Positions 1-64,000 of a stretch of 64,000 nucleotides of DNA are shown here, piece by piece. A program made the translations under genes and the position numbers. The DNA is taken from NCBI GenBank assembly GCA_013115145.1, contig JAAPAO010000102.1, forward strand, positions 123 through 64,122. Direction: 5' to 3'. The notes beneath the pieces are model-generated. The model was not told where the DNA came from. It did no database searches and was given only the letters and a program-made list of their open reading frames with translations. This stretch comes from Perkinsus chesapeaki (taxonomy: Eukaryota > Perkinsozoa > Perkinsida > Perkinsidae). Position 1 is the stretch's first letter. Each line of letters begins with the position of its first letter.

Positions 1-141
1 AGAGTAACTATACCGTAGCTAGGCTTAAAGAGTATATATACCGTAACTAGGGTTGAAGAGTAACTATACCGTAGCTAGGCTTAAAGAGTATATATACCGT
101 AACTAGGGTTGAAGAGTAACTATACCGTAACCAATAGCTAC
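1..141. repeat. 28-bp tandem repeat at window start
   Basis: About five copies of a 28-bp unit, alternating between two variants, so the higher-order period is 56 bp (units at 2, 30, 58, 86, 114). The unit contains ACTATACCGTA or ATATACCGTA followed by AGGCTTAAA or AGGGTTGAA. The array probably continues to the left of the window. No coding potential is seen. Confidence 0.85.
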
Positions 142-243
142 TAACTATGCGTAAGTGAGGTAACCATGTCAGGGGGAAGTGAAATAGTGCCATTCGCGCC
201 CTTGTTGGTGATCTCTATATTCTTCATTCTCGCTTACTTAACA

Positions 244-588
244 CTATTCACCAGAACGATGTTTGACTCTGGATATATTTTGCCATACATATTCACAACA
301 CGTTTCAATTTTCTGACGATTCCCTACTACTATTACTACTGAGTCACTAACATACACCGAGCGATAATAACAAGTAACTATGTAATACGGACATCCTACG
401 GGATCGGAGGCCCCCCTTTCATCGCCGCTGCTCTCGTCCTCGACAAATGCATCACCAGCAGCATCGAGATGCTTATCCTGACACGTATAGCGATTCAAGC
501 GGGAGGGTTGCCAAGCGAGTGTTCAGCTGTTCACCTTCTTCTTTCTCAAGAGCCTCTTTCCGACCTTAGGCGACCCCGGCGACGACAT
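244..588 (-). CDS. Small hypothetical protein, two exons
   Basis: I do not recognise this protein. Reading from 588 on the minus strand, a short basic exon (MSSPGSPKVGKRLLRKKK) ends at a GTGAAC donor. A 58-nt intron closing in TGTCAG joins it in frame to an acidic exon (DKHLDAAGDAFVEDESSGD) that runs open to the stop at 244. The basic N-terminus followed by an acidic stretch could suit a small nuclear or nucleic-acid-binding protein, but no domain is recognised. More introns may be hidden in the C-terminal part, whose composition (YYRSVYVSDSVVIVVGN) looks less convincing. The start was chosen as the first ATG giving an in-frame splice. Confidence 0.4.
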
Positions 589-756
589 TATAAAGAAATA
601 TCCAATCTGCCGCAGCTCGATGCTTCGCCTTCGAAATGCGACTTCATCCCCTCTGCCGCAATGCCTAACTTAACACTAAACAACTAGTATCGAAGGAAGC
701 AGTTTATTAACGTTGATCAGTGCCAGCAGCAATATACAGCACCGAAACGTGCCAAT

Positions 757-2694
757 TCATGTAGGAACCATACCAATGTAGGCTGCCTCGACCTCTCCTG
801 CATGCCGCTCAGAGTCGCACAGAGGCCCCTCCACCATAAGCCGCCGCAGCGTTCGCCTCCACTTATCGAGACCGTCAATGTCGGCGGAAAGTTTGATCGC
901 TTTCTGGATGTACTCCGCCTCGGTTGCGGCCACAGTAGCGCTTGCGTAGTCTTCTCCAATAGCGTGCGCCAAACTAGCAGTGACTCTTTGGGAATGGCAT
1001 GCGCCCTTCGATGCTAGAGTCACCACTGGGACGCCCATGTACATAGCTTCCGCGCTGGTAGTGGTGCCAGCGTACGGCCAGGGGTCCAAGCAAACGTCAA
1101 TGTCACCGTACATGCCTAAATGAGTTGCAGTGGAGGGGGTCATCCCCACCAAAACGAGGCGCTCCGGCGAGACGCCCTGTGCACTGAACAACCGTTTCAT
1201 CCGATCGACGGCCGCAGCGGAAGCTAATGCCTTCGACTTCAACAGCAATCGGGAATTCGGCACCTGTAGTAGGATCCCCGACCATACCCGTATAGTGTCA
1301 TCAGAGAGCTTAGCGAGAGTGTTGAAACTGCCGAAAGTAACAATGCCACCGGATCGTCGCTGAGGAGCTTCTAATGAGCACTCCGGCGCATTCAGAGGAG
1401 GCGAGTAACACAGGAAGCAATGTGGCAGGCGGACAAGCTTCTCACTGTAGCCCTCGCCAGAGTCACCAATAGGATCTGTGACTCCATCTACTAGACGGTA
1501 GTCCATATTAGGCAGACCAGTAGTGTTGGGATACCCTATGTAAGTGACGGTCGTTCGGGCCGGCTTCACGGCGAAAACTAGAAGGCGATTGTTTCCGGAG
1601 TGCCCCGCCAAGTCGACCAGAACGTCGATACGGTCGTGCCAAATCCGGCGGCACAACTGACGATCGTCCAACTCGTGGACATCCACCCATCGCCAGTCTG
1701 GATTCTTCTCTATGCGGCCCTTCAGCCGCAGAGTAACAGCATCGTTAATGATGGAGTCGTGGTAAGCATAGACTTCGACCTTAGATGGATCATGAGATCG
1801 AAACAAGCCTTCGACGAAGTAGCTCACAGAGTGACCGCGGAAATCTGGCGACAAGTAGCCGATTCGCAAACGCCCTTTACATGGACGAGAACTCCGCTCT
1901 TCTCCACCGAACAAGCTGGCTTTGTCGATCTCCCTCTCGACTCGGGCCGCGACAGCGTTGCCCCATTTGCAGTGTTCCTCGGACACCCAGCGGCCACCGT
2001 CGTGCTGAGGGAGGTAGTTGAGGCTCATGAGTCGACTGTGAGGGGCGTGGCGGTGATCGGGCTCGGCTCGAATGCAATCCTCAAAAGATGCGATCGCCGC
2101 TTGAGTTAAGCCCATATCACGGAGGAAGATCCCAGCAGTATTGAAAGCCTCAACTTCGCCCGACAGTCTACATAACTTCACCGCTTTATCCAGATTTCGC
2201 CCGGAAACGCCGTAGATGGCGCCAAGTCTATGGAGGTAATCTTTATTAGACGGGTCCGCGTCAACTGCCTTTTCCATGGCCTCCTTACAGTTAGCCCAGT
2301 CGTCGAGTAGCCTATAGCACTCCGCCTTAGCTGCCCACAGCGCTCCCTTCTCCTTGTTGCCCGCATCTCCATTCAGTTCAGCAAGCGCTATTGCAGTTCC
2401 GAGGGTAGGCAGCTCCACGGCAAAGTTCCTTTGTCGGTGAAGCATTGCCGCCTTGGCCTGGAATACTCGATAATCATCAGGCGCCAACTGGTAAGCTTCA
2501 AGCCACAATGTTTCATCTCCCTTCTTCAAAAGTGTCTCCGCCAACCCTCGTGATACATTTTCGATCGCCTTGGTGAGACCCTCAGTGCTCTCATCAGATG
2601 CCAACGCCGCGGCTCGATGCTCCTCTCTTAGGCACTGAAGCGCTCGCTTCAATGCCTCCACCGCCTCGTCCAGGTTCCCAGGAGCCGTTGACAT
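757..2694 (-). CDS. SPY: SPINDLY-like protein O-glycosyltransferase (GT41, TPR + catalytic domain)
   Basis: An uninterrupted 645-residue protein. Residues 1 to about 245 are helical TPR-like repeats (for example EKAVDADPSNKDYLHRLGAI and SFEDCIRAEPDHRHAPHSRL). From about residue 270 comes the GT41 catalytic domain: RIGYLSPDFRGHSVSYFVEG, DVLVDLAGHSGNNRL, IGYPNTTGLPNMDYRLVDG, then GIVTFGSFNTLAKLSDDT and DPWPYAGTTTSAEAMYMGVP. The NTTGLP version of the IGYP loop and the RLPHCFLCY segment match SPINDLY rather than metazoan OGT. SPY enzymes of plants and apicomplexans transfer O-fucose from GDP-fucose to Ser/Thr of nuclear and cytosolic proteins, so O-fucosyltransferase is the likelier activity (inference from subfamily). 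The gene has no intron, unlike almost all neighbours. An upstream exon cannot be excluded, but the ATG at 2694 gives a sensible N-terminus. Confidence 0.92.
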   Translation of the reverse strand: MSTAPGNLDEAVEALKRALQCLREEHRAAALASDESTEGLTKAIENVSRGLAETLLKKGDETLWLEAYQLAPDDYRVFQAKAAMLHRQRNFAVELPTLGTAIALAELNGDAGNKEKGALWAAKAECYRLLDDWANCKEAMEKAVDADPSNKDYLHRLGAIYGVSGRNLDKAVKLCRLSGEVEAFNTAGIFLRDMGLTQAAIASFEDCIRAEPDHRHAPHSRLMSLNYLPQHDGGRWVSEEHCKWGNAVAARVEREIDKASLFGGEERSSRPCKGRLRIGYLSPDFRGHSVSYFVEGLFRSHDPSKVEVYAYHDSIINDAVTLRLKGRIEKNPDWRWVDVHELDDRQLCRRIWHDRIDVLVDLAGHSGNNRLLVFAVKPARTTVTYIGYPNTTGLPNMDYRLVDGVTDPIGDSGEGYSEKLVRLPHCFLCYSPPLNAPECSLEAPQRRSGGIVTFGSFNTLAKLSDDTIRVWSGILLQVPNSRLLLKSKALASAAAVDRMKRLFSAQGVSPERLVLVGMTPSTATHLGMYGDIDVCLDPWPYAGTTTSAEAMYMGVPVVTLASKGACHSQRVTASLAHAIGEDYASATVAATEAEYIQKAIKLSADIDGLDKWRRTLRRLMVEGPLCDSERHAGEVEAAYIGMVPT

Positions 2695-3318
2695 TTATTT
2701 CGAGGCCAAGGATGATCCAACTGAGACCGAGAACACGTACGTCAGTGGCAGGTAATATGCGAATACAGAGCAACACTCGCTAAGATTGGTTCTTGGTTTC
2801 GGACGATTGAAGCTAAGATGCTCAGTTAGGAACTGCAAATTGGACGTTCACTGTCCAAGCCAGAACGAACGACTTAGAAAGAAAAGTATTGGTGCATATC
2901 CCCGTGATTCCCATCTGATAAGCCACTTCCTCCCGAAAAGGTCCCAGACTTCGGTGGAAGTGTGGCCGTCAGCCTTCGTGGTACAATGCCAAAGATACAG
3001 TGACCGAGCAAGAACAGGTTTTCCTCTCAAACTCGGCACCATTAGTTGAACAGAAAAGTTTAATTCGAAGGAGAAACTCAAAGGGTATTTACATAACGGT
3101 ATGGTCTGAACAACTTGACACGCAAAGCACCAGCACTAGTTGCTAACACTGTACAGCAGCCGATTCGGGAACGACTGTATCTTGCACCACGGCCCTTCTG
3201 AGATCGGCCGTTGGTCTTTAGTCTTCTTTCCTGAGGAAATGAACACTAGGAACAAAGAGCCGACGACCTTTCAGGGTTCGCCCGTTTCGACGAATAATAC
3301 AGTCACAGTGACTACGAC
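2695..3318. other. Intergenic, nothing recognised
   Basis: Spacer between the SPINDLY-like gene and the 3' end of the first Lgt gene. A minus-strand open frame around 2848-3081 has no recognisable domain and no neighbouring exon that extends it. No tRNA, repeat or transposon signal was seen. Confidence 0.5.
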
Positions 3319-4919
3319 TCACTTGGACACTTTGCTCCGGGAAGATCCTTCATTCATGGCGGCGCTGCTCGGGCGCGCCAGCGTATAGTGTATGATTGCA
3401 CCAGCCACAACGAACCCTATCGCGACCATCTGATACTGACTTATGTGAAAACCTTCGACGGGCTCGTATGTGCGGTAATCTTCCACGAAGAACCTATTGT
3501 ACATTTGGAGACACTCCGACACAATAAAGCAAATGTTTACCGAGTAAGGCCAAGCAGCATCAACATATCAGAGGCCTGCGTCCAAGCCGGAGCATCACGC
3601 TTGCGGCGAAGCCAGAGGACCAAAGCTACCGAGCCGGAGGTAACTATCTCATATAGCGGAGTAGGATGTACAGCTGAAGTAAAGCAAAAGTTACCATCGG
3701 AGGCAATACAATATTTGGCTTACGAATGGTGGTTGGGACTAGGCCGTTCGGGAAGCTCATCGCCCACGGCAAGTCAGTTGGATAGCCGTAGCAACCGTCG
3801 CCAGAGAGGAAGCAGCCTAGTTTACCTAACCACGGCAGGATAGCAGCTTCCTGTGTCAGCAAGTTTCGCGAGATGCAATTTACGAGCGTCCTTTAATGCA
3901 AAAAGCAACTACAGCTAAGAATATCGCAGTTGCTACCGAACCCGACCAGATACGAAGACTTGAGTGCCGTCTAAGTTTAACAACACAGTCCATATTGACC
4001 ATCTTCAATAAGGTATCGGCGATGCCGCGAAAGAAGATATGAAACCCGAATCAATCTGAGGGCGGTGAACGCACGTAGTGAGAAGGGAAATTTTGCCGCA
4101 AAAATCTTCTGAACCCCTCCTCCATAGGGTATTATTCTTACCTATCGCATGACCCAGCATCAACAGAGGCGCCAGCATGTCCAGCATTTTACCCACAGAC
4201 TCGTGACACCAATAATGAGTATAACTAATGGAAATGCACAGTCTTATCGGGAGCTCAGTTCGGGGGCATTTAAGCGCTCTATTGACTACGTTACCGAAAT
4301 TAGAGAATCCGCAGTGAAAAGCGAGGGTTGAAACAGGCGAACAGCATATGGGAAATAAAGTATGTCTGTAATGTAACAGAGTGCAACTTAGCGAAGCTCG
4401 CCCAGCCAAGAATGGTCGATATACTCAGTCTGCACTTTGGAGGAAGTCGTATGTAACGTAGGGCACTTTTGCGGGCACTTACACTGCAGTAGCAATGATG
4501 CCTCCTATAAGACCACCTTGAAAGGATAGGCCTAGAAAAAGACAAGCTGACTAGTCTCAAGCAGTTGGAAGGCACGTACCAGTATTAAGTGCAAACAGTG
4601 CACTGTGATCCCATGTCAAAGCATAGTGTATCCTAGCTCCGACTACTCCACCAACCATGGCACACACCAGCAACACCGATGGGTCTATCTGGAGGGAAGA
4701 TGATTGACCTGCAACTAATCGGCCCTAGCCTTACTTTGAGATGCTTCCTGGCGATCTCCGCCTGCCCTAAGTAATAGGTCACCATAAACGCCAGGGCCAT
4801 ACAGAGGCCGTAGCTATAGACATTAACCCCTACACACACTGTACGAGACAACGTGGGAGTGGACACTTACCGCATACGGTGAATAGAACTGGTCGGACAA
4901 ACTCTACAGTGATGGCCAT
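3319..4919 (-). CDS. Prolipoprotein diacylglyceryl transferase-like protein, copy 1 (divergent)
   Basis: An intron-containing relative of bacterial Lgt, a polytopic membrane enzyme that moves diacylglycerol from phosphatidylglycerol to a lipobox cysteine. Exon 1 (4919-4871) encodes MAITVEFVRPVLFTVCG. Next come VYSYGLCMALAFMVTYYLG, then IDPSVLLVCAMVGGVVGARI, then GLSFQGGLIGGIIATAV, then GKMLDMLAPLLMLGHAIG. After a long intron follow GKLGCFLSGDGCYGYPTDLP and WAMSFPNGLVP, then SAVHPTPLYEIV, and the last exon (3493-3319) with RFFVEDYR and the final membrane helix. All family motifs occur in order, including GxxIGxxGCF, the HPxxLYE box and the RFFVE box. The intron structure matches copies 2-4, but the sequence is clearly more diverged. 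Substrate and membrane (ER, plastid-derived or other) are unknown; eukaryotes are not known to make lipobox lipoproteins. Introns rule out simple bacterial contamination. Confidence 0.85.
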
Positions 4920-5685
4920 TAAATAACAAAAAGAAAACGAAACAATAATCTACTGCACGGAACTGTTGAAGGCCAAACAAAGAAAACTCGGCACAGCTTT
5001 AATGGTGAAAAAGTGAAAGATGCGGAAGGTATGAAGGATGACGAAGTCAGTGCACGCTGCTCTGCGCAGCGCTTAGTATGGCACGTAGAAAGCTAGAAAA
5101 GATACTCTGGTGAGGCGAGCTCAAGCCAGCTCATTAATCGGTTTTCCTGAGGAACCAAACAACCTCTGAAATTGCTGTACCTTATATATGGCACAATTAA
5201 TAGGGTGTCAAACGTCATTAGCAGTATGCAGGCCGATTGCGGGGATTAAAGTTCTACTTTGATGCCCACGTACTATAACGAGCTTTGGATGACATTAGTC
5301 TCTCCCTGCCTCGAGTACCAAGGAAGGGAGGCACTGAGCTACATGTAAAAGAATATTTCAACTTGCAGGCCCCAAATGAAAAACGCAGCGTTTCAAACGC
5401 CAACTCTTCGTACACCAACCGTACGTTTCATTTTCGTATTCCGAGGTTCTGGCGTATACCGGCGGGCTGAGCCCGGTCCAAGGGCTGTGTAAGATATCGG
5501 TGCACAAAATCACCACACTCGTGGTGGTGAAGGCGAGCCAATATTTTGCTGTATCTCGCCAGACCCCTAAAACGATTTGTAGGTGTCATATGAATGACCA
5601 AATACGCTTTGAGCAGCACGCACTATCAAGTCCACCCCTCACACTGTTAAATGTAAGAACGGCTTAGAAGAATTCCCTATCGAGC
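4920..5685. other. Intergenic between Lgt copies 1 and 2
   Basis: About 0.77 kb between the start of copy 1 and the stop of copy 2. Short open frames (around 5285-5470 and 5428-5619) have no recognisable content. It presumably holds the promoter of copy 1 and the 3' end of copy 2. Confidence 0.5.
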
Positions 5686-7815
5686 CTACTTGGAGTTCGC
5701 CTTCTTTCTTCGTCGTTTCTCTATTTTATCGGATGTCCAACCACGTCTAGCAGCAACCTTCATGACAATGCCGGCGACCAGGAAAGCAACAGCAACAAGT
5801 TGGTACTGGGTTATGCCAACTGTCTCCAGCCTAGAGTGAGCACGATAATTCTCGATAAAGAACCTGAAGGTGCTTATTAGGAGAAGGAATGCGCGTAGAC
5901 GCCCCCTCCTTCGTGGAGTCCGTAGGGCAAATCAATGTGAGGTTCACAGCAAAGCGGCAGTCCAATTTTGCAACACTGGGCCACCAAATGTTTACCAGGT
6001 TGCCGCTTTAGGTGATCTAATTCGAGCACTGGCTTAAACGTCTATTTATTCGGAGAGTCTATCGAACTTAATGTTCAGAGCTCAGAGCTTCAACGGAAGC
6101 TCTGAGGCTTGGAAGAGCACGAAAAAAAGAGGCCAACTTGTGGTCAGAAAAGAGGAACAATGCACGACAGTATTTTCACTAAGTACCTCACCTAGTGGAG
6201 CCCAAAAGGACCAAAAATTCCGATCCTAACGCCAAGGGAACGGACTCCACCTTCTTCCTTCTGTACCATAAGATTAAACCACAGCTGCCAGAGGTAATCA
6301 TTTCGTAAAGTGGCGTTGGATGCACCGCTGAAGGAGATGTTCACGAGTAGCTAATTTACAAGACAGACTTACGAGTGTTAGTCGGAGCGAGGCCGTTAGG
6401 AAAGCTCATAGCCCACGGTACATCAGTAGGGTAACCATAACAACCATCACCCGAAATAAAACAACCAACTTTGCCTGATATGGAAATGAAGGATGACGAC
6501 AACAGAAGGACATTACCGATTGCATGGCCGATGAGGAGGAGGGGAGCTAATGTATCCAACATTCGGCCGATTGATTCTCGACAGTAAAGCTTTGTGTATC
6601 TTGAAGACAGACCTACCATTCGACTTAATTCCACCACCAGAATCACCCCGTGGTCCCGACTATCCCTCCGACTAGTCCACCTTGAAAGGAGTGTCCTGAA
6701 TATCGATATCAAACATCTAGATTTCGGCAGGTTCTCACCTGTTGACATATCCCAGAAGGATACGTTACTTGAATCATTCCATGTGAGCATAAAATGAAGC
6801 CGTGAGCCGAGGATACCACCGATCATAGCACACACTAGAAGGACTGTCGAATCAATCTAAAAGAGTAAAAGTCTGGAAAGCAGTGCAGCTAGCTGAAAGA
6901 TAGCTCAAGATAGGATCAAAGATATGCTTGATAGAATATTGCGGAATGAAAGTCGACATCGGTGCTTCCCTGCCCTAATCGGCGTGGGCCGTGGTTAATT
7001 TTCCACCAAACCGAATAGATTGTGAGCAGCTCACCGATACGATCCAATTCAGTCATACCGATAACTGCTCAGCAAGACACAAGATGCTGATGAGCCAGCG
7101 TGTATCCTATCTGAGATAGAGATTCTAGACAACCACATATAGCCTGCTCGAGTGCTAAGTGGATGCGTTTCAATGAGCGCTACTACAGTCAATTATAACA
7201 GTATTCTTCCACCGTAGTACTTTGAGTCCTTTCCTTCTTAGTTCTCCATCCCCCAACAGTAATGCTGATATGAAAGATAAGGCCATACAGAGACCATAGC
7301 CGTACACCGGACGCCCTGAGGATTATACATGTGGAAAGAAGCGCAGAAAAGCTGTAGGGTGCTTCTGGTCTACATGCACTTTGCCATAAATAAAATTCCG
7401 ATTGATCATCCTGTACGACTCGTACGCATTTTCTCAGTCTAGGCAACGCAGAGATTATAGACACCGAACAAATTATCCCACATAGCATCCGTAATCATCC
7501 AGATATCTCTCGATCCATCACTAATGACCACCATGAAATGTCAGAACTATGGGTGCAATTTCGTTGAGCAAGCTCAGCCCTTTCGTCGCAAATGTCTATG
7601 CTGAGGAGGACTAAAGTAAGATAGATTGGACCAAGTTAAGGCAACTTCTAATCAGGAGAAGTTCTCCTGATTGATCCTGAAGTGATTGGTTCTCCTGGAG
7701 AACCAATCACTGTACCCCAGCCGTAAAACATCGGTAATCACAAACCCGCTCTGCATCGCTGCTTACCAAAAACTGTAAACATAACGGGATTCACGAAGCC
7801 CGCAACAATAGCCAT
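5686..7815 (-). CDS. Prolipoprotein diacylglyceryl transferase-like protein, copy 2
   Basis: Second tandem Lgt-like gene. Exon 1 from 7815 encodes MAIVAGFVNPVMFTVFG. A longer intron containing two perfect palindromes (7650-7711) follows, then the exon RPVYGYGLCMALSF near 7318-7222. Next are DSTVLLVCAMIGGILGSRLHF and LTWNDSSNVSFWDMSTG (6835-6740), then GHSFQGGLVGGIVGTT. The exon RYTKLYCRESIGRMLDTLAP then reaches GHAIG. A 42-nt intron separates GHAIG from GKVGCFISGDGCYGYPTD, followed by SAVHPTPLYEMITSG and LILWYRRKKVES. The last exon carries RFFIENYR, ITQYQLVAVAF and a lysine-rich tail (RRRKKANSK). The frame is intact through every recognised motif. Copies 2, 3 and 4 are almost identical over the central exons and introns, so they duplicated recently or are kept alike by gene conversion. 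Same functional caveats as copy 1. Confidence 0.85.
7650..7711. repeat. Two adjacent perfect palindromes in an Lgt intron
   Basis: The first palindrome pairs AATCAGGAGAA (7650-7660) with TTCTCCTGATT (7662-7672). The second pairs AGTGATTGGTTCTCC (7681-7695) with GGAGAACCAATCACT (7697-7711). Each has a single-base centre. They lie in the first intron of Lgt copy 2, which is longer than its other introns. A related short palindrome, AGTTCTCCTGGAGAACT, occurs near 45952-45968. Confidence 0.85.
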
Positions 7816-8066
7816 ATGGGAGCAGAAAAAGCTGAGGCAAAGAAGAACAGACACCCCAATCAAATCTCAGTGAGAATTATGACTTCACCCAAATAAGGAA
7901 TATGTGGTGTATCCACAACGGAACCGTGTATCAGACCAACAACTGGCTGTTGCGCGACAAAGAAAGGCTAGACGTGACACTGCATGTAACACTGGGGGCC
8001 GAAAGCTTCTAACCGAGAAGTCATCTGTGATGCATACATCAGCTGATGCATGGCATATATTCAACT

Positions 8067-8125
8067 CGAGTTATACATGCACAAAAATACGTCATTAAGA
8101 CGTATTTTTGTGCATGTATAACTCG
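8067..8125. repeat. 27-bp perfect inverted repeat with 5-nt loop
   Basis: Arms 8067-8093 and 8099-8125 are exact reverse complements separated by ATTAA. A second hairpin, CACTTATGAC / GTCATAAGTG, follows about 20 nt later (near 8144-8166). The location is between the start of Lgt copy 2 and the last exon of the next gene. It could be a small MITE-like element, or a transcription-end structure. Confidence 0.9.
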
Positions 8126-8174
8126 ACGCATCTCTATAACTCCACTTATGACGTCGTCATAAGTGCAAGTGCAC

Positions 8175-9830
8175 TCAAAAATTAATTGCTATCTTCAGGC
8201 GTCCTTCGAGCTCACAGACTTGCGAATCAGCGACCTTTTTACACGAGCTTTGAAAGTTCAGCTTGCAGTCCCTGTAATGCACGTGGTTTTCTGTATGTAG
8301 CCATACCTCACTCGCGTAGAGAGTTTCATTGCCAGTACTCGGATCGCTCTGAGCGTGGTAGCCCAGAAACTTGGGTATGGCCAACTTGTTCCCGCCTCCG
8401 GCTAGAAGTGGAGAAAGAAGATATACGGGCGCACCGGACTCACCGGCGAAACTCTGATAGCCACTGGCGCGATCGCATCAGGGACAGCGATTGCGTCAAA
8501 ATTCCACACATCATCTTCATTGGCGAACATCATGTACTGCTCGGTCTTTCAACACACCGAACTTGTCAACAAGCAGAATCGAGCCTAAACGATCGCCAAC
8601 CGAGTGCAGGCAGGGATAACCGAGCTCAGCGTGATTAAACGTCAATCTGAAGGTCGTCGTAGAGAATCCGTACGGAATTCTCTCTCAACTCAGGTCGCTA
8701 CCGTTGAAGTCAATCTCAATGAAGTGCGCAGCAAACCCTTCGAGTTCGGTCGCACCACAAAGTAGCCCGAATCAGCCAGAGTCGGACTGTAGTTCAATCA
8801 TTGTACTGTACAATTTGTACAACAACTGCCGCGAATTATACTGCCTTACCAATATATACGAGGCAAAACCAAGCTTCGGTACTCGTCCTTTCTGTAGTAG
8901 AGAGCCAGAACCTAGTCAAGGGCCGTGAATATCTAGATAGCACGATTCCTGTAGGCTGGTTATTAGTCAAATGTCAGGGCATTGACTACTCCAGTTGGGC
9001 TTAAATAGAGTGAATTTGTACTTGTAGTGGATGAACATCAACGAAAAGCGGCCCAGTAGACTTTTAATAGAAGCCTAGTTGCCATGACCGGAGGATGTCG
9101 ACTCTAGAGTCTAGAATCTCCGAGATTCAATCTCGGCGAACGAACACAGCCACATGTAATTGGCAAGAGGCTCTATCCTATTACTATTCTTATTATACCA
9201 ACATGCCATCAATCGGAGCATGAACAAATCTAATTGCTTGCGAAGTCGAGAGCATCAATATCTCCACGCACACCAGAATCGAGCTGGTATGGAAATAATC
9301 CATTGCCGTGAGAAATGTCTTCCCCGGTGTCTTACCTCCACATGACAGCAAGTCTTGCCGGGCAAGAACGGGTAATGGTCCTCGCGTGTAGCTCGGGATA
9401 AGATGCGGCGCATTCCATGTCCCGGCGAGCGCCGGGTCTGGTCATCACCTGCGCTGGTGTCATCATGACACTGCCATGGGTACCCGTAACACCGAAGGAT
9501 ATATCTCACAGGAGTATAGTAACTCACCAACAACACGTTTTCTCAAGCCGCATGGAACGATCCTTCCCGAGGACCTCACCCTCTGTTACACAGACCCAGC
9601 AGCCTGCGAGGTAAATTGCCGCTCATCCGCAGTTTCGCCCAGTACTCACACTGCCCGCTGTGATCACCATTGATAAATAGAATCGCTCCCCGACTCGGTG
9701 GAAACCCAGAATGAATGAAGGAATGGCCACTGGATGAGCAAGTGAAGCTTGAGGAGGAACACCTTGCGAATGAACCAGCTGCCTTAATGCGATGATTGCA
9801 GAGACGAACACTCAACACTTTTGAGTACGA
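8175..9830 (-). CDS. Unrecognised spliced gene between Lgt copies 2 and 3
   Basis: I do not recognise the product, but several exons join in frame across good GT-AG introns. Near 9811, VFVSAIIALRQLVHSQG leads through FHRVGERFYLSMVITAG. A 46-nt intron then gives CWVCVTEGEVLGKDRSMR, and a further intron leads to VMMTPAQVMTRPGARRDME and an exon ending LAVMW before GTAAGA. Downstream, the exon MMFANEDDVWNFDAIAVPD (about 8545-8450) joins over a 42-nt intron to GGGNKLAIPKFLGYHAQSD, and the gene closes at 8175. The middle (8.6-9.3 kb) is not resolved. The true start, number of exons and function are unknown; a short hydrophobic segment upstream (VGSLLWLALFACM near 10.0 kb) could be a signal peptide if included. 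Same strand as the flanking Lgt genes. Confidence 0.35.
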
Positions 9831-10308
9831 AGCTCGTGGTATAAACGGAGAAAGAGATAAGGAAGATTCTGCATCACTTGGTGAGCCAAGGAAGGCGCAT
9901 TCGCGGGGAGTGATGATAAGCGAGGGGTTAATCGGATTTCCTGAAACATCACATGCTAACATGCAAACAAAGCCAACCACAGTAGGCTGCCTACTGTAGG
10001 CATGAACATGACAGTAGTTAAGCAATACTCGTTGTACTGGTGACGATTATATCGTAGACAATAGAACCATTATGTCGAGGGAAAATCAGTGTTCAGAGTT
10101 TTAAAACACTACAGCATTCGCGGGTCATACCGCTTTCCGCCACCACTGGGCAGCAAGTCGGTGTCATTGTCAGTCCTAACGTTATACCAGTCCCAACGCA
10201 AGTCGAATCACTACACACCGATGAGCTCGAGGCCCCTCCCCCAAGAAAGCAAAGTGAGCAAATCGATATGAGCTACAACCCCCCGCAGAAAAAAATCTAA
10301 TCGATAAC

Positions 10309-12214
10309 TCATGGAGCGTACTTTTCCGCGCTTTTTTCTCTGGATTTATCCGATGTCCAACCGCGGCTAATCGCGGCTTTCATTAGCAGGCCTATGAGTA
10401 CAAAGGCTAAGGCGAACAGTTGGTATTGGGTTATGCCAACGTTATCCAGTGCGGAGTGACCACGGTACTTCTCGACGAAAAACCTAAGAAAACAAGCATC
10501 AACCAGATTGAGGTAATAACCATGCATAGACGTTTCATATTTGTGGATGCCGCGGAATGGTCCACAGTGGCCACTCAATATGAAATTATACAGTATTACG
10601 TATTAGTATATAGAGTACAGCCAGTATTTCAGCCAGAACCCTGCGTGCTCTAGCTCTTCGGGCTTATTATAACTCGGGTCCATGAAGAGAGAAGCCCTGC
10701 TACTAGCAGGCTGCTAGTACCGTAGAATCCTACCTCGTGCATCCCAAGAGAACTAGCATGTCCGACATAAGCGTGAGTGGAATAGATTCCACCTTCTTTC
10801 TTCTGTACCATAAGATTAAACCACAACCGCCGGAGGTAATCATTTCATACAAAGGCGTGGGATGAACCGCTGAAGGGGGCAATATGGATGAATCAGGTGT
10901 GGAAGAATACACGACAGACTTACGAGTGTTAGTTGGAGCGAGGCCGTTAGGAAAGCTCATAGCCCACGGTACATCAGTAGGGTAACCATAACAACCATCA
11001 CCCGAAATAAAACAACCAACTTTGCCTGATGTGGAAATGAAGGATGACGACAACAGAAGGACATTACCGATTGCATGGCCGATGAGGAGAAGAGGCGCTA
11101 ATGTATCCATCATGCGGAAAACAGACTCTCGACAATACAGCTTTGTGTATCTGATGATGAGATACATGATGTAGATCTTGTTCACAGCATCGCAGAGAGT
11201 ACGCTGTTGTGCCAATAGTTCCACCGACTAGTCCACCTTGAAAGGAGTGTCCTGAATATCGATATCAAACATCTAGAGTTTACCAGGTTTTCACCTGTTG
11301 ACATATCCCAGAAGGATACGTTACTTGAATCATTCCATGTGAGCATAAAATGAAGCCGTGAGCCGAGGATACCACCGATCATAGCACACATTAGAAGGAC
11401 CGCCGAGTCGATCTAGAAATCAAAAGACCTGCGCTTCATTGTGAATACAGCCCTTTCCAAACATACGAAAACCTAGGTACACCTTCCTATTTTCTAAAGT
11501 AGCACACAATTTAGCGGAGGCTAGCTGCCCCTGCGTCCTTGCTATAGACAGCATCGCTGCATTGCCAGACCGTGATAGCAAATATAGTAGTGTATACCGC
11601 TGTCCCCAGTGGGGACTCCCCACTAGAATATAATATTTTTTAATCATCTCACATCAAATTTTCAAGTGGGCGAGCTGCGAACGTCCAACAGGGACTCCGA
11701 GTCCGGAGTGGCTACAGCAAGTGGGCTACATTTGTAATAGCGGCCATGCATTAGTCACACCTACTAAAGACGTGCAACCACGGCAGCTTTGAGTGATGGA
11801 CAAATAGGGAGGAATAGACATCGCCAATATGTAAAGGACATTGAATGAAGATAGGGATCGTCTATTTCACCTTCAATCCTTTCCTTCTCAGTTCCCCATC
11901 CCCCAAAAGCAAAGCTGACATGAACGATAAGGCCATACAGAGACCATAGCCGTACACAGGACGTCCTGAGGATTATACACATGAGATGAAGCGATCTCAT
12001 TCGGCGTTAGTGCGCCACAGCTAGCTTCCTCTAGCAAAAAAAACTGCAGGATTTCCGACATCCAGTGGAAATAGTTCAAGAACAGTGGACGATGTTTCAT
12101 TTACCGTCAACTACACTAACGCTATAAAGCACCAGTCGATCAAGCTTCACTTCACACTTTCTTACCAAAGACTGTGAACAGAACGGGTCTTACGAATTCC
12201 ACAACAACGGCCAT
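10309..12214 (-). CDS. Prolipoprotein diacylglyceryl transferase-like protein, copy 3
   Basis: Third Lgt-like gene with the same exon order. Exon 1 from 12214 encodes MAVVVEFVRPVLFTVFG, followed by the YGYGLCMALSFMSALLLG exon near 11985-11870. Then come CAMIGGILGSRLHFMLTW (from 11391), the QGGLVGG exon, and ESVFRMMDTLAPLLLIGHAIG. The conserved 42-nt intron is followed by GKVGCFISGDGCYGYPTDVP, SAVHPTPLYEMITSGG and the final exon RFFVEKYRGHSALDNVGITQ ending in EKSAEKYAP. In the exon around 11130-11220 this copy differs from copies 2 and 4 (SVFRMMDT instead of SIGRMLDT, and a different upstream intron), which suggests a partly independent history or a conversion breakpoint there. No frameshift was found in the recognised motifs. 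Confidence 0.85.
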
Positions 12215-13040
12215 ATGGAGGGTGGCGAAGCCGAAGGACAAAGAATGGCCGCGCTGACTGAAGGAATCCAACAATTGAAAATGTTGACTGTTTAACTCAA
12301 ACCTGGATCAGTCATAACGACACCAAGCGAGGTAACACCACTTTAGTTGTCGATGAAGTTGAAGGTTTCGATAGCAGAATAGCACTCGATAAGAATCAAC
12401 CACGAGATTCCGAAAAGACCGGTGAGCGACTATAGGGGGGCCGTAGGGGGGGAATACCAGCAGAAGCAGGAACATAACGGTGTACACCGGAAAACGTGCC
12501 CTGGAGGTCGACAAGTCTGATCGCATTCGACGAACTGATGCGTCTCGGCTATAAGAGTAGGTGATCAATCTTTTGTGTGTAATACCGCTAACTTCTGTCC
12601 CCACTGAGGTAGACTGTACCCTAATTAGGGCAGTTGAAGTAGCCGTCAAACCGGTAATAGGCTGACAATACGGAGCTATCAGAACATGTAGGAAAAAAAC
12701 TGACCAGACGAACCAAAGTGAGGAGCACAGAGAATCATGCTATTAAGAAAAAGGGTGGCGCAAACTCTCTCTCAGGACACTTTCAACACAATCCAACAAT
12801 AGCCAACACTAACGATCGTTGTATAAAGCAGTAAGTGCTGCACTTTTCCCATTCCGTAATAGCACCTGCATCGGGCCGTCCCGATGATTTGACGTTAATT
12901 GGTCTTTCTGAGGAGGAGAAGGACAGCGATCTCAGCAGTCACTCCTCCCAGAAGCCCCGCAGAGGCAAGGCGTGATGTGAAGTAAATGCGAGAACACACA
13001 TAGAAAGAAACAGAGTCGTCGAAAAGCCTATCTCAGAAGC
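12215..13040. other. Intergenic between Lgt copies 3 and 4
   Basis: About 0.8 kb. A minus-strand open frame (12308-12649) has no recognisable domain or neighbouring exon. Includes a local palindrome around the run ATCGGGCCGTCCCGATGA near 12871. No tRNA or transposon signal. Confidence 0.45.
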
Positions 13041-15556
13041 CTACTTAGACCGAGCCTTCTTTTTCTTGTCATCTTGCTCTGTCGTCTGCTTTGATGATAT
13101 CCAACCACGCTTGATTGCTAGCTTCAATGCTAGACCAACGAGTATAAACGCCACGGCAAATAGTTGGAACTGGGTGATATAAATGTTATCTAACCTCTCG
13201 TGGCCTCGATACCTCTCTACGAAAAATCTGACAAAGAACCACGGTGATGTCTGCTCACGCATCCTATCAAATTGCGGAGAACTTCCTTCCGGAGCTAGAT
13301 TTACTTAGAGCAATTTGGAGACACCGCAAAGAACGCGACGGTCACCTGCAGTAGATACTATCTCCCGAGCAAAGCACACGAGCGCTTCGCAGGAGTGCTA
13401 GCACTCGAATGACATTATGCTGCAGCGTTATTTGGTTATATATGTACGCCACGCACTTCTCCTTTACTCTCGCCTCGTGCGTTCTGTACGGTTTGCTAGT
13501 AGTCGTATGTTGACTGCCCGCCACCAACAAGAAAAGGAAAACCAAATGTGTCAAAGGTTTAAAATTCACACATCGCATTATATTTGCACCGTTACCGGCC
13601 CACTTGTGGTCCAAGGTGTCCACAACCGCGGAAAATATCTCGAATAGGCAATTTCGTCGACATCCAAAGAGCCAAACTCGAGTCGTTCGCCCCTTCCACG
13701 AGAATCAAGAAGCTAACAACTAAGTGTCCCATACACACAGCTGAGGCATAGGCTACTTCTAGAAAAGTTACAAAGTACAGCAGTACGGCTATGAACGACG
13801 CTGAATTATTTATCCGTTGTGGACGCGTGAGAAATCTTACCTTGTAGAACCCAAAAGGATGAAAAAATCTGACACTAGTGCCAGCGGAACCGATTCCACT
13901 TTCTTCCTTCTGTACCATAAAATCAAGCCACAGCTGCCAGAGGTAATCATTTCGTACAACGGCGCTGGATGTACCGCTGAAGGAGATGTTCATGAGCAAC
14001 TCATTTACGAAACAGACTTACGAGTGTTAGTTGGAGCGAGGCCGTTAGGAAAGCTCATAGCCCACGGTACATCAGTAGGGTAACCATAACAACCATCACC
14101 CGAAATAAAACAACCAACTTTGCCTGATATGGAAATGAAGGATGACGACAACAGAAGGACATTACCGATTGCATGGCCGATGAGGAGGAGGGGAGCTAAT
14201 GTATCCAACATTCGGCCGATTGATTCCCGACAGCAAAGCTTTGTGTATCTTGAAGACAGACCTACCATTCGACTTAATTCCACCACCAGAATCACCCCGT
14301 GGTCCCGACTATCCCTCCGACTAGTCCACCTTGAAAGGAGTGTCCTGAATATCGATATCAAACATCTAGATTTCAGCAGGTTCTCACCTGTTGACATATC
14401 CCAGAAGGATACGTTACTTGAATCATTCCATGTAAGCATAAAATGAAAGCGTGAGCCGAGGATACCACCGATCATAGCACACATTAGAAGGACTGTCGAA
14501 TCAATCTAAAAGAGTAAAAGTCGGCGATCCATGAATTCGTCTATTCTACCTTCAATCCTTTCCTCTTTAGTTCCCCATCCCCCAACAGCAATGCTGACAT
14601 GAACGACAAGGCCATACAGAGACCATAGCCGTACACAGGACGTCCTGAGGATTATACATGTGGAAAAGATGGTAGTTACGTGGAACGAGAGCACGAAGAT
14701 ATACTTTCCTATTAGTTCAATAGGCAGCTAACAAAATCTGGGACGTCCCCCAAAAACGAGTTTTTGAATGAAGGTGGAATGACGTAGGAGCTAATACCGG
14801 CTGAATGAAACAGCCTGTCTCACACTTGTCGATCGACCCTTGCGCAAGTTTCGATGGCACCGAAGCGTTTTGCCGTAAACAGAAAATACTGATCGGTATC
14901 CCTGCCAATAGAACATGATGTGAGTGGGAATGGGAGGTAGTTCAGAAATGGCATTCGGCATTTTCGCCAAGTTTCAGATGTAAACGTTATGATAAACTTT
15001 ATATAACGTTAAGCATATGAAGCAGCATTTTCTTGAACTTGAGACTTCTCATCCTCGCAGTTACACTGCTCCACCCATTCTTATCATAAATGGTGTTATG
15101 CGCATAACTCGAGTTCAGAGGCAAATCAAGTCCTGATTTTCGAGTATTATACTATCCTTAGCCCTGCAGATGTTATAGCAATGGTATTTAATGTCGATTC
15201 CAGCCCAACCCTGAGAACTGAACACAGCGCGCCCAAACATCTCCACAACTTCTTATCATAGAATCTACAGCATATATTCCGAATCCCGGTGTTGATTCTC
15301 AAGTCACGTGGTCAGTTTGTTCTATACATTCCAGTAGTGCGTGTTAGCAATTGCATTAGATATATAAAAACGTAAATACTCATCACTGAGTGGAAAATCG
15401 AAATAATATTTCACTTCATTGCGCCGGGCTGTACAGCCACGAGCATTAAGCCATTCCAACACTAACGAACCGCGGCAACGCCTGCTAGTTGGTCCCTGTC
15501 AGCTCACCGAATATAGTAAAGAGAACAGGCCTTGCAAAGTCCACAACAATAGCCAT
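13041..15556 (-). CDS. Prolipoprotein diacylglyceryl transferase-like protein, copy 4
   Basis: Fourth Lgt-like gene. Exon 1 from 15556 is MAIVVDFARPVLFTIFG, followed by an unusually long first intron (about 0.85 kb). The second exon (about 14645-14552) reads RPVYGYGLCMALSFMSALLLG. The central exons (14484-14005) are nearly identical to copy 2, including the 42-nt intron in front of GKVGCFISGDGCYG. The HPxxLYE box reads HPAPLYE here (Thr to Ala), near 13962. The last exon (about 13240-13041) carries VRFFVERYRGHERLDNIYIT, a final membrane helix and a strongly basic tail (KKKKARSK). The basic C-tails of all copies resemble cytosolic ER-retention-type tails, which would suit an ER membrane protein, but this is inference. 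Confidence 0.85.
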
Positions 15557-15643
15557 GGTGGAGCCCAGTAAAGCTGTGCAAGGGTAGGATATACTACCAC
15601 CGAATTCAATCATTCTAACTTCAACTCAATTCAAGAAGATAGG

Positions 15644-15794
15644 ATGACATCCAACGCATGGTAATCATACAAAAAACCGCGCGCCACAAATCTCATTCAG
15701 GAAGACATGCAGCACTGCAAAGGAGCGAACCAATATCCAGCCTCAAGTCGATGCCTTCTGGGCGTCGCCGGCTCACTCATCTGCAAAAAGATAA
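15644..15794 (+). CDS. Very small hypothetical gene with a GCGCGC-core intron
   Basis: ATG at 15644 gives MTSNAW, then a perfect 40-nt GT-AG intron (15661-15700). The frame resumes KTCSTAKERTNIQPQVDAFW and ends at TAA 15794, about 36 residues. There is no recognisable domain. The main support is the clean intron, whose core (CCGCGCGCCACAAAT) matches introns in other genes of the window. Further plus-strand coding could follow (PTFSCLYQAIHISSRCH), in which case the stop is inside another intron. Confidence 0.3.
15661..15700 (+). other. GCGCGC-core short intron (candidate introner), 40 nt
   Basis: GT-AG intron of exactly 40 nt in the small gene at 15.64 kb. It contains the core CCGCGCGCCACAAAT shared with introns at 32.7, 33.7, 33.8, 50.08 and 50.5 kb. 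Confidence 0.6.
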
Positions 15795-16139
15795 TCTGAT
15801 TCAGCCAACTTTCTCCTGTTTGTACCAGGCCATCCATATCTCCAGCAGATGCCATCGGCTGAACCGGCTTTCTATACCCTCTCGTTGGCGACGGTCCGGC
15901 TATGCTCGCCTGGCAAAACCTTCTAACCCACGGGATCTCACAGCTATTCTATTCCCACTACAAAACATTATCAACTCTCAAAACTTCGAACGTTAGAATT
16001 TGAAGAATAGTAAATTCACGAAACGGGCCCATCCTAACCAGCACCACCCAGCCCGATTCCTTGCTCACCTGCGGAGCCTTCAGCTCCCATTCATTAGTAC
16101 TTCCGTATCCGTCGCGTTCAAGGGCCTGAGAGTGGCGAG

Positions 16140-16640
16140 TTACAGGAAGCCGCCACCCGAACTGCAACCCACATGATTGAGCTCGTCCAACTTGAAGTCA
16201 TCAAGGGTCCCCTCCGGAACAAGCAACTGCCCCTACAGGCGATCAACTAAATGTCACAGTATACCACCAACCTCACTTGTGTAGCGCGAAACTCAGCCAG
16301 AAGATCTTTCTCCTCGACCATCATGGTCTGAGCAGTAAAGTTAACCTGTGTATCAAACTCCGGTCAACTCCCACCTTAGGCGTAGGCAGCCCAAGAGCCT
16401 CAAACACCGGCCCCGCTTCCTTTGAATAAACGACTGGCTCTTTCGCAGAGTTCTTCCGCCACAGACCGCCCCGTACAGTCGGCAGGGCCAGGCAGCTGCC
16501 AAAAGATGGGAAGGATGTCAGCAAAATGCAGCTACCGATGGCACGTCCTCAGTAGAGCTTCGTCCGAGTCTAAGCTCGCCAGACTGTCGGACCTGAAAAT
16601 TTTCAAAGTGTTATCGCGCTCGTGTGTATCATGTTTCCAT
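16140..16640 (-). CDS. Hypothetical protein, three or more exons
   Basis: Not recognised. Minus-strand exons join in frame: SDSLASLDSDEALLRTCHR, a 40-nt intron closing TTTTGGCAG, then CLALPTVRGGLWRKNSAKEP and EAGPVFEALGLPTPKVGVD. Downstream is TMMVEEKDLLAEFRATQ, then a GTGAGG...CTGTAG intron, then GQLLVPEGTLDDFKLDELNH and a short Gly-rich end at 16140. The junction between GVD and TMMVEE is not settled. The start codon is unclear; an exon 5' of 16620 probably exists. It lies downstream of the Sec14-like gene on the same strand and could be a separate small gene. Confidence 0.4.
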
Positions 16641-16835
16641 AAAAATCGCCAAAATCTCCACACACTAGAGGCTGCTCTGATTTAAAAGCCGAGACGCTCT
16701 CCACGCCCCTGCAGCGGGAGGCGAAAAGCCTCACATCTACAGCCTCCAAGAGCTATTCGCAAAGCGCTACCAAAAGATGTATGTTCGAAGATGCAGATAT
16801 CGGTATCGATTATGGACGAAGCCTTCGGTTTATGT

Positions 16836-19655
16836 TTACTGTGACGTTAGGTGGGTTATCGGGTAGAATTGTTGAATGTCTTCTTTGTTACCACCATATC
16901 TCTGCTCTAGCTGATCAGGACAGAAATACCTGGCAAAGTGATGATGCAAGTAGGAGAGCCCTGGACGAGGAGGATATAAAAAAACCAACCGTGGCTCAGG
17001 GCTTGACAACTTTGATGGCTGGAAAACGTGGAAACAAGCTCTTTTTCGACGAACAAAGAAGAATGGCTGGAGCGAGTTCAGTGGTAGAATGGGAGCACTA
17101 GACCCGTAATCGAAGAACAGACCGCCCAGCACGCCTTTAAAATGAATGACAAGAATAATGACAAAGAATATCAACAAAACAAGAAGCACAAAGAAGGCCT
17201 CGTGCGGAAAGTACGAAAGAAAAAGCCACGGTAACAGAACGATGATGTACATATCTGATTGATAAATGAGACCAACCTACTTCGCCAGATCTTCGTGTAA
17301 ATCCGTGACCACATGGTTCTTCTGCAACTGCCTCTCAGTCATCAGTTTTCTCGCTACGTTCCAAACTACATTCTTCAAGAAGGATGGTAAATTAACAAGA
17401 TAAATGGCAGCCATTCGACCCATATAATGATGGGCTAGAACCTCACAGAAACTGCGTAACCATACCACCCAGTGTTGGAATATATGTATGTACTCGCCTG
17501 CATCAGTTGGCGAATAAAGAGAAAGGCTTGAGGGAATTTAACAACATTCTTTTCGACCGTTGCAACTACCAGAATATATTACCCATAACGGAGCCACACA
17601 TTACTTCTTACAATGTGCTATACTATAGCTATACATAGGTTATATATCTTATATAGCCTATATTACTAAATGGGAAGAGAGTATATTGCCAAGGGAGTTT
17701 TACAGAAATCAATCGACAAAGATGGCGAGTATCCCAATACTGATCCCGAGAATTGTCAGACTATGATTTATTGTATCTGCCAGCTTGCTCTTTTCTACCA
17801 TTTTCTTCTCACTACTACTGTATACACCGAGGATTGTTCACAGCTGCTTACTTTATAGAGGGCGTAAGCCGTTGAGAATGGCACGTCAAATCCAAGGCCA
17901 CTAAAGTCTGCAATTACTACTATGGATTCTACTTTACTCGGCAGCAACATGTACCTAACCAGTGCATGGCATTTGGGGACAGAAATTGTGTCCAAGTTAC
18001 CGAGTGATGAACTCGAGGATGAAAACGCTTGTACGAATAGCTCTCTCTTTGGAGACTCGGGCTTTCACTAAAAGGCTCGGCCGCACCACTAGGCAGGGTC
18101 GCAATTGCTTATCGCGGCCACACACATACACAAATCCCTAAACACAAAAGGGCTGGGCCGAGAATCGAACTCGGGACCTCTCGCACCCAAAGCGAGAATC
18201 ATACCACTAGACCACACAGCCGATACGAGAACCGTTATATAGAAAGCTACTCCTTATTATTGTCAAACTAACGTTTAACCAATCCTCACCGCATTCAACT
18301 CTCGTAACAAATCCGTATCTCCCACTGGCTGTTTGAAATACTCCAATCCTACCAATGACACCACTTCTATCACTACTAGCTCAGTCTCTCACTCCATTCT
18401 TGAGTTTCAATCAGTTCCCTCGCCGCCCGATCAACATTAAAGCGGGCATGATACAAGTACCTTTCACAGATGCCGATCATGACGGATAAGTCTCATACTA
18501 GCAATCGAATTAATCGGGATTCTGCTCAAAAGAGCTGCATTGAACATCCTATATACCCGCTACAGTTGAGATGAGGTTCGTCCAACCATATCGCCCGGAC
18601 GTTCTCAATACTATCATCTCAGCCATGCGTCTCACATAGTGGAGCAAGCCCCCGACCTCCGGTCGATTAACTAAGTTTATCATTGGATGCTATCACTGCA
18701 GGCTGAAAAGCTCTTACCATCACCGCCAGTGGTGGTAACAGATTTTCCAGTGGTCCATCGGTGGGGTTTGATGGGGCCAAAGCGGGCCAAAATTATTACA
18801 ATAATAATATATAATATATTTTAATATACCTATAATATTACCCCGCAAAGAAATAGTTGAGATTCACAACATATACGTCACACCTTTCCGCACGTTTTTA
18901 CCAGAGTTCCCGTTCGCCCAATAGTTCAGTACCCAACTCACAGCTATCATTATGACTAATACGCATTATACTCATAACCTCACGAATCGGACGGCCTACC
19001 CAAAGTACTACCGTAAAATCCTGGGCTCCAACTGTCTGGCCAGCGTTACTCCTCGTGCAGCCAGCACTCTGTACACTTCTTCGATGGCTTCCAGTTCATG
19101 GGGCATGAGATCTACCTGATACCCATCATGGAGGGGTGAGGATCCAATTATGGAATCTATGGTCATCGAAAGAGAAACAAATCCATTTACGATGATAATA
19201 GTTTCATTTATATCCACTGAAGCTCAATTGCTGGACATCCAAACCAGCTGAGGGATTTCCGGAGTAACTTGTCCCCTTCAGTTGGCTGCTTACCACCATC
19301 AGTTGACAACTTTCTTGCTTTAAGTGCCAACTTGGCACTTGCAGCAAGTGAAAGCAAGTGTTTCACACTTTCCTAGAATAACTCGAATTCTGCCCTCATC
19401 AGTTATGCGTAGTACAGACTACCAGCCATGATGGATCCAAGCACTTGCAGGGTTTAGAGTTTGTATGGTTCAGCTATACAAACCCGAAACCCCACATTGC
19501 TGCCATTCGCCACGCACTACTACATTGAGGAATATTCTCCTTTCATAATCCCCATTAGTAAACCTCGAGAACATGTCCGCATCTTCCAGCTCTCGCAGGA
19601 GCACTTCCGGTGGCAGTGTGTAGTCCCCTATGGCGGAGTCCACCGCAATGCTCAT
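16836..19655 (-). CDS. Sec14-like CRAL-TRIO lipid-binding protein
   Basis: A minus-strand gene with many short exons. A likely N-terminal exon starts at 19655 (MSIAVDSAIGDYTLPPEVLL), and another exon lies near 19130-19020 (DLMPHELEAIEEVYRVLAAR). The CRAL-TRIO N-lobe follows: RYLYHARFNVDRAARELIET. The lipid-binding domain runs GFVYVCGRDKQLRPCLVVRP, RTSVFILEFITR, VESIVVIADFSGLGF, then CEVLAHHYMGRMAAIYLVN and VHEDLAK. It ends YFCPDQLEQRYGGNKEDIQQ before the stop at 16836. These segments match the Sec14 family in order. Proteins of this family bind and exchange phosphatidylinositol, phosphatidylcholine or other lipids in the cytosol. An intact tRNA-Pro gene sits in the intron just before GFVYVCGRD, on the same strand. 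The first exons and their joins are the least certain part. Confidence 0.75.
18150..18221 (-). tRNA. tRNA-Pro (UGG), nested in an intron
   Basis: A 72-nt cloverleaf on the minus strand: acceptor GGCTGTG with one weak pair, D-arm GTCTAGTGGTATGAT, anticodon arm CTCGC-TTTGGGT-GCGAG with anticodon TGG, T-arm CCGAG-TTCGATT-CTCGG. It lies in sense orientation inside an intron of the Sec14-like gene; the 3' splice site (TTTGTGTTTAG) is only a few bases downstream of the tRNA 3' end. Confidence 0.95.
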
Positions 19656-19812
19656 ACAGCAAACACAATCACTGTCCCCCCAACCTCATTATTAAGAACT
19701 CCAGCCATTAACACTTATACGGGAAACAAACTCGATTGCGGTATTTTATGGTAACCAACTATTATGAATGAATAAAGCACAGAGAATAGAAACAGCTTCG
19801 CACGGCCAGCGC

Positions 19813-20317
19813 CTAGTACGCCGCCGGGGACCCTCGGATCAAGCTCTTCTCTTTGCGGTCTTTGCGCCCCTTAATCCATCCAAAGAAGAATATGAGACCG
19901 GTCCCGACGGGGAAAACCCATTTCCAATTATCAGAGGAATAGTCATCGATGGTCGGACCGCCAGTCGGATTAGCCCAGGCTGACACGAACGATCCATCTT
20001 CACGCGCCACGAAATTGCCCATTATTACTGATAGGATTTCCCAGCTCCTTAGACTTGCTGTATTCCTGATGCGTTTGCTCTCCCTCCCCTCCAGCGTGGC
20101 TTTCCTCTTGATGAGCCTCGTCCGCAGTAGCCGTCGTACTGAACCCCCGTCCCGCAGGCACACGGAACGTCGGGGCTGCCATCGCCGTCGAGAGACGGAT
20201 AAGTGCTGGGCGAGCCATGGCAGGGCCGAACCGGGTGAGGAGAGTCGAGCCACTGTAGAGCACGCGAGTCGATAACATATGAATGGCAATCCTAGCTTGG
20301 CTGACCAGTAATTTCAT
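19813..20317 (-). CDS. Putative mitochondrial single-helix membrane protein
   Basis: ATG at 20317 begins MKLLVSQARIAIHMLSTRV, an Arg/Ser/Leu-rich presequence typical of mitochondrial import, followed by a hydrophilic stretch rich in His/Glu. A short intron (about 31 nt, starting GTAATAATGG) joins the frame to NGSFVSAWANPTGGPTIDDY. Then come SSDNWKWVFPVGTGLIFFFG, one transmembrane helix, and a basic tail ending SPAAY at 19813. The layout resembles an accessory subunit of a respiratory complex or ATP synthase in alveolates, but no specific family is recognised. The intron carries a reduced version of the GCGCGC-core motif. Another occurrence of the same core (CGCCATGAAATTA) overlaps the proposed start codon, which makes the N-terminus less sure. 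Confidence 0.55.
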
Positions 20318-20397
20318 GGCGCAGTGACGCAACAGACGCTCGTTAGCCTCACAGAAAAATGTCCTATCAGCGAAAACGCACGTCACATTCTCTCTTC

Positions 20398-20670
20398 CTA
20401 ATGCTTTGCCTCCGTCGGATCGATAGTGGCGATCTTGTACATCTTGTCCGGCAGCTGTGATGGCATCATCTGCTTGCTGACGTAGGGGTACTGCACTCCA
20501 GGATAGTTCTGGATGACCCAGTTCTCTCTGAGCTTCCACAGCTGATCTTTGGCCTCATTGATGGTGTAGGGATGGTCGAATCCTCTGTAGAAATAACGGA
20601 TCTAACAGCACCGAAAATACATATGCAAGAAAATGCGATTATTCCATCAAAAGCGATGCAGCAATACATC
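20398..20670 (-). CDS. Small hypothetical protein, C-terminal exon(s)
   Basis: A clear coding exon runs from a 3' splice site near 20601 (GGTGCTGTTAG) to the stop at 20398: RYFYRGFDHPYTINEAKDQ, LWKLRENWVIQNYPGVQYPY, SKQMMPSQLPDKMYKIAT. The N-terminal exon is not resolved; an ATG near 20669 is possible. No domain is recognised. Its position next to the putative mitochondrial protein, and the compact hydrophilic sequence, would suit a small complex subunit, but this is only a guess. Confidence 0.4.
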
Positions 20671-21022
20671 CATTACGAATGCATTGAGTCAGAAAATCCT
20701 GTTGGTTGCTTAGGATATCACTAGTACAAGGAGACAATCCAATAATAACATTATATTGAAGGAATGATAGCAACCACATTGCTCAATGATGTCGCAGTGG
20801 AACCAAAATATCCTATAAAGACCTTCTACGCGCTGTATTTAATAATATATTATTTTTACCACTACTTATACCACGACCATATACACAGGGCATTCATGTC
20901 ACTGTACTCCAAGATCAATGGAAAAATCAAATACAAGTTATTATCACTATATATACAATCTACAATTTAATATACGTTATTATATACAACATACCCATAC
21001 AATATAAATCAATTAACTGCCA

Positions 21023-21673
21023 TCACCACAAAAGGTCGCTAGCCCATCTCCTCTCATTAAGTACCTTAGCCTGCTCCTGAGCAATCTTATACGCTGGCCT
21101 GCTACCAGGATTATGGTAAGCAGATTGCAGACGAAACTTAGCACCGTTCATGTAGTACCTTACACAAATCCAAGTGTTACTATCCCAGTAAAGGTAAATA
21201 TTACTTATCCCTTCGTTCAACAGGAGCGGTATCGAACCAGCCAGTCCACCAGAAGAATGCCATAGAAAACAGAAGGCCGGCGTGATGCACGGAGAAGAAG
21301 TGCTCTCTGAGAGAAAGAAAACAAATACGTTTATCAAGCGTCGGAGTATTTCGCAGAAAGCATGTCGAGTTTTTCGATACACATTTCGATCTGCATATTG
21401 GAGAAATTCTGAAAAATCCGAAGAATTGGGGCCTGTTTTCGTATCTCCAAGCAGAAGAAGATTTCTAGTCCAGTCGAACTAGCTTTTGTTGAGCGCTGAC
21501 GTAGATCGTGTAGAGTAAAGTCGTCACCTCGCCACGAATTGTTGAGTCCATATGAACTTCCAAAACGGCGCCCTTCTGAGATTAGGGATCTTGAACCCGC
21601 CATCGATTGCTCCACCTGAGATACACAGCTAGAGGTGTCAGAAAGATAATGCACTACCAGCGCCGAGTTTCAT
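21023..21673 (-). CDS. Small one-helix protein, possibly mitochondrial
   Basis: ATG at 21673 gives MKLGA. An 82-nt intron (21657-21576) containing a tRNA-like relic joins in frame to EGRRFGSSYGLNNSWR. After a less certain middle come REHFFSVHHAGLLFSMAFF and WWTGWFDTAPVERRD. A 46-nt intron then leads to YYMNGAKFRLQSAYHNPGSR and PAYKIAQEQAKVLNERRW, ending at 21023. One membrane helix (AGLLFSMAFFWWTGWF) is followed by a basic, Tyr-rich tail. The family is not recognised; the size and single helix would suit a respiratory-chain accessory subunit. The exon between NNSWR and REHFF (21.33-21.5 kb) needs transcript evidence. Confidence 0.5.
21576..21657 (-). other. Intron with sense tRNA-like relic lacking the anticodon arm
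   Basis: GT-AG intron of 82 nt. It contains an A-box-like segment (TATCTCAGGTGGAGC) followed only about a dozen nt later by a T-arm-like GGCGGGTTCAAGATCCC, as if the anticodon arm of a tRNA gene had been deleted. Same strand as the host gene. Confidence 0.5.
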
Positions 21674-21851
21674 GATGAACTCGGCCGGTTTGATGTTGCG
21701 AGCCAGGACACTGGGGGCGGAGGACATCAGAGAAAAATGAGTAGCGACTGCACACCGAGGAAAAATCTAAAGGATCTCCCGGCAAACGTTAATTTTCCAG
21801 CCATAAAACTTTGAAACAGTTTTCCTTGGTAAAGAGAACGGTAGCATTATT

Positions 21852-23155
21852 TTACACTTGCACTAGATGAGGAGGCTCCTCCGTGTCGGAGACAGAAGCG
21901 GCCTTTTTCCGCCCGGCTTTCCCTTTATTTTTCCGCTTTTCCTTCTGCTGTTTCTTCAACTCCTTCTTGCTCAATTTCGGAGCATCAACCTCGGATACTT
22001 CTGTGGAACAAAACTTTTCTCTCACCTGAGCTGCATTGCAAACTATCCACCCGACCGTCTTCACTTACCTCCGCGAGAGTCCGGTCCTCCCGGTCTGCCC
22101 AAACAACCGAGTTGTAGTGTTCTCCGTCATGGTATGATAGAATGATACACTGAGTCACCTCGGGATCGACCTCTTTTGCCTTTATTTCGTAATGAACCTA
22201 CCAGAACATCGACGACCCTAGGGACACTATTTAAAATGGTTTACACCTTCCGCTCGGATGACTAGCGCTGCGACATCATAGGCACCACAGAGAGCAGTGA
22301 GTTCGACCTGAGCAAGCGACTTGGCATCAATTGAGAAAATCTGGTGGGGAAATTGCCATGATTTTTATCCGAAAAATGGTAAATAAATTTCACAGAAACT
22401 ACATTAAAAATATTTCCGTATCGAGGAAAACGAGTAACAACGGCGAGTGAGTACCGAGCAGAGATCCTACCTGCCCTCCCCATGTGCCAGATCTCCGCAT
22501 GTTACCAACGTAATCGCTGTAGTGTTCAAAGCCCTCCTCAGAAAGATCGACAAAATCACCAAACCTGCTGGGGACTATGGAATAGTTAGAGCTCATTGGC
22601 CTACACGTCTTCGTGGGACTCAAGCCAATCACAACAGGCTTGTCGATATTCATCGTGGAAAGTCTCGACGCCTTTCAATTGTAAGGCAAAACTGCGGAAG
22701 AGGCAGTTGCCGTCAGGGAGGGCCTGAGGACGGGAAAAGCCGACAGAGGTAACTATACCGATAAGTTCAGTGTGAATACTGGAGGGATTGCTGGTAACCG
22801 AAACCAGAAAATCAATGAATTTCTGTATCATTTCATTTCTATTGAGAAACGAAATTATTTTGACCAGGAAGATTGAATAACTGGGATACGTTCAGAAATT
22901 TATTAAAAACCCGTTACGGACATCTACACGAAAGCTCTGGTAATCACCTGCCAGTTGGCAACTCGAGACTGGAGTCTCAATGTGCCTCAACGAGCACAAG
23001 AATATCTTCCAACCTTCCCGGATTTCGCCTACCTCCTGGATGAGCAGGCCACGCTTCTGCAGCATCCGACGGACTTGATTGAGGTCTTCCGGGGGCGATG
23101 ATCTGTCATGCCGTTGGTGCTTCGGAGCGCCTTTCTTTTTGCTGCCTCGGGCCAT
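21852..23155 (-). CDS. OTU-domain cysteine protease (OTUD3-like deubiquitinase)
   Basis: Starts MARGSKKKGAPKHQRHDRSS at 23155, then LNQVRRMLQKRGLLIQE, as in OTUD3 relatives. After a long intron the catalytic exon reads ALPDGNCLFRSFALQLKG, with the Asp-Gly-Asn-Cys box holding the nucleophilic cysteine. Next are RFGDFVDLSEEGFEHYSDY and MRRSGTWGGQ, then VELTALCGAYDVAALVIRAE. The exon TQCIILSYHDGEHYNSVVW carries the catalytic histidine in GEHYNSV. The C-terminus is a lysine-rich stretch (KKELKKQQKEKRKNKGKAG) ending at 21852. All catalytic elements are present. OTU enzymes cleave ubiquitin chains; chain preference cannot be read from sequence. Introns include one of 42 nt. Confidence 0.88.
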
Positions 23156-23193
23156 ATTTTCGTGGCGCGCGGTCAATCAATTTGCTGTGACCG

Positions 23194-23550
23194 TTGAACA
23201 AACATAAGTGCGCAAGATTATATATCTTCCCCGAGTCTCCACGTCAGCTCGAAATCTACGGCGAGCCCGGCAACCCTTACGCTTCGCTGACTTGGAAAGA
23301 TCTAATGAGACTGAACTCAATCTCCTGGGAGTGTACTCAAATTGATTCCCAAAATTCTATAAAATTGGTTTCCGTGGGAGTATCCTGCGAATACCGCTTT
23401 CCCCTTATTTTTTGTTATCTTAACCTTGGCATATCTTTTACGTCCTCCCTCTTCACTACATTATTTTCACATGGTCAACAGCTAACCTACCGCGTTTCCG
23501 TTAAACCTCCTCAGACGACTTTCTATGATCAACGTTCGATGAAAGATTGA
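23194..23550 (+). CDS. Possible small two-exon gene, divergent from the OTU gene
   Basis: A plus-strand open stretch (RLYIFPESPRQLEIYGEPGN, YASLTWKDLMRLNSISWE) may splice through a pyrimidine-rich intron (GTTTCC to GGTCAACAG) to LTYRVSVKPPQTTFYDQRS and a stop at 23550. No ATG is seen at the 5' end and no family is recognised, so this may be an exon of something longer or a chance open frame. Confidence 0.25.
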   Translation: MNKHKCARLYIFPESPRQLEIYGEPGNPYASLTWKDLMRLNSISWECTQIDSQNSIKLVSVGVSCEYRFPLIFCYLNLGISFTSSLFTTLFSHGQQLTYRVSVKPPQTTFYDQRSMKD

Positions 23551-23647
23551 AAGTTAATCTAATCAGCGCCCCTCTTCATCAACACTCGCTCTATCAATAT
23601 CTATTCAGTGTACTCGTCACTCCTTCATCAAGAAGCTGCTAAGTCTT

Positions 23648-24085
23648 GTGCCGTCCTACACTGTAGCCATACGCTCAGTATCGACCAATTTAAGCCCAGA
23701 TCCCCAGCAAGGAGCTCCCTTAGCAACCTTCCATGCCGACCAAACCAGTACCATCTTTCGTTCGTTCAGGATGTTCGAAAATAGAAGGATTGAATTTGAA
23801 ACGATCGATGGACGTCAAACATACTGCGATTGGGATTTCAATTATATCTCCGACCTAAGATACATCCTCTTCACACTATCTGGTCCGTGCAGCTCATTGT
23901 TCCCGAGCTCACCGAACGAGGAAAAGGATCTTGTTCTCAACCTCGAGGAATCTAAGGCGAGCATTCAAGATCCTCCCAACCCGATTAGGCTCACTTTTCG
24001 CGGTGGAATTGACGGTGGTATCGAGCGGTTGATGAATCTCCATATATCTGATCCTTCTCCACCGTCGCCGAGCTACTCTCTATAA
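23648..24085 (+). CDS. Hypothetical protein, tandem paralogue 1
   Basis: An open frame of about 145 residues without obvious introns: FRMFENRRIEFETIDGRQ, YISDLRYILFTLSGPCSSLF, then LTFRGGIDGGIERLMNLHI and a Pro/Ser-rich end. The same pattern (hydrophobic strand, GxCSSLF/GECCSLY, FxGxIDGGIxRL near the C-terminus) recurs in the next gene, so the two are tandem duplicates. No signal peptide, helix or known domain is seen; the composition suggests a small beta-rich fold. The start may be non-ATG in this frame, so an upstream exon is possible. Confidence 0.5.
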   Translation: MPSYTVAIRSVSTNLSPDPQQGAPLATFHADQTSTIFRSFRMFENRRIEFETIDGRQTYCDWDFNYISDLRYILFTLSGPCSSLFPSSPNEEKDLVLNLEESKASIQDPPNPIRLTFRGGIDGGIERLMNLHISDPSPPSPSYSL

Positions 24086-24331
24086 CTTGCTGTTGCTGTC
24101 CGGTGTATGTTGTATAGGAAAATGTAGCGTTCGTCACAAAGTGGGTTGGAGGGGGAATATAAGTTACCGATGAAAATACTGTAAACTGAATTTGGTCAGC
24201 ATAGTCACCTTCATTTCATGAGAGCATTCCTAGCTGTTGTGGCACACCTCACTGTAACCATTACAGCGATAAAGAGGGGTGTTCAGCCAGCATTCCCGCC
24301 GCAATAGAAAGCGTTCGCCGTTTTCTATGCT

Positions 24332-24691
24332 TTGGAGGCGAACAACACGATGCACTCGCTTTCGATGTATGAAGGGGGAATCCTTGATGTTGTGAGCCGT
24401 GATGGATCACATAACGAATGCCAATTCGAGAAGGTCGAAGAAGAGCAAGAACTAATCACTTTCCGTATCACCGGCGAATGCTGCTCACTGTACACCTTAA
24501 CACAACGTCCCAGCCAAATGCTTCTTCTTGAGTTGGAAATGGAGGCCGCCGTGATTCGTGGACCTGTAACGGGTGATCCCGAGCTCAAGTTCGCTGGGAA
24601 AATTGACGGCGGTCTCGCTCGTCTGCGAAGCCCAGTGCCAGAAGTCCCAGATCCCTTGGAGAAATGGATCCCAGTGACCCCTATAGACTAA
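24332..24691 (+). CDS. Hypothetical protein, tandem paralogue 2
   Basis: About 119 residues: EANNTMHSLSMYEGGILDVV, ECQFEKVEEEQELITFRIT, GECCSLYTLTQRPSQMLLLE, then FAGKIDGGLARLRSPVPEVP. Shares the GECCSLY and FxGxIDGGxxRL elements with the gene 250 bp upstream on the same strand. The N-terminal residue of the open frame is TTG; the first ATG is at MHSLSMYEGG. Unknown function. Confidence 0.5.
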   Translation: MEANNTMHSLSMYEGGILDVVSRDGSHNECQFEKVEEEQELITFRITGECCSLYTLTQRPSQMLLLELEMEAAVIRGPVTGDPELKFAGKIDGGLARLRSPVPEVPDPLEKWIPVTPID

Positions 24692-25020
24692 TGTATCTGT
24701 TGGTTAAGTCAGATGTTATCATGTCGCATATTCATCTCTTTATTCATGTGCTTGTGTGTGCGTAGACAAGCTTTGCGTTTTGACATGAGGGGGGACACGA
24801 ACCTTTGCGGGCATTGAGCATAACACAACAATGCTCCTCTGTCGACAGGCAACACAGAGGAGGAGGCTCGCTGGTCTCGGCTGAGCGAGTCGCTTGGTGT
24901 ATTAAATGAGAATATAGGGAATGTAGATAGCCACGGTTCTCGAGGGACAAATCAAGTATATACTTTCCAATCTCTTGATAACGAATATGATAGCCCCCTC
25001 CTACTACTTTATACAGTACG

Positions 25021-25410
25021 GTTTAAAATATCGTATAATAGAGTTGAAGATATCTTATAGTAGAGTTAAAGACATCTTATAGTAGAGTTAAAGATATCTT
25101 ATAGTAGAGTTAAAGGTATCTTATAGTAGAGTTAAAGATATCTTATAGTAGAGTTAAAGATATCCTTTAATGGAGTTAAAGATATCTTATAGNNNNNNNN
25201 NNNNNNNNNNNNNNNNNNNNNNNNNNNNNNNNNNNNNNNNNNNNNNNNNNNNNNNNNNNNNNNNNNNNNNNNNNNNNNNNNNNNNNNNNTATCTTATAGT
25301 AGAGTTAAAGATATCTTATAGTAGAGTTAAAGATATCCTTTAATGGAGTTAAAGATATCTTATAATAGAGTTAAGGATATCCTTTAATGGAACTAAAGAT
25401 ATCTTATAGT
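25021..25410. repeat. 22-bp A/T-rich satellite array
   Basis: Tandem copies of a 22-bp unit (AGTTAAAGATATCTTATAGT followed by AG), interrupted by a run of N. A variant unit has CCTTTAATGG in place of CTTATAGTAG. The array ends only about 16 bp before the proposed start codon of the cyclase gene at 25426, so it lies in its promoter or 5' UTR. Confidence 0.95.
25193..25289. other. Assembly gap (97 N)
   Basis: Run of undetermined bases inside the 22-bp satellite. The true array length is therefore unknown. Confidence 0.99.
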
Positions 25411-25425
25411 TAATGTTGATCTAGT

Positions 25426-28400
25426 ATGGTGGCCAAATCATCAATGCCAGAATCTCAAGCAAGAGTATCTCGATCAGTCAAGCCTGCATGGAAAGCCAAG
25501 TGAGTAGTTATGATCTACCCGCACTTCAGATAGACAGCCATTTAGTTTAGCTTCATCAGCGCGGCTTGAAAATTAGTAGCGACCATCTCAATGAGAATAT
25601 TCTCTATCAAACTTTTCATTATATATTGACGCCAAGAACCCTTCCCAGAGTTGCAAGCTTTAAAGAACTTGGATGGACTTCTGTCGAGTGAGACATATTG
25701 ATACCTATTTTAGGAGTCGTAAGCGTCGAGGCCTCCCATCTGTTTTATACAGCCGATGGATTGCTTTCTGCAGCACTATAGTCGACAAAGTCTGGTGAGT
25801 CCGGATGCAAATCACATTCGTGCACGACCATGCCAGGTTTTCTACCACCACAACAATTCTAACACTTTACGCCTTGTTCGGTGATGATGTCCGAATGGCC
25901 AGTTTTGACAGCGATGCAGACCAGTCAGTTCTCTTGCTTGGCTTCCTCCTTATTCTGAATAAGGAGGAAGCCAAGCAAGGTGAATAAGTTATTCACCTGT
26001 CAGGACCTTCAACGTCATAACAGTGATCTGTCTGCTTGTCTTCGGTCTGGAGATCGTGTTCCAATCCTTCGGCAAGCCCGGCTACTTGGGCGGATTTTTC
26101 TTCTTCCTCGACGTCCTGTCATCGGCATCTCTGGTTCTAGATGTAAGCTGCGCCTAACTCACTCCTTCCCAGAGTCCTCTCGCTGTCAGCTCACGTACGT
26201 CGCTGAGGACCTGTTCGGTGACGGCTCGGGAGCCGCTGGCCAAGGTGCCCAGATCGCTCACGCTTCACACTGATACGCTTCACCTCAGGCGATGTTGCCC
26301 GAGCTGGGAGAATGTCTCGTGCTGGAACCAAAGCCGGAAGAGTCGTTCGAATCATTCGGCTGATCCGTCTCATCCGTATCGTGAAGATGTGACGACTTTT
26401 CACAACTGCGCGCTGCCCGTTAACGCCGCCACGCAAGGTACAAGGCGTTCCTCGACGCTCAGCAGCGAGAATCCAAACGGAAAGATCCGAGGCAGTCCAG
26501 ACCGGGCAATGTTCTCCAGGATAACGAAAGCGATCACCTTCCTGACGACGAGTCCGCGGTGCGCAGTTCGGTCGTGAGCATATCGTTCGGAGTTCTCCCA
26601 ATTCAGTTGCCGGATGACTTCTTCGAAGAGTTTGATAAGTCCATCGAGCCCGAGGATGACGAGCCGGAATCGAGAGTTGGCAAGAAGCTGAGCGAAAGGA
26701 CGACCCAGAAGCTCATCGTAACGACTGCGATGGGGAGACCCCTTCCTGAGTGTTACTCAGATTCTCATTCTCCTGATGTTGTTCATGATACCTGTGTTCA
26801 CTGTGTCGGACGTCGTCCCTCAATCGGCACAGTACGGGGTGGACACCGTGTACTCCTCCTATTTGAGGTACGTCGTTACGTTTACAAGCAGAAGTTTGGT
26901 ATAGTGGAAGCGTATCTGTCTGTCAAGCATATGGTCGTGGGTCGATCAGTTACGTTAACGAGTGTCTTACCACCGGTCCGCTCAGCCCAGAGACTCTAAC
27001 CCATCGATCACTGTAAGCAGATGTCCACTGCTTGATTGAGACCGCTCGGCCAGATACGCTGATAAGCTCTTTCACTTCCTCTATGCGCACAACTGGGAGT
27101 CCCGTGAAGAGCCATGTGAGTTCAGATTATCGGCCAGCTATTGCAACTGTCATTACTCGCTGCTTTCTCAGGTTCCAGCAGTGGCGCTATGTGCGTTTCC
27201 GATTACGTCAGCCATCTCGCTTGGGTTGGGTAGGCTAGGGGAGAATCTGGTTTGTCAGAGCTACTGAAACTACTTGGCTCGAGATGCATTGTTTCCGACC
27301 TTATATCACAATTCTTAACGGTTTTGAGAATTGAGGACTCCCAGTGTGAGGTCAACACGCTGTATTTTCGCCTTCGGCGCAAGAAGTTCACTCAGTTGTT
27401 GGTGATCATCTTCATCATTGACAATAGTTCATTGAGGAGTCCAAACACAGCGCCTTGTTCGCTATTTTCGTAGAACTTCGCGAAGATCTACTCGTCAACT
27501 CAGTTACTACTCCGAGGGAACCGACCCCTGCTGGACGCATCCCCACCTGGAGAACGTCACCGCCAATGAGATACGTCTAGAGTAGTCCCTGAAAAAGCCC
27601 AAACGCGATAACTGAAATACCCAGATACGATGAAGCGTTCAACGGCGATGATTTCCTGGTTAAGTCAGGCGACCTCAGCGACTTGACCGTAGAAAGGATT
27701 ACGAAGCCGTGGGCATCCTGCGGAACTGATGCAGCTATTCCAGAAGGGGTAGGCTCGACAAGAGGGTATCTGGTCTCTCTAAACCCTATGAGTTGTAGCT
27801 GTTAAGGAGACCAGACTGTTACAGTCTATAACATTACAGTCACTAAGAGAAGAGGACGTCGAACTGATAGATTAGAGTGTTAATTGATCTCAGGCTACAG
27901 GGGTCTCGTTGATAGCTGACATCGAGTGCCCGGGCGACCTACGCTTCAACGAGAGGACTGCAGTGCTGCCCTGGCTGAGGAAAGAGACTGATCCTGACAA
28001 CTATAACACCTACTTTATAGTGCGGCACTGGCCTCAGTGTTGCTGATAGTGTGCTCGCTTAGTTCGTGATGGATGACAGATTAAAGGCCTACTGGGAGGC
28101 TGTACTCAATATGTGCCAAACGCTTTTCATCTGCCTTGTTCTCGGCATCGGTGCACTGTTCTTCTCCAGGGACGCCAATGTAGGAGGCAACCAACTTAGT
28201 ACATCTATCGCTCTCGCCGAGCAGGTGCTGGTCTTGGGTCCGATCGAGCGTATGATTGTTAAACTTGCAAAAATCAAAGACAATCCACTGGCGGCAACAA
28301 CGCTTGGTGTGGACGGAGGGGTATGCTGTGGGGAATGCGAGTCACTTAGGCGATGAGGAGTTCAGAAGGGAGGAGACAGCAAGAGCAAGAGACGCAGCTC

Positions 28401-30316
28401 GCCAGGCTCGAACGGGCCTGTCGAGATTGTGGGACATCGTTACGGTAGGGCCTCCTGATCGTGGGAGTGTTTTTATTGTTTTTCTATCAGTTCCAAGGCG
28501 CCCGCTCCAGTGACGGAGGTCATGAGTAAGTCGTACTACTTTCATACTGTTCAACTTGATCCTCTCATTCGTAGACCGCTCGAGACCGTCATGCTCGAAA
28601 AGACTATCATCAAGATCGGTAGCCTGTTGGCTCTGGGATTCGGGGAGGCGGGGGCCGAAATCATCGGCAAGAATATGCAGGTGAGCAACGTCTGGTAAAA
28701 AGCGCCTTGCAGGGCGGAAAACGCCGTCTTAGGGAGCTGAGAGGTCGGCCGGAGTGAATGCCATGATTCCTGGACGAAAGGTCAACGCTGTTTTTGGCTT
28801 TTGCGACATTCGCAACTTCACTGATGCCACTGAAGTTCTCAAGGACAAAGTGATGCTGTTCGTGAACCAGGTGAGCCTATTTGACATAGCCGCAATCACG
28901 CCACCTTGTTGGTTCAGATTGGAGAGATCGTGCACGGCATAGTCGACGAGTTCCATGGCGCCCCCAACAAAAATATCGGCGATGCATTCCTTGTGAGCGC
29001 TGAAGCGACACTCTTCATACTTACTAACTGACAGATCGTTTGGCGATTACCGGAGGACAACTCGGACCGGCGAAGAAAAATGTGTGACATGGCGATCATG
29101 TCATTCGTCAAGGTAAAGCTGCAAACCAGCGAAAACCTTCAAGCTCAGCTCTCCAGGTTGTCGCTGCCATTAATCGAAGTCCAGTACTGTATGAGTATCG
29201 GCAGCATCCGGGATTGCAAATGCGATTGGCAAACTACAGGTGGGCCAACTCGGTGACTATCTCTCATGCTTGGAAATCGTTTCAGGGTTCGAATGGGCTT
29301 CGGTATGCATTGTGGATGGGCTATCGAAGGTGCCATAGGCTCGGAGTTTAAGATCGATGCAAGCTATTTGTCACCTAACGTCAATGTTGCTGGTCAATTA
29401 GAAGCTGCCACGAAGGCATATGGGGTAAAGATTATCCGGGCCGTTGGAAATGGGATCTCTCGTGTGGGTGTGTAGCTCAGTGGTAGAGCGGCTGACTGCA
29501 GATCAGCAGGTCCTCGGTTCAAATCCGGGCGCGCCCTTTGTTTTAGGTTTGCATGCTCCTATCCGGCGCTCTGATTGACTCTTGCAACAAGGAATTGCGA
29601 CGGTACCACTCATGAACCTTTTAGCATTCCGAACCCTTTCTCATTCTATCAGGCATTGTCGTATCATAGACAGAGTCATGATACACGGCGCTCCAATGGG
29701 CCTCTTCACCATCGATTTGGTCTACGAGCATCTCTCACTCGCGGAAAGCGCATGTAAGTCTTCATTAATGAACTTGTCCTCCCACTGGCATCTCTGCAGC
29801 GAAGCCTCTCCGAGTGCATATTAAAGGAGACCATCATACCAGCGCCAGCGCCCAACGGTGAGTACATCTCTGTTTTTCTGTGATGTCATCCTATATCGTT
29901 GCTGTCAGATTCAGAACCCGACAAGAACGGGAGGCAAGGAAGGCGAATAAATGGGCACCGAATTACTGCATTGCTGATTTGTTTGATCACCATGAAGACG
30001 TAATCGAGATGCGGAAGATCTTTACAGCCGAGTTTTTTAAGAAGTTCGATATGGGTTTTCGGTGAGCTCTATCGCGGCGACTATCTCTGCAGCACATTCT
30101 AGGAACTACGAAGCTGGCGAGTGGGAAGTGGCGTACAATATGTTTTGCGTGACTGAAAAGTTGCTCGCTTCAGAAGGATACACTGATGGGCCGAGTGCGG
30201 CTTTGAAGAGGTGGATCATAATGTATCGCGGTAACCTTGACTGTGACTTTAGGTATATGGACAAGTATAATAGGGAAGCCCCACCGACATGGAACGGTGC
30301 CCGAGAGTTACCGTAG
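25426..30316 (+). CDS. Voltage-sensor ion-channel-like domain fused to class III adenylyl cyclase
   Basis: A many-exon gene. The probable first exon is MVAKSSMPESQARVSRSVK (25426). S1-S2 segments follow: ILTLYALFGDDVRMASFDSD, TFNVITVICLLVFGLEIVFQ, GGFFFFLDVLSSASLVLD. The voltage sensor at about 26.33 kb is RAGTKAGRVVRIIRLIRL. Then ESRVGKKLSERTTQKL, ILILLMLFMIPVFTVSDV, and a last helix QTLFICLVLGIGALFF leading to VLGPIERMIVKLAKIKDNPL. The cyclase part has KIGSLLALGFGEAGAEIIGK, AVFGFCDIRNFTDATEVL (metal-binding Asp), IVDEFHGAPNKNIGDAF, RVRMGFGMHCGWAIEGAIGS, and HCRIIDRVMIHG. The conserved tail ends near NYEAGEWEVAYNMF and the stop is at 30316. Such fusions are known from ciliates, apicomplexans and dinoflagellates, where they make cAMP at membranes. 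No TxGYG filter was found. Intact tRNA-Cys lies in an intron. Confidence 0.85.
25924..26003 (+). repeat. 80-nt intron formed almost wholly of two perfect hairpins
   Basis: GT-AG intron between DSDADQ and TFNVITVIC of the cyclase gene. Arms 25933-25955 and 25957-25979 are exact 23-bp reverse complements with a one-base centre. GTGAATAA / TTATTCAC (25980-25996) forms a second palindrome directly after. Only the splice signals lie outside the hairpins. Confidence 0.9.
29466..29537 (+). tRNA. tRNA-Cys (GCA), nested in an intron
   Basis: A 72-nt cloverleaf: acceptor GGGTGTG/CGCGCCC, D-arm GCTC-AGTGGTA-GAGC, anticodon arm GCTGA-CTGCAGA-TCAGC with anticodon GCA, T-arm CTCGG-TTCAAAT-CCGGG. It sits in sense orientation in a cyclase intron. 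The only donors giving the right reading phase for the next exon are at 29462 or 29468, that is, at the 5' edge of the tRNA. Confidence 0.95.
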
Positions 30317-30463
30317 CCGTTGTCAAAAAATTTACCAAGATGTCATGCAACATTGTTACTGTCGCGTTAGGCGATCTCTGTTGTGTTCGCAGTGCTTATC
30401 GACTCAAACACGAGACTCTAGACTTTCTTAAACGTTACATTATATCGTTACAGCTCTAGGGGC

Positions 30464-32164
30464 TCAAGCACCTTCACTGAAATCAAAATGCGCCGCCCCG
30501 CTCCTGCTAGCCACCGGAGTGTGAGGAACAACTCCAGAGGATACGCAACCGACAACTCGCTCGTGGAAGCCCCAAGGCTCCTCGTAGGAGGTCTGAAAGA
30601 CAAACAATCGAATTCGCGGCAATGCGGGTTTTACCTGTATGGTGACCAAGTCGGCACGGTCCTCAGTGGCTCCCAAATTGCTGTAACGTACATAGAGGAT
30701 GAAACCTATGGTGACGCCCACGACGCCGAATAGAGAATAAGGGGAAAAGGTTTCAGCATGGTCCTTGCCCATGAGAAAGGAACTGGTGTACAAGAGGCTC
30801 GATACCGGCAATTTAACAGCATAGGCTAGGGAGCACATAATAGCTCCAACCTGCAGTGCTGAGCCATAGCGGGTCACGGCAACACCAAGAACATTGAAAA
30901 CCAGATTAACCACACAGTAGGCCAAAAGGAGGGCACCGGCCGGACCTACTGAGAAGGTGAATGCATCCAGAAAGTTGAATACGACCGCGTGCGGCGCGAG
31001 CGGCACGCCGCCTGGTTGACCAGAGAGATAGGGAATGCATTGAAGGAAGCCGAGGCCGAATGATATAATAGTTTGGTAGCCAGCCACGTAGGCAGTCAGA
31101 GTCCAAACGCCCACACTGTAGTTACTGAAACCGGATTCCTTGTAGACGTTGGAGAGGGCCATTGGTATGTTGGACAGGAAATACCTGAGGAACGAAGTTG
31201 TCGAGGAATCTCGAATGAGAGAAACTCGTTTTGGAAGAGTCGGAGGATTTGAAAAGTGGACTAGAAATGTGGATGCCGTGATAACCTAAAATTAGGAAAT
31301 CGCAGTTAGGAAGTAACTTATCTAAAACTAACTACTAATTTCGAGTAACTCGTCACTCGTTGCTCTCGCAATTCCACCGAATACTTACAAACAGACCGAC
31401 AACCCGCTGCAGTTGGCCACAGTTACCCCACTGAACGAAGGGATCACGGTTATGCAAGCGCTGATGAAGACGATCGAGGCCGCGCCCTGAAACCAGCACT
31501 TTTGTTCAACTCCATCTTATCAAATCCTACTATCGATTTCATGCTGTAAGTGGTACCGAGTACCAACGCGCTGCACACCATCGTGACGGGGATCAGAGTC
31601 TGGTTGAGAACCGTCTGGAACTGACCAGGGGTTGACACCCCTCCAATGCTGCTGAGGAGTGTCCCCAGCCCGTCTAATAGGCCCATAATAGCGAACTTGT
31701 ATCTATGCGGGCTGGTAAGCAAATCCGAGGCTATTTTCCTACTGTGGTGGGACGCTTTCCTCGGGTCGCTTGGAGGCCTTCTTCTCGCTTTTCAGGACCA
31801 TGGCGGGGATAGCGGTCATGACCATATACCCGACATTGCAGAATTGGTCCACGAAAAATGCGTAACTACGAGGAGACGCTGCCGCCGTCGGCCCTGGACT
31901 GGCCACTCACTCCTGGCCGTAGATGTTTTGAACTATTTTACAGGACACATCGTTGATGCTTCCCGCAATACAAAGAAGTAGTGCAAGCACTATAAGCACG
32001 TTGCGTGGTTGGCAGAGATACTCTGTGCACGTTTGGCGGCGCGGTGTTGCCTCCTGAATAAAAAGAGTAACCGAAAGGTCCCCGGTTCGATCCGCGCTTC
32101 TTACAGTTTGCGCCAAGAGCGGTATCTCGAGTGGCGGCTGGACGCTGCCTTTAGTAGTTGCCAT
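30464..32164 (-). CDS. CRT-like transporter (chloroquine-resistance-transporter family)
   Basis: ATG at 32164 (MATTKGSVQPPLEIPLLAQT). A 51-nt intron holding a tRNA-like relic follows. Helix 1 is RNVLIVLALLLCIAGSINDV, and helix 2 is FFVDQFCNVGYMVMTAIPAM. The CRT signature exon reads FAIMGLLDGLGTLLSSIGG, TPGQFQTVLNQTLIPVTMV, LVLGTTYS. The second half starts ALSNVYKESGFSNYSVGVW and continues with helices FLDAFTFSVGPAGALLLAYC, VLGVAVTRYGSALQVGAIMC and YSLFGVVGVTIGFILYVRY. Proteins of this drug/metabolite-transporter subgroup move peptides, glutathione or amino acids across vacuolar, digestive or plastid membranes in alveolates and plants. The C-terminal 50 residues and the stop at 30464 are uncertain because an intron may remove part of them. 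Confidence 0.85.
32054..32104 (+). other. 51-nt intron containing an antisense tRNA 3'-half relic
   Basis: GT-AG intron of the minus-strand CRT-like gene. Read on the plus strand it carries a T-arm/B-box (CCCCGGTTCGATCCGCG) with a 7-nt acceptor-like stretch ending 3 nt from the intron boundary. It is too short for a whole tRNA. Confidence 0.6.
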
Positions 32165-32418
32165 TGTAGAAGTATAAAACAGAAATCGCCAACTACCACA
32201 GGCCATCCTGCACTTCACTAATAAACCCAAATCCTTTTGAAAAGCAATCAAATAGTACAAATGAAACCAATGAAGGTAATTATAATAGACGTTATTATCA
32301 TCATCTCTGGGCTGCCATTCGCCGCCGTTTCCCGGCCACCACGCTAGACTGTGCGTTCTTCGGCGTGGAGCTCCTGACGCCCACAACTACTGCGAGTCGG
32401 CATACTACCGTCTCGGGC

Positions 32419-35400
32419 TTACTTTTTGGTGCTACTGTCATCCATGGGGTCGCCACCAGCTTCTCCAAAGTCAGTCTCGATCTGCTTCAACCGAGTAAAT
32501 GCAAATTTCTCCAGTTCGCGAGCGCATCTGACGCTCAAAGATTCTCCTCGAGGTCGCTTGGCGCCGCCTACTTCACGTAGATATTGCCGTCATCGCCGTT
32601 GTAAAATCTGCAGTTGTCGAATATCCACATCATTTCTGTCTTGTACTCCTCAATGGTGGTGATCTGTTGACTCTGCAACTTCTTCTTTATCGACGACAAA
32701 TCCGACGGGTGCTTTATAATCTACCCGGAGATCGAATTTCATGGCGCGCGAGAAACGATAGGTCACCATATAATAGTCGGGCGCATCCTTGACAGCCACC
32801 GGAACTCGGAAAGGCCAGCTTGACTTGTGCTGCAAACAGGCGTCCGTAAGCCCCAGCAGTCGACTCTCCAGCGTCCTAAAAACACTGGAACCAAAAATGG
32901 CAAATTCGCGCGCTCACTCGGGAATGGTGCTGGCCTCTTCGTTGCTGAGGGAATCGTCCCCCGCCGATGGACTTGCCTTTGATACCGAATAGTTGGAGAA
33001 TTCGATCTGAAATCTTGCCATCTTGCATTTCCTCAACGCACGACAACCTAACCTACCCCTGGCAGGCGTGACGGCGGCAGCGGGTCAGGCAGAGGAGTTG
33101 CTGATTTCGACAGCGGCGGCATCTCTACTGGTGGCTTTTCCTTCCTGACACGCAAACGGCATACGTAGGGCGTCTGGCGACTAAGATCGACAGAAGGTGG
33201 ATTCAAGCCACGTAGTCGGGAGTACTACAAGTGGGTAGGAGGAGGAGGAGGCAGATTGAAAAGGCGACTCAGATTGAAGCTCGTACGTATCGAACCACGC
33301 GACAAGAGCGCCGGTGTGAAGGCAAATGTTATCTCAAAGAACAGTTTATCCTATATTCTCGCCTTGAGCGTATAAAAGCAGCCGGAACATGCACTGCCAC
33401 TCTCACAGTGTGATTAACAGAGCCTCTTTCTGGTCAGAAAGAGCCTCAATAAACTAACACACGACAGGATTCCTGCCTCAGTAACCCTTAGCGACAAGCC
33501 TCATATACCGATATTATCCTTGCAGACTGCTGCTATACCCATTCGACGTGGTAAAGGTACCGATGGATGGATCTGTGCCTATTGCTGACCAGTGCCCATA
33601 TTCCCCTGAACCTACAATGCTGCCTGCCAAACTGCCTCTCTAGTATCCGATAGCATGTCCGCAACCCGCAGATAGTTCACATCCAAGGCGAGCTCCACCG
33701 ACATCATATGAGCCCCCTCGTACGATTTGATCATCCTAAATTACCGCGCGCCGTAAAATTCACAATCCACCGGTCTTCTTACCCCGACCAGATATATTTC
33801 GGTATCTTAACATGTTTCGTGAACCCCTGAACCGACCAGAATTATTGGGCGCGCGGTCACAGCTACTCACCTGCTTGGCGAAGTATCCTACAGCGGCGTT
33901 GTCAGCATAAGTGATGAAATGCGTTATTGGCCGATATTCCGGACTTGCCGCCTCTATATGAGGATTGCACTGTTTAATAAATTCCTTCAACCGATTCATC
34001 AGCCGCGTACCATATCCCTGCCAAACAACAGTGGCGAATACCAACAGTAACAAAAAAGCCGTCAGATACAGTACCCCTGTCATTTTTATTTCTTTCACAA
34101 AGACAAGGCATCGCAGGAAGCAAGGAAGGTTGCACCGATGACTACCATAACAGAACTCTCCCTGAACAGTTGCTACGTGGCATCTTGACACGATGAAACG
34201 ACTGCGCCACTCCACTGCGCCATTTCTCGCTAGTTTACAAAAGTGCATCATAATAATAACATGCTCTACGAAACTATTCAAAAGGTTGACGTCAAAGGAA
34301 TCAAATTAACCTTTGGGATGCCCTTCCCCGTCCGTAGCGTCCAAGATAATACACCCATCGATGGATAACGATACTTCTCGACTTTGCACAACTTCACGGA
34401 TTGAATCTTCCCCAATTTGTCCCCCCAATCCCCCTTTTCCAACATTATTACTTTAACCTGCTCATCGCTGGTGACCGCTAAAAATGCTATCTCCAATAGA
34501 CCGTACTTGAAGTAACACCGGAAGCATACCGCCCCAATCAGTGATGACCCTTTCCACATAGTGTAGGTTGTATGCCGACGATCGAAAACCAATTTTGCAA
34601 TGTACCTTACACCAGCACGAAGAGAGTAGAGACTGTAGATCGCGGAGCCGTTTCTACTGCCTCATTACTCCTTCGGCATCTTCGGTAGTTGCCGGGCAAA
34701 CAGGTTCTTGCACGCCACTAGCTTCTTCAATCGGCCTATCTGTTCCTCACTAGGATTGACGATCGGCACGTCATTGGTGATACACTCGAAGGCTACCTCT
34801 CCCGAGCTCTCCTCAGCCGCCACAGCTGACAACGCACATGTGCAGTCTCAACAATGTACATAATCGACAACTACTGAACATCATTCACAGGTACATCTTA
34901 TAAAATATAACGCAAAATTTTCAACCTTTCAAGGTCCGTAGCGCATACTGAACTCGACCACTTCAAACGTTCAATCCCATCGGCTCCACCGAGGCACTCC
35001 GATCTAGTAGACCGTTCCCCAATGCTTCACCGCCCGCTAGTACCCGTATTGCGGGCAGCAAACCCTGTAGAGTCCTTCCCTTCCGACGGCCTATCCTTCT
35101 GGCCTCTTCGTGCACTACCAGAGGACACAGACCTGCCGTCAGTTGCATGCTGATTTTGCACAGTGCCTACTTTGGCTTCTCCGGCCCCAGTGCCCGCGGC
35201 CTTCGCTTGAACAAGAAATCTTGACCGTCATCGTTGCTGGCCTCGTCACCCTAACCCCGGACCATCCCTTTGGGTCGCCCACACCAGCCGAGCAACTACC
35301 GATAGCTGAAGGAGCATGTCCAGCTCCTGGGACTCCTCTGTGGAGGATTTGATAGAGACTGCGACGTCGCCATTGCTCGTCGATCGATCTGCCACGCCCG

Positions 35401-35434
35401 CAGCCGCCTTGGACGCTGCTCGGCGAGGAGGCAT
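32419..35434 (-). CDS. GCN5: Histone acetyltransferase GCN5/KAT2 (HAT + bromodomain)
   Basis: A multi-exon minus-strand gene. A low-complexity N-terminus probably begins at 35434 ([16 protein letters not shown]). The HAT region follows: [72 protein letters not shown] (catalytic Glu), [14 protein letters not shown] (acetyl-CoA loop), [47 protein letters not shown]. After a Pro-rich linker comes the bromodomain: [53 protein letters not shown]. The stop is at 32419. This is the SAGA-type enzyme that acetylates histone H3 on promoters. At least three introns of 44-47 nt share the GCGCGC core. The exact N-terminal exons (34.85-35.43 kb) are the weak point. Confidence 0.88.
32721..32766 (-). other. 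GCGCGC-core short intron in the GCN5 bromodomain, 46 nt
   Basis: GT-AG intron interrupting the bromodomain between DYYM and IIKHPSD. Core TCGCGCGCCATGAAATT. Removing it restores an excellent bromodomain sequence, so the intron call is strong. Confidence 0.85.
33736..33782 (-). other. GCGCGC-core short intron in the GCN5 HAT domain, 47 nt
   Basis: GT-AG intron between KYIWSG and MIKSYEGAH. On the minus strand the core is inverted (GAATTTTACGGCGCGCGGTA). Its removal restores the HAT C-terminal sequence. Confidence 0.85.
33827..33870 (-). other. GCGCGC-core short intron in the GCN5 HAT domain, 44 nt
   Basis: GT-AG intron between GYFAKQ and GFTKHVKI. Core ACCGCGCGCCCAATAATT, in the opposite orientation to the next intron only 44 nt away. 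Confidence 0.85.
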
Positions 35435-35639
35435 ACGGTACAGGGAGCTCTGGGATCTCATCACTGGTTCCCCCGTGGAGATTGAAAACTCCAACGCAAA
35501 GCTATTGGGGATAAATAAAATGATTTAAGATGCGGCTGAGGGCCCCTGACAGTTTGAGTAGGGACCGTGCGCAGTTAGACTGATAATACCGCCAGACGAA
35601 ACGTCACCGGCGACCTCGGCTACATTGATTTAAGATACT

Positions 35640-37581
35640 TTACTCCTTCGGCGGCTTCAAGGACGACATGATCTCCTGGGCGATTTCACCGACCGCGCCA
35701 GGATTGTGGGGAATGAAGATAGTCTGCGACTTCGACGAAGAGGCAAGATCCTGAAGTATAGGAGGTAGTTGAAAAGATGCGAAATTGCATCCAAAGCTAA
35801 CATGAGAACCAAGTTAGCAATAATGACGTTCTTAGAGCGACCGTGGCTTGACACAATATTTCCCAAATTCAGGGAGCCACTGCACTTGAACCGTAACCAA
35901 CGACGTGGTACTGTAACGAAGAATAGTTTTGCATCACCGACAATGCGAGCATGCACTCAATTGAAGATGTGAGTGTCCCCCCTCTCCTCCCCTTCTACCT
36001 TAATGGTGTCAAAGTGCTGTGTGATGAGCAGCAGCTCCATGACGTCTTTCGATGATATTCCCTGAGTCCCCTCCGTGAAGCTTTCAACACTGGTCTTCAA
36101 CCCTTCAATTATTGCCTGGGAGATCAATAACCCACGGATCAGCGACGCACAGTATTAACCTGTCTCTGCCTGGCGATACCCTGACCGGCCAGGAACTTAG
36201 ACTCGGCTTCGGCTTCCGCGTTCTTCACCAACATGATTTTCTCAGCTTCGGCCTTCTCCTGGGCCGCTATACGCAAACGACGACCTGAACGGAAATTCTC
36301 GCCCTGCAGAGACGATCGACAGATATGTTAGGGGGCGGAGGATATATCCCCGTATCCCTGTACTCCCGGTTTCGCTTATTTCACTGCAAGCTTCGCTGAA
36401 TCTTATTATTACACATTTAGACAGTATCGCTTGTGGATGACGTTTAGGCCATCCTTGTCTGGCATTCCTGCATCCCCATAAGCCCTTGAGTGAACTGCCG
36501 TTAAGATATGCCCTTGTTTTCCTCGCAATTTCATTCTCCATAACTTATCCATTTCAACCAGCATTTCGGTGACATCATTTCCTCAGCCTCTCGCACAATT
36601 GTGCATTATATCAACACAGACGGTCTTCGAGTCTACTCTCAGCGCGCGTCCTTGCTTCCTAGTAATTTATCCCCTCCACCACATGCCTGTTATATCTTAT
36701 CCTTACTACAATTAATTCCGAATTCCACGACTACCACCAATTCACTAATGGCTCTACAGACGCTCAAATCGCCATGTATTTCTCGAGTGTCGACAGACGT
36801 TCTTCGACAGGAAATATGTTGGTGACAAGCGAAGTGCCGAATTCGCTCCTCCTGCGCCTTCTATGGCTCATCGTTGGTATTATAATAGAGCTGGTTACTT
36901 GTCTCGTGTACACCGTATCGTATACCCGTCATCTTTCGCAGCTGTTATATTCCACAGACAGTATCACAGCACCACACATTGAACCAGTTCCCCTCTTCTT
37001 ACTGGCATTTTGCTCGTTCATGGCCTCCTTCACGGTGTAGTCCGGCTCGATGTCGACAACCAATGCGTCCAAAATACGGAAACCAAATCCGGTCATAGCA
37101 TCAATCAGCTGGTTCTTAATCTGAACATCACTTCGCTCACACAACACAGATTCCTCAGCAGCCCACATCAACCGCAATCTTCTGCTTCTCCTCGAAGACC
37201 TCATCCAAGGCCATCGTTGGCGCCGACGACCGTACCACATCGTAAACGTAAGAGTTTATCTGTCCAGCGGGCGAGGTTAGCCGATAGAAAGCATCGTACG
37301 CCTGACAAAGGTCAAGTCGGCATTTCAGTTCCCGAAAATGCTCTCACTTTCTCTGGAATCGCCTCGTACTGCACCGACACTTCCATAATTATAAAAACGT
37401 TGTCGGCAGTTTTTGTCTCGACTCTGACATTGAGCTGCCTCACATTCAGAGGAACCATCCCCGTGACGCCGGTAACGCAGGGAATCAGGCAGACGCATCC
37501 GGGATGCTCGGTCCTATCGAACTTGCCGAATCTCTCGACGACGCCGATGTGAGCCTCGGGAACAACAGCACAGCAACCCAT
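35640..37581 (-). CDS. Stomatin/prohibitin-fold (SPFH) HIR-type protein
   Basis: Begins [19 protein letters not shown] at 37581, with an N-myristoylation/palmitoylation-type MGCC start. The SPFH domain follows: [97 protein letters not shown]. Then the helical region [20 protein letters not shown] and [47 protein letters not shown]. It ends [19 protein letters not shown] at 35640. The order and the TIFIPHxPGAV end match plant hypersensitive-induced-reaction proteins, membrane-microdomain scaffolds of the plasma membrane. About seven exons; one intron within 36.3-36.95 kb is longer. The assignment to HIR rather than stomatin rests on the MGCC start and C-terminus. Confidence 0.85.
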
Positions 37582-37723
37582 TCCGGGGAGAGAATCTTTA
37601 ACCTACCGCGACCACTCGCAATCATCAACATTGAAAACTCAACAGACAAATAATATTTTCAGAAGCAAGCTACAGTCCCGTTTACAGCATCCGGAATCAC
37701 AACGCTACTAAACGATGGTTCGT

Positions 37724-38171
37724 TTAGGCACCGATCTTCCTGGTGTAGATGAGAGCACGAGAGTGAGGCTGGCCGACCCTCTGGATCTGACCGGTGCTCT
37801 CGAGCATACGGAGGGCCTGGCGAGCCAAAGAGCCGTTAACCTACAACAAGAACCGTAACTCTCAGTAAGCCTAACGACTGCAGCTGAGCACTGGCGACCC
37901 TGTACTACCTTAATACGCTCGGACACAATGGCGGGGGTGATAAGCTTGGCTTTGGGAATCTCCTTCTGGAGCTTGGAAACAGTGGCCTTGTCCCAGCAGA
38001 CAGCGTTGTTAAGCTTCTCCTGGACCTGTAAACCGATACCGATGAATTCTAGACCATTAGAGTAAAGTGTGGTATTACCTTTCCCTTGGACCACTTCTTC
38101 TTCTTACCCTTGCCACCGGCCATAGCGGCCTTGGCCTTTGCCTCCTTTGACTTTTGAATCTTAGGTCCCAT
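37724..38171 (-). CDS. RPS25: 40S ribosomal protein S25 (eS25)
   Basis: Three exons. MGPKIQKSKEAKAKAAMAGG and KGKKKKWSKGK form the basic N-terminus. After an intron comes VQEKLNNAVCWDKATVSKLQ, KEIPKAKLITPAIVSERIK, and after a second intron VNGSLARQALRMLESTGQIQ and PHSRALIYTRKIGA to the stop at 37724. Length (about 108 residues) and sequence are typical of eS25, a small-subunit protein near the head used in some internal-initiation events. The first intron removes GTAATACCAC...; the second ends CTTGTTGTAG. Lies 140 bp downstream of the HIR gene start on the same strand. Confidence 0.95.
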
Positions 38172-39355
38172 GCCGAAACAGACCTGCTCGCGGACTGAGT
38201 TTGAGGTGGAGAACCCGTCGCGGAATTAGCTGTAAGCAAATCGATCACTCGGGCGTGCGAGAGATGAAAATCGACAAACCTGCGCAGTGTTTACAGCGGA
38301 GCGATGTGGCTGGCATGCTTGTCACAGTGAAAGGTGAAGCCGTGCTATCTGGGATCTAACGCATTAAAGCGATTGCTAAGCAATAGGGTATCCTTGGGTG
38401 GATAATTACGCTCCAAGGGAAAGTTGAACGGAGTAAAAAAGTTGGATATTTTGGAGGTCGGGATATGTCCCAATGTGTTCAACACAGGAGTATTTTGGAG
38501 GATGATCAAGGGGGGATTAAGTTTGTTAGCAGCCATCAGACTTGAGAGATAGATCTTCCGTTCTCTTCTTAAGAAGCATCGCTGAGCTAGTCCAACGAAC
38601 CCGTCTGAGGTGAACCCATGACAGTACGCGAATTAGAGGCTACCATATACTTAGGAATAAACTGTAACACTCGGCTACTTAGTTAACTTCACTGCGGGCG
38701 TGAGACCCACTTCTCAACTGCATAATTAGCCTGCTGAACTGGCCCTTCAATGGGCTACAGATTGCACAATGAGACACAATCGCGCACCGTATAAATCTGC
38801 AACAGCAGCTGCACCGTCATGGTTCCACACACGAGTACTCGTGGTTCGATAACAATACTTAACGAACAAGAGCTTGTAGATCATGAGCATTCTCCTCAGC
38901 GCTCTTCGTACCCCGGCCAATATGTCTCCTCATCCACGTAGTTGTGTATAGTTGAATCCGGTTGCTGTTCGTTGCTCATGGATCGTCACCCCCTAGTTCG
39001 ACCATAGTAACTTCGATTTCGACGGGCAAACGAGATCTACGTTAATATTGTCGTTTAGTAGCCTCGAGTTCCCCTGGGAGGAGGTGGTTCAAGAACTTCA
39101 AATTCGCCACAATCGTCTAGGAGTAACAATTTCGGAGCTTCAGTGAAAACAATTTCGACTATAGGAAATTCAAGCTCGACACATACTTCCTAACTCGACA
39201 AGGTTGACTTAGAATCATAGAATACCAAATCCATGCTAGAAAAGAAAAGCAATGCTTCATTAGACTAGTTGTTTTATTCAACCTCTGTGCTCTCATCTCA
39301 ATCTACCGGCCTCAGTTCGATAACGCTTTGCGTTGTTTCGAGTGCACCTGAGACC
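38172..39355. other. Intergenic, no gene recognised
   Basis: About 1.2 kb. Short minus-strand open frame 38345-38536 (LNPPLIILQNTPVLNTLGH) lacks support. Bidirectional promoter region between RPS25 (minus) and the helical-protein gene (plus). Confidence 0.5.
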
Positions 39356-42300
39356 ATGTTGCGTTCTCAATTGCCGGGTAAACAGTATGACCTCATCTTA
39401 GGGTCCAGCGCTACCATGCTGGTATCATCATCACCACCTGTAAAGCGGTTAGCTACCATTGCTGCACCGCGTTTGGTGAGGGGGAGGAAGCCGCCGGCTA
39501 ATACTCGAGATGTAACCTACTATCCTAGTACGAACGTTTGCCAAGGCATCTATGTAGTCGCCGAAATCCACAAGCTCGATTGGCTTCTACGAGCAGCTGG
39601 CTCGCGAGAGCCCCCTGTGCAAAGCCGCACTGGAGTTGAGGTCTCGAGCAAGAACAGAACGTCGATCACCGAAGTTGCAGAAGGAATGGGCAGGGCTAGC
39701 CCGGCGTATCACCGCTTCGGTAAGTGGAGAAAATTTGCGGTTTGTGATTTCGGCGATGGCAGGCGGGCGATTTGAAGCCCAGCGAGGCTGCGGTTTTGTG
39801 TCATTTTCTGTCGGGGAATCTCCCACAGGACCACAGGGATGCGAAGGAAGCATTGGCTGCAGTAGCTGCGTCTCACTTTTATTCGAAGCTGGCAAACTGG
39901 ACGGGGAAAGTGAGTTTGGGACGGTGGAAATCGGTTTGCATTATTGTCGTTAACTTGGGCTCGTTTACCTGAGTATTTCGTCGCAGTAAGCCTCTTATGC
40001 CAGATAGATTCCGCCTAGTGGTGAAGCACGGGTTCTACGGGTCAGTTGTTGGTCGAACTGCGCCCTCGGACTGGCAGGCCAACTCTTTGTGGATAAACTA
40101 GGCAGCATCAAACCATCGTTGCTCTTCATCATCTCTGTCCGAGTTCCGGTTGAATTTTGCACACCTCGCTTAGGGCCCTTGCTCAGCGTACTTACTCTGA
40201 AACCAGTCGCCCACTGTCGCCGTCCGCCCCCGGACGAAATCCCCGGGCAGCTCGAATACCCTGCAATGCTGGCCGTTGCAACAGCACACGGCGGATGTTG
40301 CTCTGTTATTCATTTAGTGTACAGAGCATTAGGTCTGGTTTTATTTAGGAGCTCGCCATGTGGTCCACCGCGGCAACGGTACATTTCCCCATTGTCACTC
40401 GAGAGGCTTATCGAGTCTTCCTGGATCACATAGGGAAGAACATCGATCACCTGGATGCGAACGACGCCGCTGTGCTGGCCTCAGCGCTGATGCGGAACAA
40501 GGAAAAGATGCATTCTAGTCTGAGGAAGCATGTCAACGATGTGAGAATGCACTCTGTGGGATTCGAACCTGCGCCGTTGTGTGGCCGTATTGTTATATTG
40601 ACTACTATATTGTGAACTTCGATACATTCTCTCCCACGTAATTCCAGCGTCAGTTATTCATCTCGACTCGACGTGCCTAACAAACGCGGGCCCGTTTTAT
40701 AATAGTCGTATCAGGATGAGACTGCAGTATATGCTTTCTATTTGCACTGAGCTGCGTATTCAAGACTTTCCTCCATTTACCGTAAGCTCACGTGTACGCC
40801 TCACACGCTGCAGCCTGCGGTTGTATTCAGCCTCTCGAGCTAGGTTGAGCTATTACTACCGCTGGTCTGTACTGTTCTACTGGAATATCTTCCTTGAGGG
40901 GTGAAAGTATCCCTACCGCGAAGATATCTTCTTTAAAGGGGGGAGCTCCGAATGCTAACCTCCTGAGAGTATTTGAGCATCTCTATCACTTCTTAGGTTG
41001 CGAGGAATCTGGTGAAGTCGCTTCCAGCAAAGTTGCCATCAATGACCCCGATGTCGATAGTGCAAGCTGCCCAACTAGTCCCCGCTGGCAAGGTCGGCAC
41101 TCACCGGCTGATCATGCAAGAGCTGGCCACTCGAACCGACATCACAGCCGCTACGTGGGGCCAGATCCTGCGACTCTATGCCGAGGGGAATAATGAGTGG
41201 ATTGGTGAGGTGTGGGGGAAGATAAACGAAGCTTTGTTGGCAGCCGATGGCAAAACGACGGCGATTGTTCTCAACGCGCTCGCTCGAGCTCACCCGAAAA
41301 GCGCTAACATACGGCAGTTCGTTTTGCAAGTAGAGGAGCGGCCAAGGGGCTGGGACGTGCACAGTGCGGCCATCACGTGCATTTCCATGGCGAGACTTGG
41401 TCAAGTCCAGAATGCCATCGACAGCCCTGAGCTCGACGGCAACTTCGCGAAGCTGCAAGAATACCTGCTCACGCAGGACCTACGGCGATCAAGTATGTTG
41501 CAGTTGAAGCAGATTGCATTAGGGTTTTCCTTGGCCTTTAACACCAAGGTTTCTAAGGAGCTTTGGAAAGCCATAGCTTTGGCGGCTGTCGACGAGCAGA
41601 TCCCGGGCACGGCGGAAGACCGAATAGGTGTCTTAGGGTGCCTGTCGACCGGATATCCACTGGGCAAGGCAACCCGAGAAATTGAAGCGCTTGTGAAATC
41701 GGTCGGTGAGAAAACCGATTTTCGAAAGTTGAGCTCCAGAAGCCTGAACCTGTTTACAATGAAGCTGGTCAAGATGCGATATTTTCCGAGTGACACCATG
41801 GCCAAAGTCGAGGCGTGCATTGTCGAAGATCCCGATAAGTTCGTTCCGAACGGTGAGGCCGTACTCTCGGTGATTCACTACCTATTTGCCTGCAATTCTG
41901 GCAACCTGGCGTTGTGGAAAACTGTCGAGGCCAAACTGAATGCGTTGCATGAGACGATGCGAACGGAGGATCTGTTGCCTTCTGTGGGCTTCATGACTAC
42001 CTCCAACCGCCGCCCTTCGGAGAGCGTCGCAACTGATGTGTTGGCGCGTTCAGCAGAGCCGGGAGCGGACGTGCAGGAAGCTTTAAGAGCACTGGTTGGG
42101 TTGTGCAAAGCGGATCTCGCGCTTGATCTGCCTGTGCATCACCCAACGCTGGAAATCCTGATGACTATACACAAGAAGGAGCTTCAAACGGAAGTTTTGC
42201 GCGACTGTATCGATATGGTGTGCCAGGTGGCTCTCTATTCTGGGTCCTCTGAACTGATATGCGAAATAATTTGTAATTTTTCTAAAGTCAAATTGCGGAA

Positions 42301-42538
42301 TACCAACATGGCTTGGCTAGCTTGGTCTTCGGCTATGCTGAGCTCCTTGGAGCTGCTGCCGGTGTCGCTCATACGATCGATGCTACGCGTTAATCTGGAT
42401 TATCGTCATCCAGTTGCAGGGCTCTGCCGTGATAGTCGGATGGCCCGAGGGGTCCAAGAAGCTCTTGTGAGCCTCGGCCACGACTTCAACGCAGAAAGCG
42501 TGATTGGCGGGTTTCAGATAGACTTTGTTTCTACGTGA
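39356..42538 (+). CDS. Large alpha-helical protein, possibly mitochondrial
   Basis: The first exon from 39356 (MLRSQLPGKQYDLILGSS, RLATIAAPRLVRGRKPP) has a mitochondrial-presequence look. Other exons include PSEAAVLCHFLSGNLPQDH, and EAYRVFLDHIGKNIDHLDAN with DAAVLASALMRNKEKMHSSL. The long final exon (41012-42538) reads VSMAR-type helical pairs throughout: TTAIVLNALARAHPKSANIR, SAAITCISMARLGQVQNAI, GVLGCLSTGYPLGKATREIE. The repeated pattern of helix pairs with AxxxxALAR-type elements resembles organellar helical-repeat RNA-binding proteins of alveolates (heptatricopeptide-like). No RAP or PPR motif is clear, so this is a tentative placement. One intron at 40541 begins with an antisense tRNA-like sequence. 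Confidence 0.55.
40541..40600 (-). other. Intron start with antisense tRNA 3'-half relic
   Basis: Directly after the exon ending LRKHVND, the GTGAGA donor is followed by a sequence whose complement is a T-arm/B-box (GCAGGTTCGAATCCCACA) with an acceptor-like stretch. The intron end is not settled (a candidate 3' splice site is near 40647). Confidence 0.5.
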
Positions 42539-42666
42539 GAGTTTTTTGTTGTGTTCGCAGTCCCGATCGAACGAAGTGTCCGCATTTCAGTGGGAGATTC
42601 TGGTACTCCGCAAAGCACCCGCAACCGACTAATCGGAGTGAGCTCGATGCCAACAAAGACCGTATA

Positions 42667-42738
42667 TAACCCCGGCGGGACTTGAACCCGCAACCTTCGG
42701 CTCCGGAAACCGACGCGCTTCCATTGCGCCACGAGGTC
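42667..42738 (-). tRNA. tRNA-Arg (CCG), copy 1
   Basis: A 72-nt cloverleaf on the minus strand: acceptor GACCTCG/CGGGGTT, D-arm GCGC-AATGGAA-GCGC, anticodon arm TCGGT-TTCCGGA-GCCGA with anticodon CCG, T-arm GCGGG-TTCAAGT-CCCGC. Part of a 320-bp duplicated block. Confidence 0.95.
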
Positions 42739-42986
42739 GACAAGTATCCGAAATCAACAACTGGTTTATCGTAATAGATAACATTATGTTACCACTCTTC
42801 CGCCAAATCGTCAATGAATAAGACGAGTGAGGGCCTAAAGAGGATGTCTTTGTTTAACCTTAGATCGCAACATTTGTCTATACGACTATTCCACCGATGA
42901 TGATACATACGCTACATCCGAACCAATTTAATTGGAAACTGGATGAAAGAAACTAGATAGCTGAGGTGGCTTATTCTGAAACCATT
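42667..42986. repeat. 320-bp duplicated block, copy 1 (tRNA-Arg plus its 5' flank)
   Basis: Matches 46282-46601 over exactly 320 bp with about six substitutions and no gaps. One edge of the block is the 3' end of the tRNA; the other is about 250 bp upstream of it. The flank holds no open gene. Confidence 0.95.
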
Positions 42987-42999
42987 CATGTCAAGATAT

Positions 43000-45339
43000 T
43001 TCTCTGTGTAGCAAATGGTGCTCAGCGGACTTCGTTGTTTGCCGCTGGTAGTTCGTCACGGGCGTGGTTCAACCTCGGTCGTAAATACAGTATACGACAA
43101 ATGATTTCACTTTAGGTAATCCTCATTAAGCATCCTCATACTTGAATGGACCATCCACCAGCAAGTTGCTTCCAATTTACAAGTAGACACGACATATTAT
43201 GATTTGCTTGGAAAACTAACGAGAACAGCGACGCGAGCGCGGAGATCAGATCCTAGTCGCATTTCTGGCATTCGGCAATGGGATGGATAGTGATAGAGAT
43301 AGTAACGGATTAGTCGCATTGGGCTGGGCGAAACAGCGGCGTTGTTGAAGGATTCTGCGGGGTGTATCTCATCTGAACCAGTATAATTACGTCCAGTGGC
43401 CAGTTGGTCCAGTGGTGTCATTTTCTCTTCTCTGTTGATCCACCATTATTTCATCCATCGTTATTTCATCCAGCTTGGCAGTTTTGCTGTCGTTTCAAAA
43501 GAGAAATGCGTTTCAGATGTGTTCGTCCAGTACCATTTCATCCAACGTACACGTCCCGCTTCAACCCAACTGTGGTAGAGCACTTTGGGAAGCTTCATAG
43601 TATGATACAACCTAAGCAACCACGACGATACCGCAATACACGTAACTTAATAAGCTCACACATATTAATACATCAGAAATATGCGGCTGCAGAAGAGGTG
43701 TTGGAGCCTGTTTGCAACGGGTTGTTGCAGGGTGAACCTCATCGTAGGCGTCCCTTGGTGACGCGGGACCTTCTCAGCTCTGGTTAGAACAAGGCTGCAG
43801 GTTTTTAGATGAGTGACACGTATATTGACAATCAGGTAGAGAGTTAGGAGATGGGTGCCAAGTGGTTCCACAATATTGTGGGAAGTTAGCGTTACAGGTT
43901 CGCTGAAGTGTTAGTCCAAACTCTTTTCGGTTGGTACTGGGTTTTTGATGATTGTCACCACATACCAGTCCGTAAAATAATCGGTCATATTTATCATATT
44001 GGTCTGAGGATCTCAGACAGAGAGAACTAAAGCGAGTTGGCAGGAGACGTATATGAACCAAATTGTTAAGCGTGTGATAATATGCTTCGGCCAAGTTCGA
44101 TTTTCTTTCACTGCAGCCATCACTGAGTGTTTTCGACGAACGTGGGAAGGATGTCGATGACTTGGGGCCCTTGGGTTAAATCCAACAAGATATGAGCTCG
44201 ATCAAACATGTAGGGCAAGGACAATAGGCAATAAAAAACAACTAAGAGAGGAGTGATTACTAATGACTAATAGGCATATGGATTCCCCGACGGAATCATA
44301 ACTCAGGCGTTTCAGAGGCAGGTTAGAGCCATGTCAGAGTTCTTCAGAGTCGCATTAGCCTAGCAGTTAGTCCGGTGGTAGCCGAAGTGAGATGGAGGGG
44401 GTGTGAGTATGAGTGTGGGTGGAATAAGAATGGACTAACTGGCCACTGGACGTAATTAGACTGGATCAGATGGGTTACCCCGGATTCTGCGCAGTCTATG
44501 TGCATGCGTGCTATAATAATCCATAGCTAAGCGGCCGACGCGGTTGGTTATGGCCTGCCCTTGGTGTGTTCTTCATTATCACTACTATCTCTAGCGTAAG
44601 CTAACTATCCCTCAAGGTCCCTCCTGTTGTGTTAACGCATCTGAGCCTCTAGTCCTATATCAACTAACTAGTTAACTAGCAATATGCACGCATGGGCCGA
44701 GTAGCTACATCGTGAGGGGGGGGCAACGTAACAATTTGATGCCATAATTGGGGCCCAGTCAGCCACAGGAATCGTAGCCTCAGGTCAAAGGGCATGCACT
44801 GTTTGAAGCCTGGAACACCTGAGACGGAGCGGGCAATGCTCCAACGGGAAAGGTGCATGACGTGCGTTAATCGCATAACTCGCTCTGACTTTTCAAGATT
44901 TACAGTATCGCTCAAATCATAGACGCCCACAGTTGGATTACCAATAAGTCATTGTCCCTTTAGTGCAAATTCGACTCTATGGTAAGCCTTACCAGGTAAG
45001 GGCTAGCAGCTTTGATTATCAGTCCTGTAAGATGCGACTGAAAAAGAAACTCAAGGTGAGCCCAGCAGATGTAGCTTTATACGCCACGCGAGAGAAAAGC
45101 CACGAGAGTATGGTCACCGCCAGTGACTCACTAGCCGTGAAAGAGTTATCGACATGATTAGAGACGTAGAGATCTGTTCGTAAAAGGAATGAGGGAATAG
45201 GGCGAAGCCTGTCGATGTGCGAGCAGGGACACGTGGTTCAACTTGTTTGATTGTTGCAAGTCTGACAAGGAAAGTTCCAGTCTGAGCATCCGTGCGGTGA
45301 CGGCTATCCGCCACAGCAAACCTGTAGTGGAGAACAACT
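43000..45339. other. Gene-poor region with a possible non-autonomous transposon
   Basis: No gene is well supported in this 2.3 kb apart from a possible small open frame (44963-45157, with LYGKPYQVRASSFDYQSCK and a Lys-rich run). It contains the inverted-repeat pair at 43358/44431. Composition is mixed, with several short direct repeats of TTATTTCATCCA around 43446-43480. Confidence 0.5.
43358..44481. mobile_element. Candidate non-autonomous element with ~50-bp terminal inverted repeats
   Basis: Segment 43358-43411 and the reverse complement of 44431-44481 match over about 50 bp with a few differences, sharing TAATTACGTCCAGTGGCCAG. They are 1.1 kb apart and the interior has no transposase-like frame. 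Target-site duplications were not identified. Confidence 0.45.
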
Positions 45340-45768
45340 ATGACAGCGATGGTCTCTCATGTTCGCCATTTTCTCATCAGCGTCGTGACTAGCCTCGTTT
45401 GCCTGCCGCACGGGAGTCTGCAGTATCCCCAGGGTACATACATTACCCAGGATACCGATTGGGTAATCACTGGTAGCCTGTCCTTTCACAAAGGCGAGTC
45501 CCTGTTCGATATAGACGTAGAAATGGTATTGCGGAATTTTATTGGTAACGAGGTTGACTGTGACGTCGTAGCTGATAACGTACCTTACAGCATGGGTCCT
45601 TCTAATGTTATCCTTATTACTATGACACCTGATTTGGAAGAAAGCTTGAGGCCTTGCTACCCCGTTGTGAAAAAAGGGGACTTCAAAAACATGACCTTCG
45701 ACCCTCAGAAGGATGCTGTGGTTTATGACTACCGAGATGTGATGGAGGCATACTTTCTGAAAAAGTGA
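45340..45768 (+). CDS. Small secreted protein
   Basis: ATG 45340: MTAMVSHVRHFLISVVTSLV then CLPHGSLQYPQ, a plausible signal peptide with cleavage near Gly-Ser. The mature part of about 115 residues has YITQDTDWVITGSLSFHKGE, VEMVLRNFIGNEVDCDVVAD, NVILITMTPDLEESLRPCY and ends MEAYFLKK. Two cysteines are in the mature part. The family is not recognised; beta-rich composition. It is intronless as called. It may pair with the fragment 200 bp downstream (45980-46231), which has the same strand and a similar style. Confidence 0.55.
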   Translation: MTAMVSHVRHFLISVVTSLVCLPHGSLQYPQGTYITQDTDWVITGSLSFHKGESLFDIDVEMVLRNFIGNEVDCDVVADNVPYSMGPSNVILITMTPDLEESLRPCYPVVKKGDFKNMTFDPQKDAVVYDYRDVMEAYFLKK

Positions 45769-45979
45769 AGTCGAGATATCCGTGTGGATCTAATAATCCG
45801 ATAATCCGATAATCGTACTCACCCATCCTCATCTCACTTGGTTGGGTCTAACCGATCATTCGTTGATAATACAGTAGATATCTCTTTATGTATCCAACTT
45901 AAGTGTTCGAGTTTTTAAGTTCGGAGCTGAATGCATACCAATACATACTGTAGTTCTCCTGGAGAACTTCTCCACTCCA

Positions 45980-46231
45980 ATGATAGGCAAATTCCGTAAC
46001 GGCACTACCGTAAAAACCGATGGTCAACTAGCGTACCAACACTTTGAGGCTGACGTCGATGTCTACAACTTAAAATTTGATTCTACTCACTCGCCGATTC
46101 GCTCGCCGAATTGCCTCGCGATAAAGCCAGAAGGAAAAGTGAAGGGCCTCAGTGGCAAGACAAGTCAAGGGGAAGCAAGTCTTATGCCGCAAGACAAACA
46201 GCAGGAGGGCTGCCTCGCTGCTGCGACATAA
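45980..46231 (+). CDS. Fragment or exon of a secreted-type protein
   Basis: MIGKFRNGTTVKTDGQLAYQ and HFEADVDVYNLKFDSTHSP lead to a hydrophilic end. There is no signal peptide, so this is either an internal exon of a gene starting upstream, or a truncated relative of the secreted protein before it. It stops only 50 bp before the second copy of the tRNA-Arg block, so the insertion of that block may have cut it. Confidence 0.3.
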   Translation: MIGKFRNGTTVKTDGQLAYQHFEADVDVYNLKFDSTHSPIRSPNCLAIKPEGKVKGLSGKTSQGEASLMPQDKQQEGCLAAAT

Positions 46232-46281
46232 CTTGCTGGCGCTCGCAACAAACCTGGTTGAAGCAACTGACTGTACTGAAT

Positions 46282-46353
46282 TAACCCCGGCGGGACTTGA
46301 ACCCGCAACCTTCGGCTCCGGAAACCGACGCGCTTCCATTGCGCCACGAGGTC
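46282..46353 (-). tRNA. tRNA-Arg (CCG), copy 2
   Basis: Identical in sequence to the tRNA at 42667-42738, so both copies can fold. Anticodon CCG. Confidence 0.95.
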
Positions 46354-46601
46354 GACAAGTGGCCGAAATCAATAACTGGTTTATCGTGATAGATAACATT
46401 ATGTTACCACTCTTCCGCCAAATCGTCAATGAATAAGACGAGTGAGGGCCTAAAGAGGATGTCTTTGTTTAACCTTAGATCGCAACATTTGTCTATACGA
46501 CTATTCCACCGATGATGATACATACGCTACATCCGAACCAATTTAATTGGAAACTGGATGAAAGGAACAAGATAGCTGAGGTGGCTTATTCTGAAACCAT
46601 T
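46282..46601. repeat. 320-bp duplicated block, copy 2
   Basis: Second copy of the tRNA-Arg block, same orientation as copy 1, 3.6 kb away. Sequence similarity stops exactly at the tRNA 3' end on one side and after CTGAAACCATT on the other. Confidence 0.95.
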
Positions 46602-46956
46602 GCAACACTGTTAACGGTTATCATGGCCTATATCGTTGTCCAAACAGGTTTTTGCTTATTCTCGAAAGAGCTATCGTAGATGTGACAGCCTACTCTTCAG
46701 TCACCCCACTATAGAAGAGGGCAGTAAGCCCTGGACGTATTCAGAGCCAGATTGAGCGGTTTCAGTCATTGCCTGCGGCTAGCAGGCCCCTATCGTTCTA
46801 GACTCGTCATTTTCCCGTCCATAAACTACTGCATGTCAGTTGGTAAAGGTACGTCGGTTTTGAAGGCACGGAGGTATGCTAACGGGAATTCGCCCTCACG
46901 ATTCACATTGACGCGTTGAACCCTCAATAACTCAAATCACCACATCAAATGTTTTG

Positions 46957-48442
46957 TCAGAAAATAAATTCCTCGTCGGGGATATTGGTTCCTTTGCTAT
47001 GGAGTTGCTCAACACGTTCCCGTCTGGAAGCCAATACACATTGCAAACAAGGATATTGCTCACTAACCTGCATCTTTCCATCTCAATCCTCTTTAATTCC
47101 CGTACTCGCTCTTCTCGCTAGAAAAAGAACAACTGCTAGGGCACAAAGGTTGAGAAGGGTTAGTCTTACCCGGGCCGCTGCCTCACTAGCCAGGCGCTGT
47201 TGCTCTTCCTTAGCTCGTCGACTGAACATGAAATGCCGTACTAACTTTCAAGGAAGATTTTACGCGTTATCGTCCATAATTTTCTCAAGCTCCTCACTGC
47301 TACGCTGCTTCTCTTCCAGCTGCGATTTGAACTCATCCAAGAGTCGCCTCTTTTCGGCTGCTATCTCGACTGCCTGACGAACAATACGCGGAGCCTCTCC
47401 TTGGGAAGTCTCCGACTATGTTTTCGGAAGCATTTCACATTAGGATAGATCGAATTCTGGCACCATCGAGGAAAGCACAGTCTATGACCTACAACGTTCT
47501 CCAAGGCCTTCTCCCTCTCTTTCTCTTTTTCCTCCGCTAATCTTGTTTGGAATTCTCCACTCGCCAAAAACTCGCTCAGTCTTCTATCAACCTCTTCTAC
47601 TATCCTGACCACATTAAGCATTAAGTTACCAACATTAACTCTCCCAGACCTTTTCTCCTCCTTAGCTTCAAGGCTCTTTTCCTCACAAACCGGGAGTGCC
47701 GATATTGGACCTAACCCTACTCTGCCGAATCTTCGCACCCCTTGAGATCAGCTGGCATCAATTTGTTACCTCTGCCCTGTGCTCGTCGCCTTCGATGTCT
47801 TTCACCTCTCAAATCCTCTTCTTCTGACTTTTCGCGTGACCGGTCCCTGATAGTGAACTTACACTTTAAACCGAAGTAAAAGTGCATTTCAGACGAGCGA
47901 TTGGTGGCTGCTGAACAAGCCCATCACGCATCACATTTTGCCCGTCAGGAATCTGCGGACATGTATTGACAGCTTGTGGGACATGCGCATCGACAGCTTC
48001 TCCGTATCCCCAGGCAGGCTGCTACTCACCTTTGCCCGTCCCGGCTGCGTCTTTTATTGCCCTCGCGTTCTCGATACCCATATCCGAAGGAGTCTTCACC
48101 ACGTCGCGTATCCCTACTTCTCCGTCGATGACGTTCTTCTCGCGAGCGACTTCTATCATCATCGCGACGGTGGTGATGGCGAGATCTCGAACTGTCCCTG
48201 CAAAACACGCTCATCCAGTGGCACGGAAAACTGCGTTAACCGCTAGAATTAGCGGCCATGCCTACCTGCCCGAATGTCCGCTGCTTTCTCGACGACTCCG
48301 AGGTGACCTGATTATGGGAGCGCAAGTTTCTCTCTCCCAGTCTGGCTTTCCTCAAGCCCGCCAAGCGACCCGCTTCTCACCTTCGCTCTCGGCTTCGGTG
48401 ACTTCTTGAAGATGAAGATTCCGAACGATGGTGTCGGTGCAT
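46957..48442 (-). CDS. ARGLU1-like RS-rich splicing protein
   Basis: Starts MHRHHRSESSSSRSHRSRER at 48442. Short RS/RE exons follow: RDSSRSRHHHRRDDDRSRSR, RHRRRSRDTRRGEDSFGYG, DRSREKSEEEDLRGERHRRR. A long charged helix comes next: VEEVDRRLSEFLASGEFQTR, LAEEKEKEREKALEN, APRIVRQAVEIAAEKRRLLD, EFKSQLEEKQRSSEELEKIM, RRAKEEQQRLASEAAAR. This layout (RS N-terminus, Glu/Arg coiled helix with RQ.EI..EKRRL..EL and ELE.I) matches arginine-and-glutamate-rich protein 1, a nuclear splicing and transcription cofactor. The C-terminal end (EQLHSKGTNIPDEEFIF, stop at 46957) is the least sure. Introns of roughly 40-80 nt. Confidence 0.6.
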
Positions 48443-48814
48443 CGGAACTAACGCTCACTAAAACCGCAGCTTTGAACGTCTCACTAGACCGTCATCACTA
48501 GCCAGTTCCGGTCAGTTTTAATTAGTCAGCCAGCTTTTCTCATGATAATGCCGCTAATTGTACCACGGGTTCCTCTCTATAGCTCGCCACAGCGTGTAGG
48601 CTACCATGCGCCAGCCGTATTGGCCTCCATCGTATCGGTGACCTCACTACTACATGAACTCAAAGCGACGCTTTTTAATAGTCAACAATGATACATTATT
48701 CCACCAAAAGCATGGTACACTGCTAACTGCGATAAGCACGTTGAAGAACGTAACCTCAGATGTCTTTGATGCTTTCACTCAATCTGACATAATCGGCGAT
48801 GGATCACGTAATCA

Positions 48815-49954
48815 CTACCACAATTCTACCACAACATCGCTAGCGGTATCGCTAAGCCCCAATGAGCCAGGAATGAGCTTGGGTCTTCCCCTGCTATGTG
48901 GTCGAGATTGCGGCGGCCTCAAGGGTAGACTGCCTGGCTGCTGTTTTCCTCTGGTGCGGACTGGCGGGGTTGCCTAAATGGTAGTTTCTGATAGATGCAA
49001 GCCCAATAGAGGTGCTACCCGCTGAGGATTTGCAAGGAATGGTGGAACCAACGACAACGCTCCTGGCAGTTGAGGAAGAGGGGTAGCGGGTACGGTGGTG
49101 TCCTACGAGGAATCAGAATCACTCTTGAATTTCATGTCTTAAAGGCTCCCCAAGTGAGTAAAAGAATAGAAAAATACCCGATGCAGGATTCGAACCTACG
49201 ACCATCTGCTCCGTAGGCAGACATTCTATCCAGCTGAACTAATCGGGCGATGATTTCTTTCCTCAAATCGAATACTCTTTCAGATATTACCTCTGCGTCG
49301 GGGGGAGGATACATCGGTCTGGTCGCTGAAGACTCCTGAATGCACAAAATTGAACGGCGCCGAACACTCGTTCAAGTCGGCGGCAAACAACGCGAAACTA
49401 TTTTATAGACTTCTCCTTACCACATCTGTTGCTTCGATTTCTCCACCAAACGAGACCGTGGGTGGTGAACTAGGGACTGCTCCAGATACCTATAACACAG
49501 CGTACTCATCTCCGCACATGACACGTGACAAGCCCAATTACCTCCGAGAACCGATGTCTTCCCAAAGACGCTCTTCCACTACTGGAGAACAACTAACTAC
49601 TCCATATGATACAATGTCCTACCTCATCGACCCTCGCTTTAACGAGCTCCGCTGGGAAGTTCGCTGCCGCACGTCCTACAACAGCAAGACTATGCCCTCC
49701 GAAATCATGTCGCTTTACTTCCTGTATTCTCGCCAACTCTCGCATGCGCTCCGACACAGCCACGAGGCCCTCCTCCAACTGCAAGAATCTCGCACCCACA
49801 CTCTAAGATAGTTTCCGTCCCAACAACTGTGAGAACTCCCTACCTGTTCCACCAGGCTCAGAATCCTGCCTTCAATCGAGGGGAGGTCTCCGTCACCATC
49901 CTCGCCAGCATTATCGTGGACCGCTGGAGCATCGCCACTCCTGATAGGCGCCAA
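48815..49954 (-). CDS. Hypothetical Pro-rich protein with an N-terminal helix
   Basis: ATG 49954: MAPIRSGDAPAVHDNAGEDG then GRILSLVEQ, a 41-nt intron, and VGARFLQLEEGLVAVSERMR with ANFPAELVKARVDE (a likely coiled helix). After a gap comes an exon SSATRPMYPPPDAE, then a 189-nt intron (49103-49291) holding tRNA-Arg. The last exons are TTVPATPLPQLPGALSLVP, PPFLANPQR and ATPPVRTRGKQQPGSLPLRP, ending VVVELW at 48815. The Pro/Arg-rich tail suggests an adaptor or nuclear protein; no family is recognised. Adjacent to and same strand as the K+-channel gene, whose stop is 22 bp upstream of this start. Confidence 0.5.
49175..49248 (-). tRNA. tRNA-Arg (ACG), nested in an intron
   Basis: A 74-nt cloverleaf on the minus strand: acceptor GCCCGAT/ATCGGGT, D-arm GTTC-AGCTGGATA-GAAT, anticodon arm TCTGC-CTACGGA-GCAGA with anticodon ACG, T-arm GTAGG-TTCGAAT-CCTGC. 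It lies in sense orientation in a 189-nt intron of the Pro-rich protein gene. Confidence 0.95.
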
Positions 49955-49975
49955 TTCTAACCAGCCGAGGCCTCA

Positions 49976-52900
49976 TTAGTACGTCGGGAGCTCTGAACTC
50001 CTCGGGGACACCTTTGCCTGTTTCGGCATCTCTCTAATCATCCGATGAGTTCGTTCTGAGGGAATTTTCAAATCTCGCGCGCCACAAAATTAACCCTTAC
50101 TGTCCGCACGGCGATCATGTACCAAATCATCGGACTCCTCGTTCGGCGGAGGCTCCGGGTCGGGGACTAGCCTACCGCCAACGGCCATCCGACCGACGCA
50201 GGTTCGATTCCCCCTCATGGCATTTTACCTTTCTGACGATTTCCTCTTTTCCCTGTCGTAGAGCCATTCTCTATATGATGCTGCTGAGGACTCAGACGCT
50301 CGCCGAGCATCTTGAATGTCAGGGCTGATCAGTCCCAAAAAGGGAGTTCCCGCCGTGGACAGTCTGACGAGAAAATGTCGCCGCCAGGGTTCGAACTCGG
50401 GTGCCCACCGTCGCATGCTATCCTGGACCGAGTGTCTCACCGACGACCTCCGAGATACATCTGGGGTCCCTACCGACTCCGTCTTATCACGCTAAGGAGC
50501 ACAATCGTCCCATTTCCCGCGCGCCATGAAATTACCTCCGTGCCCTCAACACTATCTCTTTCGCCCGTTTTAAAACGATAGAGAAACGTTTCCGGAAACA
50601 TCGTTCTGGCGAATTCCGCGAACGAGATCGAACCCGACATATCTTCGTCGAACACCTGGCACACTGGGTGTTCAATCAACCTTCCAGGAATCTTACGTGG
50701 AAGAGCTCAATGATTCGGTCCTCTCTCAGCCCTGTTCCCATCGTCGTCATCATCAGGCGAAACTCATCGATGTCGATCTCACCGGAGCTGTCTTGGTCAA
50801 AAGCCTTGAACGCTTCCTCAACCTGATTTGAGGGAAAGTCGGTATGAGATCCTTTCAGCCTCCACAGCAAAAACGATGACAAGCTTAGCAAGACCTGTCC
50901 ATGCTCCCAGTGGAGGAAGAAACCCCCTCAGGCCAACCAACATTCGGGGCCTTTTCCTATCCACCTCTGCCGTCCATGAACCCGTAGTGGGACACACAAC
51001 ATGTGTCGTTTTCTATCAGCTGCATATTTCGAGCTACACTTTCTATAATATGTCCCCGTCAGTAATATTTATCGGGAGAAGCAGAAAGTTTCCGCGAGGT
51101 GGCCCTATCTCCGTGGGACCGCACGAGCCCTGGTTGATACCGCTGATGAGCCATAGCCAAGGTCCGTGAGCCTTTGCTTAGTTTTCTCAACCACCAGGAT
51201 CTTATCCCTATCCAACCACACCAACGTGAAATTGGACCCCACAATCGACAGAGGCATCGCCATGTACCTAGCAAGGAATAAAATAATAACAACAATCCCG
51301 CACGGGTTCGATCCCGGGTAGCTCCATTTTGAACTTACATCACTCCAGCTATTATGAGTACAGCACTGATCAACTGACCAGCGACAGTCTCAGGCGAGAC
51401 ATCTCCATACCCAACAGTGCTGATGGTAACTATACTGAACCACATAGCCTGAGGAATACCTAACAAAAATCATGAAACATGAATCGCTTCGCTCCGCTCA
51501 TTTTCGTTACTGTCAATTTTGGGGTTGGTTTCCCGTTCAAAAAAGTATATTAAAGCTGCACTGGAGATAACCATAATCAACAATAAGAATAGCGGCACCT
51601 GAAGACCATACAGATGGTGTAATAACAAGCCCGAAGCTCGCTCGCCACCACGGCCTTCTAGTGGCCACGATTCCGCTGGTAGAGCTCTTGAGCTTGAGAA
51701 CTGGGGGATATCGAACAGCTGGCTGGTACGTAACGTACCAGTCAGCTGTTCGATACCTTGAGGGGCACGTAATGTACGTTAAGTGCAGTGGATAGCGGGA
51801 GAGAACTGGATCGAGAGCAAAGCATTCTTTATAGGTTCCGGAGTCCATGGTAGGAACGCATACATGTGCGGGCCTATCTATGTTGGGGAGGAACGAAAAC
51901 TTTAAGGAAATTCCAGAAAATTGCGAAAAATTTTTCCATTTTCCGCCATTAACAAGAGTACTTATCAGAAACCACTGGCGAGGTAATGTCACTCCTCGCC
52001 TGACTGAAGGAGCGGATGGAACCTTTTCCATCTTTTCTAACTTTTTTCGAACGTGTCGAGCTGCAAGGAGCTACGCGCTGACATTGCACTCACCGGAAGG
52101 GACTCCGCCGACATGCTCAAAGCACGGATGAGTAGCTGAAAGCCATCGAAGTTTCGGGTAACCTGTGACGCTTCGCTCCGCTAAATATGTTTGCGACATT
52201 TACCTTCAATAGACGAAGAATAGGCCGAAGGATGTTTATAAGCTCAAAAGCGGCATCTTCCTGGGCCTCGGGGAACAAAACCCAAATATAAAATGGCAGA
52301 ATGGTTAATATCTACGTGCAATAATCGATCGACGCGAGTTCGAATCCCAGCTAGTACATCAATGCAATTGTAGAAGTTCCTCAAGAACTTCCTCCTGTTC
52401 GGGTACACTGCTACTCGTATAAGCAACTGACCCGAGAACTCCACCAACACTGGATTCCGCCGTCCCACCTCAGCCGTGAAAATCATATTAACAACGACAT
52501 CTATGGTCGTCCAAAATCCATAATTATGATACTCCGGCACGGTTTGCAACTGAAAGCACCTAACGTCCACCGGAGATAAAACATGAATTTGAGCCCAGAT
52601 ACCCTAGAAATGACAACGACTTCTCGAACTGGGGATATCAAACCGTGATGTAACCATACGATTTTAATGTGATGTAACGACTAGCTCGAATAGCTCGATC
52701 GAACTGGGGAAATTGAGCAGCTCGAGTACAGTCTATCTTTTTTATCGACTATCCCGCACTCGATAGAATTCTGTTCGTCAGATCATTCGTCCTTTATAAC
52801 TCAGGCTTCGCCTATCTAAACTCACGGTGGTGAACACCTCCGCCCAACCCATCAAAGTAATGCTCTACCAACCTCACAAGCATCTTTGGCGTTATTGCCT

Positions 52901-53433
52901 GTCGATATAACTAGACAATTTTATGCGACGTGGAAGGATAAGGTTCAAGTGACGGGACCGAACAAATTGGGCGATATCATCCGATTCTGTGAGATTCTTC
53001 CTCCGTGCTGGCGTCCAACGCCAAAGGAAGTTCTACCTTGTCAAGATTAAGATGAGAGTGATGCTAAACATTTCAAATGTTTCATACAAAATTGTTTCCC
53101 GTTTATTCCCTTCAAAGAAGTAAAGAACGCCAGCAAGCCATGCCGATTTGCTTACGATAATCGCAGTGACGGAAGATACGATAATGAAGCTCATCATAGA
53201 TGAATAGGCCAAAGCCATCCGACTGCTATCTAAAAAATAAAAATACCGCGACAGGGATTGAACCAACGCCCTCTATAATGGAAGTGAGGCGCTTTCCCTG
53301 CTGATCTAGTAGACCTCCTCCTACTTGGCTCCTCCATAAATAACCAGAGCCTTTCCCGCCATGATCGCGTTACGCCAACTCCTCCAAATTTATCAAGAAG
53401 TATCCTCCTCGAACTACGCCGTCGCATATCCAC
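49976..53433 (-). CDS. Voltage-gated K+ channel with C-terminal EF-hands
   Basis: Begins MDMRRRSSRRILLDKFGGVG at 53433, then WLFMEEPSRR|SSRMALAYSS and helix S1 MSFIIVSSVTAIIV. S2 is FWTTIDVVVNMIFTAE. S3 is RRKFLRNFYNCID. S4 is EDAAFELINILRPILRLLK with VTRNFDGFQLLIRALSMSAE, which has fewer arginines than usual. S5 is VPLFLLLIMVISSAALIYFF. The pore is IPQAMWFSIVTISTVGYGDV with a K+ filter, then S6 GQLISAVLIIAGVM. Two EF-hands follow: AFKAFDQDSSGEIDIDEF and VFDEDMSGSISFAEF, both with the expected loop acids. The tail ends SPRSSELPTY at 49976. It is a plasma-membrane or vacuolar K+ channel likely tuned by calcium. At least five introns hold tRNA-like relics and two more have the GCGCGC core. Confidence 0.88.
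50056..50100 (-). other. GCGCGC-core short intron, 45 nt
   Basis: Last intron of the K+-channel gene. Core inverted relative to the gene (AATTTTGTGGCGCGCGAGA). Splicing keeps the frame to the terminal stop. Confidence 0.75.
50172..50228 (+). other. 57-nt intron with antisense tRNA 3'-half relic
   Basis: Intron of the minus-strand K+-channel gene. On the plus strand it holds a B-box (GCAGGTTCGATTCC) followed by an acceptor-like stretch close to the intron edge. Splicing joins SSER to LVPDPEPPPNEE in frame. Confidence 0.6.
50364..50447 (-). other. 84-nt intron formed by a sense tRNA-like sequence
   Basis: The only donor preserving the frame (GTPDVSR|RLSTAGTP) places the 5' splice site exactly at the first base of a 71-nt tRNA-like unit. 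The unit has acceptor arms GTCGTCG/CGGCGAC (7 bp pairing), a D-arm-like region, and T-arm CCGAG-TTCGAAC-CCTGG with one mismatch. The anticodon arm is degenerate. A short pyrimidine tail ending CGTCAG supplies the 3' splice site. Confidence 0.7.
50492..50535 (-). other. GCGCGC-core short intron, 44 nt
   Basis: Intron between the second EF-hand exon and RDKTESVG in the K+-channel gene. Core inverted relative to the gene (AATTTCATGGCGCGCGGGA), beginning 3 nt after the 5' splice site. Confidence 0.75.
51268..51338 (+). other. 71-nt intron with antisense tRNA 3'-half relic
   Basis: Intron directly after S6 (LIIAGVM) of the K+-channel gene. On the plus strand it has T-arm CGGG-TTCGATC-CCGG followed by an acceptor-like TAGCTCCA; the 5' tRNA half is absent. 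Confidence 0.65.
51709..51755. repeat. 23-bp hairpin inside a K+-channel intron
   Basis: TATCGAACAGCTGGCTGGTA and its reverse complement, with one mismatch, face each other around ACGTAACGT. It lies in the ~500-nt intron between the S4 exon (SAESLP) and the S5 exon (VPLFLLL). On the gene strand it is flanked by its own GTATCG and CCCCCAG, as if it had been an intron by itself. Confidence 0.8.
52261..52357 (+). other. 97-nt intron with antisense tRNA-like relic (A- and B-box)
   Basis: Intron after NFYNCID of the K+-channel gene. On the plus strand it shows an A-box-like TGGCAGAATGGTTAATA and a B-box GAGTTCGAATCCC. The intron edge coincides with the tRNA 3' end (CAGCTAGTAC). Confidence 0.65.
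53226..53314 (-). other. 89-nt intron with sense tRNA-like relic
   Basis: First intron of the K+-channel gene. From its first base it shows a D-arm-like TAGATCAGCAGGGAAAGCGC, a hairpin CGCCTC/GAGGGCG in the anticodon position with an enlarged loop, and a B-box TTGGTTCAATCCC. Acceptor pairing is lost. Confidence 0.6.
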
Positions 53434-54598
53434 CTGATTTATACGTGCTTCAACCTAAGATACCTCTCCATCGAGCGCATCTAGAGTTCATTACAATCCA
53501 TAAGCGGAACTGAATTCCAATTTTCAACCGCAAAATGCAGTCAAGACCATCCTTCAGAAGTAAGAGCGTACTCGACCACACATGTACGAGCAAAACCAAT
53601 AAAACTGGGCAGAATCTTGGTCAATTCTTCCCGACTCCCTAGTGCTAAGAACTCAGGATAAAAAGTATATAGTAATGATTGTAGTGATAGGTGACTGTGA
53701 TGCAGTGAATGATAGTAATGATATACCAGGATTGGTAAAACCACATCCTGTCATTAAGTCGCAATTCCACTTCAGCGTTATTTTACACTTTGTCTTCATA
53801 ACTTAGCTCTGCCAACTGCCGTACCGTTCTTATAGAGCTATGGAGCGTACGAAAAAGGCTATCTAGTCGTGTAAGTTAAAGTTTAAGGAACGAAGATGAA
53901 TAGAAAAATAACAGATCAATGCTTTCATATAATGTTTAATAAAATACCAAGTGAATGAGTAGTTCAGTCTCCTACATGACCCCTCGAAATACGGTTTTTC
54001 TATCAGAATCCATCCCAGTATACTACTGTAGGCCTCCTCTCATCATCAGAAGGAACCTCCGATTCGCAGACCACTACACTCTGTCTGGAAACAGTAGTCG
54101 AGCCTCTGAAAATTGCACAATTCAATCTGTCCCCTCCAGGCCTCAGCCCAGCAATAGGCATTACGTTGCTCGCTTTTCATGTTCGTCACTATCTGGCGTT
54201 TCTAAACGCTCATTAGCCATCGACTGGTGTTCAACAGTTCAAAGGAAGGACAACTCACAAACTGCGCAGATGTAAAAAGCGCACGCCCGACTAATCGATT
54301 TAGCGCGCAGAATTCCTCGGCATCAAATGGCTAGAAAATACATCATATACTTGACCATACGGGTAAAACTAGGTGTCGTAAAATTATGTTATTGGTTTGC
54401 AAAGGGAGATATCATTCATCATCAGATGTAGCTAAATTTCCTGTGACCTTAGCGAATTCATCCCGGTCACCTCGGGCATTCTTTAAAAGTTGGTATCACA
54501 GCGGTCTGTCCCTCGATTTTGCAAATCATATATATTATCTGTCATGGTTCACATACATCCCGATTCAACGATCCATCTGTTCAGTCATTTCGTACATT
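53434..54598. other. Intergenic, nothing recognised
   Basis: About 1.2 kb between the divergently transcribed K+-channel gene (minus) and the first lipase-like gene (plus). Plus-strand open frame 53955-54275 is Ser/Pro-rich with no domain. Probably holds both promoters. Confidence 0.5.
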
Positions 54599-57546
54599 AT
54601 GTGTTTATATGTCTGTTGTGCCTGTTGCTGCGCCAGTGGTGCTGGCTGTATGGCCTATCAGTGCCGAGGTGATGCTAGAGAAATGAGAAAATTAGAAAAA
54701 GGCGAAGCCAGGTAAATCCTCATTGAGCCTCACTTTACGATCGTGAGTCCATCCTGCACCCATTCGACCAGCTCCTCCAGCCCTCTGGAAGGTGAAAACT
54801 GTAGAATAGTTGGTTTTTGCAAAAATATTTCGATTCCGGGATTATTCGACATAGTACCGCTTCCTTAAGAAGATATCTGTCCCCTTTTCAGACGCCTTGA
54901 ATTCCCTCCGGAAAGCTTCTCCGCACCAGGCGAGCCTCTACTAACAGATGAAGACGAGCAGGATTATCGGCAATATGAAAATGCCGTTTTCGTAGAGAAA
55001 TCGGCAGAGTCGGGGTCACTGAAGATATGGTAATATACGTTGGCTCTCCAGGAATCCCTTAATGAGTGGGTTTACTCAGTAAAGTAGCGCGTAATGAACT
55101 AGTCTACTATCCGCGTAAAACTCGATCTGTCTTGGCTCTAGGGCTCAGTTATGTTGATAGTACTTCCTATTAGGCTCTTCCATCATGTAGCACTCGTAGT
55201 AGTATGGCCATACAATTCACTCTTTGGTATTAACAAGTAGACACGCCGCTGCTCTAAATCGAAAATATGTGATTGATACTCTTGCACAAATTCAGTATTG
55301 GTGATTTTGCGATCTTCTCGGTTGGCCACGAGAAACCGAGTCCCAGCGTCGACCACTGCTGAGGGGCTTAGCGCAGTCGCGGTCTGCGTAGGGTAGTACC
55401 AAATTAATTTGGATTGGGGGATAAAGTCGTTATCGTTAAGCTGTGCAAAAGCAACATAAGAACGTCGAGACAGTGCAATGTAAGTTGTATGATTGCGCTG
55501 CCCATACCTTTTCCAGAAGGCTTAAATTATTACCATAAATCCGTCTGATCGTATTGTTTTATACCCTCTCTGTTCCCGTAGGTACAAGACATATTTCCCA
55601 GCTTCCGAGGGTGACATCACCTGTATTATAGTTGGTTATCATCCTTATATAAGCAACTCGGAGTATCTAATGAAGAACCATGCAAGGTGGGTCCTATCTC
55701 AACCTAACCTCGAAAATATCTTTGCAGATGCCTTCGACATTTCGAAAAGGCCGCTGTGATATTATTCGATCAGCCTAGTTGTGGTCGAAGTGACGGTCTT
55801 TGGGGGTAGTAGTGACCGAGAGGGCAATTTTGAGGTAATTCTTGTGCAGGTTCATGCCCTCCTGGGAGGACCATGTTGCTTTGACTGAGAAGTTCGTACG
55901 CAAGGTAACTCCGGGCGTTCGGGGAATAAGGAATATTGCAAACCAGATGCGATGTTGCCCCTTGGAGTGCTTGGCCTTGATTCTCTCCGCAGTGCCATAT
56001 ATTGTGCGAGCGTAATAGGTCATTTCAAAACCCACATCGCTCCGCTAAATAATACGGAGATTCCGAAAAAGTGGAAGTTTTGTATCTTTAGAAGTCAGCT
56101 TCGCAGGATTTGTGTGTTTAGAGTCATCCTTTGTTGTTCGGTACGGCTCGTCTCGTCCTGCTCCGCCGTGTCGAAGCGGCTTCTGCTGTCCGTTACCGCT
56201 TCACACTTTTGTTTTGTGTCAGGTCGTTGTCCCCCTTCGAGACCGTATAACCTCCGAGCAGCATAAGTTCATACCGATTTATGGTTTCGGTGAGGATATC
56301 GGCGCTAATGTCCTCGCCACATCTGCATTGCGATCGTAAGCCGTTGCGCATGCGTGCATTCCATACCGCTCTCTCCTCTAGGCCTGATATTTATAACGGT
56401 ATCATTCTGGCCTCTCCCTTCATCCGCGATGGCGATGCGGTTAAAGCTGGTGGATTCGCTAGTAAGTTGTAGACAGTCATTTTCATACCGCTCCTTCCTA
56501 TTCGAACCTTAAATTATTGCACAGTATCCTGCAGCTCAACTCTGACAGAATGCGGTTTTTCTATCAGATTTTCTGGCCAAATGTGAAGGCTCCATCTTTC
56601 CCAAGTACCCCGGCGCGCCTTTGAAGGAGGCTTTAGATAAGCGTTTTGTAGACAAGGACTTCTCCGACTACACCAGTAAGTTGCTCCTTACTAGCTCACA
56701 CTCCTACCGACCGAGTTCATGAGAGGCCAAGATCTCTCCAGAAACCTAAGCCCTGAAATCAGGCTCGAGAGCTTGATTACGCATAATGTTTTTCGGGAGT
56801 ATTTAGTAGCGATCGTATTTCGTACAGAGAAACTGGAGGGGCTAAGAAGTTCCATCACAGCTTGGGATTTGGTCTGTTATTGTTGTTGCTAAGATGGATT
56901 ATGAGGATCCTATAGGTACCGAGAACAAATTAATGTGGAGAATGCCGCTTAGAATGAAAACAAATAAGTCGATCAAACAGGGACAGAAATGGCTCGAGAA
57001 ACATTCTGCCGAGCTGACAACTCCGATCTTGGTAGGGGTCTTTTTCTAGACTGGCGAGTGGGATGGGTTGATTTGGCAGATTCTTCAATCGTCCAATGAT
57101 AAGATAACTTCGCCTGACGGATCTAAGCTGCTGTATGATTTGTGTGGAAGTAAAGACAAGTGTATAAAGATGTATGATGACTGCCCCGAGGCGGGACTAA
57201 AGTAGGGCAGCCGAGGATCGAACCGGGGTCGTTAGCATGACAGGCTTGTGTTAGGTATGCTCACGAACTGCTCAGTGCAGAGCCTGCTGAAATGTCCAAG
57301 CCGGTCTATAATGACATCACGACGTGGGTGAGTGCTCGTAAAATCCGTGCAGAACCTCTTCATTCGTCAACTCCACGAGGACAACATACCGCAGCTTCAA
57401 CTCCTCAAATTGCACCCTCGGGGGCCGCTTCGGCCGGTGCCACCCAAGCTGCTCCTTCGGCCGGTGCCACCCAAGCTGCTCCTTCGGCCGGTGCCACCCA
57501 AGCCGCTCCTTCGGCCGGTGCCACTCAAGCCGCTCCTCATAATTGA
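54599..57546 (+). CDS. Monoglyceride-lipase-like alpha/beta hydrolase, copy 1 (altered catalytic residues)
   Basis: The Cys-rich start MCLYVCCACCCASGAGCMAY is likely palmitoylated. Exons pair one-to-one with copy 2: RRLEFPPESFSAPGEPLLTD; YKTYFPASEGDITCIIVGYH; RCLRHFEKAAVILFDQPSCG; FMPSWEDHVALTEKFVRK; VVVPLRDRITSEQHKFIPIY followed by GFGEDIGANVLATSALRS; RPDIYNGIILASPFIRDGDA; KYPGAPLKEALDKRFVDKDF. Then ILQSSNDKITSPDGSKLLYD and AGLKYAHELLSAEPAEMSKP, and a tail of PSAGATQAA repeats. The nucleophile elbow is G-E-D-I-G, with Asp where lipases have Ser, and the oxyanion HGYSDHS of copy 2 reads HPYISNS. The Asp (NDK) and His (YAHE) partners are kept. It may be a pseudoenzyme or an Asp-nucleophile hydrolase. 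Intron 57202-57254 holds a tRNA-like relic. Confidence 0.75.
57202..57254 (-). other. 53-nt intron with antisense tRNA-like relic
   Basis: GT-AG intron between PEAGLK and YAHELL. Its complement has a B-box (CCCCGGTTCGATCCTCGG), an acceptor-like GGCTGCCC ending 3 nt from the donor, and an ATGCTAA anticodon-loop-like segment; the D-arm half is missing. Confidence 0.6.
57420..57543 (+). repeat. 27-bp coding tandem repeat (PSAGATQAA)
   Basis: About four copies of a 27-bp unit (GCCGGTGCCACCCAAGCTGC plus CTCCTTCG) at the very 3' end of lipase-like copy 1, encoding a 9-residue Ala/Gly/Ser/Thr/Gln repeat before the stop. Confidence 0.95.
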
Positions 57547-57851
57547 GGTTTATTTATCAGTTAGCCAACGATTCATTTAGTCGTTCGGCATTCCTGTCTT
57601 GTTTGCACTTTATCTACTCTTATGCTGTCCTCTAACTCCGCGAAGGTTTCGTGTGTCCTATTTTGTGGTGTTGTTGAGTTCCAGTCAGTATACACCCGAC
57701 AGTATAGAAGGATCAACGACTGGCAGACACTTCACCATAAACGAAGAACTCTCTAGCCCACCAAACGTGTCGTGTCGAAGGTGTCGCAATTGCTCTGAAG
57801 CACTCTGCGCGTTGTTGATAGTTCCTCTCGGAGAACCAAAACCTTCTCACC

Positions 57852-59435
57852 ATGGGCCTTTGCGATCGCCGAAACAAGACAGACCTGACGACAGGTGCCG
57901 GCAGGTAAGACTGGGAGTCTCAGCGACGGCTTCAACACCTCTCAGGCGCTTGGCGTTCCAAGAGGAGGGGCATCCGCATCCAGACGAACCACTGCTGGAG
58001 GCTGAGGACGAGAAAGGCTGCTGGGAAAAGGACGGCATGGTGACGGTGAAACAGAAGGGTCAAGATGTTCAGCTGTGGTAGGGCGCATTGGTTCTTTTTG
58101 AGGTTAGTTTAGAGAAAGCAGGTATAGAATTTACAATCTCCCCGAAGGCGAGACTCCGTCCTGTATCATTATTGGCTATCACGGCTACTCTGATCACTCT
58201 GATTTCCTCATGCACAATCATGCCAGGTTGGAAGAGCTTTTCTAAGGGAGAAGTTGGGCTGCCATTTTAGAGTCCTACGTCACAATAATAAGGCCCTCGT
58301 CGTTCTCTTTGATCAACCTAGCAGCGGCAGAAGTGACGGCCTCTGGTGGTGGGTCGACATCTTTGTGTTAATAAGTCTTCAGATGCAGCTGTCAGGTACA
58401 TTCCCTCCTGGGAGGAGCACATCGGCGCCACTGAGCAATTCATTGACAAGGTGAGCTGTTGAAGAAACCTAGAAGCGACTGAAACGTTTATTGAGCGCTA
58501 AAATATATTGGTCTTAAGTTCCTCTACTGGAGAAGCTCGAGGAGGCTTCTCTCAGCCGCCGACACAAAATATCTTTTTCAGATTGCAAAACCCCTCCAGA
58601 AAGAGATAGAAGACAAGGTCGAGATGAAGGTCCCAATGTTCGCCTTGGGTGTCTCCCTGGGCGGTGGCCTGGTCTGCCAAGCCGCAATAAGAAGGTCCGT
58701 CATTCTGTACTATATCATCGCATTGCCTTCTGGTCAGGCCTGAAGTTTACGATGGCGTCATTTTAGTAAGTCCCATGGTGAAGGTTGATGAAGCCATCAA
58801 ACCACCAAAGTTCGTCGGTAGTTATATCTTTTTGGTTAGCCAGAGGTAGCTTCGATTCTCAGAGGTCACTTTTCGAAAGCTCGGCGGTCTGATGCCGAAA
58901 ATGCCGATAACGCCTACGAAGGACATTCTGGACAAGTGCTTTGTGTACAAGGATTGGGCAGACTATGCAAGTGAGAGTGCCCCCCCCCTTGGTTTTCGGA
59001 GCTAAGCCGTTGTGTTCAGGAGACAATAACAAGTTGCTCTATCCAAGCAAGCCTCGTCTTGGGACAGCCATCGAGATTCTTTTTGTTCAAGATTGGCTCT
59101 GCGAACATATGGAAGATCTCAAGACGCCCGTCTTGGTGAGTTCTTGTTCAATCGAATGACCTATGAATTTCGTCGTAGATTTTGCACGGCAAACATGACC
59201 AAGTGACTTCGTGCTCGAGTTCGGAGGAGCTCTTCAGAAGATGCTCCAGCGAGGATAAAAAGATCCTCATCTACGATTCGGACTCGGAGACCGGAGAACG
59301 GTGAGCCTTTAATTCGGGACTTGACAGCTTGGAACCGTTGGCAGATACACACACGTCATTTTTGGAGGCCAGCCAGCGTGCATGTCAAAGAAGGTGTTTG
59401 ATGATGTACGGGATTGGCTCAACGAAAGAAAGTGA
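57852..59435 (+). CDS. Monoglyceride-lipase-like alpha/beta hydrolase, copy 2
   Basis: ATG 57852: MGLCDRRNKTDLTTGAG, with an N-myristoylation-type start. After short introns: RRLAFQEEGHPHPDEPLLEA, YRIYNLPEGETPSCIIIGYH with the oxyanion motif HGYSDHS, RVLRHNNKALVVLFDQPSSG, YIPSWEEHIGATEQFIDK, PLQKEIEDKVEMKVPMFA, LGVSLGGGLVCQAAIRR (GVSLG, Ser nucleophile). Then RPEVYDGVILVSPMVKVDEA, PSKPRLGTAIEILFVQDWLC, ILHGKHDQVTS (Asp) and GERYTHVIFGGQ (His), ending DVRDWLNERK at 59435. All three catalytic residues are present, so it should hydrolyse monoacylglycerol or lysophospholipid esters at a membrane. Tandem duplicate of copy 1, 300 bp downstream. Confidence 0.85.
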
Positions 59436-59687
59436 TTTTTTCAATATTTTACTTTCAAAAAGGGCGCGTTGTGTTCTCGCAAGTTCGGAGAGCCTTGAGG
59501 AGAAAAGAACGGGTGATACACCAGAACCGCCTATCAATAACGGCTTGCAGCCCCGGGAGCGCCGGCCGTGGCCGATGGATGAGGAATGAGGTCGTTCATT
59601 AAAGCTTGTTCACACGTATTGCTCACATAGAAAGCACCTATCTCCCGGTTAGTGTTTCCAGGGATAACGCATAGAAGTGGTTGTCCA

Positions 59688-59755
59688 GGAGCCCGTTCAA
59701 GTGCTCAACTGTTCCGAAATGTGCGCTCGGAAAAGTGGGTACTTGAACGGGCTCC
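59688..59755. repeat. 15-bp inverted repeat
   Basis: GGAGCCCGTTCAAGT (59688-59702) and its exact complement ACTTGAACGGGCTCC (59741-59755), 38 nt apart, between convergent genes (lipase copy 2 plus, methyltransferase minus). Could be a small element or a shared transcription-end structure. Confidence 0.9.
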
Positions 59756-59807
59756 AGGAAGTCTCTACTGATTGAAACTCAACCCTTCAGTGTATATCGA
59801 GCTGCAA

Positions 59808-60938
59808 TTACAATGATGATTTTTTGCATACAAAATCAAGCCACACTCCACTGGAGCTGCTGGCAACATACGCTTCAGCATCAGCAATTAGCTCGGATGC
59901 TGGACGCCACGAGGATTTTCCAGTGAACACGTCTTGTTGGACGACTGGCGATGGGCCAGAGGCGCAACCAAAGGGGACGAACCGCGGACAGTAAAGCATT
60001 TGATTTGTTACCTTCATCATCTGACCATACCCAAGATCCACGAGGGACTCAATGGCGCCAGCAACGCTCTCGGCTGTACTGAACGGCCCTTCTAGCTGCA
60101 GCAATGCTGGCCGCTGTTCGACAGGGATAAGATAGAAAGATGCCAGGCACGCCAAGTCGTGGCCTTGGATGTCGATCTTCATGAACCGAATCGGTCCGCT
60201 GGTTCTCGTAACGCGTCTGATGATTTGGGCGCACGTTACTGCTTTGACTTTCTGAACTTTCCTGCATTGCTGAGAGTCCCCATCTGCGAGAACGTGGGTC
60301 ATTTCCCAGTCCTGTTCGCAGACCTCGACTGCTGCTGAGGTGACGTTGCGAACTACGGCGAAGTTGTACGGTATCATTTTTCCTTGCGCAACTTTGAGTT
60401 TGAACCACTTGTTGAAGTGTAGCGATCGGATAGCTGTGGGATTGGCGTCCACTGAGTGTGTGGTGAAATTTAGAGATAGAAAATACAGCGTATCCTGTCC
60501 ACGGTCCATACCAAGGTCGATGACTGTCCCACCAGTGGGAGCATCGAATTTGCGTTGCTGCAAGGTTGAGGCCGTCGTTAGCATGCCATCAAGTTTGACT
60601 ATCGAATTGATATCCGCCTGGCCGATTGAAAGTTGCTGCTGAGGCGGTTTGGCGAGATCTCCTTCCATGTACTCGAGGAGCACCCGAGAGTAAAGGGCGT
60701 AATGCATTATCCACGGGGACACATTATGACGGACGGTAAAGATGTCGCTCCAGCTTGGTTCCTCGGCACAATCCGTAAGGATGAGATTCATCAAGTGCAG
60801 GCCTGCTCTGACTGTATGGGCCTCTTCAACGTTAACAGGCGCCCAGTATTGCCAAGTATAATAGGACAGCAATACTGCCGAAATGCAGGCCCCTTCGCCG
60901 TTCACTAGTCCCAGCTCGTCAGCCACTGTACGAGACAA
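59808..60938 (-). CDS. FkbM-type methyltransferase-like protein
   Basis: An uninterrupted frame of 376 residues. The N-terminal ~130 residues are helical and not recognised. The SAM-dependent fold starts at VIDLGMDRGQDTLYFLSLN (motif I with GxDRGQDT), with SVDANPTAIRSLHFNKWF (acidic residue after strand 2). Later come ADGDSQQC, then FMKIDIQGHDLACLASFYLI, the KIDIQGxD signature of FkbM methyltransferases. YCPRFVPFGCASGPSP follows near the end. FkbM enzymes methylate sugar or polyketide hydroxyls; the substrate here is unknown. A first exon upstream with a signal or anchor is possible because the 5' end reads SRTVADELGLVNGEGACIS without one. Confidence 0.75.
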   Translation of the reverse strand: MSRTVADELGLVNGEGACISAVLLSYYTWQYWAPVNVEEAHTVRAGLHLMNLILTDCAEEPSWSDIFTVRHNVSPWIMHYALYSRVLLEYMEGDLAKPPQQQLSIGQADINSIVKLDGMLTTASTLQQRKFDAPTGGTVIDLGMDRGQDTLYFLSLNFTTHSVDANPTAIRSLHFNKWFKLKVAQGKMIPYNFAVVRNVTSAAVEVCEQDWEMTHVLADGDSQQCRKVQKVKAVTCAQIIRRVTRTSGPIRFMKIDIQGHDLACLASFYLIPVEQRPALLQLEGPFSTAESVAGAIESLVDLGYGQMMKVTNQMLYCPRFVPFGCASGPSPVVQQDVFTGKSSWRPASELIADAEAYVASSSSGVWLDFVCKKSSL

Positions 60939-61219
60939 GAATCTGAAAGGTAGCGTTACTCCACACGTGAAGCGCGTCTCTTCTGAGTTTTAATGTATTC
61001 ATTCGCTCGGCGAGATCCCTTAAGTCCTACCTAACCATCCTAAGGGAGGACGAAGTAATACCGAGCTGCCACACGTTGAGCCCAAAAGGAAAGCAATTGA
61101 TAATCCCTCTCTCACTAAAAACATACTCCCCGATTTCTGACGAATGTCTGCACTAGCTACACTTCTCCACCCACCACGGTGAGGTCAATACGAAAGTGAT
61201 GGGCGATTCCGGCGAATGC

Positions 61220-61468
61220 TCACGGTTCCGGCCGGCTGCCAACATATGCATTGATAATCCCAACTGCCTCATCCAAAACGCCATGTGGATCGGCGTAGAA
61301 GTCGCTGTGCTTCGGATGCTGAATGAACCCCCAAACCTTGGGCCAGGAATTATACAAGAAATGTGATGGTTCGATGGTAGCTTCACCACGGTGACAGTGC
61401 AGTTCGCCCGGTGTAGCGGACAGGTCCGCTACGGCGAAGCATGCCGCAGAGAGGCTTGGGGCGACCAT
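61220..61468 (-). CDS. Small secreted protein
   Basis: MVAPSLSAACFAVADLSAT forms a short, weak signal-like N-terminus; the mature ~60 residues read HCHRGEATIEPSHFLYNSWP, GFIQHPKHSDFYADPHGVLD and VGIINAYVGSRPEP. Not recognised. It could instead be the last exon of a gene whose earlier exons lie between 61.5 and 61.76 kb. Confidence 0.4.
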   Translation of the reverse strand: MVAPSLSAACFAVADLSATPGELHCHRGEATIEPSHFLYNSWPKVWGFIQHPKHSDFYADPHGVLDEAVGIINAYVGSRPEP

Positions 61469-61762
61469 TACTAGACTTAATTAATAGAGGAATTAATGGC
61501 ACACGCGTTCTTCAAGATTTGCACTTCGCTCTTTCAGTTGCGAACAAAAGCCAGCGAGCATTGAGATTGAGAGAGAGTGAACCCGCAGTAGGTTAGAATC
61601 GGCGTGTCTACAGACCGATTGATCGGCCAACTCGGCCCCAGTGGGAACCGCCGTATTAGCTTCCGGTGCTGGTTGATAACCGCGACGACGGTACTGACAA
61701 ACGCAGTGCAGCAGTATGGGTGGAAATGGCGGACAGATGTAACGCATGCAATCAATTCATGT

Positions 61763-61998
61763 TTATGGGGTGCCATCATCATCATAATCAGCATCCAGCG
61801 GTGGCCTCGGAGATCTACGTGTCATCGGTGAGGCCCCGTCAACGTTCCTTCTGGAGATTGGGCTCTAAAGAGGCACCCACGCCTGCGTGATCGTATGTGA
61901 TTATCACCGCTCACCATCATGCCTGCCACCACGATTTCCTCGTGGCTCTCCTCCACCGCTGGCTGAAGTGCTTCGATAGCGTTACAAATCCTTCTCAT
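61763..61998 (-). CDS. Very small two-exon hypothetical protein
   Basis: MRRICNAIEALQPAVEESHE and EIVVAGMM, a 50-nt GT-AG intron, then SPISRRNVDGASPMTRRSPR and PLDADYDDDGTP to the stop at 61763. A helix followed by an Arg/Pro tail and an acidic end. No family is recognised. Lies 36 bp downstream of the ankyrin gene stop on the same strand, so it might also be read as a continuation. Confidence 0.35.
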
Positions 61999-62033
61999 TA
62001 TTTCCTACGGAAGACATGACATCGCTGACAGCA

Positions 62034-63690
62034 CTAGCCTACTTTGCTGTTGATCCCTAGAAGCTCACACCAGACTTCGACATCTCTCTCGTCAGCTAGT
62101 GTCACCGTGACATCATCCAACGAGCCAGTCTCCCGGTCTTCCCGACTCTTAATACGCTCGATCCAAGCCTCGCTCTGATGGCAAATGAATCTAGCTTCAT
62201 AGTCGGCATGAAGATCTGCCCTATCTATATAAGCCATACAAAATGTCTGGAGTTCTTCGACACCGAATGAAAGCAAGTGGGAAATAGACCTATTTCTCAC
62301 AGCAGTATTTCTCACCAAAAGACTGCCGACTCCCCAACTGCCAGGTCCTTGACGTAGGTTAGTATCAGCAAAACAGTCATTCACCAGATAGCTGCTCATC
62401 TCCAAGTTAAGTTCCGACACACAGACACCCAAACAGTAATTCCCTAAGAAAACTGTCCCACCGCGGCCAGGCACCTAATGATGCCCACCGTTGATTTCAT
62501 CTTGCTGGTCAACGACCTCCTCCAGAGACTCCTCGCCGTACTTCGAGCGGATCTATCACAAATTTCGAGTAATATTTTATTCACATCATCTTCACCTTTT
62601 CAAGCAGCAGCTTAGCCGTGTCGTACTTCTGATTGGCTATGGCGCAGTAAACCGGCGTACGTCCATCGAAGTCAGTGAGGCGAGGATCCGCTTCGTTTTC
62701 TGAAAGGGCCAACATTGGCCTATGCAGCTTGCACAGCGCCATAGCCTCTGCAGTCTTGGGGGGCGTATTGTGCAAGCCGATAGTCGTCAACGAGTGCAAG
62801 GCTTTCCAATCAACATCGAGAGCTATTGAAAGTATCGAACTGAGCTCCTGCGCTATAATGAGCCTTGTGTTTTCCTAGTAGAAGTTCTGCGGGGCCTTTA
62901 CCAAGGAGGGCCACGAGATTCTCGATATTATTATTAATAATAAAATATTGATTGTTCAATCCGACCTTTCCAAGGCGCAAAGGTGGCCAAACCTACCGCA
63001 GCCCAGCAGATAGGAAAACGTACATCAAGAGGAAAGATGCGGTTCCGGTTGAGCTCTGATCCTCACCTATCAAGAATTCTATCACAGCGGTTGAATTCCT
63101 TCCAGCAGCGGCGTAGTGCAGTGCCGTGGCCCCAGTCTTCGGGTTGACAAAGGTAGCATCGCAATCAAACAGGTTCACCAGCTTCTTCAGAACCGGTAAA
63201 GCGTTTTTATCGTGCGGTTTTTGGCATACCTTCTGGGAGCTATTAAGATCTCCATAGGTAAACTTACCTGAAGCACCACTGTATCGCCTGTGTCGGGGTT
63301 GGGCTCGTCCGGAGCGGCGCCGCTGTCCACCAGCAGGCCGAGGAGCTTGTGATCGCAGTTCTTCTCCAGAGCAACGCGGAAAGGACTTAGCTGATGATTG
63401 GAGTACACATTGACCTGCGCACCATACAGATTCCGAAAGATACTCTTCTGCGCACGCGTGCGGTTACACTAGCTCCAGCCTTCAAAAGCAGCTTCACCAG
63501 CACGTCCCTCGACTTTGGTTTCTTCAGAGCAGCGAAGAGCGGCGTCTCTCCATTGCCGATTTTCTTGTCCGGATCGGCTCTATACTGTAGCAGTATCTCG
63601 CACATCTTAGGCACCCCTCGATTAGCCGCCGCATAGAGCGGACTGAACCCTGTGGAAGGTGCCGTATTAGGATCAGCCTTGCCTGATTGA
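62034..63690 (-). CDS. Ankyrin-repeat protein (5' end probably beyond the window)
   Basis: Ankyrin repeats read from high to low coordinate: TGFSPLYAAANRGVPKMCEI, ADPDKKIGNGETPLFAALKK, SRDVLVKLLLKAGASVT, SPFRVALEKNCDHKLLGLLV, NPDTGDTVVLQ, VNPKTGATALHYAAAGRNST, ENLVALLGKGPAELLLG, DWKALHSLTTIGLHNTPPK, DFDGRTPVYCAIANQKYDTA. A 32-nt intron and then a 45-nt intron join this to a C-terminal region (YCLGVCVSELNLEMSSYLVN, RSISHLLSFGVEELQTFCMA, VTLADERDVEVWCELLGINS) ending at 62034. That region is not ankyrin and not recognised. About five to six repeats are visible. The N-terminal exons lie above 63690 and may be off the edge. Probably a protein-interaction scaffold. Confidence 0.7.
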
Positions 63691-64000
63691 CAACGGTCAA
63701 ATATTCTCTTTTACATCACATAGCTTCGTTTCTACTACGAACTATTGGCTTATACTTGTAATAGTACAAATTGTAAAGTGTCAGTAATAGAATAATTGGC
63801 ACTACTATACGTTATTAAACATACACCTAGCAATCAAAGTGAACGTGCAACACAGGTAGGTAGTACATCACGCAGAAATTGGGAAGCAAAATAGAGCCGT
63901 AACTGTTCAGCCGTTCGCTGTCAAGTGTGATGGAGAGACCAGTGCACTCGAGTTCAACAGTATGTGCACACAGCAATGGCATCAGGAAAGGCCGAGAAAT
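63691..64000. other. Window end, nothing recognised
   Basis: A/T-rich intron or upstream sequence of the ankyrin gene; no exon could be supported. Confidence 0.4.

What the first reader, a model, noticed from the sequence alone, without database searches (positions are those of the whole stretch)
18150..57254. Many introns contain tRNA genes or tRNA-derived relics: candidate tRNA-derived intron gain
Seen directly: twelve introns in eight genes hold an intact tRNA (Pro 18150, Cys 29466, Arg-ACG 49175) or a tRNA-like relic (21576, 32054, 40541, 50172, 50364, 51268, 52261, 53226, 57202). Six are sense and six antisense to the host gene; five are in one K+-channel gene. In the antisense cases the complement of the tRNA T-arm (B-box GGTTCGANTCC) sits roughly 10-30 nt after the 5' splice site, often with the tRNA 3' end 0-3 nt from the boundary. 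At 50447, and probably at 29462-29468, the donor coincides with the tRNA 5' end. B-box-like sequences of this quality should be rare by chance in 64 kb. Inference: a tRNA-derived element, or tRNA genes themselves, inserted into exons and became introns, then decayed at the 5' half.
Basis: partly seen in the sequence, partly recalled or inferred. Interest (0 to 1): 0.9.

Follow-up and report, generated by a model that had tools for sequence, protein, structure and literature searches.

The report
Introns made from tRNA gene pieces
In this single-celled parasite (very probably a Perkinsus species) many short introns consist largely of the tail piece of a tRNA gene, in either direction, which suggests that pieces of tRNA genes have been turned into new introns.

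Summary
In window plus contig C664 (230 kb) a T-arm profile gives 28 hits against 2-3 in controls; 8 are intact tRNAs and 18 count as tRNA-like elements. Conservation covers about 37 bp: B box, 3' acceptor strand, T-run. A self-trained gene model puts 11 of 18 in introns, 7 of them in introns of 57 nt or less. Protein homology supports the junctions of seven element introns (39, 44, 45, 46, 53, 71 and 95 nt). Paralogues lack the intron at two sites. These are not plain decaying tRNAs: the B box stays intact while T-stem pairing is at chance, and the A box is mostly lost. I favour introner-like creation of introns by tRNA-derived elements; insertion into older introns followed by shrinkage is not excluded.

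The parts
53230..53324 (-). 95-nt intron in the S1 region of a K+ channel; sense tRNA-like element with T-run TATTTTTATTTTTTAG as 3' splice region
   Evidence: read by hand; junction EEPN|SSRMA ungapped against Kv channels (E 0.007) and P0033; core 53238-53274 scores 24.6 bits; A-box trace at 2 mismatches
52312..52357 (-). 46-nt intron in the S3 region of the same channel; antisense 3'-tRNA element
   Evidence: hand-read (sequence); junction NCID|ILTILPFY ungapped; 25.7 bits
51268..51338 (-). 71-nt intron in the S6 region of the same channel; GTAAGTTCAAAA followed by antisense 3'-tRNA element
   Evidence: gene model; junction GVM|YMAMPLSIVGSNF ungapped; paralogue L115 reads GVSYMAMPLSIIGS without interruption
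50172..50228 (-). 57-nt intron downstream of the EF hands; GTAAAA followed by antisense 3'-tRNA element
   Evidence: gene model; unspliced frame hits TAA at once (hand reading); no homologue checked
50364..50447 (-). sense tRNA relic with 7-bp acceptor stem (by eye); probably coding, not an intron
   Evidence: 26.8 bits; called exon; open frame
57202..57254 (+). 53-nt intron in a monoglyceride-lipase-like gene; antisense 3'-tRNA element
   Evidence: gene model; ungapped against P. olseni P0001 across the junction
32054..32104 (-). 51-nt predicted intron, antisense element, upstream of CRT-like domain
   Evidence: gene model only; the 51 nt are also open in frame, so splicing unproven
40541..40996 (+). 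456-nt predicted intron; antisense element whose tRNA 3' end lies 7 nt from the donor
   Evidence: gene model only
29466..29537 (+). intact tRNA-Cys(GCA) inside predicted intron 29425-29546 of an adenylate-cyclase-like gene
   Evidence: cyclase homology stops one residue past the junction
49175..49248 (-). intact tRNA-Arg(ACG) inside predicted intron 49103-49290
18150..18221 (-). intact tRNA-Pro(TGG), between predicted genes

Best explanation
A heterogeneous family of short elements derived from tRNA genes, mainly their 3' part (variable loop, T arm with B box, 3' acceptor strand, Pol III T-run), has inserted into protein genes of this Perkinsus-like genome in both orientations, and copies are spliced out as introns. 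In sense, GT near the variable or anticodon loop is the donor and T-run plus YAG the acceptor; in antisense the complement of the T-run sits beside a GTAAG/GTAAAA-type donor. The 37-bp core nearly fills a minimal 41-50 nt intron. B box and terminator persist because they matter (Pol III/TFIIIC signals used for copying, or a TFIIIC site), while the tRNA fold does not. Shown: the sequence family, its excess in short introns, junctions in seven introns, absence at the site in paralogues, loss of T-stem pairing. Inferred: insertion as the origin of the intron, mobility, and any Pol III or TFIIIC role.
For: Excess: 751 vs 88 genome-wide; 25 hits >=19 bits vs 0-0.2 in controls in 230 kb. Context: 11 of 18 in introns vs 25.7% of sequence, P=0.0016; 7 of 18 in introns <=57 nt vs 8.5%, P=0.0004. 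Sample not chosen for splice sites: 20 of 42 non-intact B-box loci hold a 38-58 nt GT-AG frame of score >=7 vs 15.5% of random positions (at >=5, 25 of 42 vs 37.9%; at >=9, 10 of 42 vs 4.6%). In 35 loci hand-picked (20 of 85, 15 of 54) for donor plus B box, a YAG falls 39-54 nt from the donor in 28, 14.5 expected. Junctions: V-ATPase a 39 nt, BMS1 45 nt, lipase 53 nt, K+ channel 95, 46 and 71 nt, oxidoreductase 44 nt. Empty sites: three V-ATPase paralogues, K+ channel paralogues. Similar introns on different contigs: 11 pairs at E<=1e-5 among 39, one in opposite orientation. B box kept, T stem lost. T-run kept in unselected antisense intronic elements: 25 of 36 positions T.
Against: No orthologous empty site from another species. 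The three V-ATPase paralogues lie in long open frames (786-821 aa) and may be retrocopies, so absence there may be loss. A non-element intron is also missing in K+ channel paralogues. Intact tRNAs sit in predicted introns of 122-188 nt and 145-148 nt, a possible starting point for insertion into older introns; intact tRNAs also fit short-intron frames above random (6 of 18 at >=7). Traces of an A box at 2 mismatches (3 of 18, 7 of 42) mean some elements came as whole tRNA genes. No consistent target-site duplication by eye. The 11 similar pairs are inflated because 28 of the 39 introns were chosen for donor and exact B box, and the 39 include the 50364 case that is probably exonic. 22 of 42 sampled elements lie in unassigned DNA in 701-bp context and 5 in predicted exons. 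Against intergenic plus intronic DNA alone, 11 of 16 in introns gives only P=0.06 (13 of 16 after hand correction, P=0.004).
Confidence: 0.55

Rival explanations
1. tRNA genes inserted into pre-existing introns, then decayed and shrank with their host intron to the ~45-nt optimum; no intron was created.
For: Intact tRNAs occur in predicted introns of 122-188 nt and 145-148 nt, i.e. tRNA plus roughly one ordinary intron or more. Predicted intron length peaks sharply at 41-50 nt, which could favour shrinkage. A-box traces in a minority of elements.
Against: Short introns are 8.5% of sequence, and a random 37-mer (8-nt overhang allowed) lies inside one 3.3% of the time, against 7 of 18. In the 39-46 nt introns about 31-37 nt are element core, leaving little of an older intron. 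By eye the 95-nt K+ channel intron is a tRNA-length relic plus about 24 nt. A-box words beyond the intact tRNAs show no excess at 1 mismatch (30 found including the 8 exact, 23.8 in shuffles), so 5' remnants are much rarer than 3' ones.
Confidence: 0.24
2. TFIIIC-only (ETC/COC-like) sites: dispersed tRNA genes lost their RNA function, but the B box is kept by selection as a chromatin or boundary element, and introns are simply a tolerated place in a gene-dense genome.
For: B-box mismatches 0.22 of 10 while T-stem pairs are 1.5 of 3 versus 2.4-2.7 expected under decay at the thresholds tried. Yeast ZOD1 is an ancient tRNA gene, and ETC sites carry conserved B boxes without Pol III (PMC5356446, PMC12409998, passages read).
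Against: Does not explain T-run retention in antisense introns (25 of 36), the fit to whole short introns, or several elements within one K+ channel gene.
Confidence: 0.15
3. Chance or splice-signal convergence: B-box-like words arise because TTCGAA acts as branch point in both strands.
For: TTCGAA is palindromic and, by eye, lies roughly 13-30 nt from the acceptor in both orientations.
Against: 293 non-element introns show no TTCGA preference (10 occurrences, no preferred place); an 11-bp motif is far above chance genome-wide.
Confidence: 0.03

Closest known systems
Introners (PMC9860276, passages read)
   Same: introns at different places share sequence up to near both splice sites, in both orientations, in many copies
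   Different: tRNA-derived; ~37-bp core, no TIR and no consistent TSD seen, high divergence, host genes not compared for paralogy here; a term count of that paper's main text gives 0 for tRNA, SINE and Perkinsus
ETC / COC TFIIIC sites and ZOD1-type tRNA relics (PMC5356446, PMC12409998, passages; COC recalled)
   Same: B box kept, Pol III gene function lost, tRNA ancestry
   Different: here they form entire spliceosomal introns and keep the T-run; TFIIIC binding unknown
tRNA-derived SINEs and tRNA retropseudogenes (recalled)
   Same: Pol III signals, dispersed copies, loss of the 5' part
   Different: no tRNA-unrelated body or tail seen, A box mostly absent; the acceptor 3' strand is retained
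Dada transposons of P. marinus inserted in tRNA genes (PMC3706591, passages)
   Same: Perkinsus, many tRNA genes (>500 copies in five types)
   Different: they target tRNA genes; no transposase or long element is part of the short introns described here

Membership tests
Introner (operational definition of PMC9860276) | pairwise intron similarity at BLAST E<=1e-5 in non-paralogous genes, family of at least 4 | tested here: inconclusive
   11 pairs at E<=1e-5 among 39 introns with database size set to 7 Mb, but 28 of the 39 were selected for donor and exact B box; host proteins were not compared for paralogy
Introner | similarity reaches near both splice sites | tested here: met
   for some pairs, e.g. 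L095-L111 and C664_146-L122 align over nearly the whole intron; others end earlier
Introner | TSD and/or TIR (only some families have them) | tested here: inconclusive
   none consistent at the boundaries printed, judged by eye; not tested statistically
Introner | demonstrated insertion/absence polymorphism | tested here: inconclusive
   absent in paralogues, but these may be retrocopies or old duplicates
ETC site | conserved B box without a functional Pol III gene | tested here: met
   sequence only:
ETC site | TFIIIC occupancy without TFIIIB/Pol III | not testable with these tools
   needs ChIP
tRNA gene | paired T stem, A box, cloverleaf | tested here: not met
   T-stem pairs 31, 39, 41 of 80, at chance; A box within 1 mismatch 0 of 18 and 1 of 42, intact controls 18 of 18; no Rfam match of the window's elements
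tRNA-derived SINE | A and B boxes plus tRNA-unrelated body and tail | tested here: not met
   conservation stops at about -10 and +26; A box mostly absent

The most novel reading that the evidence does not exclude
Pol III-driven introners: a lineage of minimal retroelements, descended from tRNA 3' halves and needing only a B box and a T-run, copies itself into exons in either orientation and supplies ready-made ~45-nt spliceosomal introns. Some intact tRNA genes already contain such an intron: tRNA-Thr(AGT) has GTAAG in its anticodon loop, and in one copy (L043) GTAAG to TTTTTCAG spans 46 nt (sequence, counted by hand).
Probability: 0.3. Interest if true: 0.92.

Novelty: new variant of a known kind. 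Interest (0 to 1): 0.8.

Why it matters
Where spliceosomal introns come from is a long-standing question; many known bursts are traced to transposon-like introners. A genome in which tRNA gene pieces, in both orientations, are whole introns offers another, datable source and makes intron birth testable by comparing Perkinsus species. It also raises the possibility that Pol III signals inside Pol II introns are kept by selection.

Tried and rejected
Simple neutral tRNA relics: rejected by simulation (uniform divergence 0-60%, 14 isotypes; none of 20,000 resampled means as low as observed at any of three thresholds). Purely 3'-half elements: not upheld for all, since A-box traces within 2 mismatches occur in 3 of 18 and 7 of 42. 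Branch-point explanation: disfavoured. Shared flanks (segmental duplication): noticed for L080/L097 and checked with L153; other flanks were compared by eye only; L097 was dropped from a later count (79 elements). A chimera idea (5' and 3' sides of the B box from different tRNAs): between-side similarity r=0.05, P=0.09; within-side r=0.09-0.11, P<0.01; unresolved. An exonised insertion beside the lipase intron was considered (8 residues more than the human enzyme), but P. olseni has corresponding residues, so it is not recent. The SRPK-like intron at C664 140959 and the PDE-like one at 142949 have uncertain boundaries and were not counted as verified, though both stand among the 11 intronic elements and the first among the 7 short ones. 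A pattern search with wrong spacing found nothing. Literature, judged from listings and abstract starts: searches show no paper on tRNA-derived spliceosomal introns or on introners of Perkinsus; the library lacks most subscription papers.

Dropped rows and biases: before the 18-element counts I removed 8 intact tRNAs, one reverse-strand duplicate (51288) and one 16.5-bit hit (58839) from 28 hits. ARAGORN also called a tRNA-Ala inside the giant ORF of C664, which I left out. That 66-kb ORF was left out of gene-model statistics. The 60 sampled loci are the first 63 listed minus three inside the window; about 12% of exact B-box hits are expected by chance. The 35 loci were picked by hand, partly for tRNA-like look, so their T-run counts are biased and the unselected counts are used instead.

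Full report
Organism. The window lies at C5:123-64122 of a 35.4-Mb, 884-contig assembly with spliceosomal introns. A lipase-like protein is 79% identical to P. olseni. I infer a Perkinsus species other than P. olseni.

Presence of the signal. ARAGORN and Rfam find five intact tRNAs in the window. GGTTCGANTCC occurs 751 times genome-wide against 88 for the reversed pattern. In the window alone the one-mismatch word is only modestly enriched, 10 against 3.6 in two-strand shuffles. I fetched 60 loci around exact sites: 18 hold an intact tRNA, 42 do not. In the 42, conservation runs from about 10 bp before to 26 bp after the B-box start: variable loop with C48, B box, a CAG/CGG-like triplet, GGC-A and a T-run. 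A profile trained on these and iterated, applied to window plus contig C664 (230 kb), gives 28 hits at >=13 bits against 2-3 in controls, and 25 at >=19 bits against 0-0.2. Eighteen remain after removing eight intact tRNAs, one reverse duplicate and one weak hit.

Introns. A hidden Markov gene model, self-trained on window and C664 without the giant ORF, predicts 473 introns with a sharp mode at 41-50 nt that was not imposed beyond a 35-nt minimum. It puts 11 of 18 elements in introns, 5 in unassigned DNA and 2 in exons. Two of the five unassigned (K+ channel S1 and S3) become introns when read by hand with homology. Seven of 18 fall in introns of <=57 nt, which make up 8.5% of the sequence (P=0.0004); nine after hand correction. 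Relative to non-coding DNA only, the intron excess is weaker (11 of 16, P=0.06). In the 701-bp loci the model of 42 non-intact elements intronic (11 sense, 4 antisense), 22 unassigned and 5 exonic; intact tRNAs 2 of 18.

Junction checks by protein homology. V-ATPase subunit a, 39-nt sense intron, ungapped at the junction. BMS1, 45-nt sense, ungapped at the junction with a 2-residue gap some residues upstream. Lipase-like, 53-nt antisense. K+ channel with EF hands: S1 95 nt sense, S3 46 nt antisense, S6 71 nt antisense. FAD oxidoreductase, 44-nt antisense after correcting the model's donor by hand. A PKA-like kinase (L127) reads FQYLHN|MNIIYRDLKPENL across a 43-nt antisense element intron (sequence, motif judged by eye). 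The SRPK-like case shows a 4-residue excess beside the junction and the PDE-like case was not tested.

Genome-wide architecture. GTRAG lies 2-14 nt upstream of the B box at 85 places (control 6); about 22 of these are intact tRNA-Thr(AGT), whose anticodon loop contains GTAAG (counted by eye). The antisense equivalent occurs at 54 places (control 2), some of them intact tRNAs. I picked 20 and 15 of these by hand: a YAG lies 39-54 nt from the donor in 28 of 35, 14.5 expected from shuffled tails. Without selecting for a donor, 20 of 42 elements hold a 38-58 nt GT-AG frame of score >=7 against 15.5% of random positions; intact tRNAs 6 of 18.

Presence and absence. Three V-ATPase paralogues on C318 (55-62% identity) match without a break across the site. 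In the K+ channel, hits on C187 (two), C446 and C828 span the S6 element site, and L115 from C187 reads through it. The V-ATPase paralogues lie in long open frames and may be retrocopies; a non-element intron of the K+ channel is also missing in paralogues. So the introns are gene-specific, but gain is not separated from loss. The lipase and K+ S3 queries found only themselves.

Not plain decay. If these were neutrally decaying tRNA ends passing the same threshold, T-stem pairs 49-65, 50-64, 51-63 should average 2.4-2.7 of 3; they average 1.5 of 3, although the B box has 0.22 mismatches of 10. In 46 confident elements the pairs form in 21, 23 and 26 cases against 19, 24 and 24 expected from shuffled columns, and in 80, which add the hand-picked loci, in 31, 39 and 41 against 34, 40 and 43: no covariation. 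In the 25 intact tRNA sequences tested all three pairs form. The eight exact A-box words in window plus C664 outside the giant ORF are those of the eight intact tRNAs; at 1 mismatch 30 are found against 23.8 in shuffles. Upstream of the elements an A box within 1 mismatch is found in 0 of 18 and 1 of 42, within 2 mismatches in 3 of 18 and 7 of 42 (random 4.5%), and in 18 of 18 intact controls. So the A box is mostly lost, with traces in a minority that probably began as whole tRNA genes. The T-run persists: 25 of 36 positions in nine antisense intronic elements and 25 of 36 in the other nine. Pol III promoter and terminator signals thus persist better than the RNA fold.

Mobility. Pairs of elements are more alike outside the B box than shuffled columns allow (>=22 of 26: 4 vs 0.14), and 11 pairs among 39 introns reach E<=1e-5, one in opposite orientation. 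Selection of those loci inflates this, and common tRNA ancestry could also produce it. Among the elements fetched no near-identical copies at different sites were seen apart from L080/L097, whose flanks match too.

Reading. The best-supported account is intron creation by tRNA-derived elements, introner-like, with Pol III signals retained either because they serve copying or because they bind TFIIIC. Insertion into older introns with shrinkage is the main rival. Scaling 10 elements in C664 (166 kb) gives roughly 2,000 genome-wide, an order-of-magnitude figure only.

Noticed in passing
G000:C664:34148-100156, minus strand: One uninterrupted 22,003-codon ORF of SSLSLRSFARLGS-type repeats; none of the 28 profile hits lies in it.
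   Followed up: no
G000:C318:16237-22645: Three V-ATPase subunit a paralogues close together in long open frames (786-821 aa), while the C664 gene is predicted intron-rich.
   Followed up: partly
window 42667-42738 and 46282-46353: Two tRNA-Arg(CCG) genes with similar flanking sequence on one side, a local duplication.
   Followed up: no
window about 50560-53324, minus strand: Voltage-gated K+ channel fused to EF hands; similar proteins in P. marinus, dinoflagellate transcriptomes and environmental sets.
   Followed up: partly
window 1-131 and 25023-25408: Tandem repeats of 28/56 and 22/44 bp; the first is close to a contig end.
   Followed up: no
window 57428-57537: About four 27-bp repeats coding for PSAGATQAA repeats at the C terminus of the lipase-like protein.
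   Followed up: no
window 8066-8126: Palindrome-like stretch matching unrelated miRNA models on both strands, all below their cut-offs.
   Followed up: no
G000 genome-wide: Seven of 19 further tRNAs fetched, chosen for distinct scores, are tRNA-Ile(TAT) variants.
   Followed up: no
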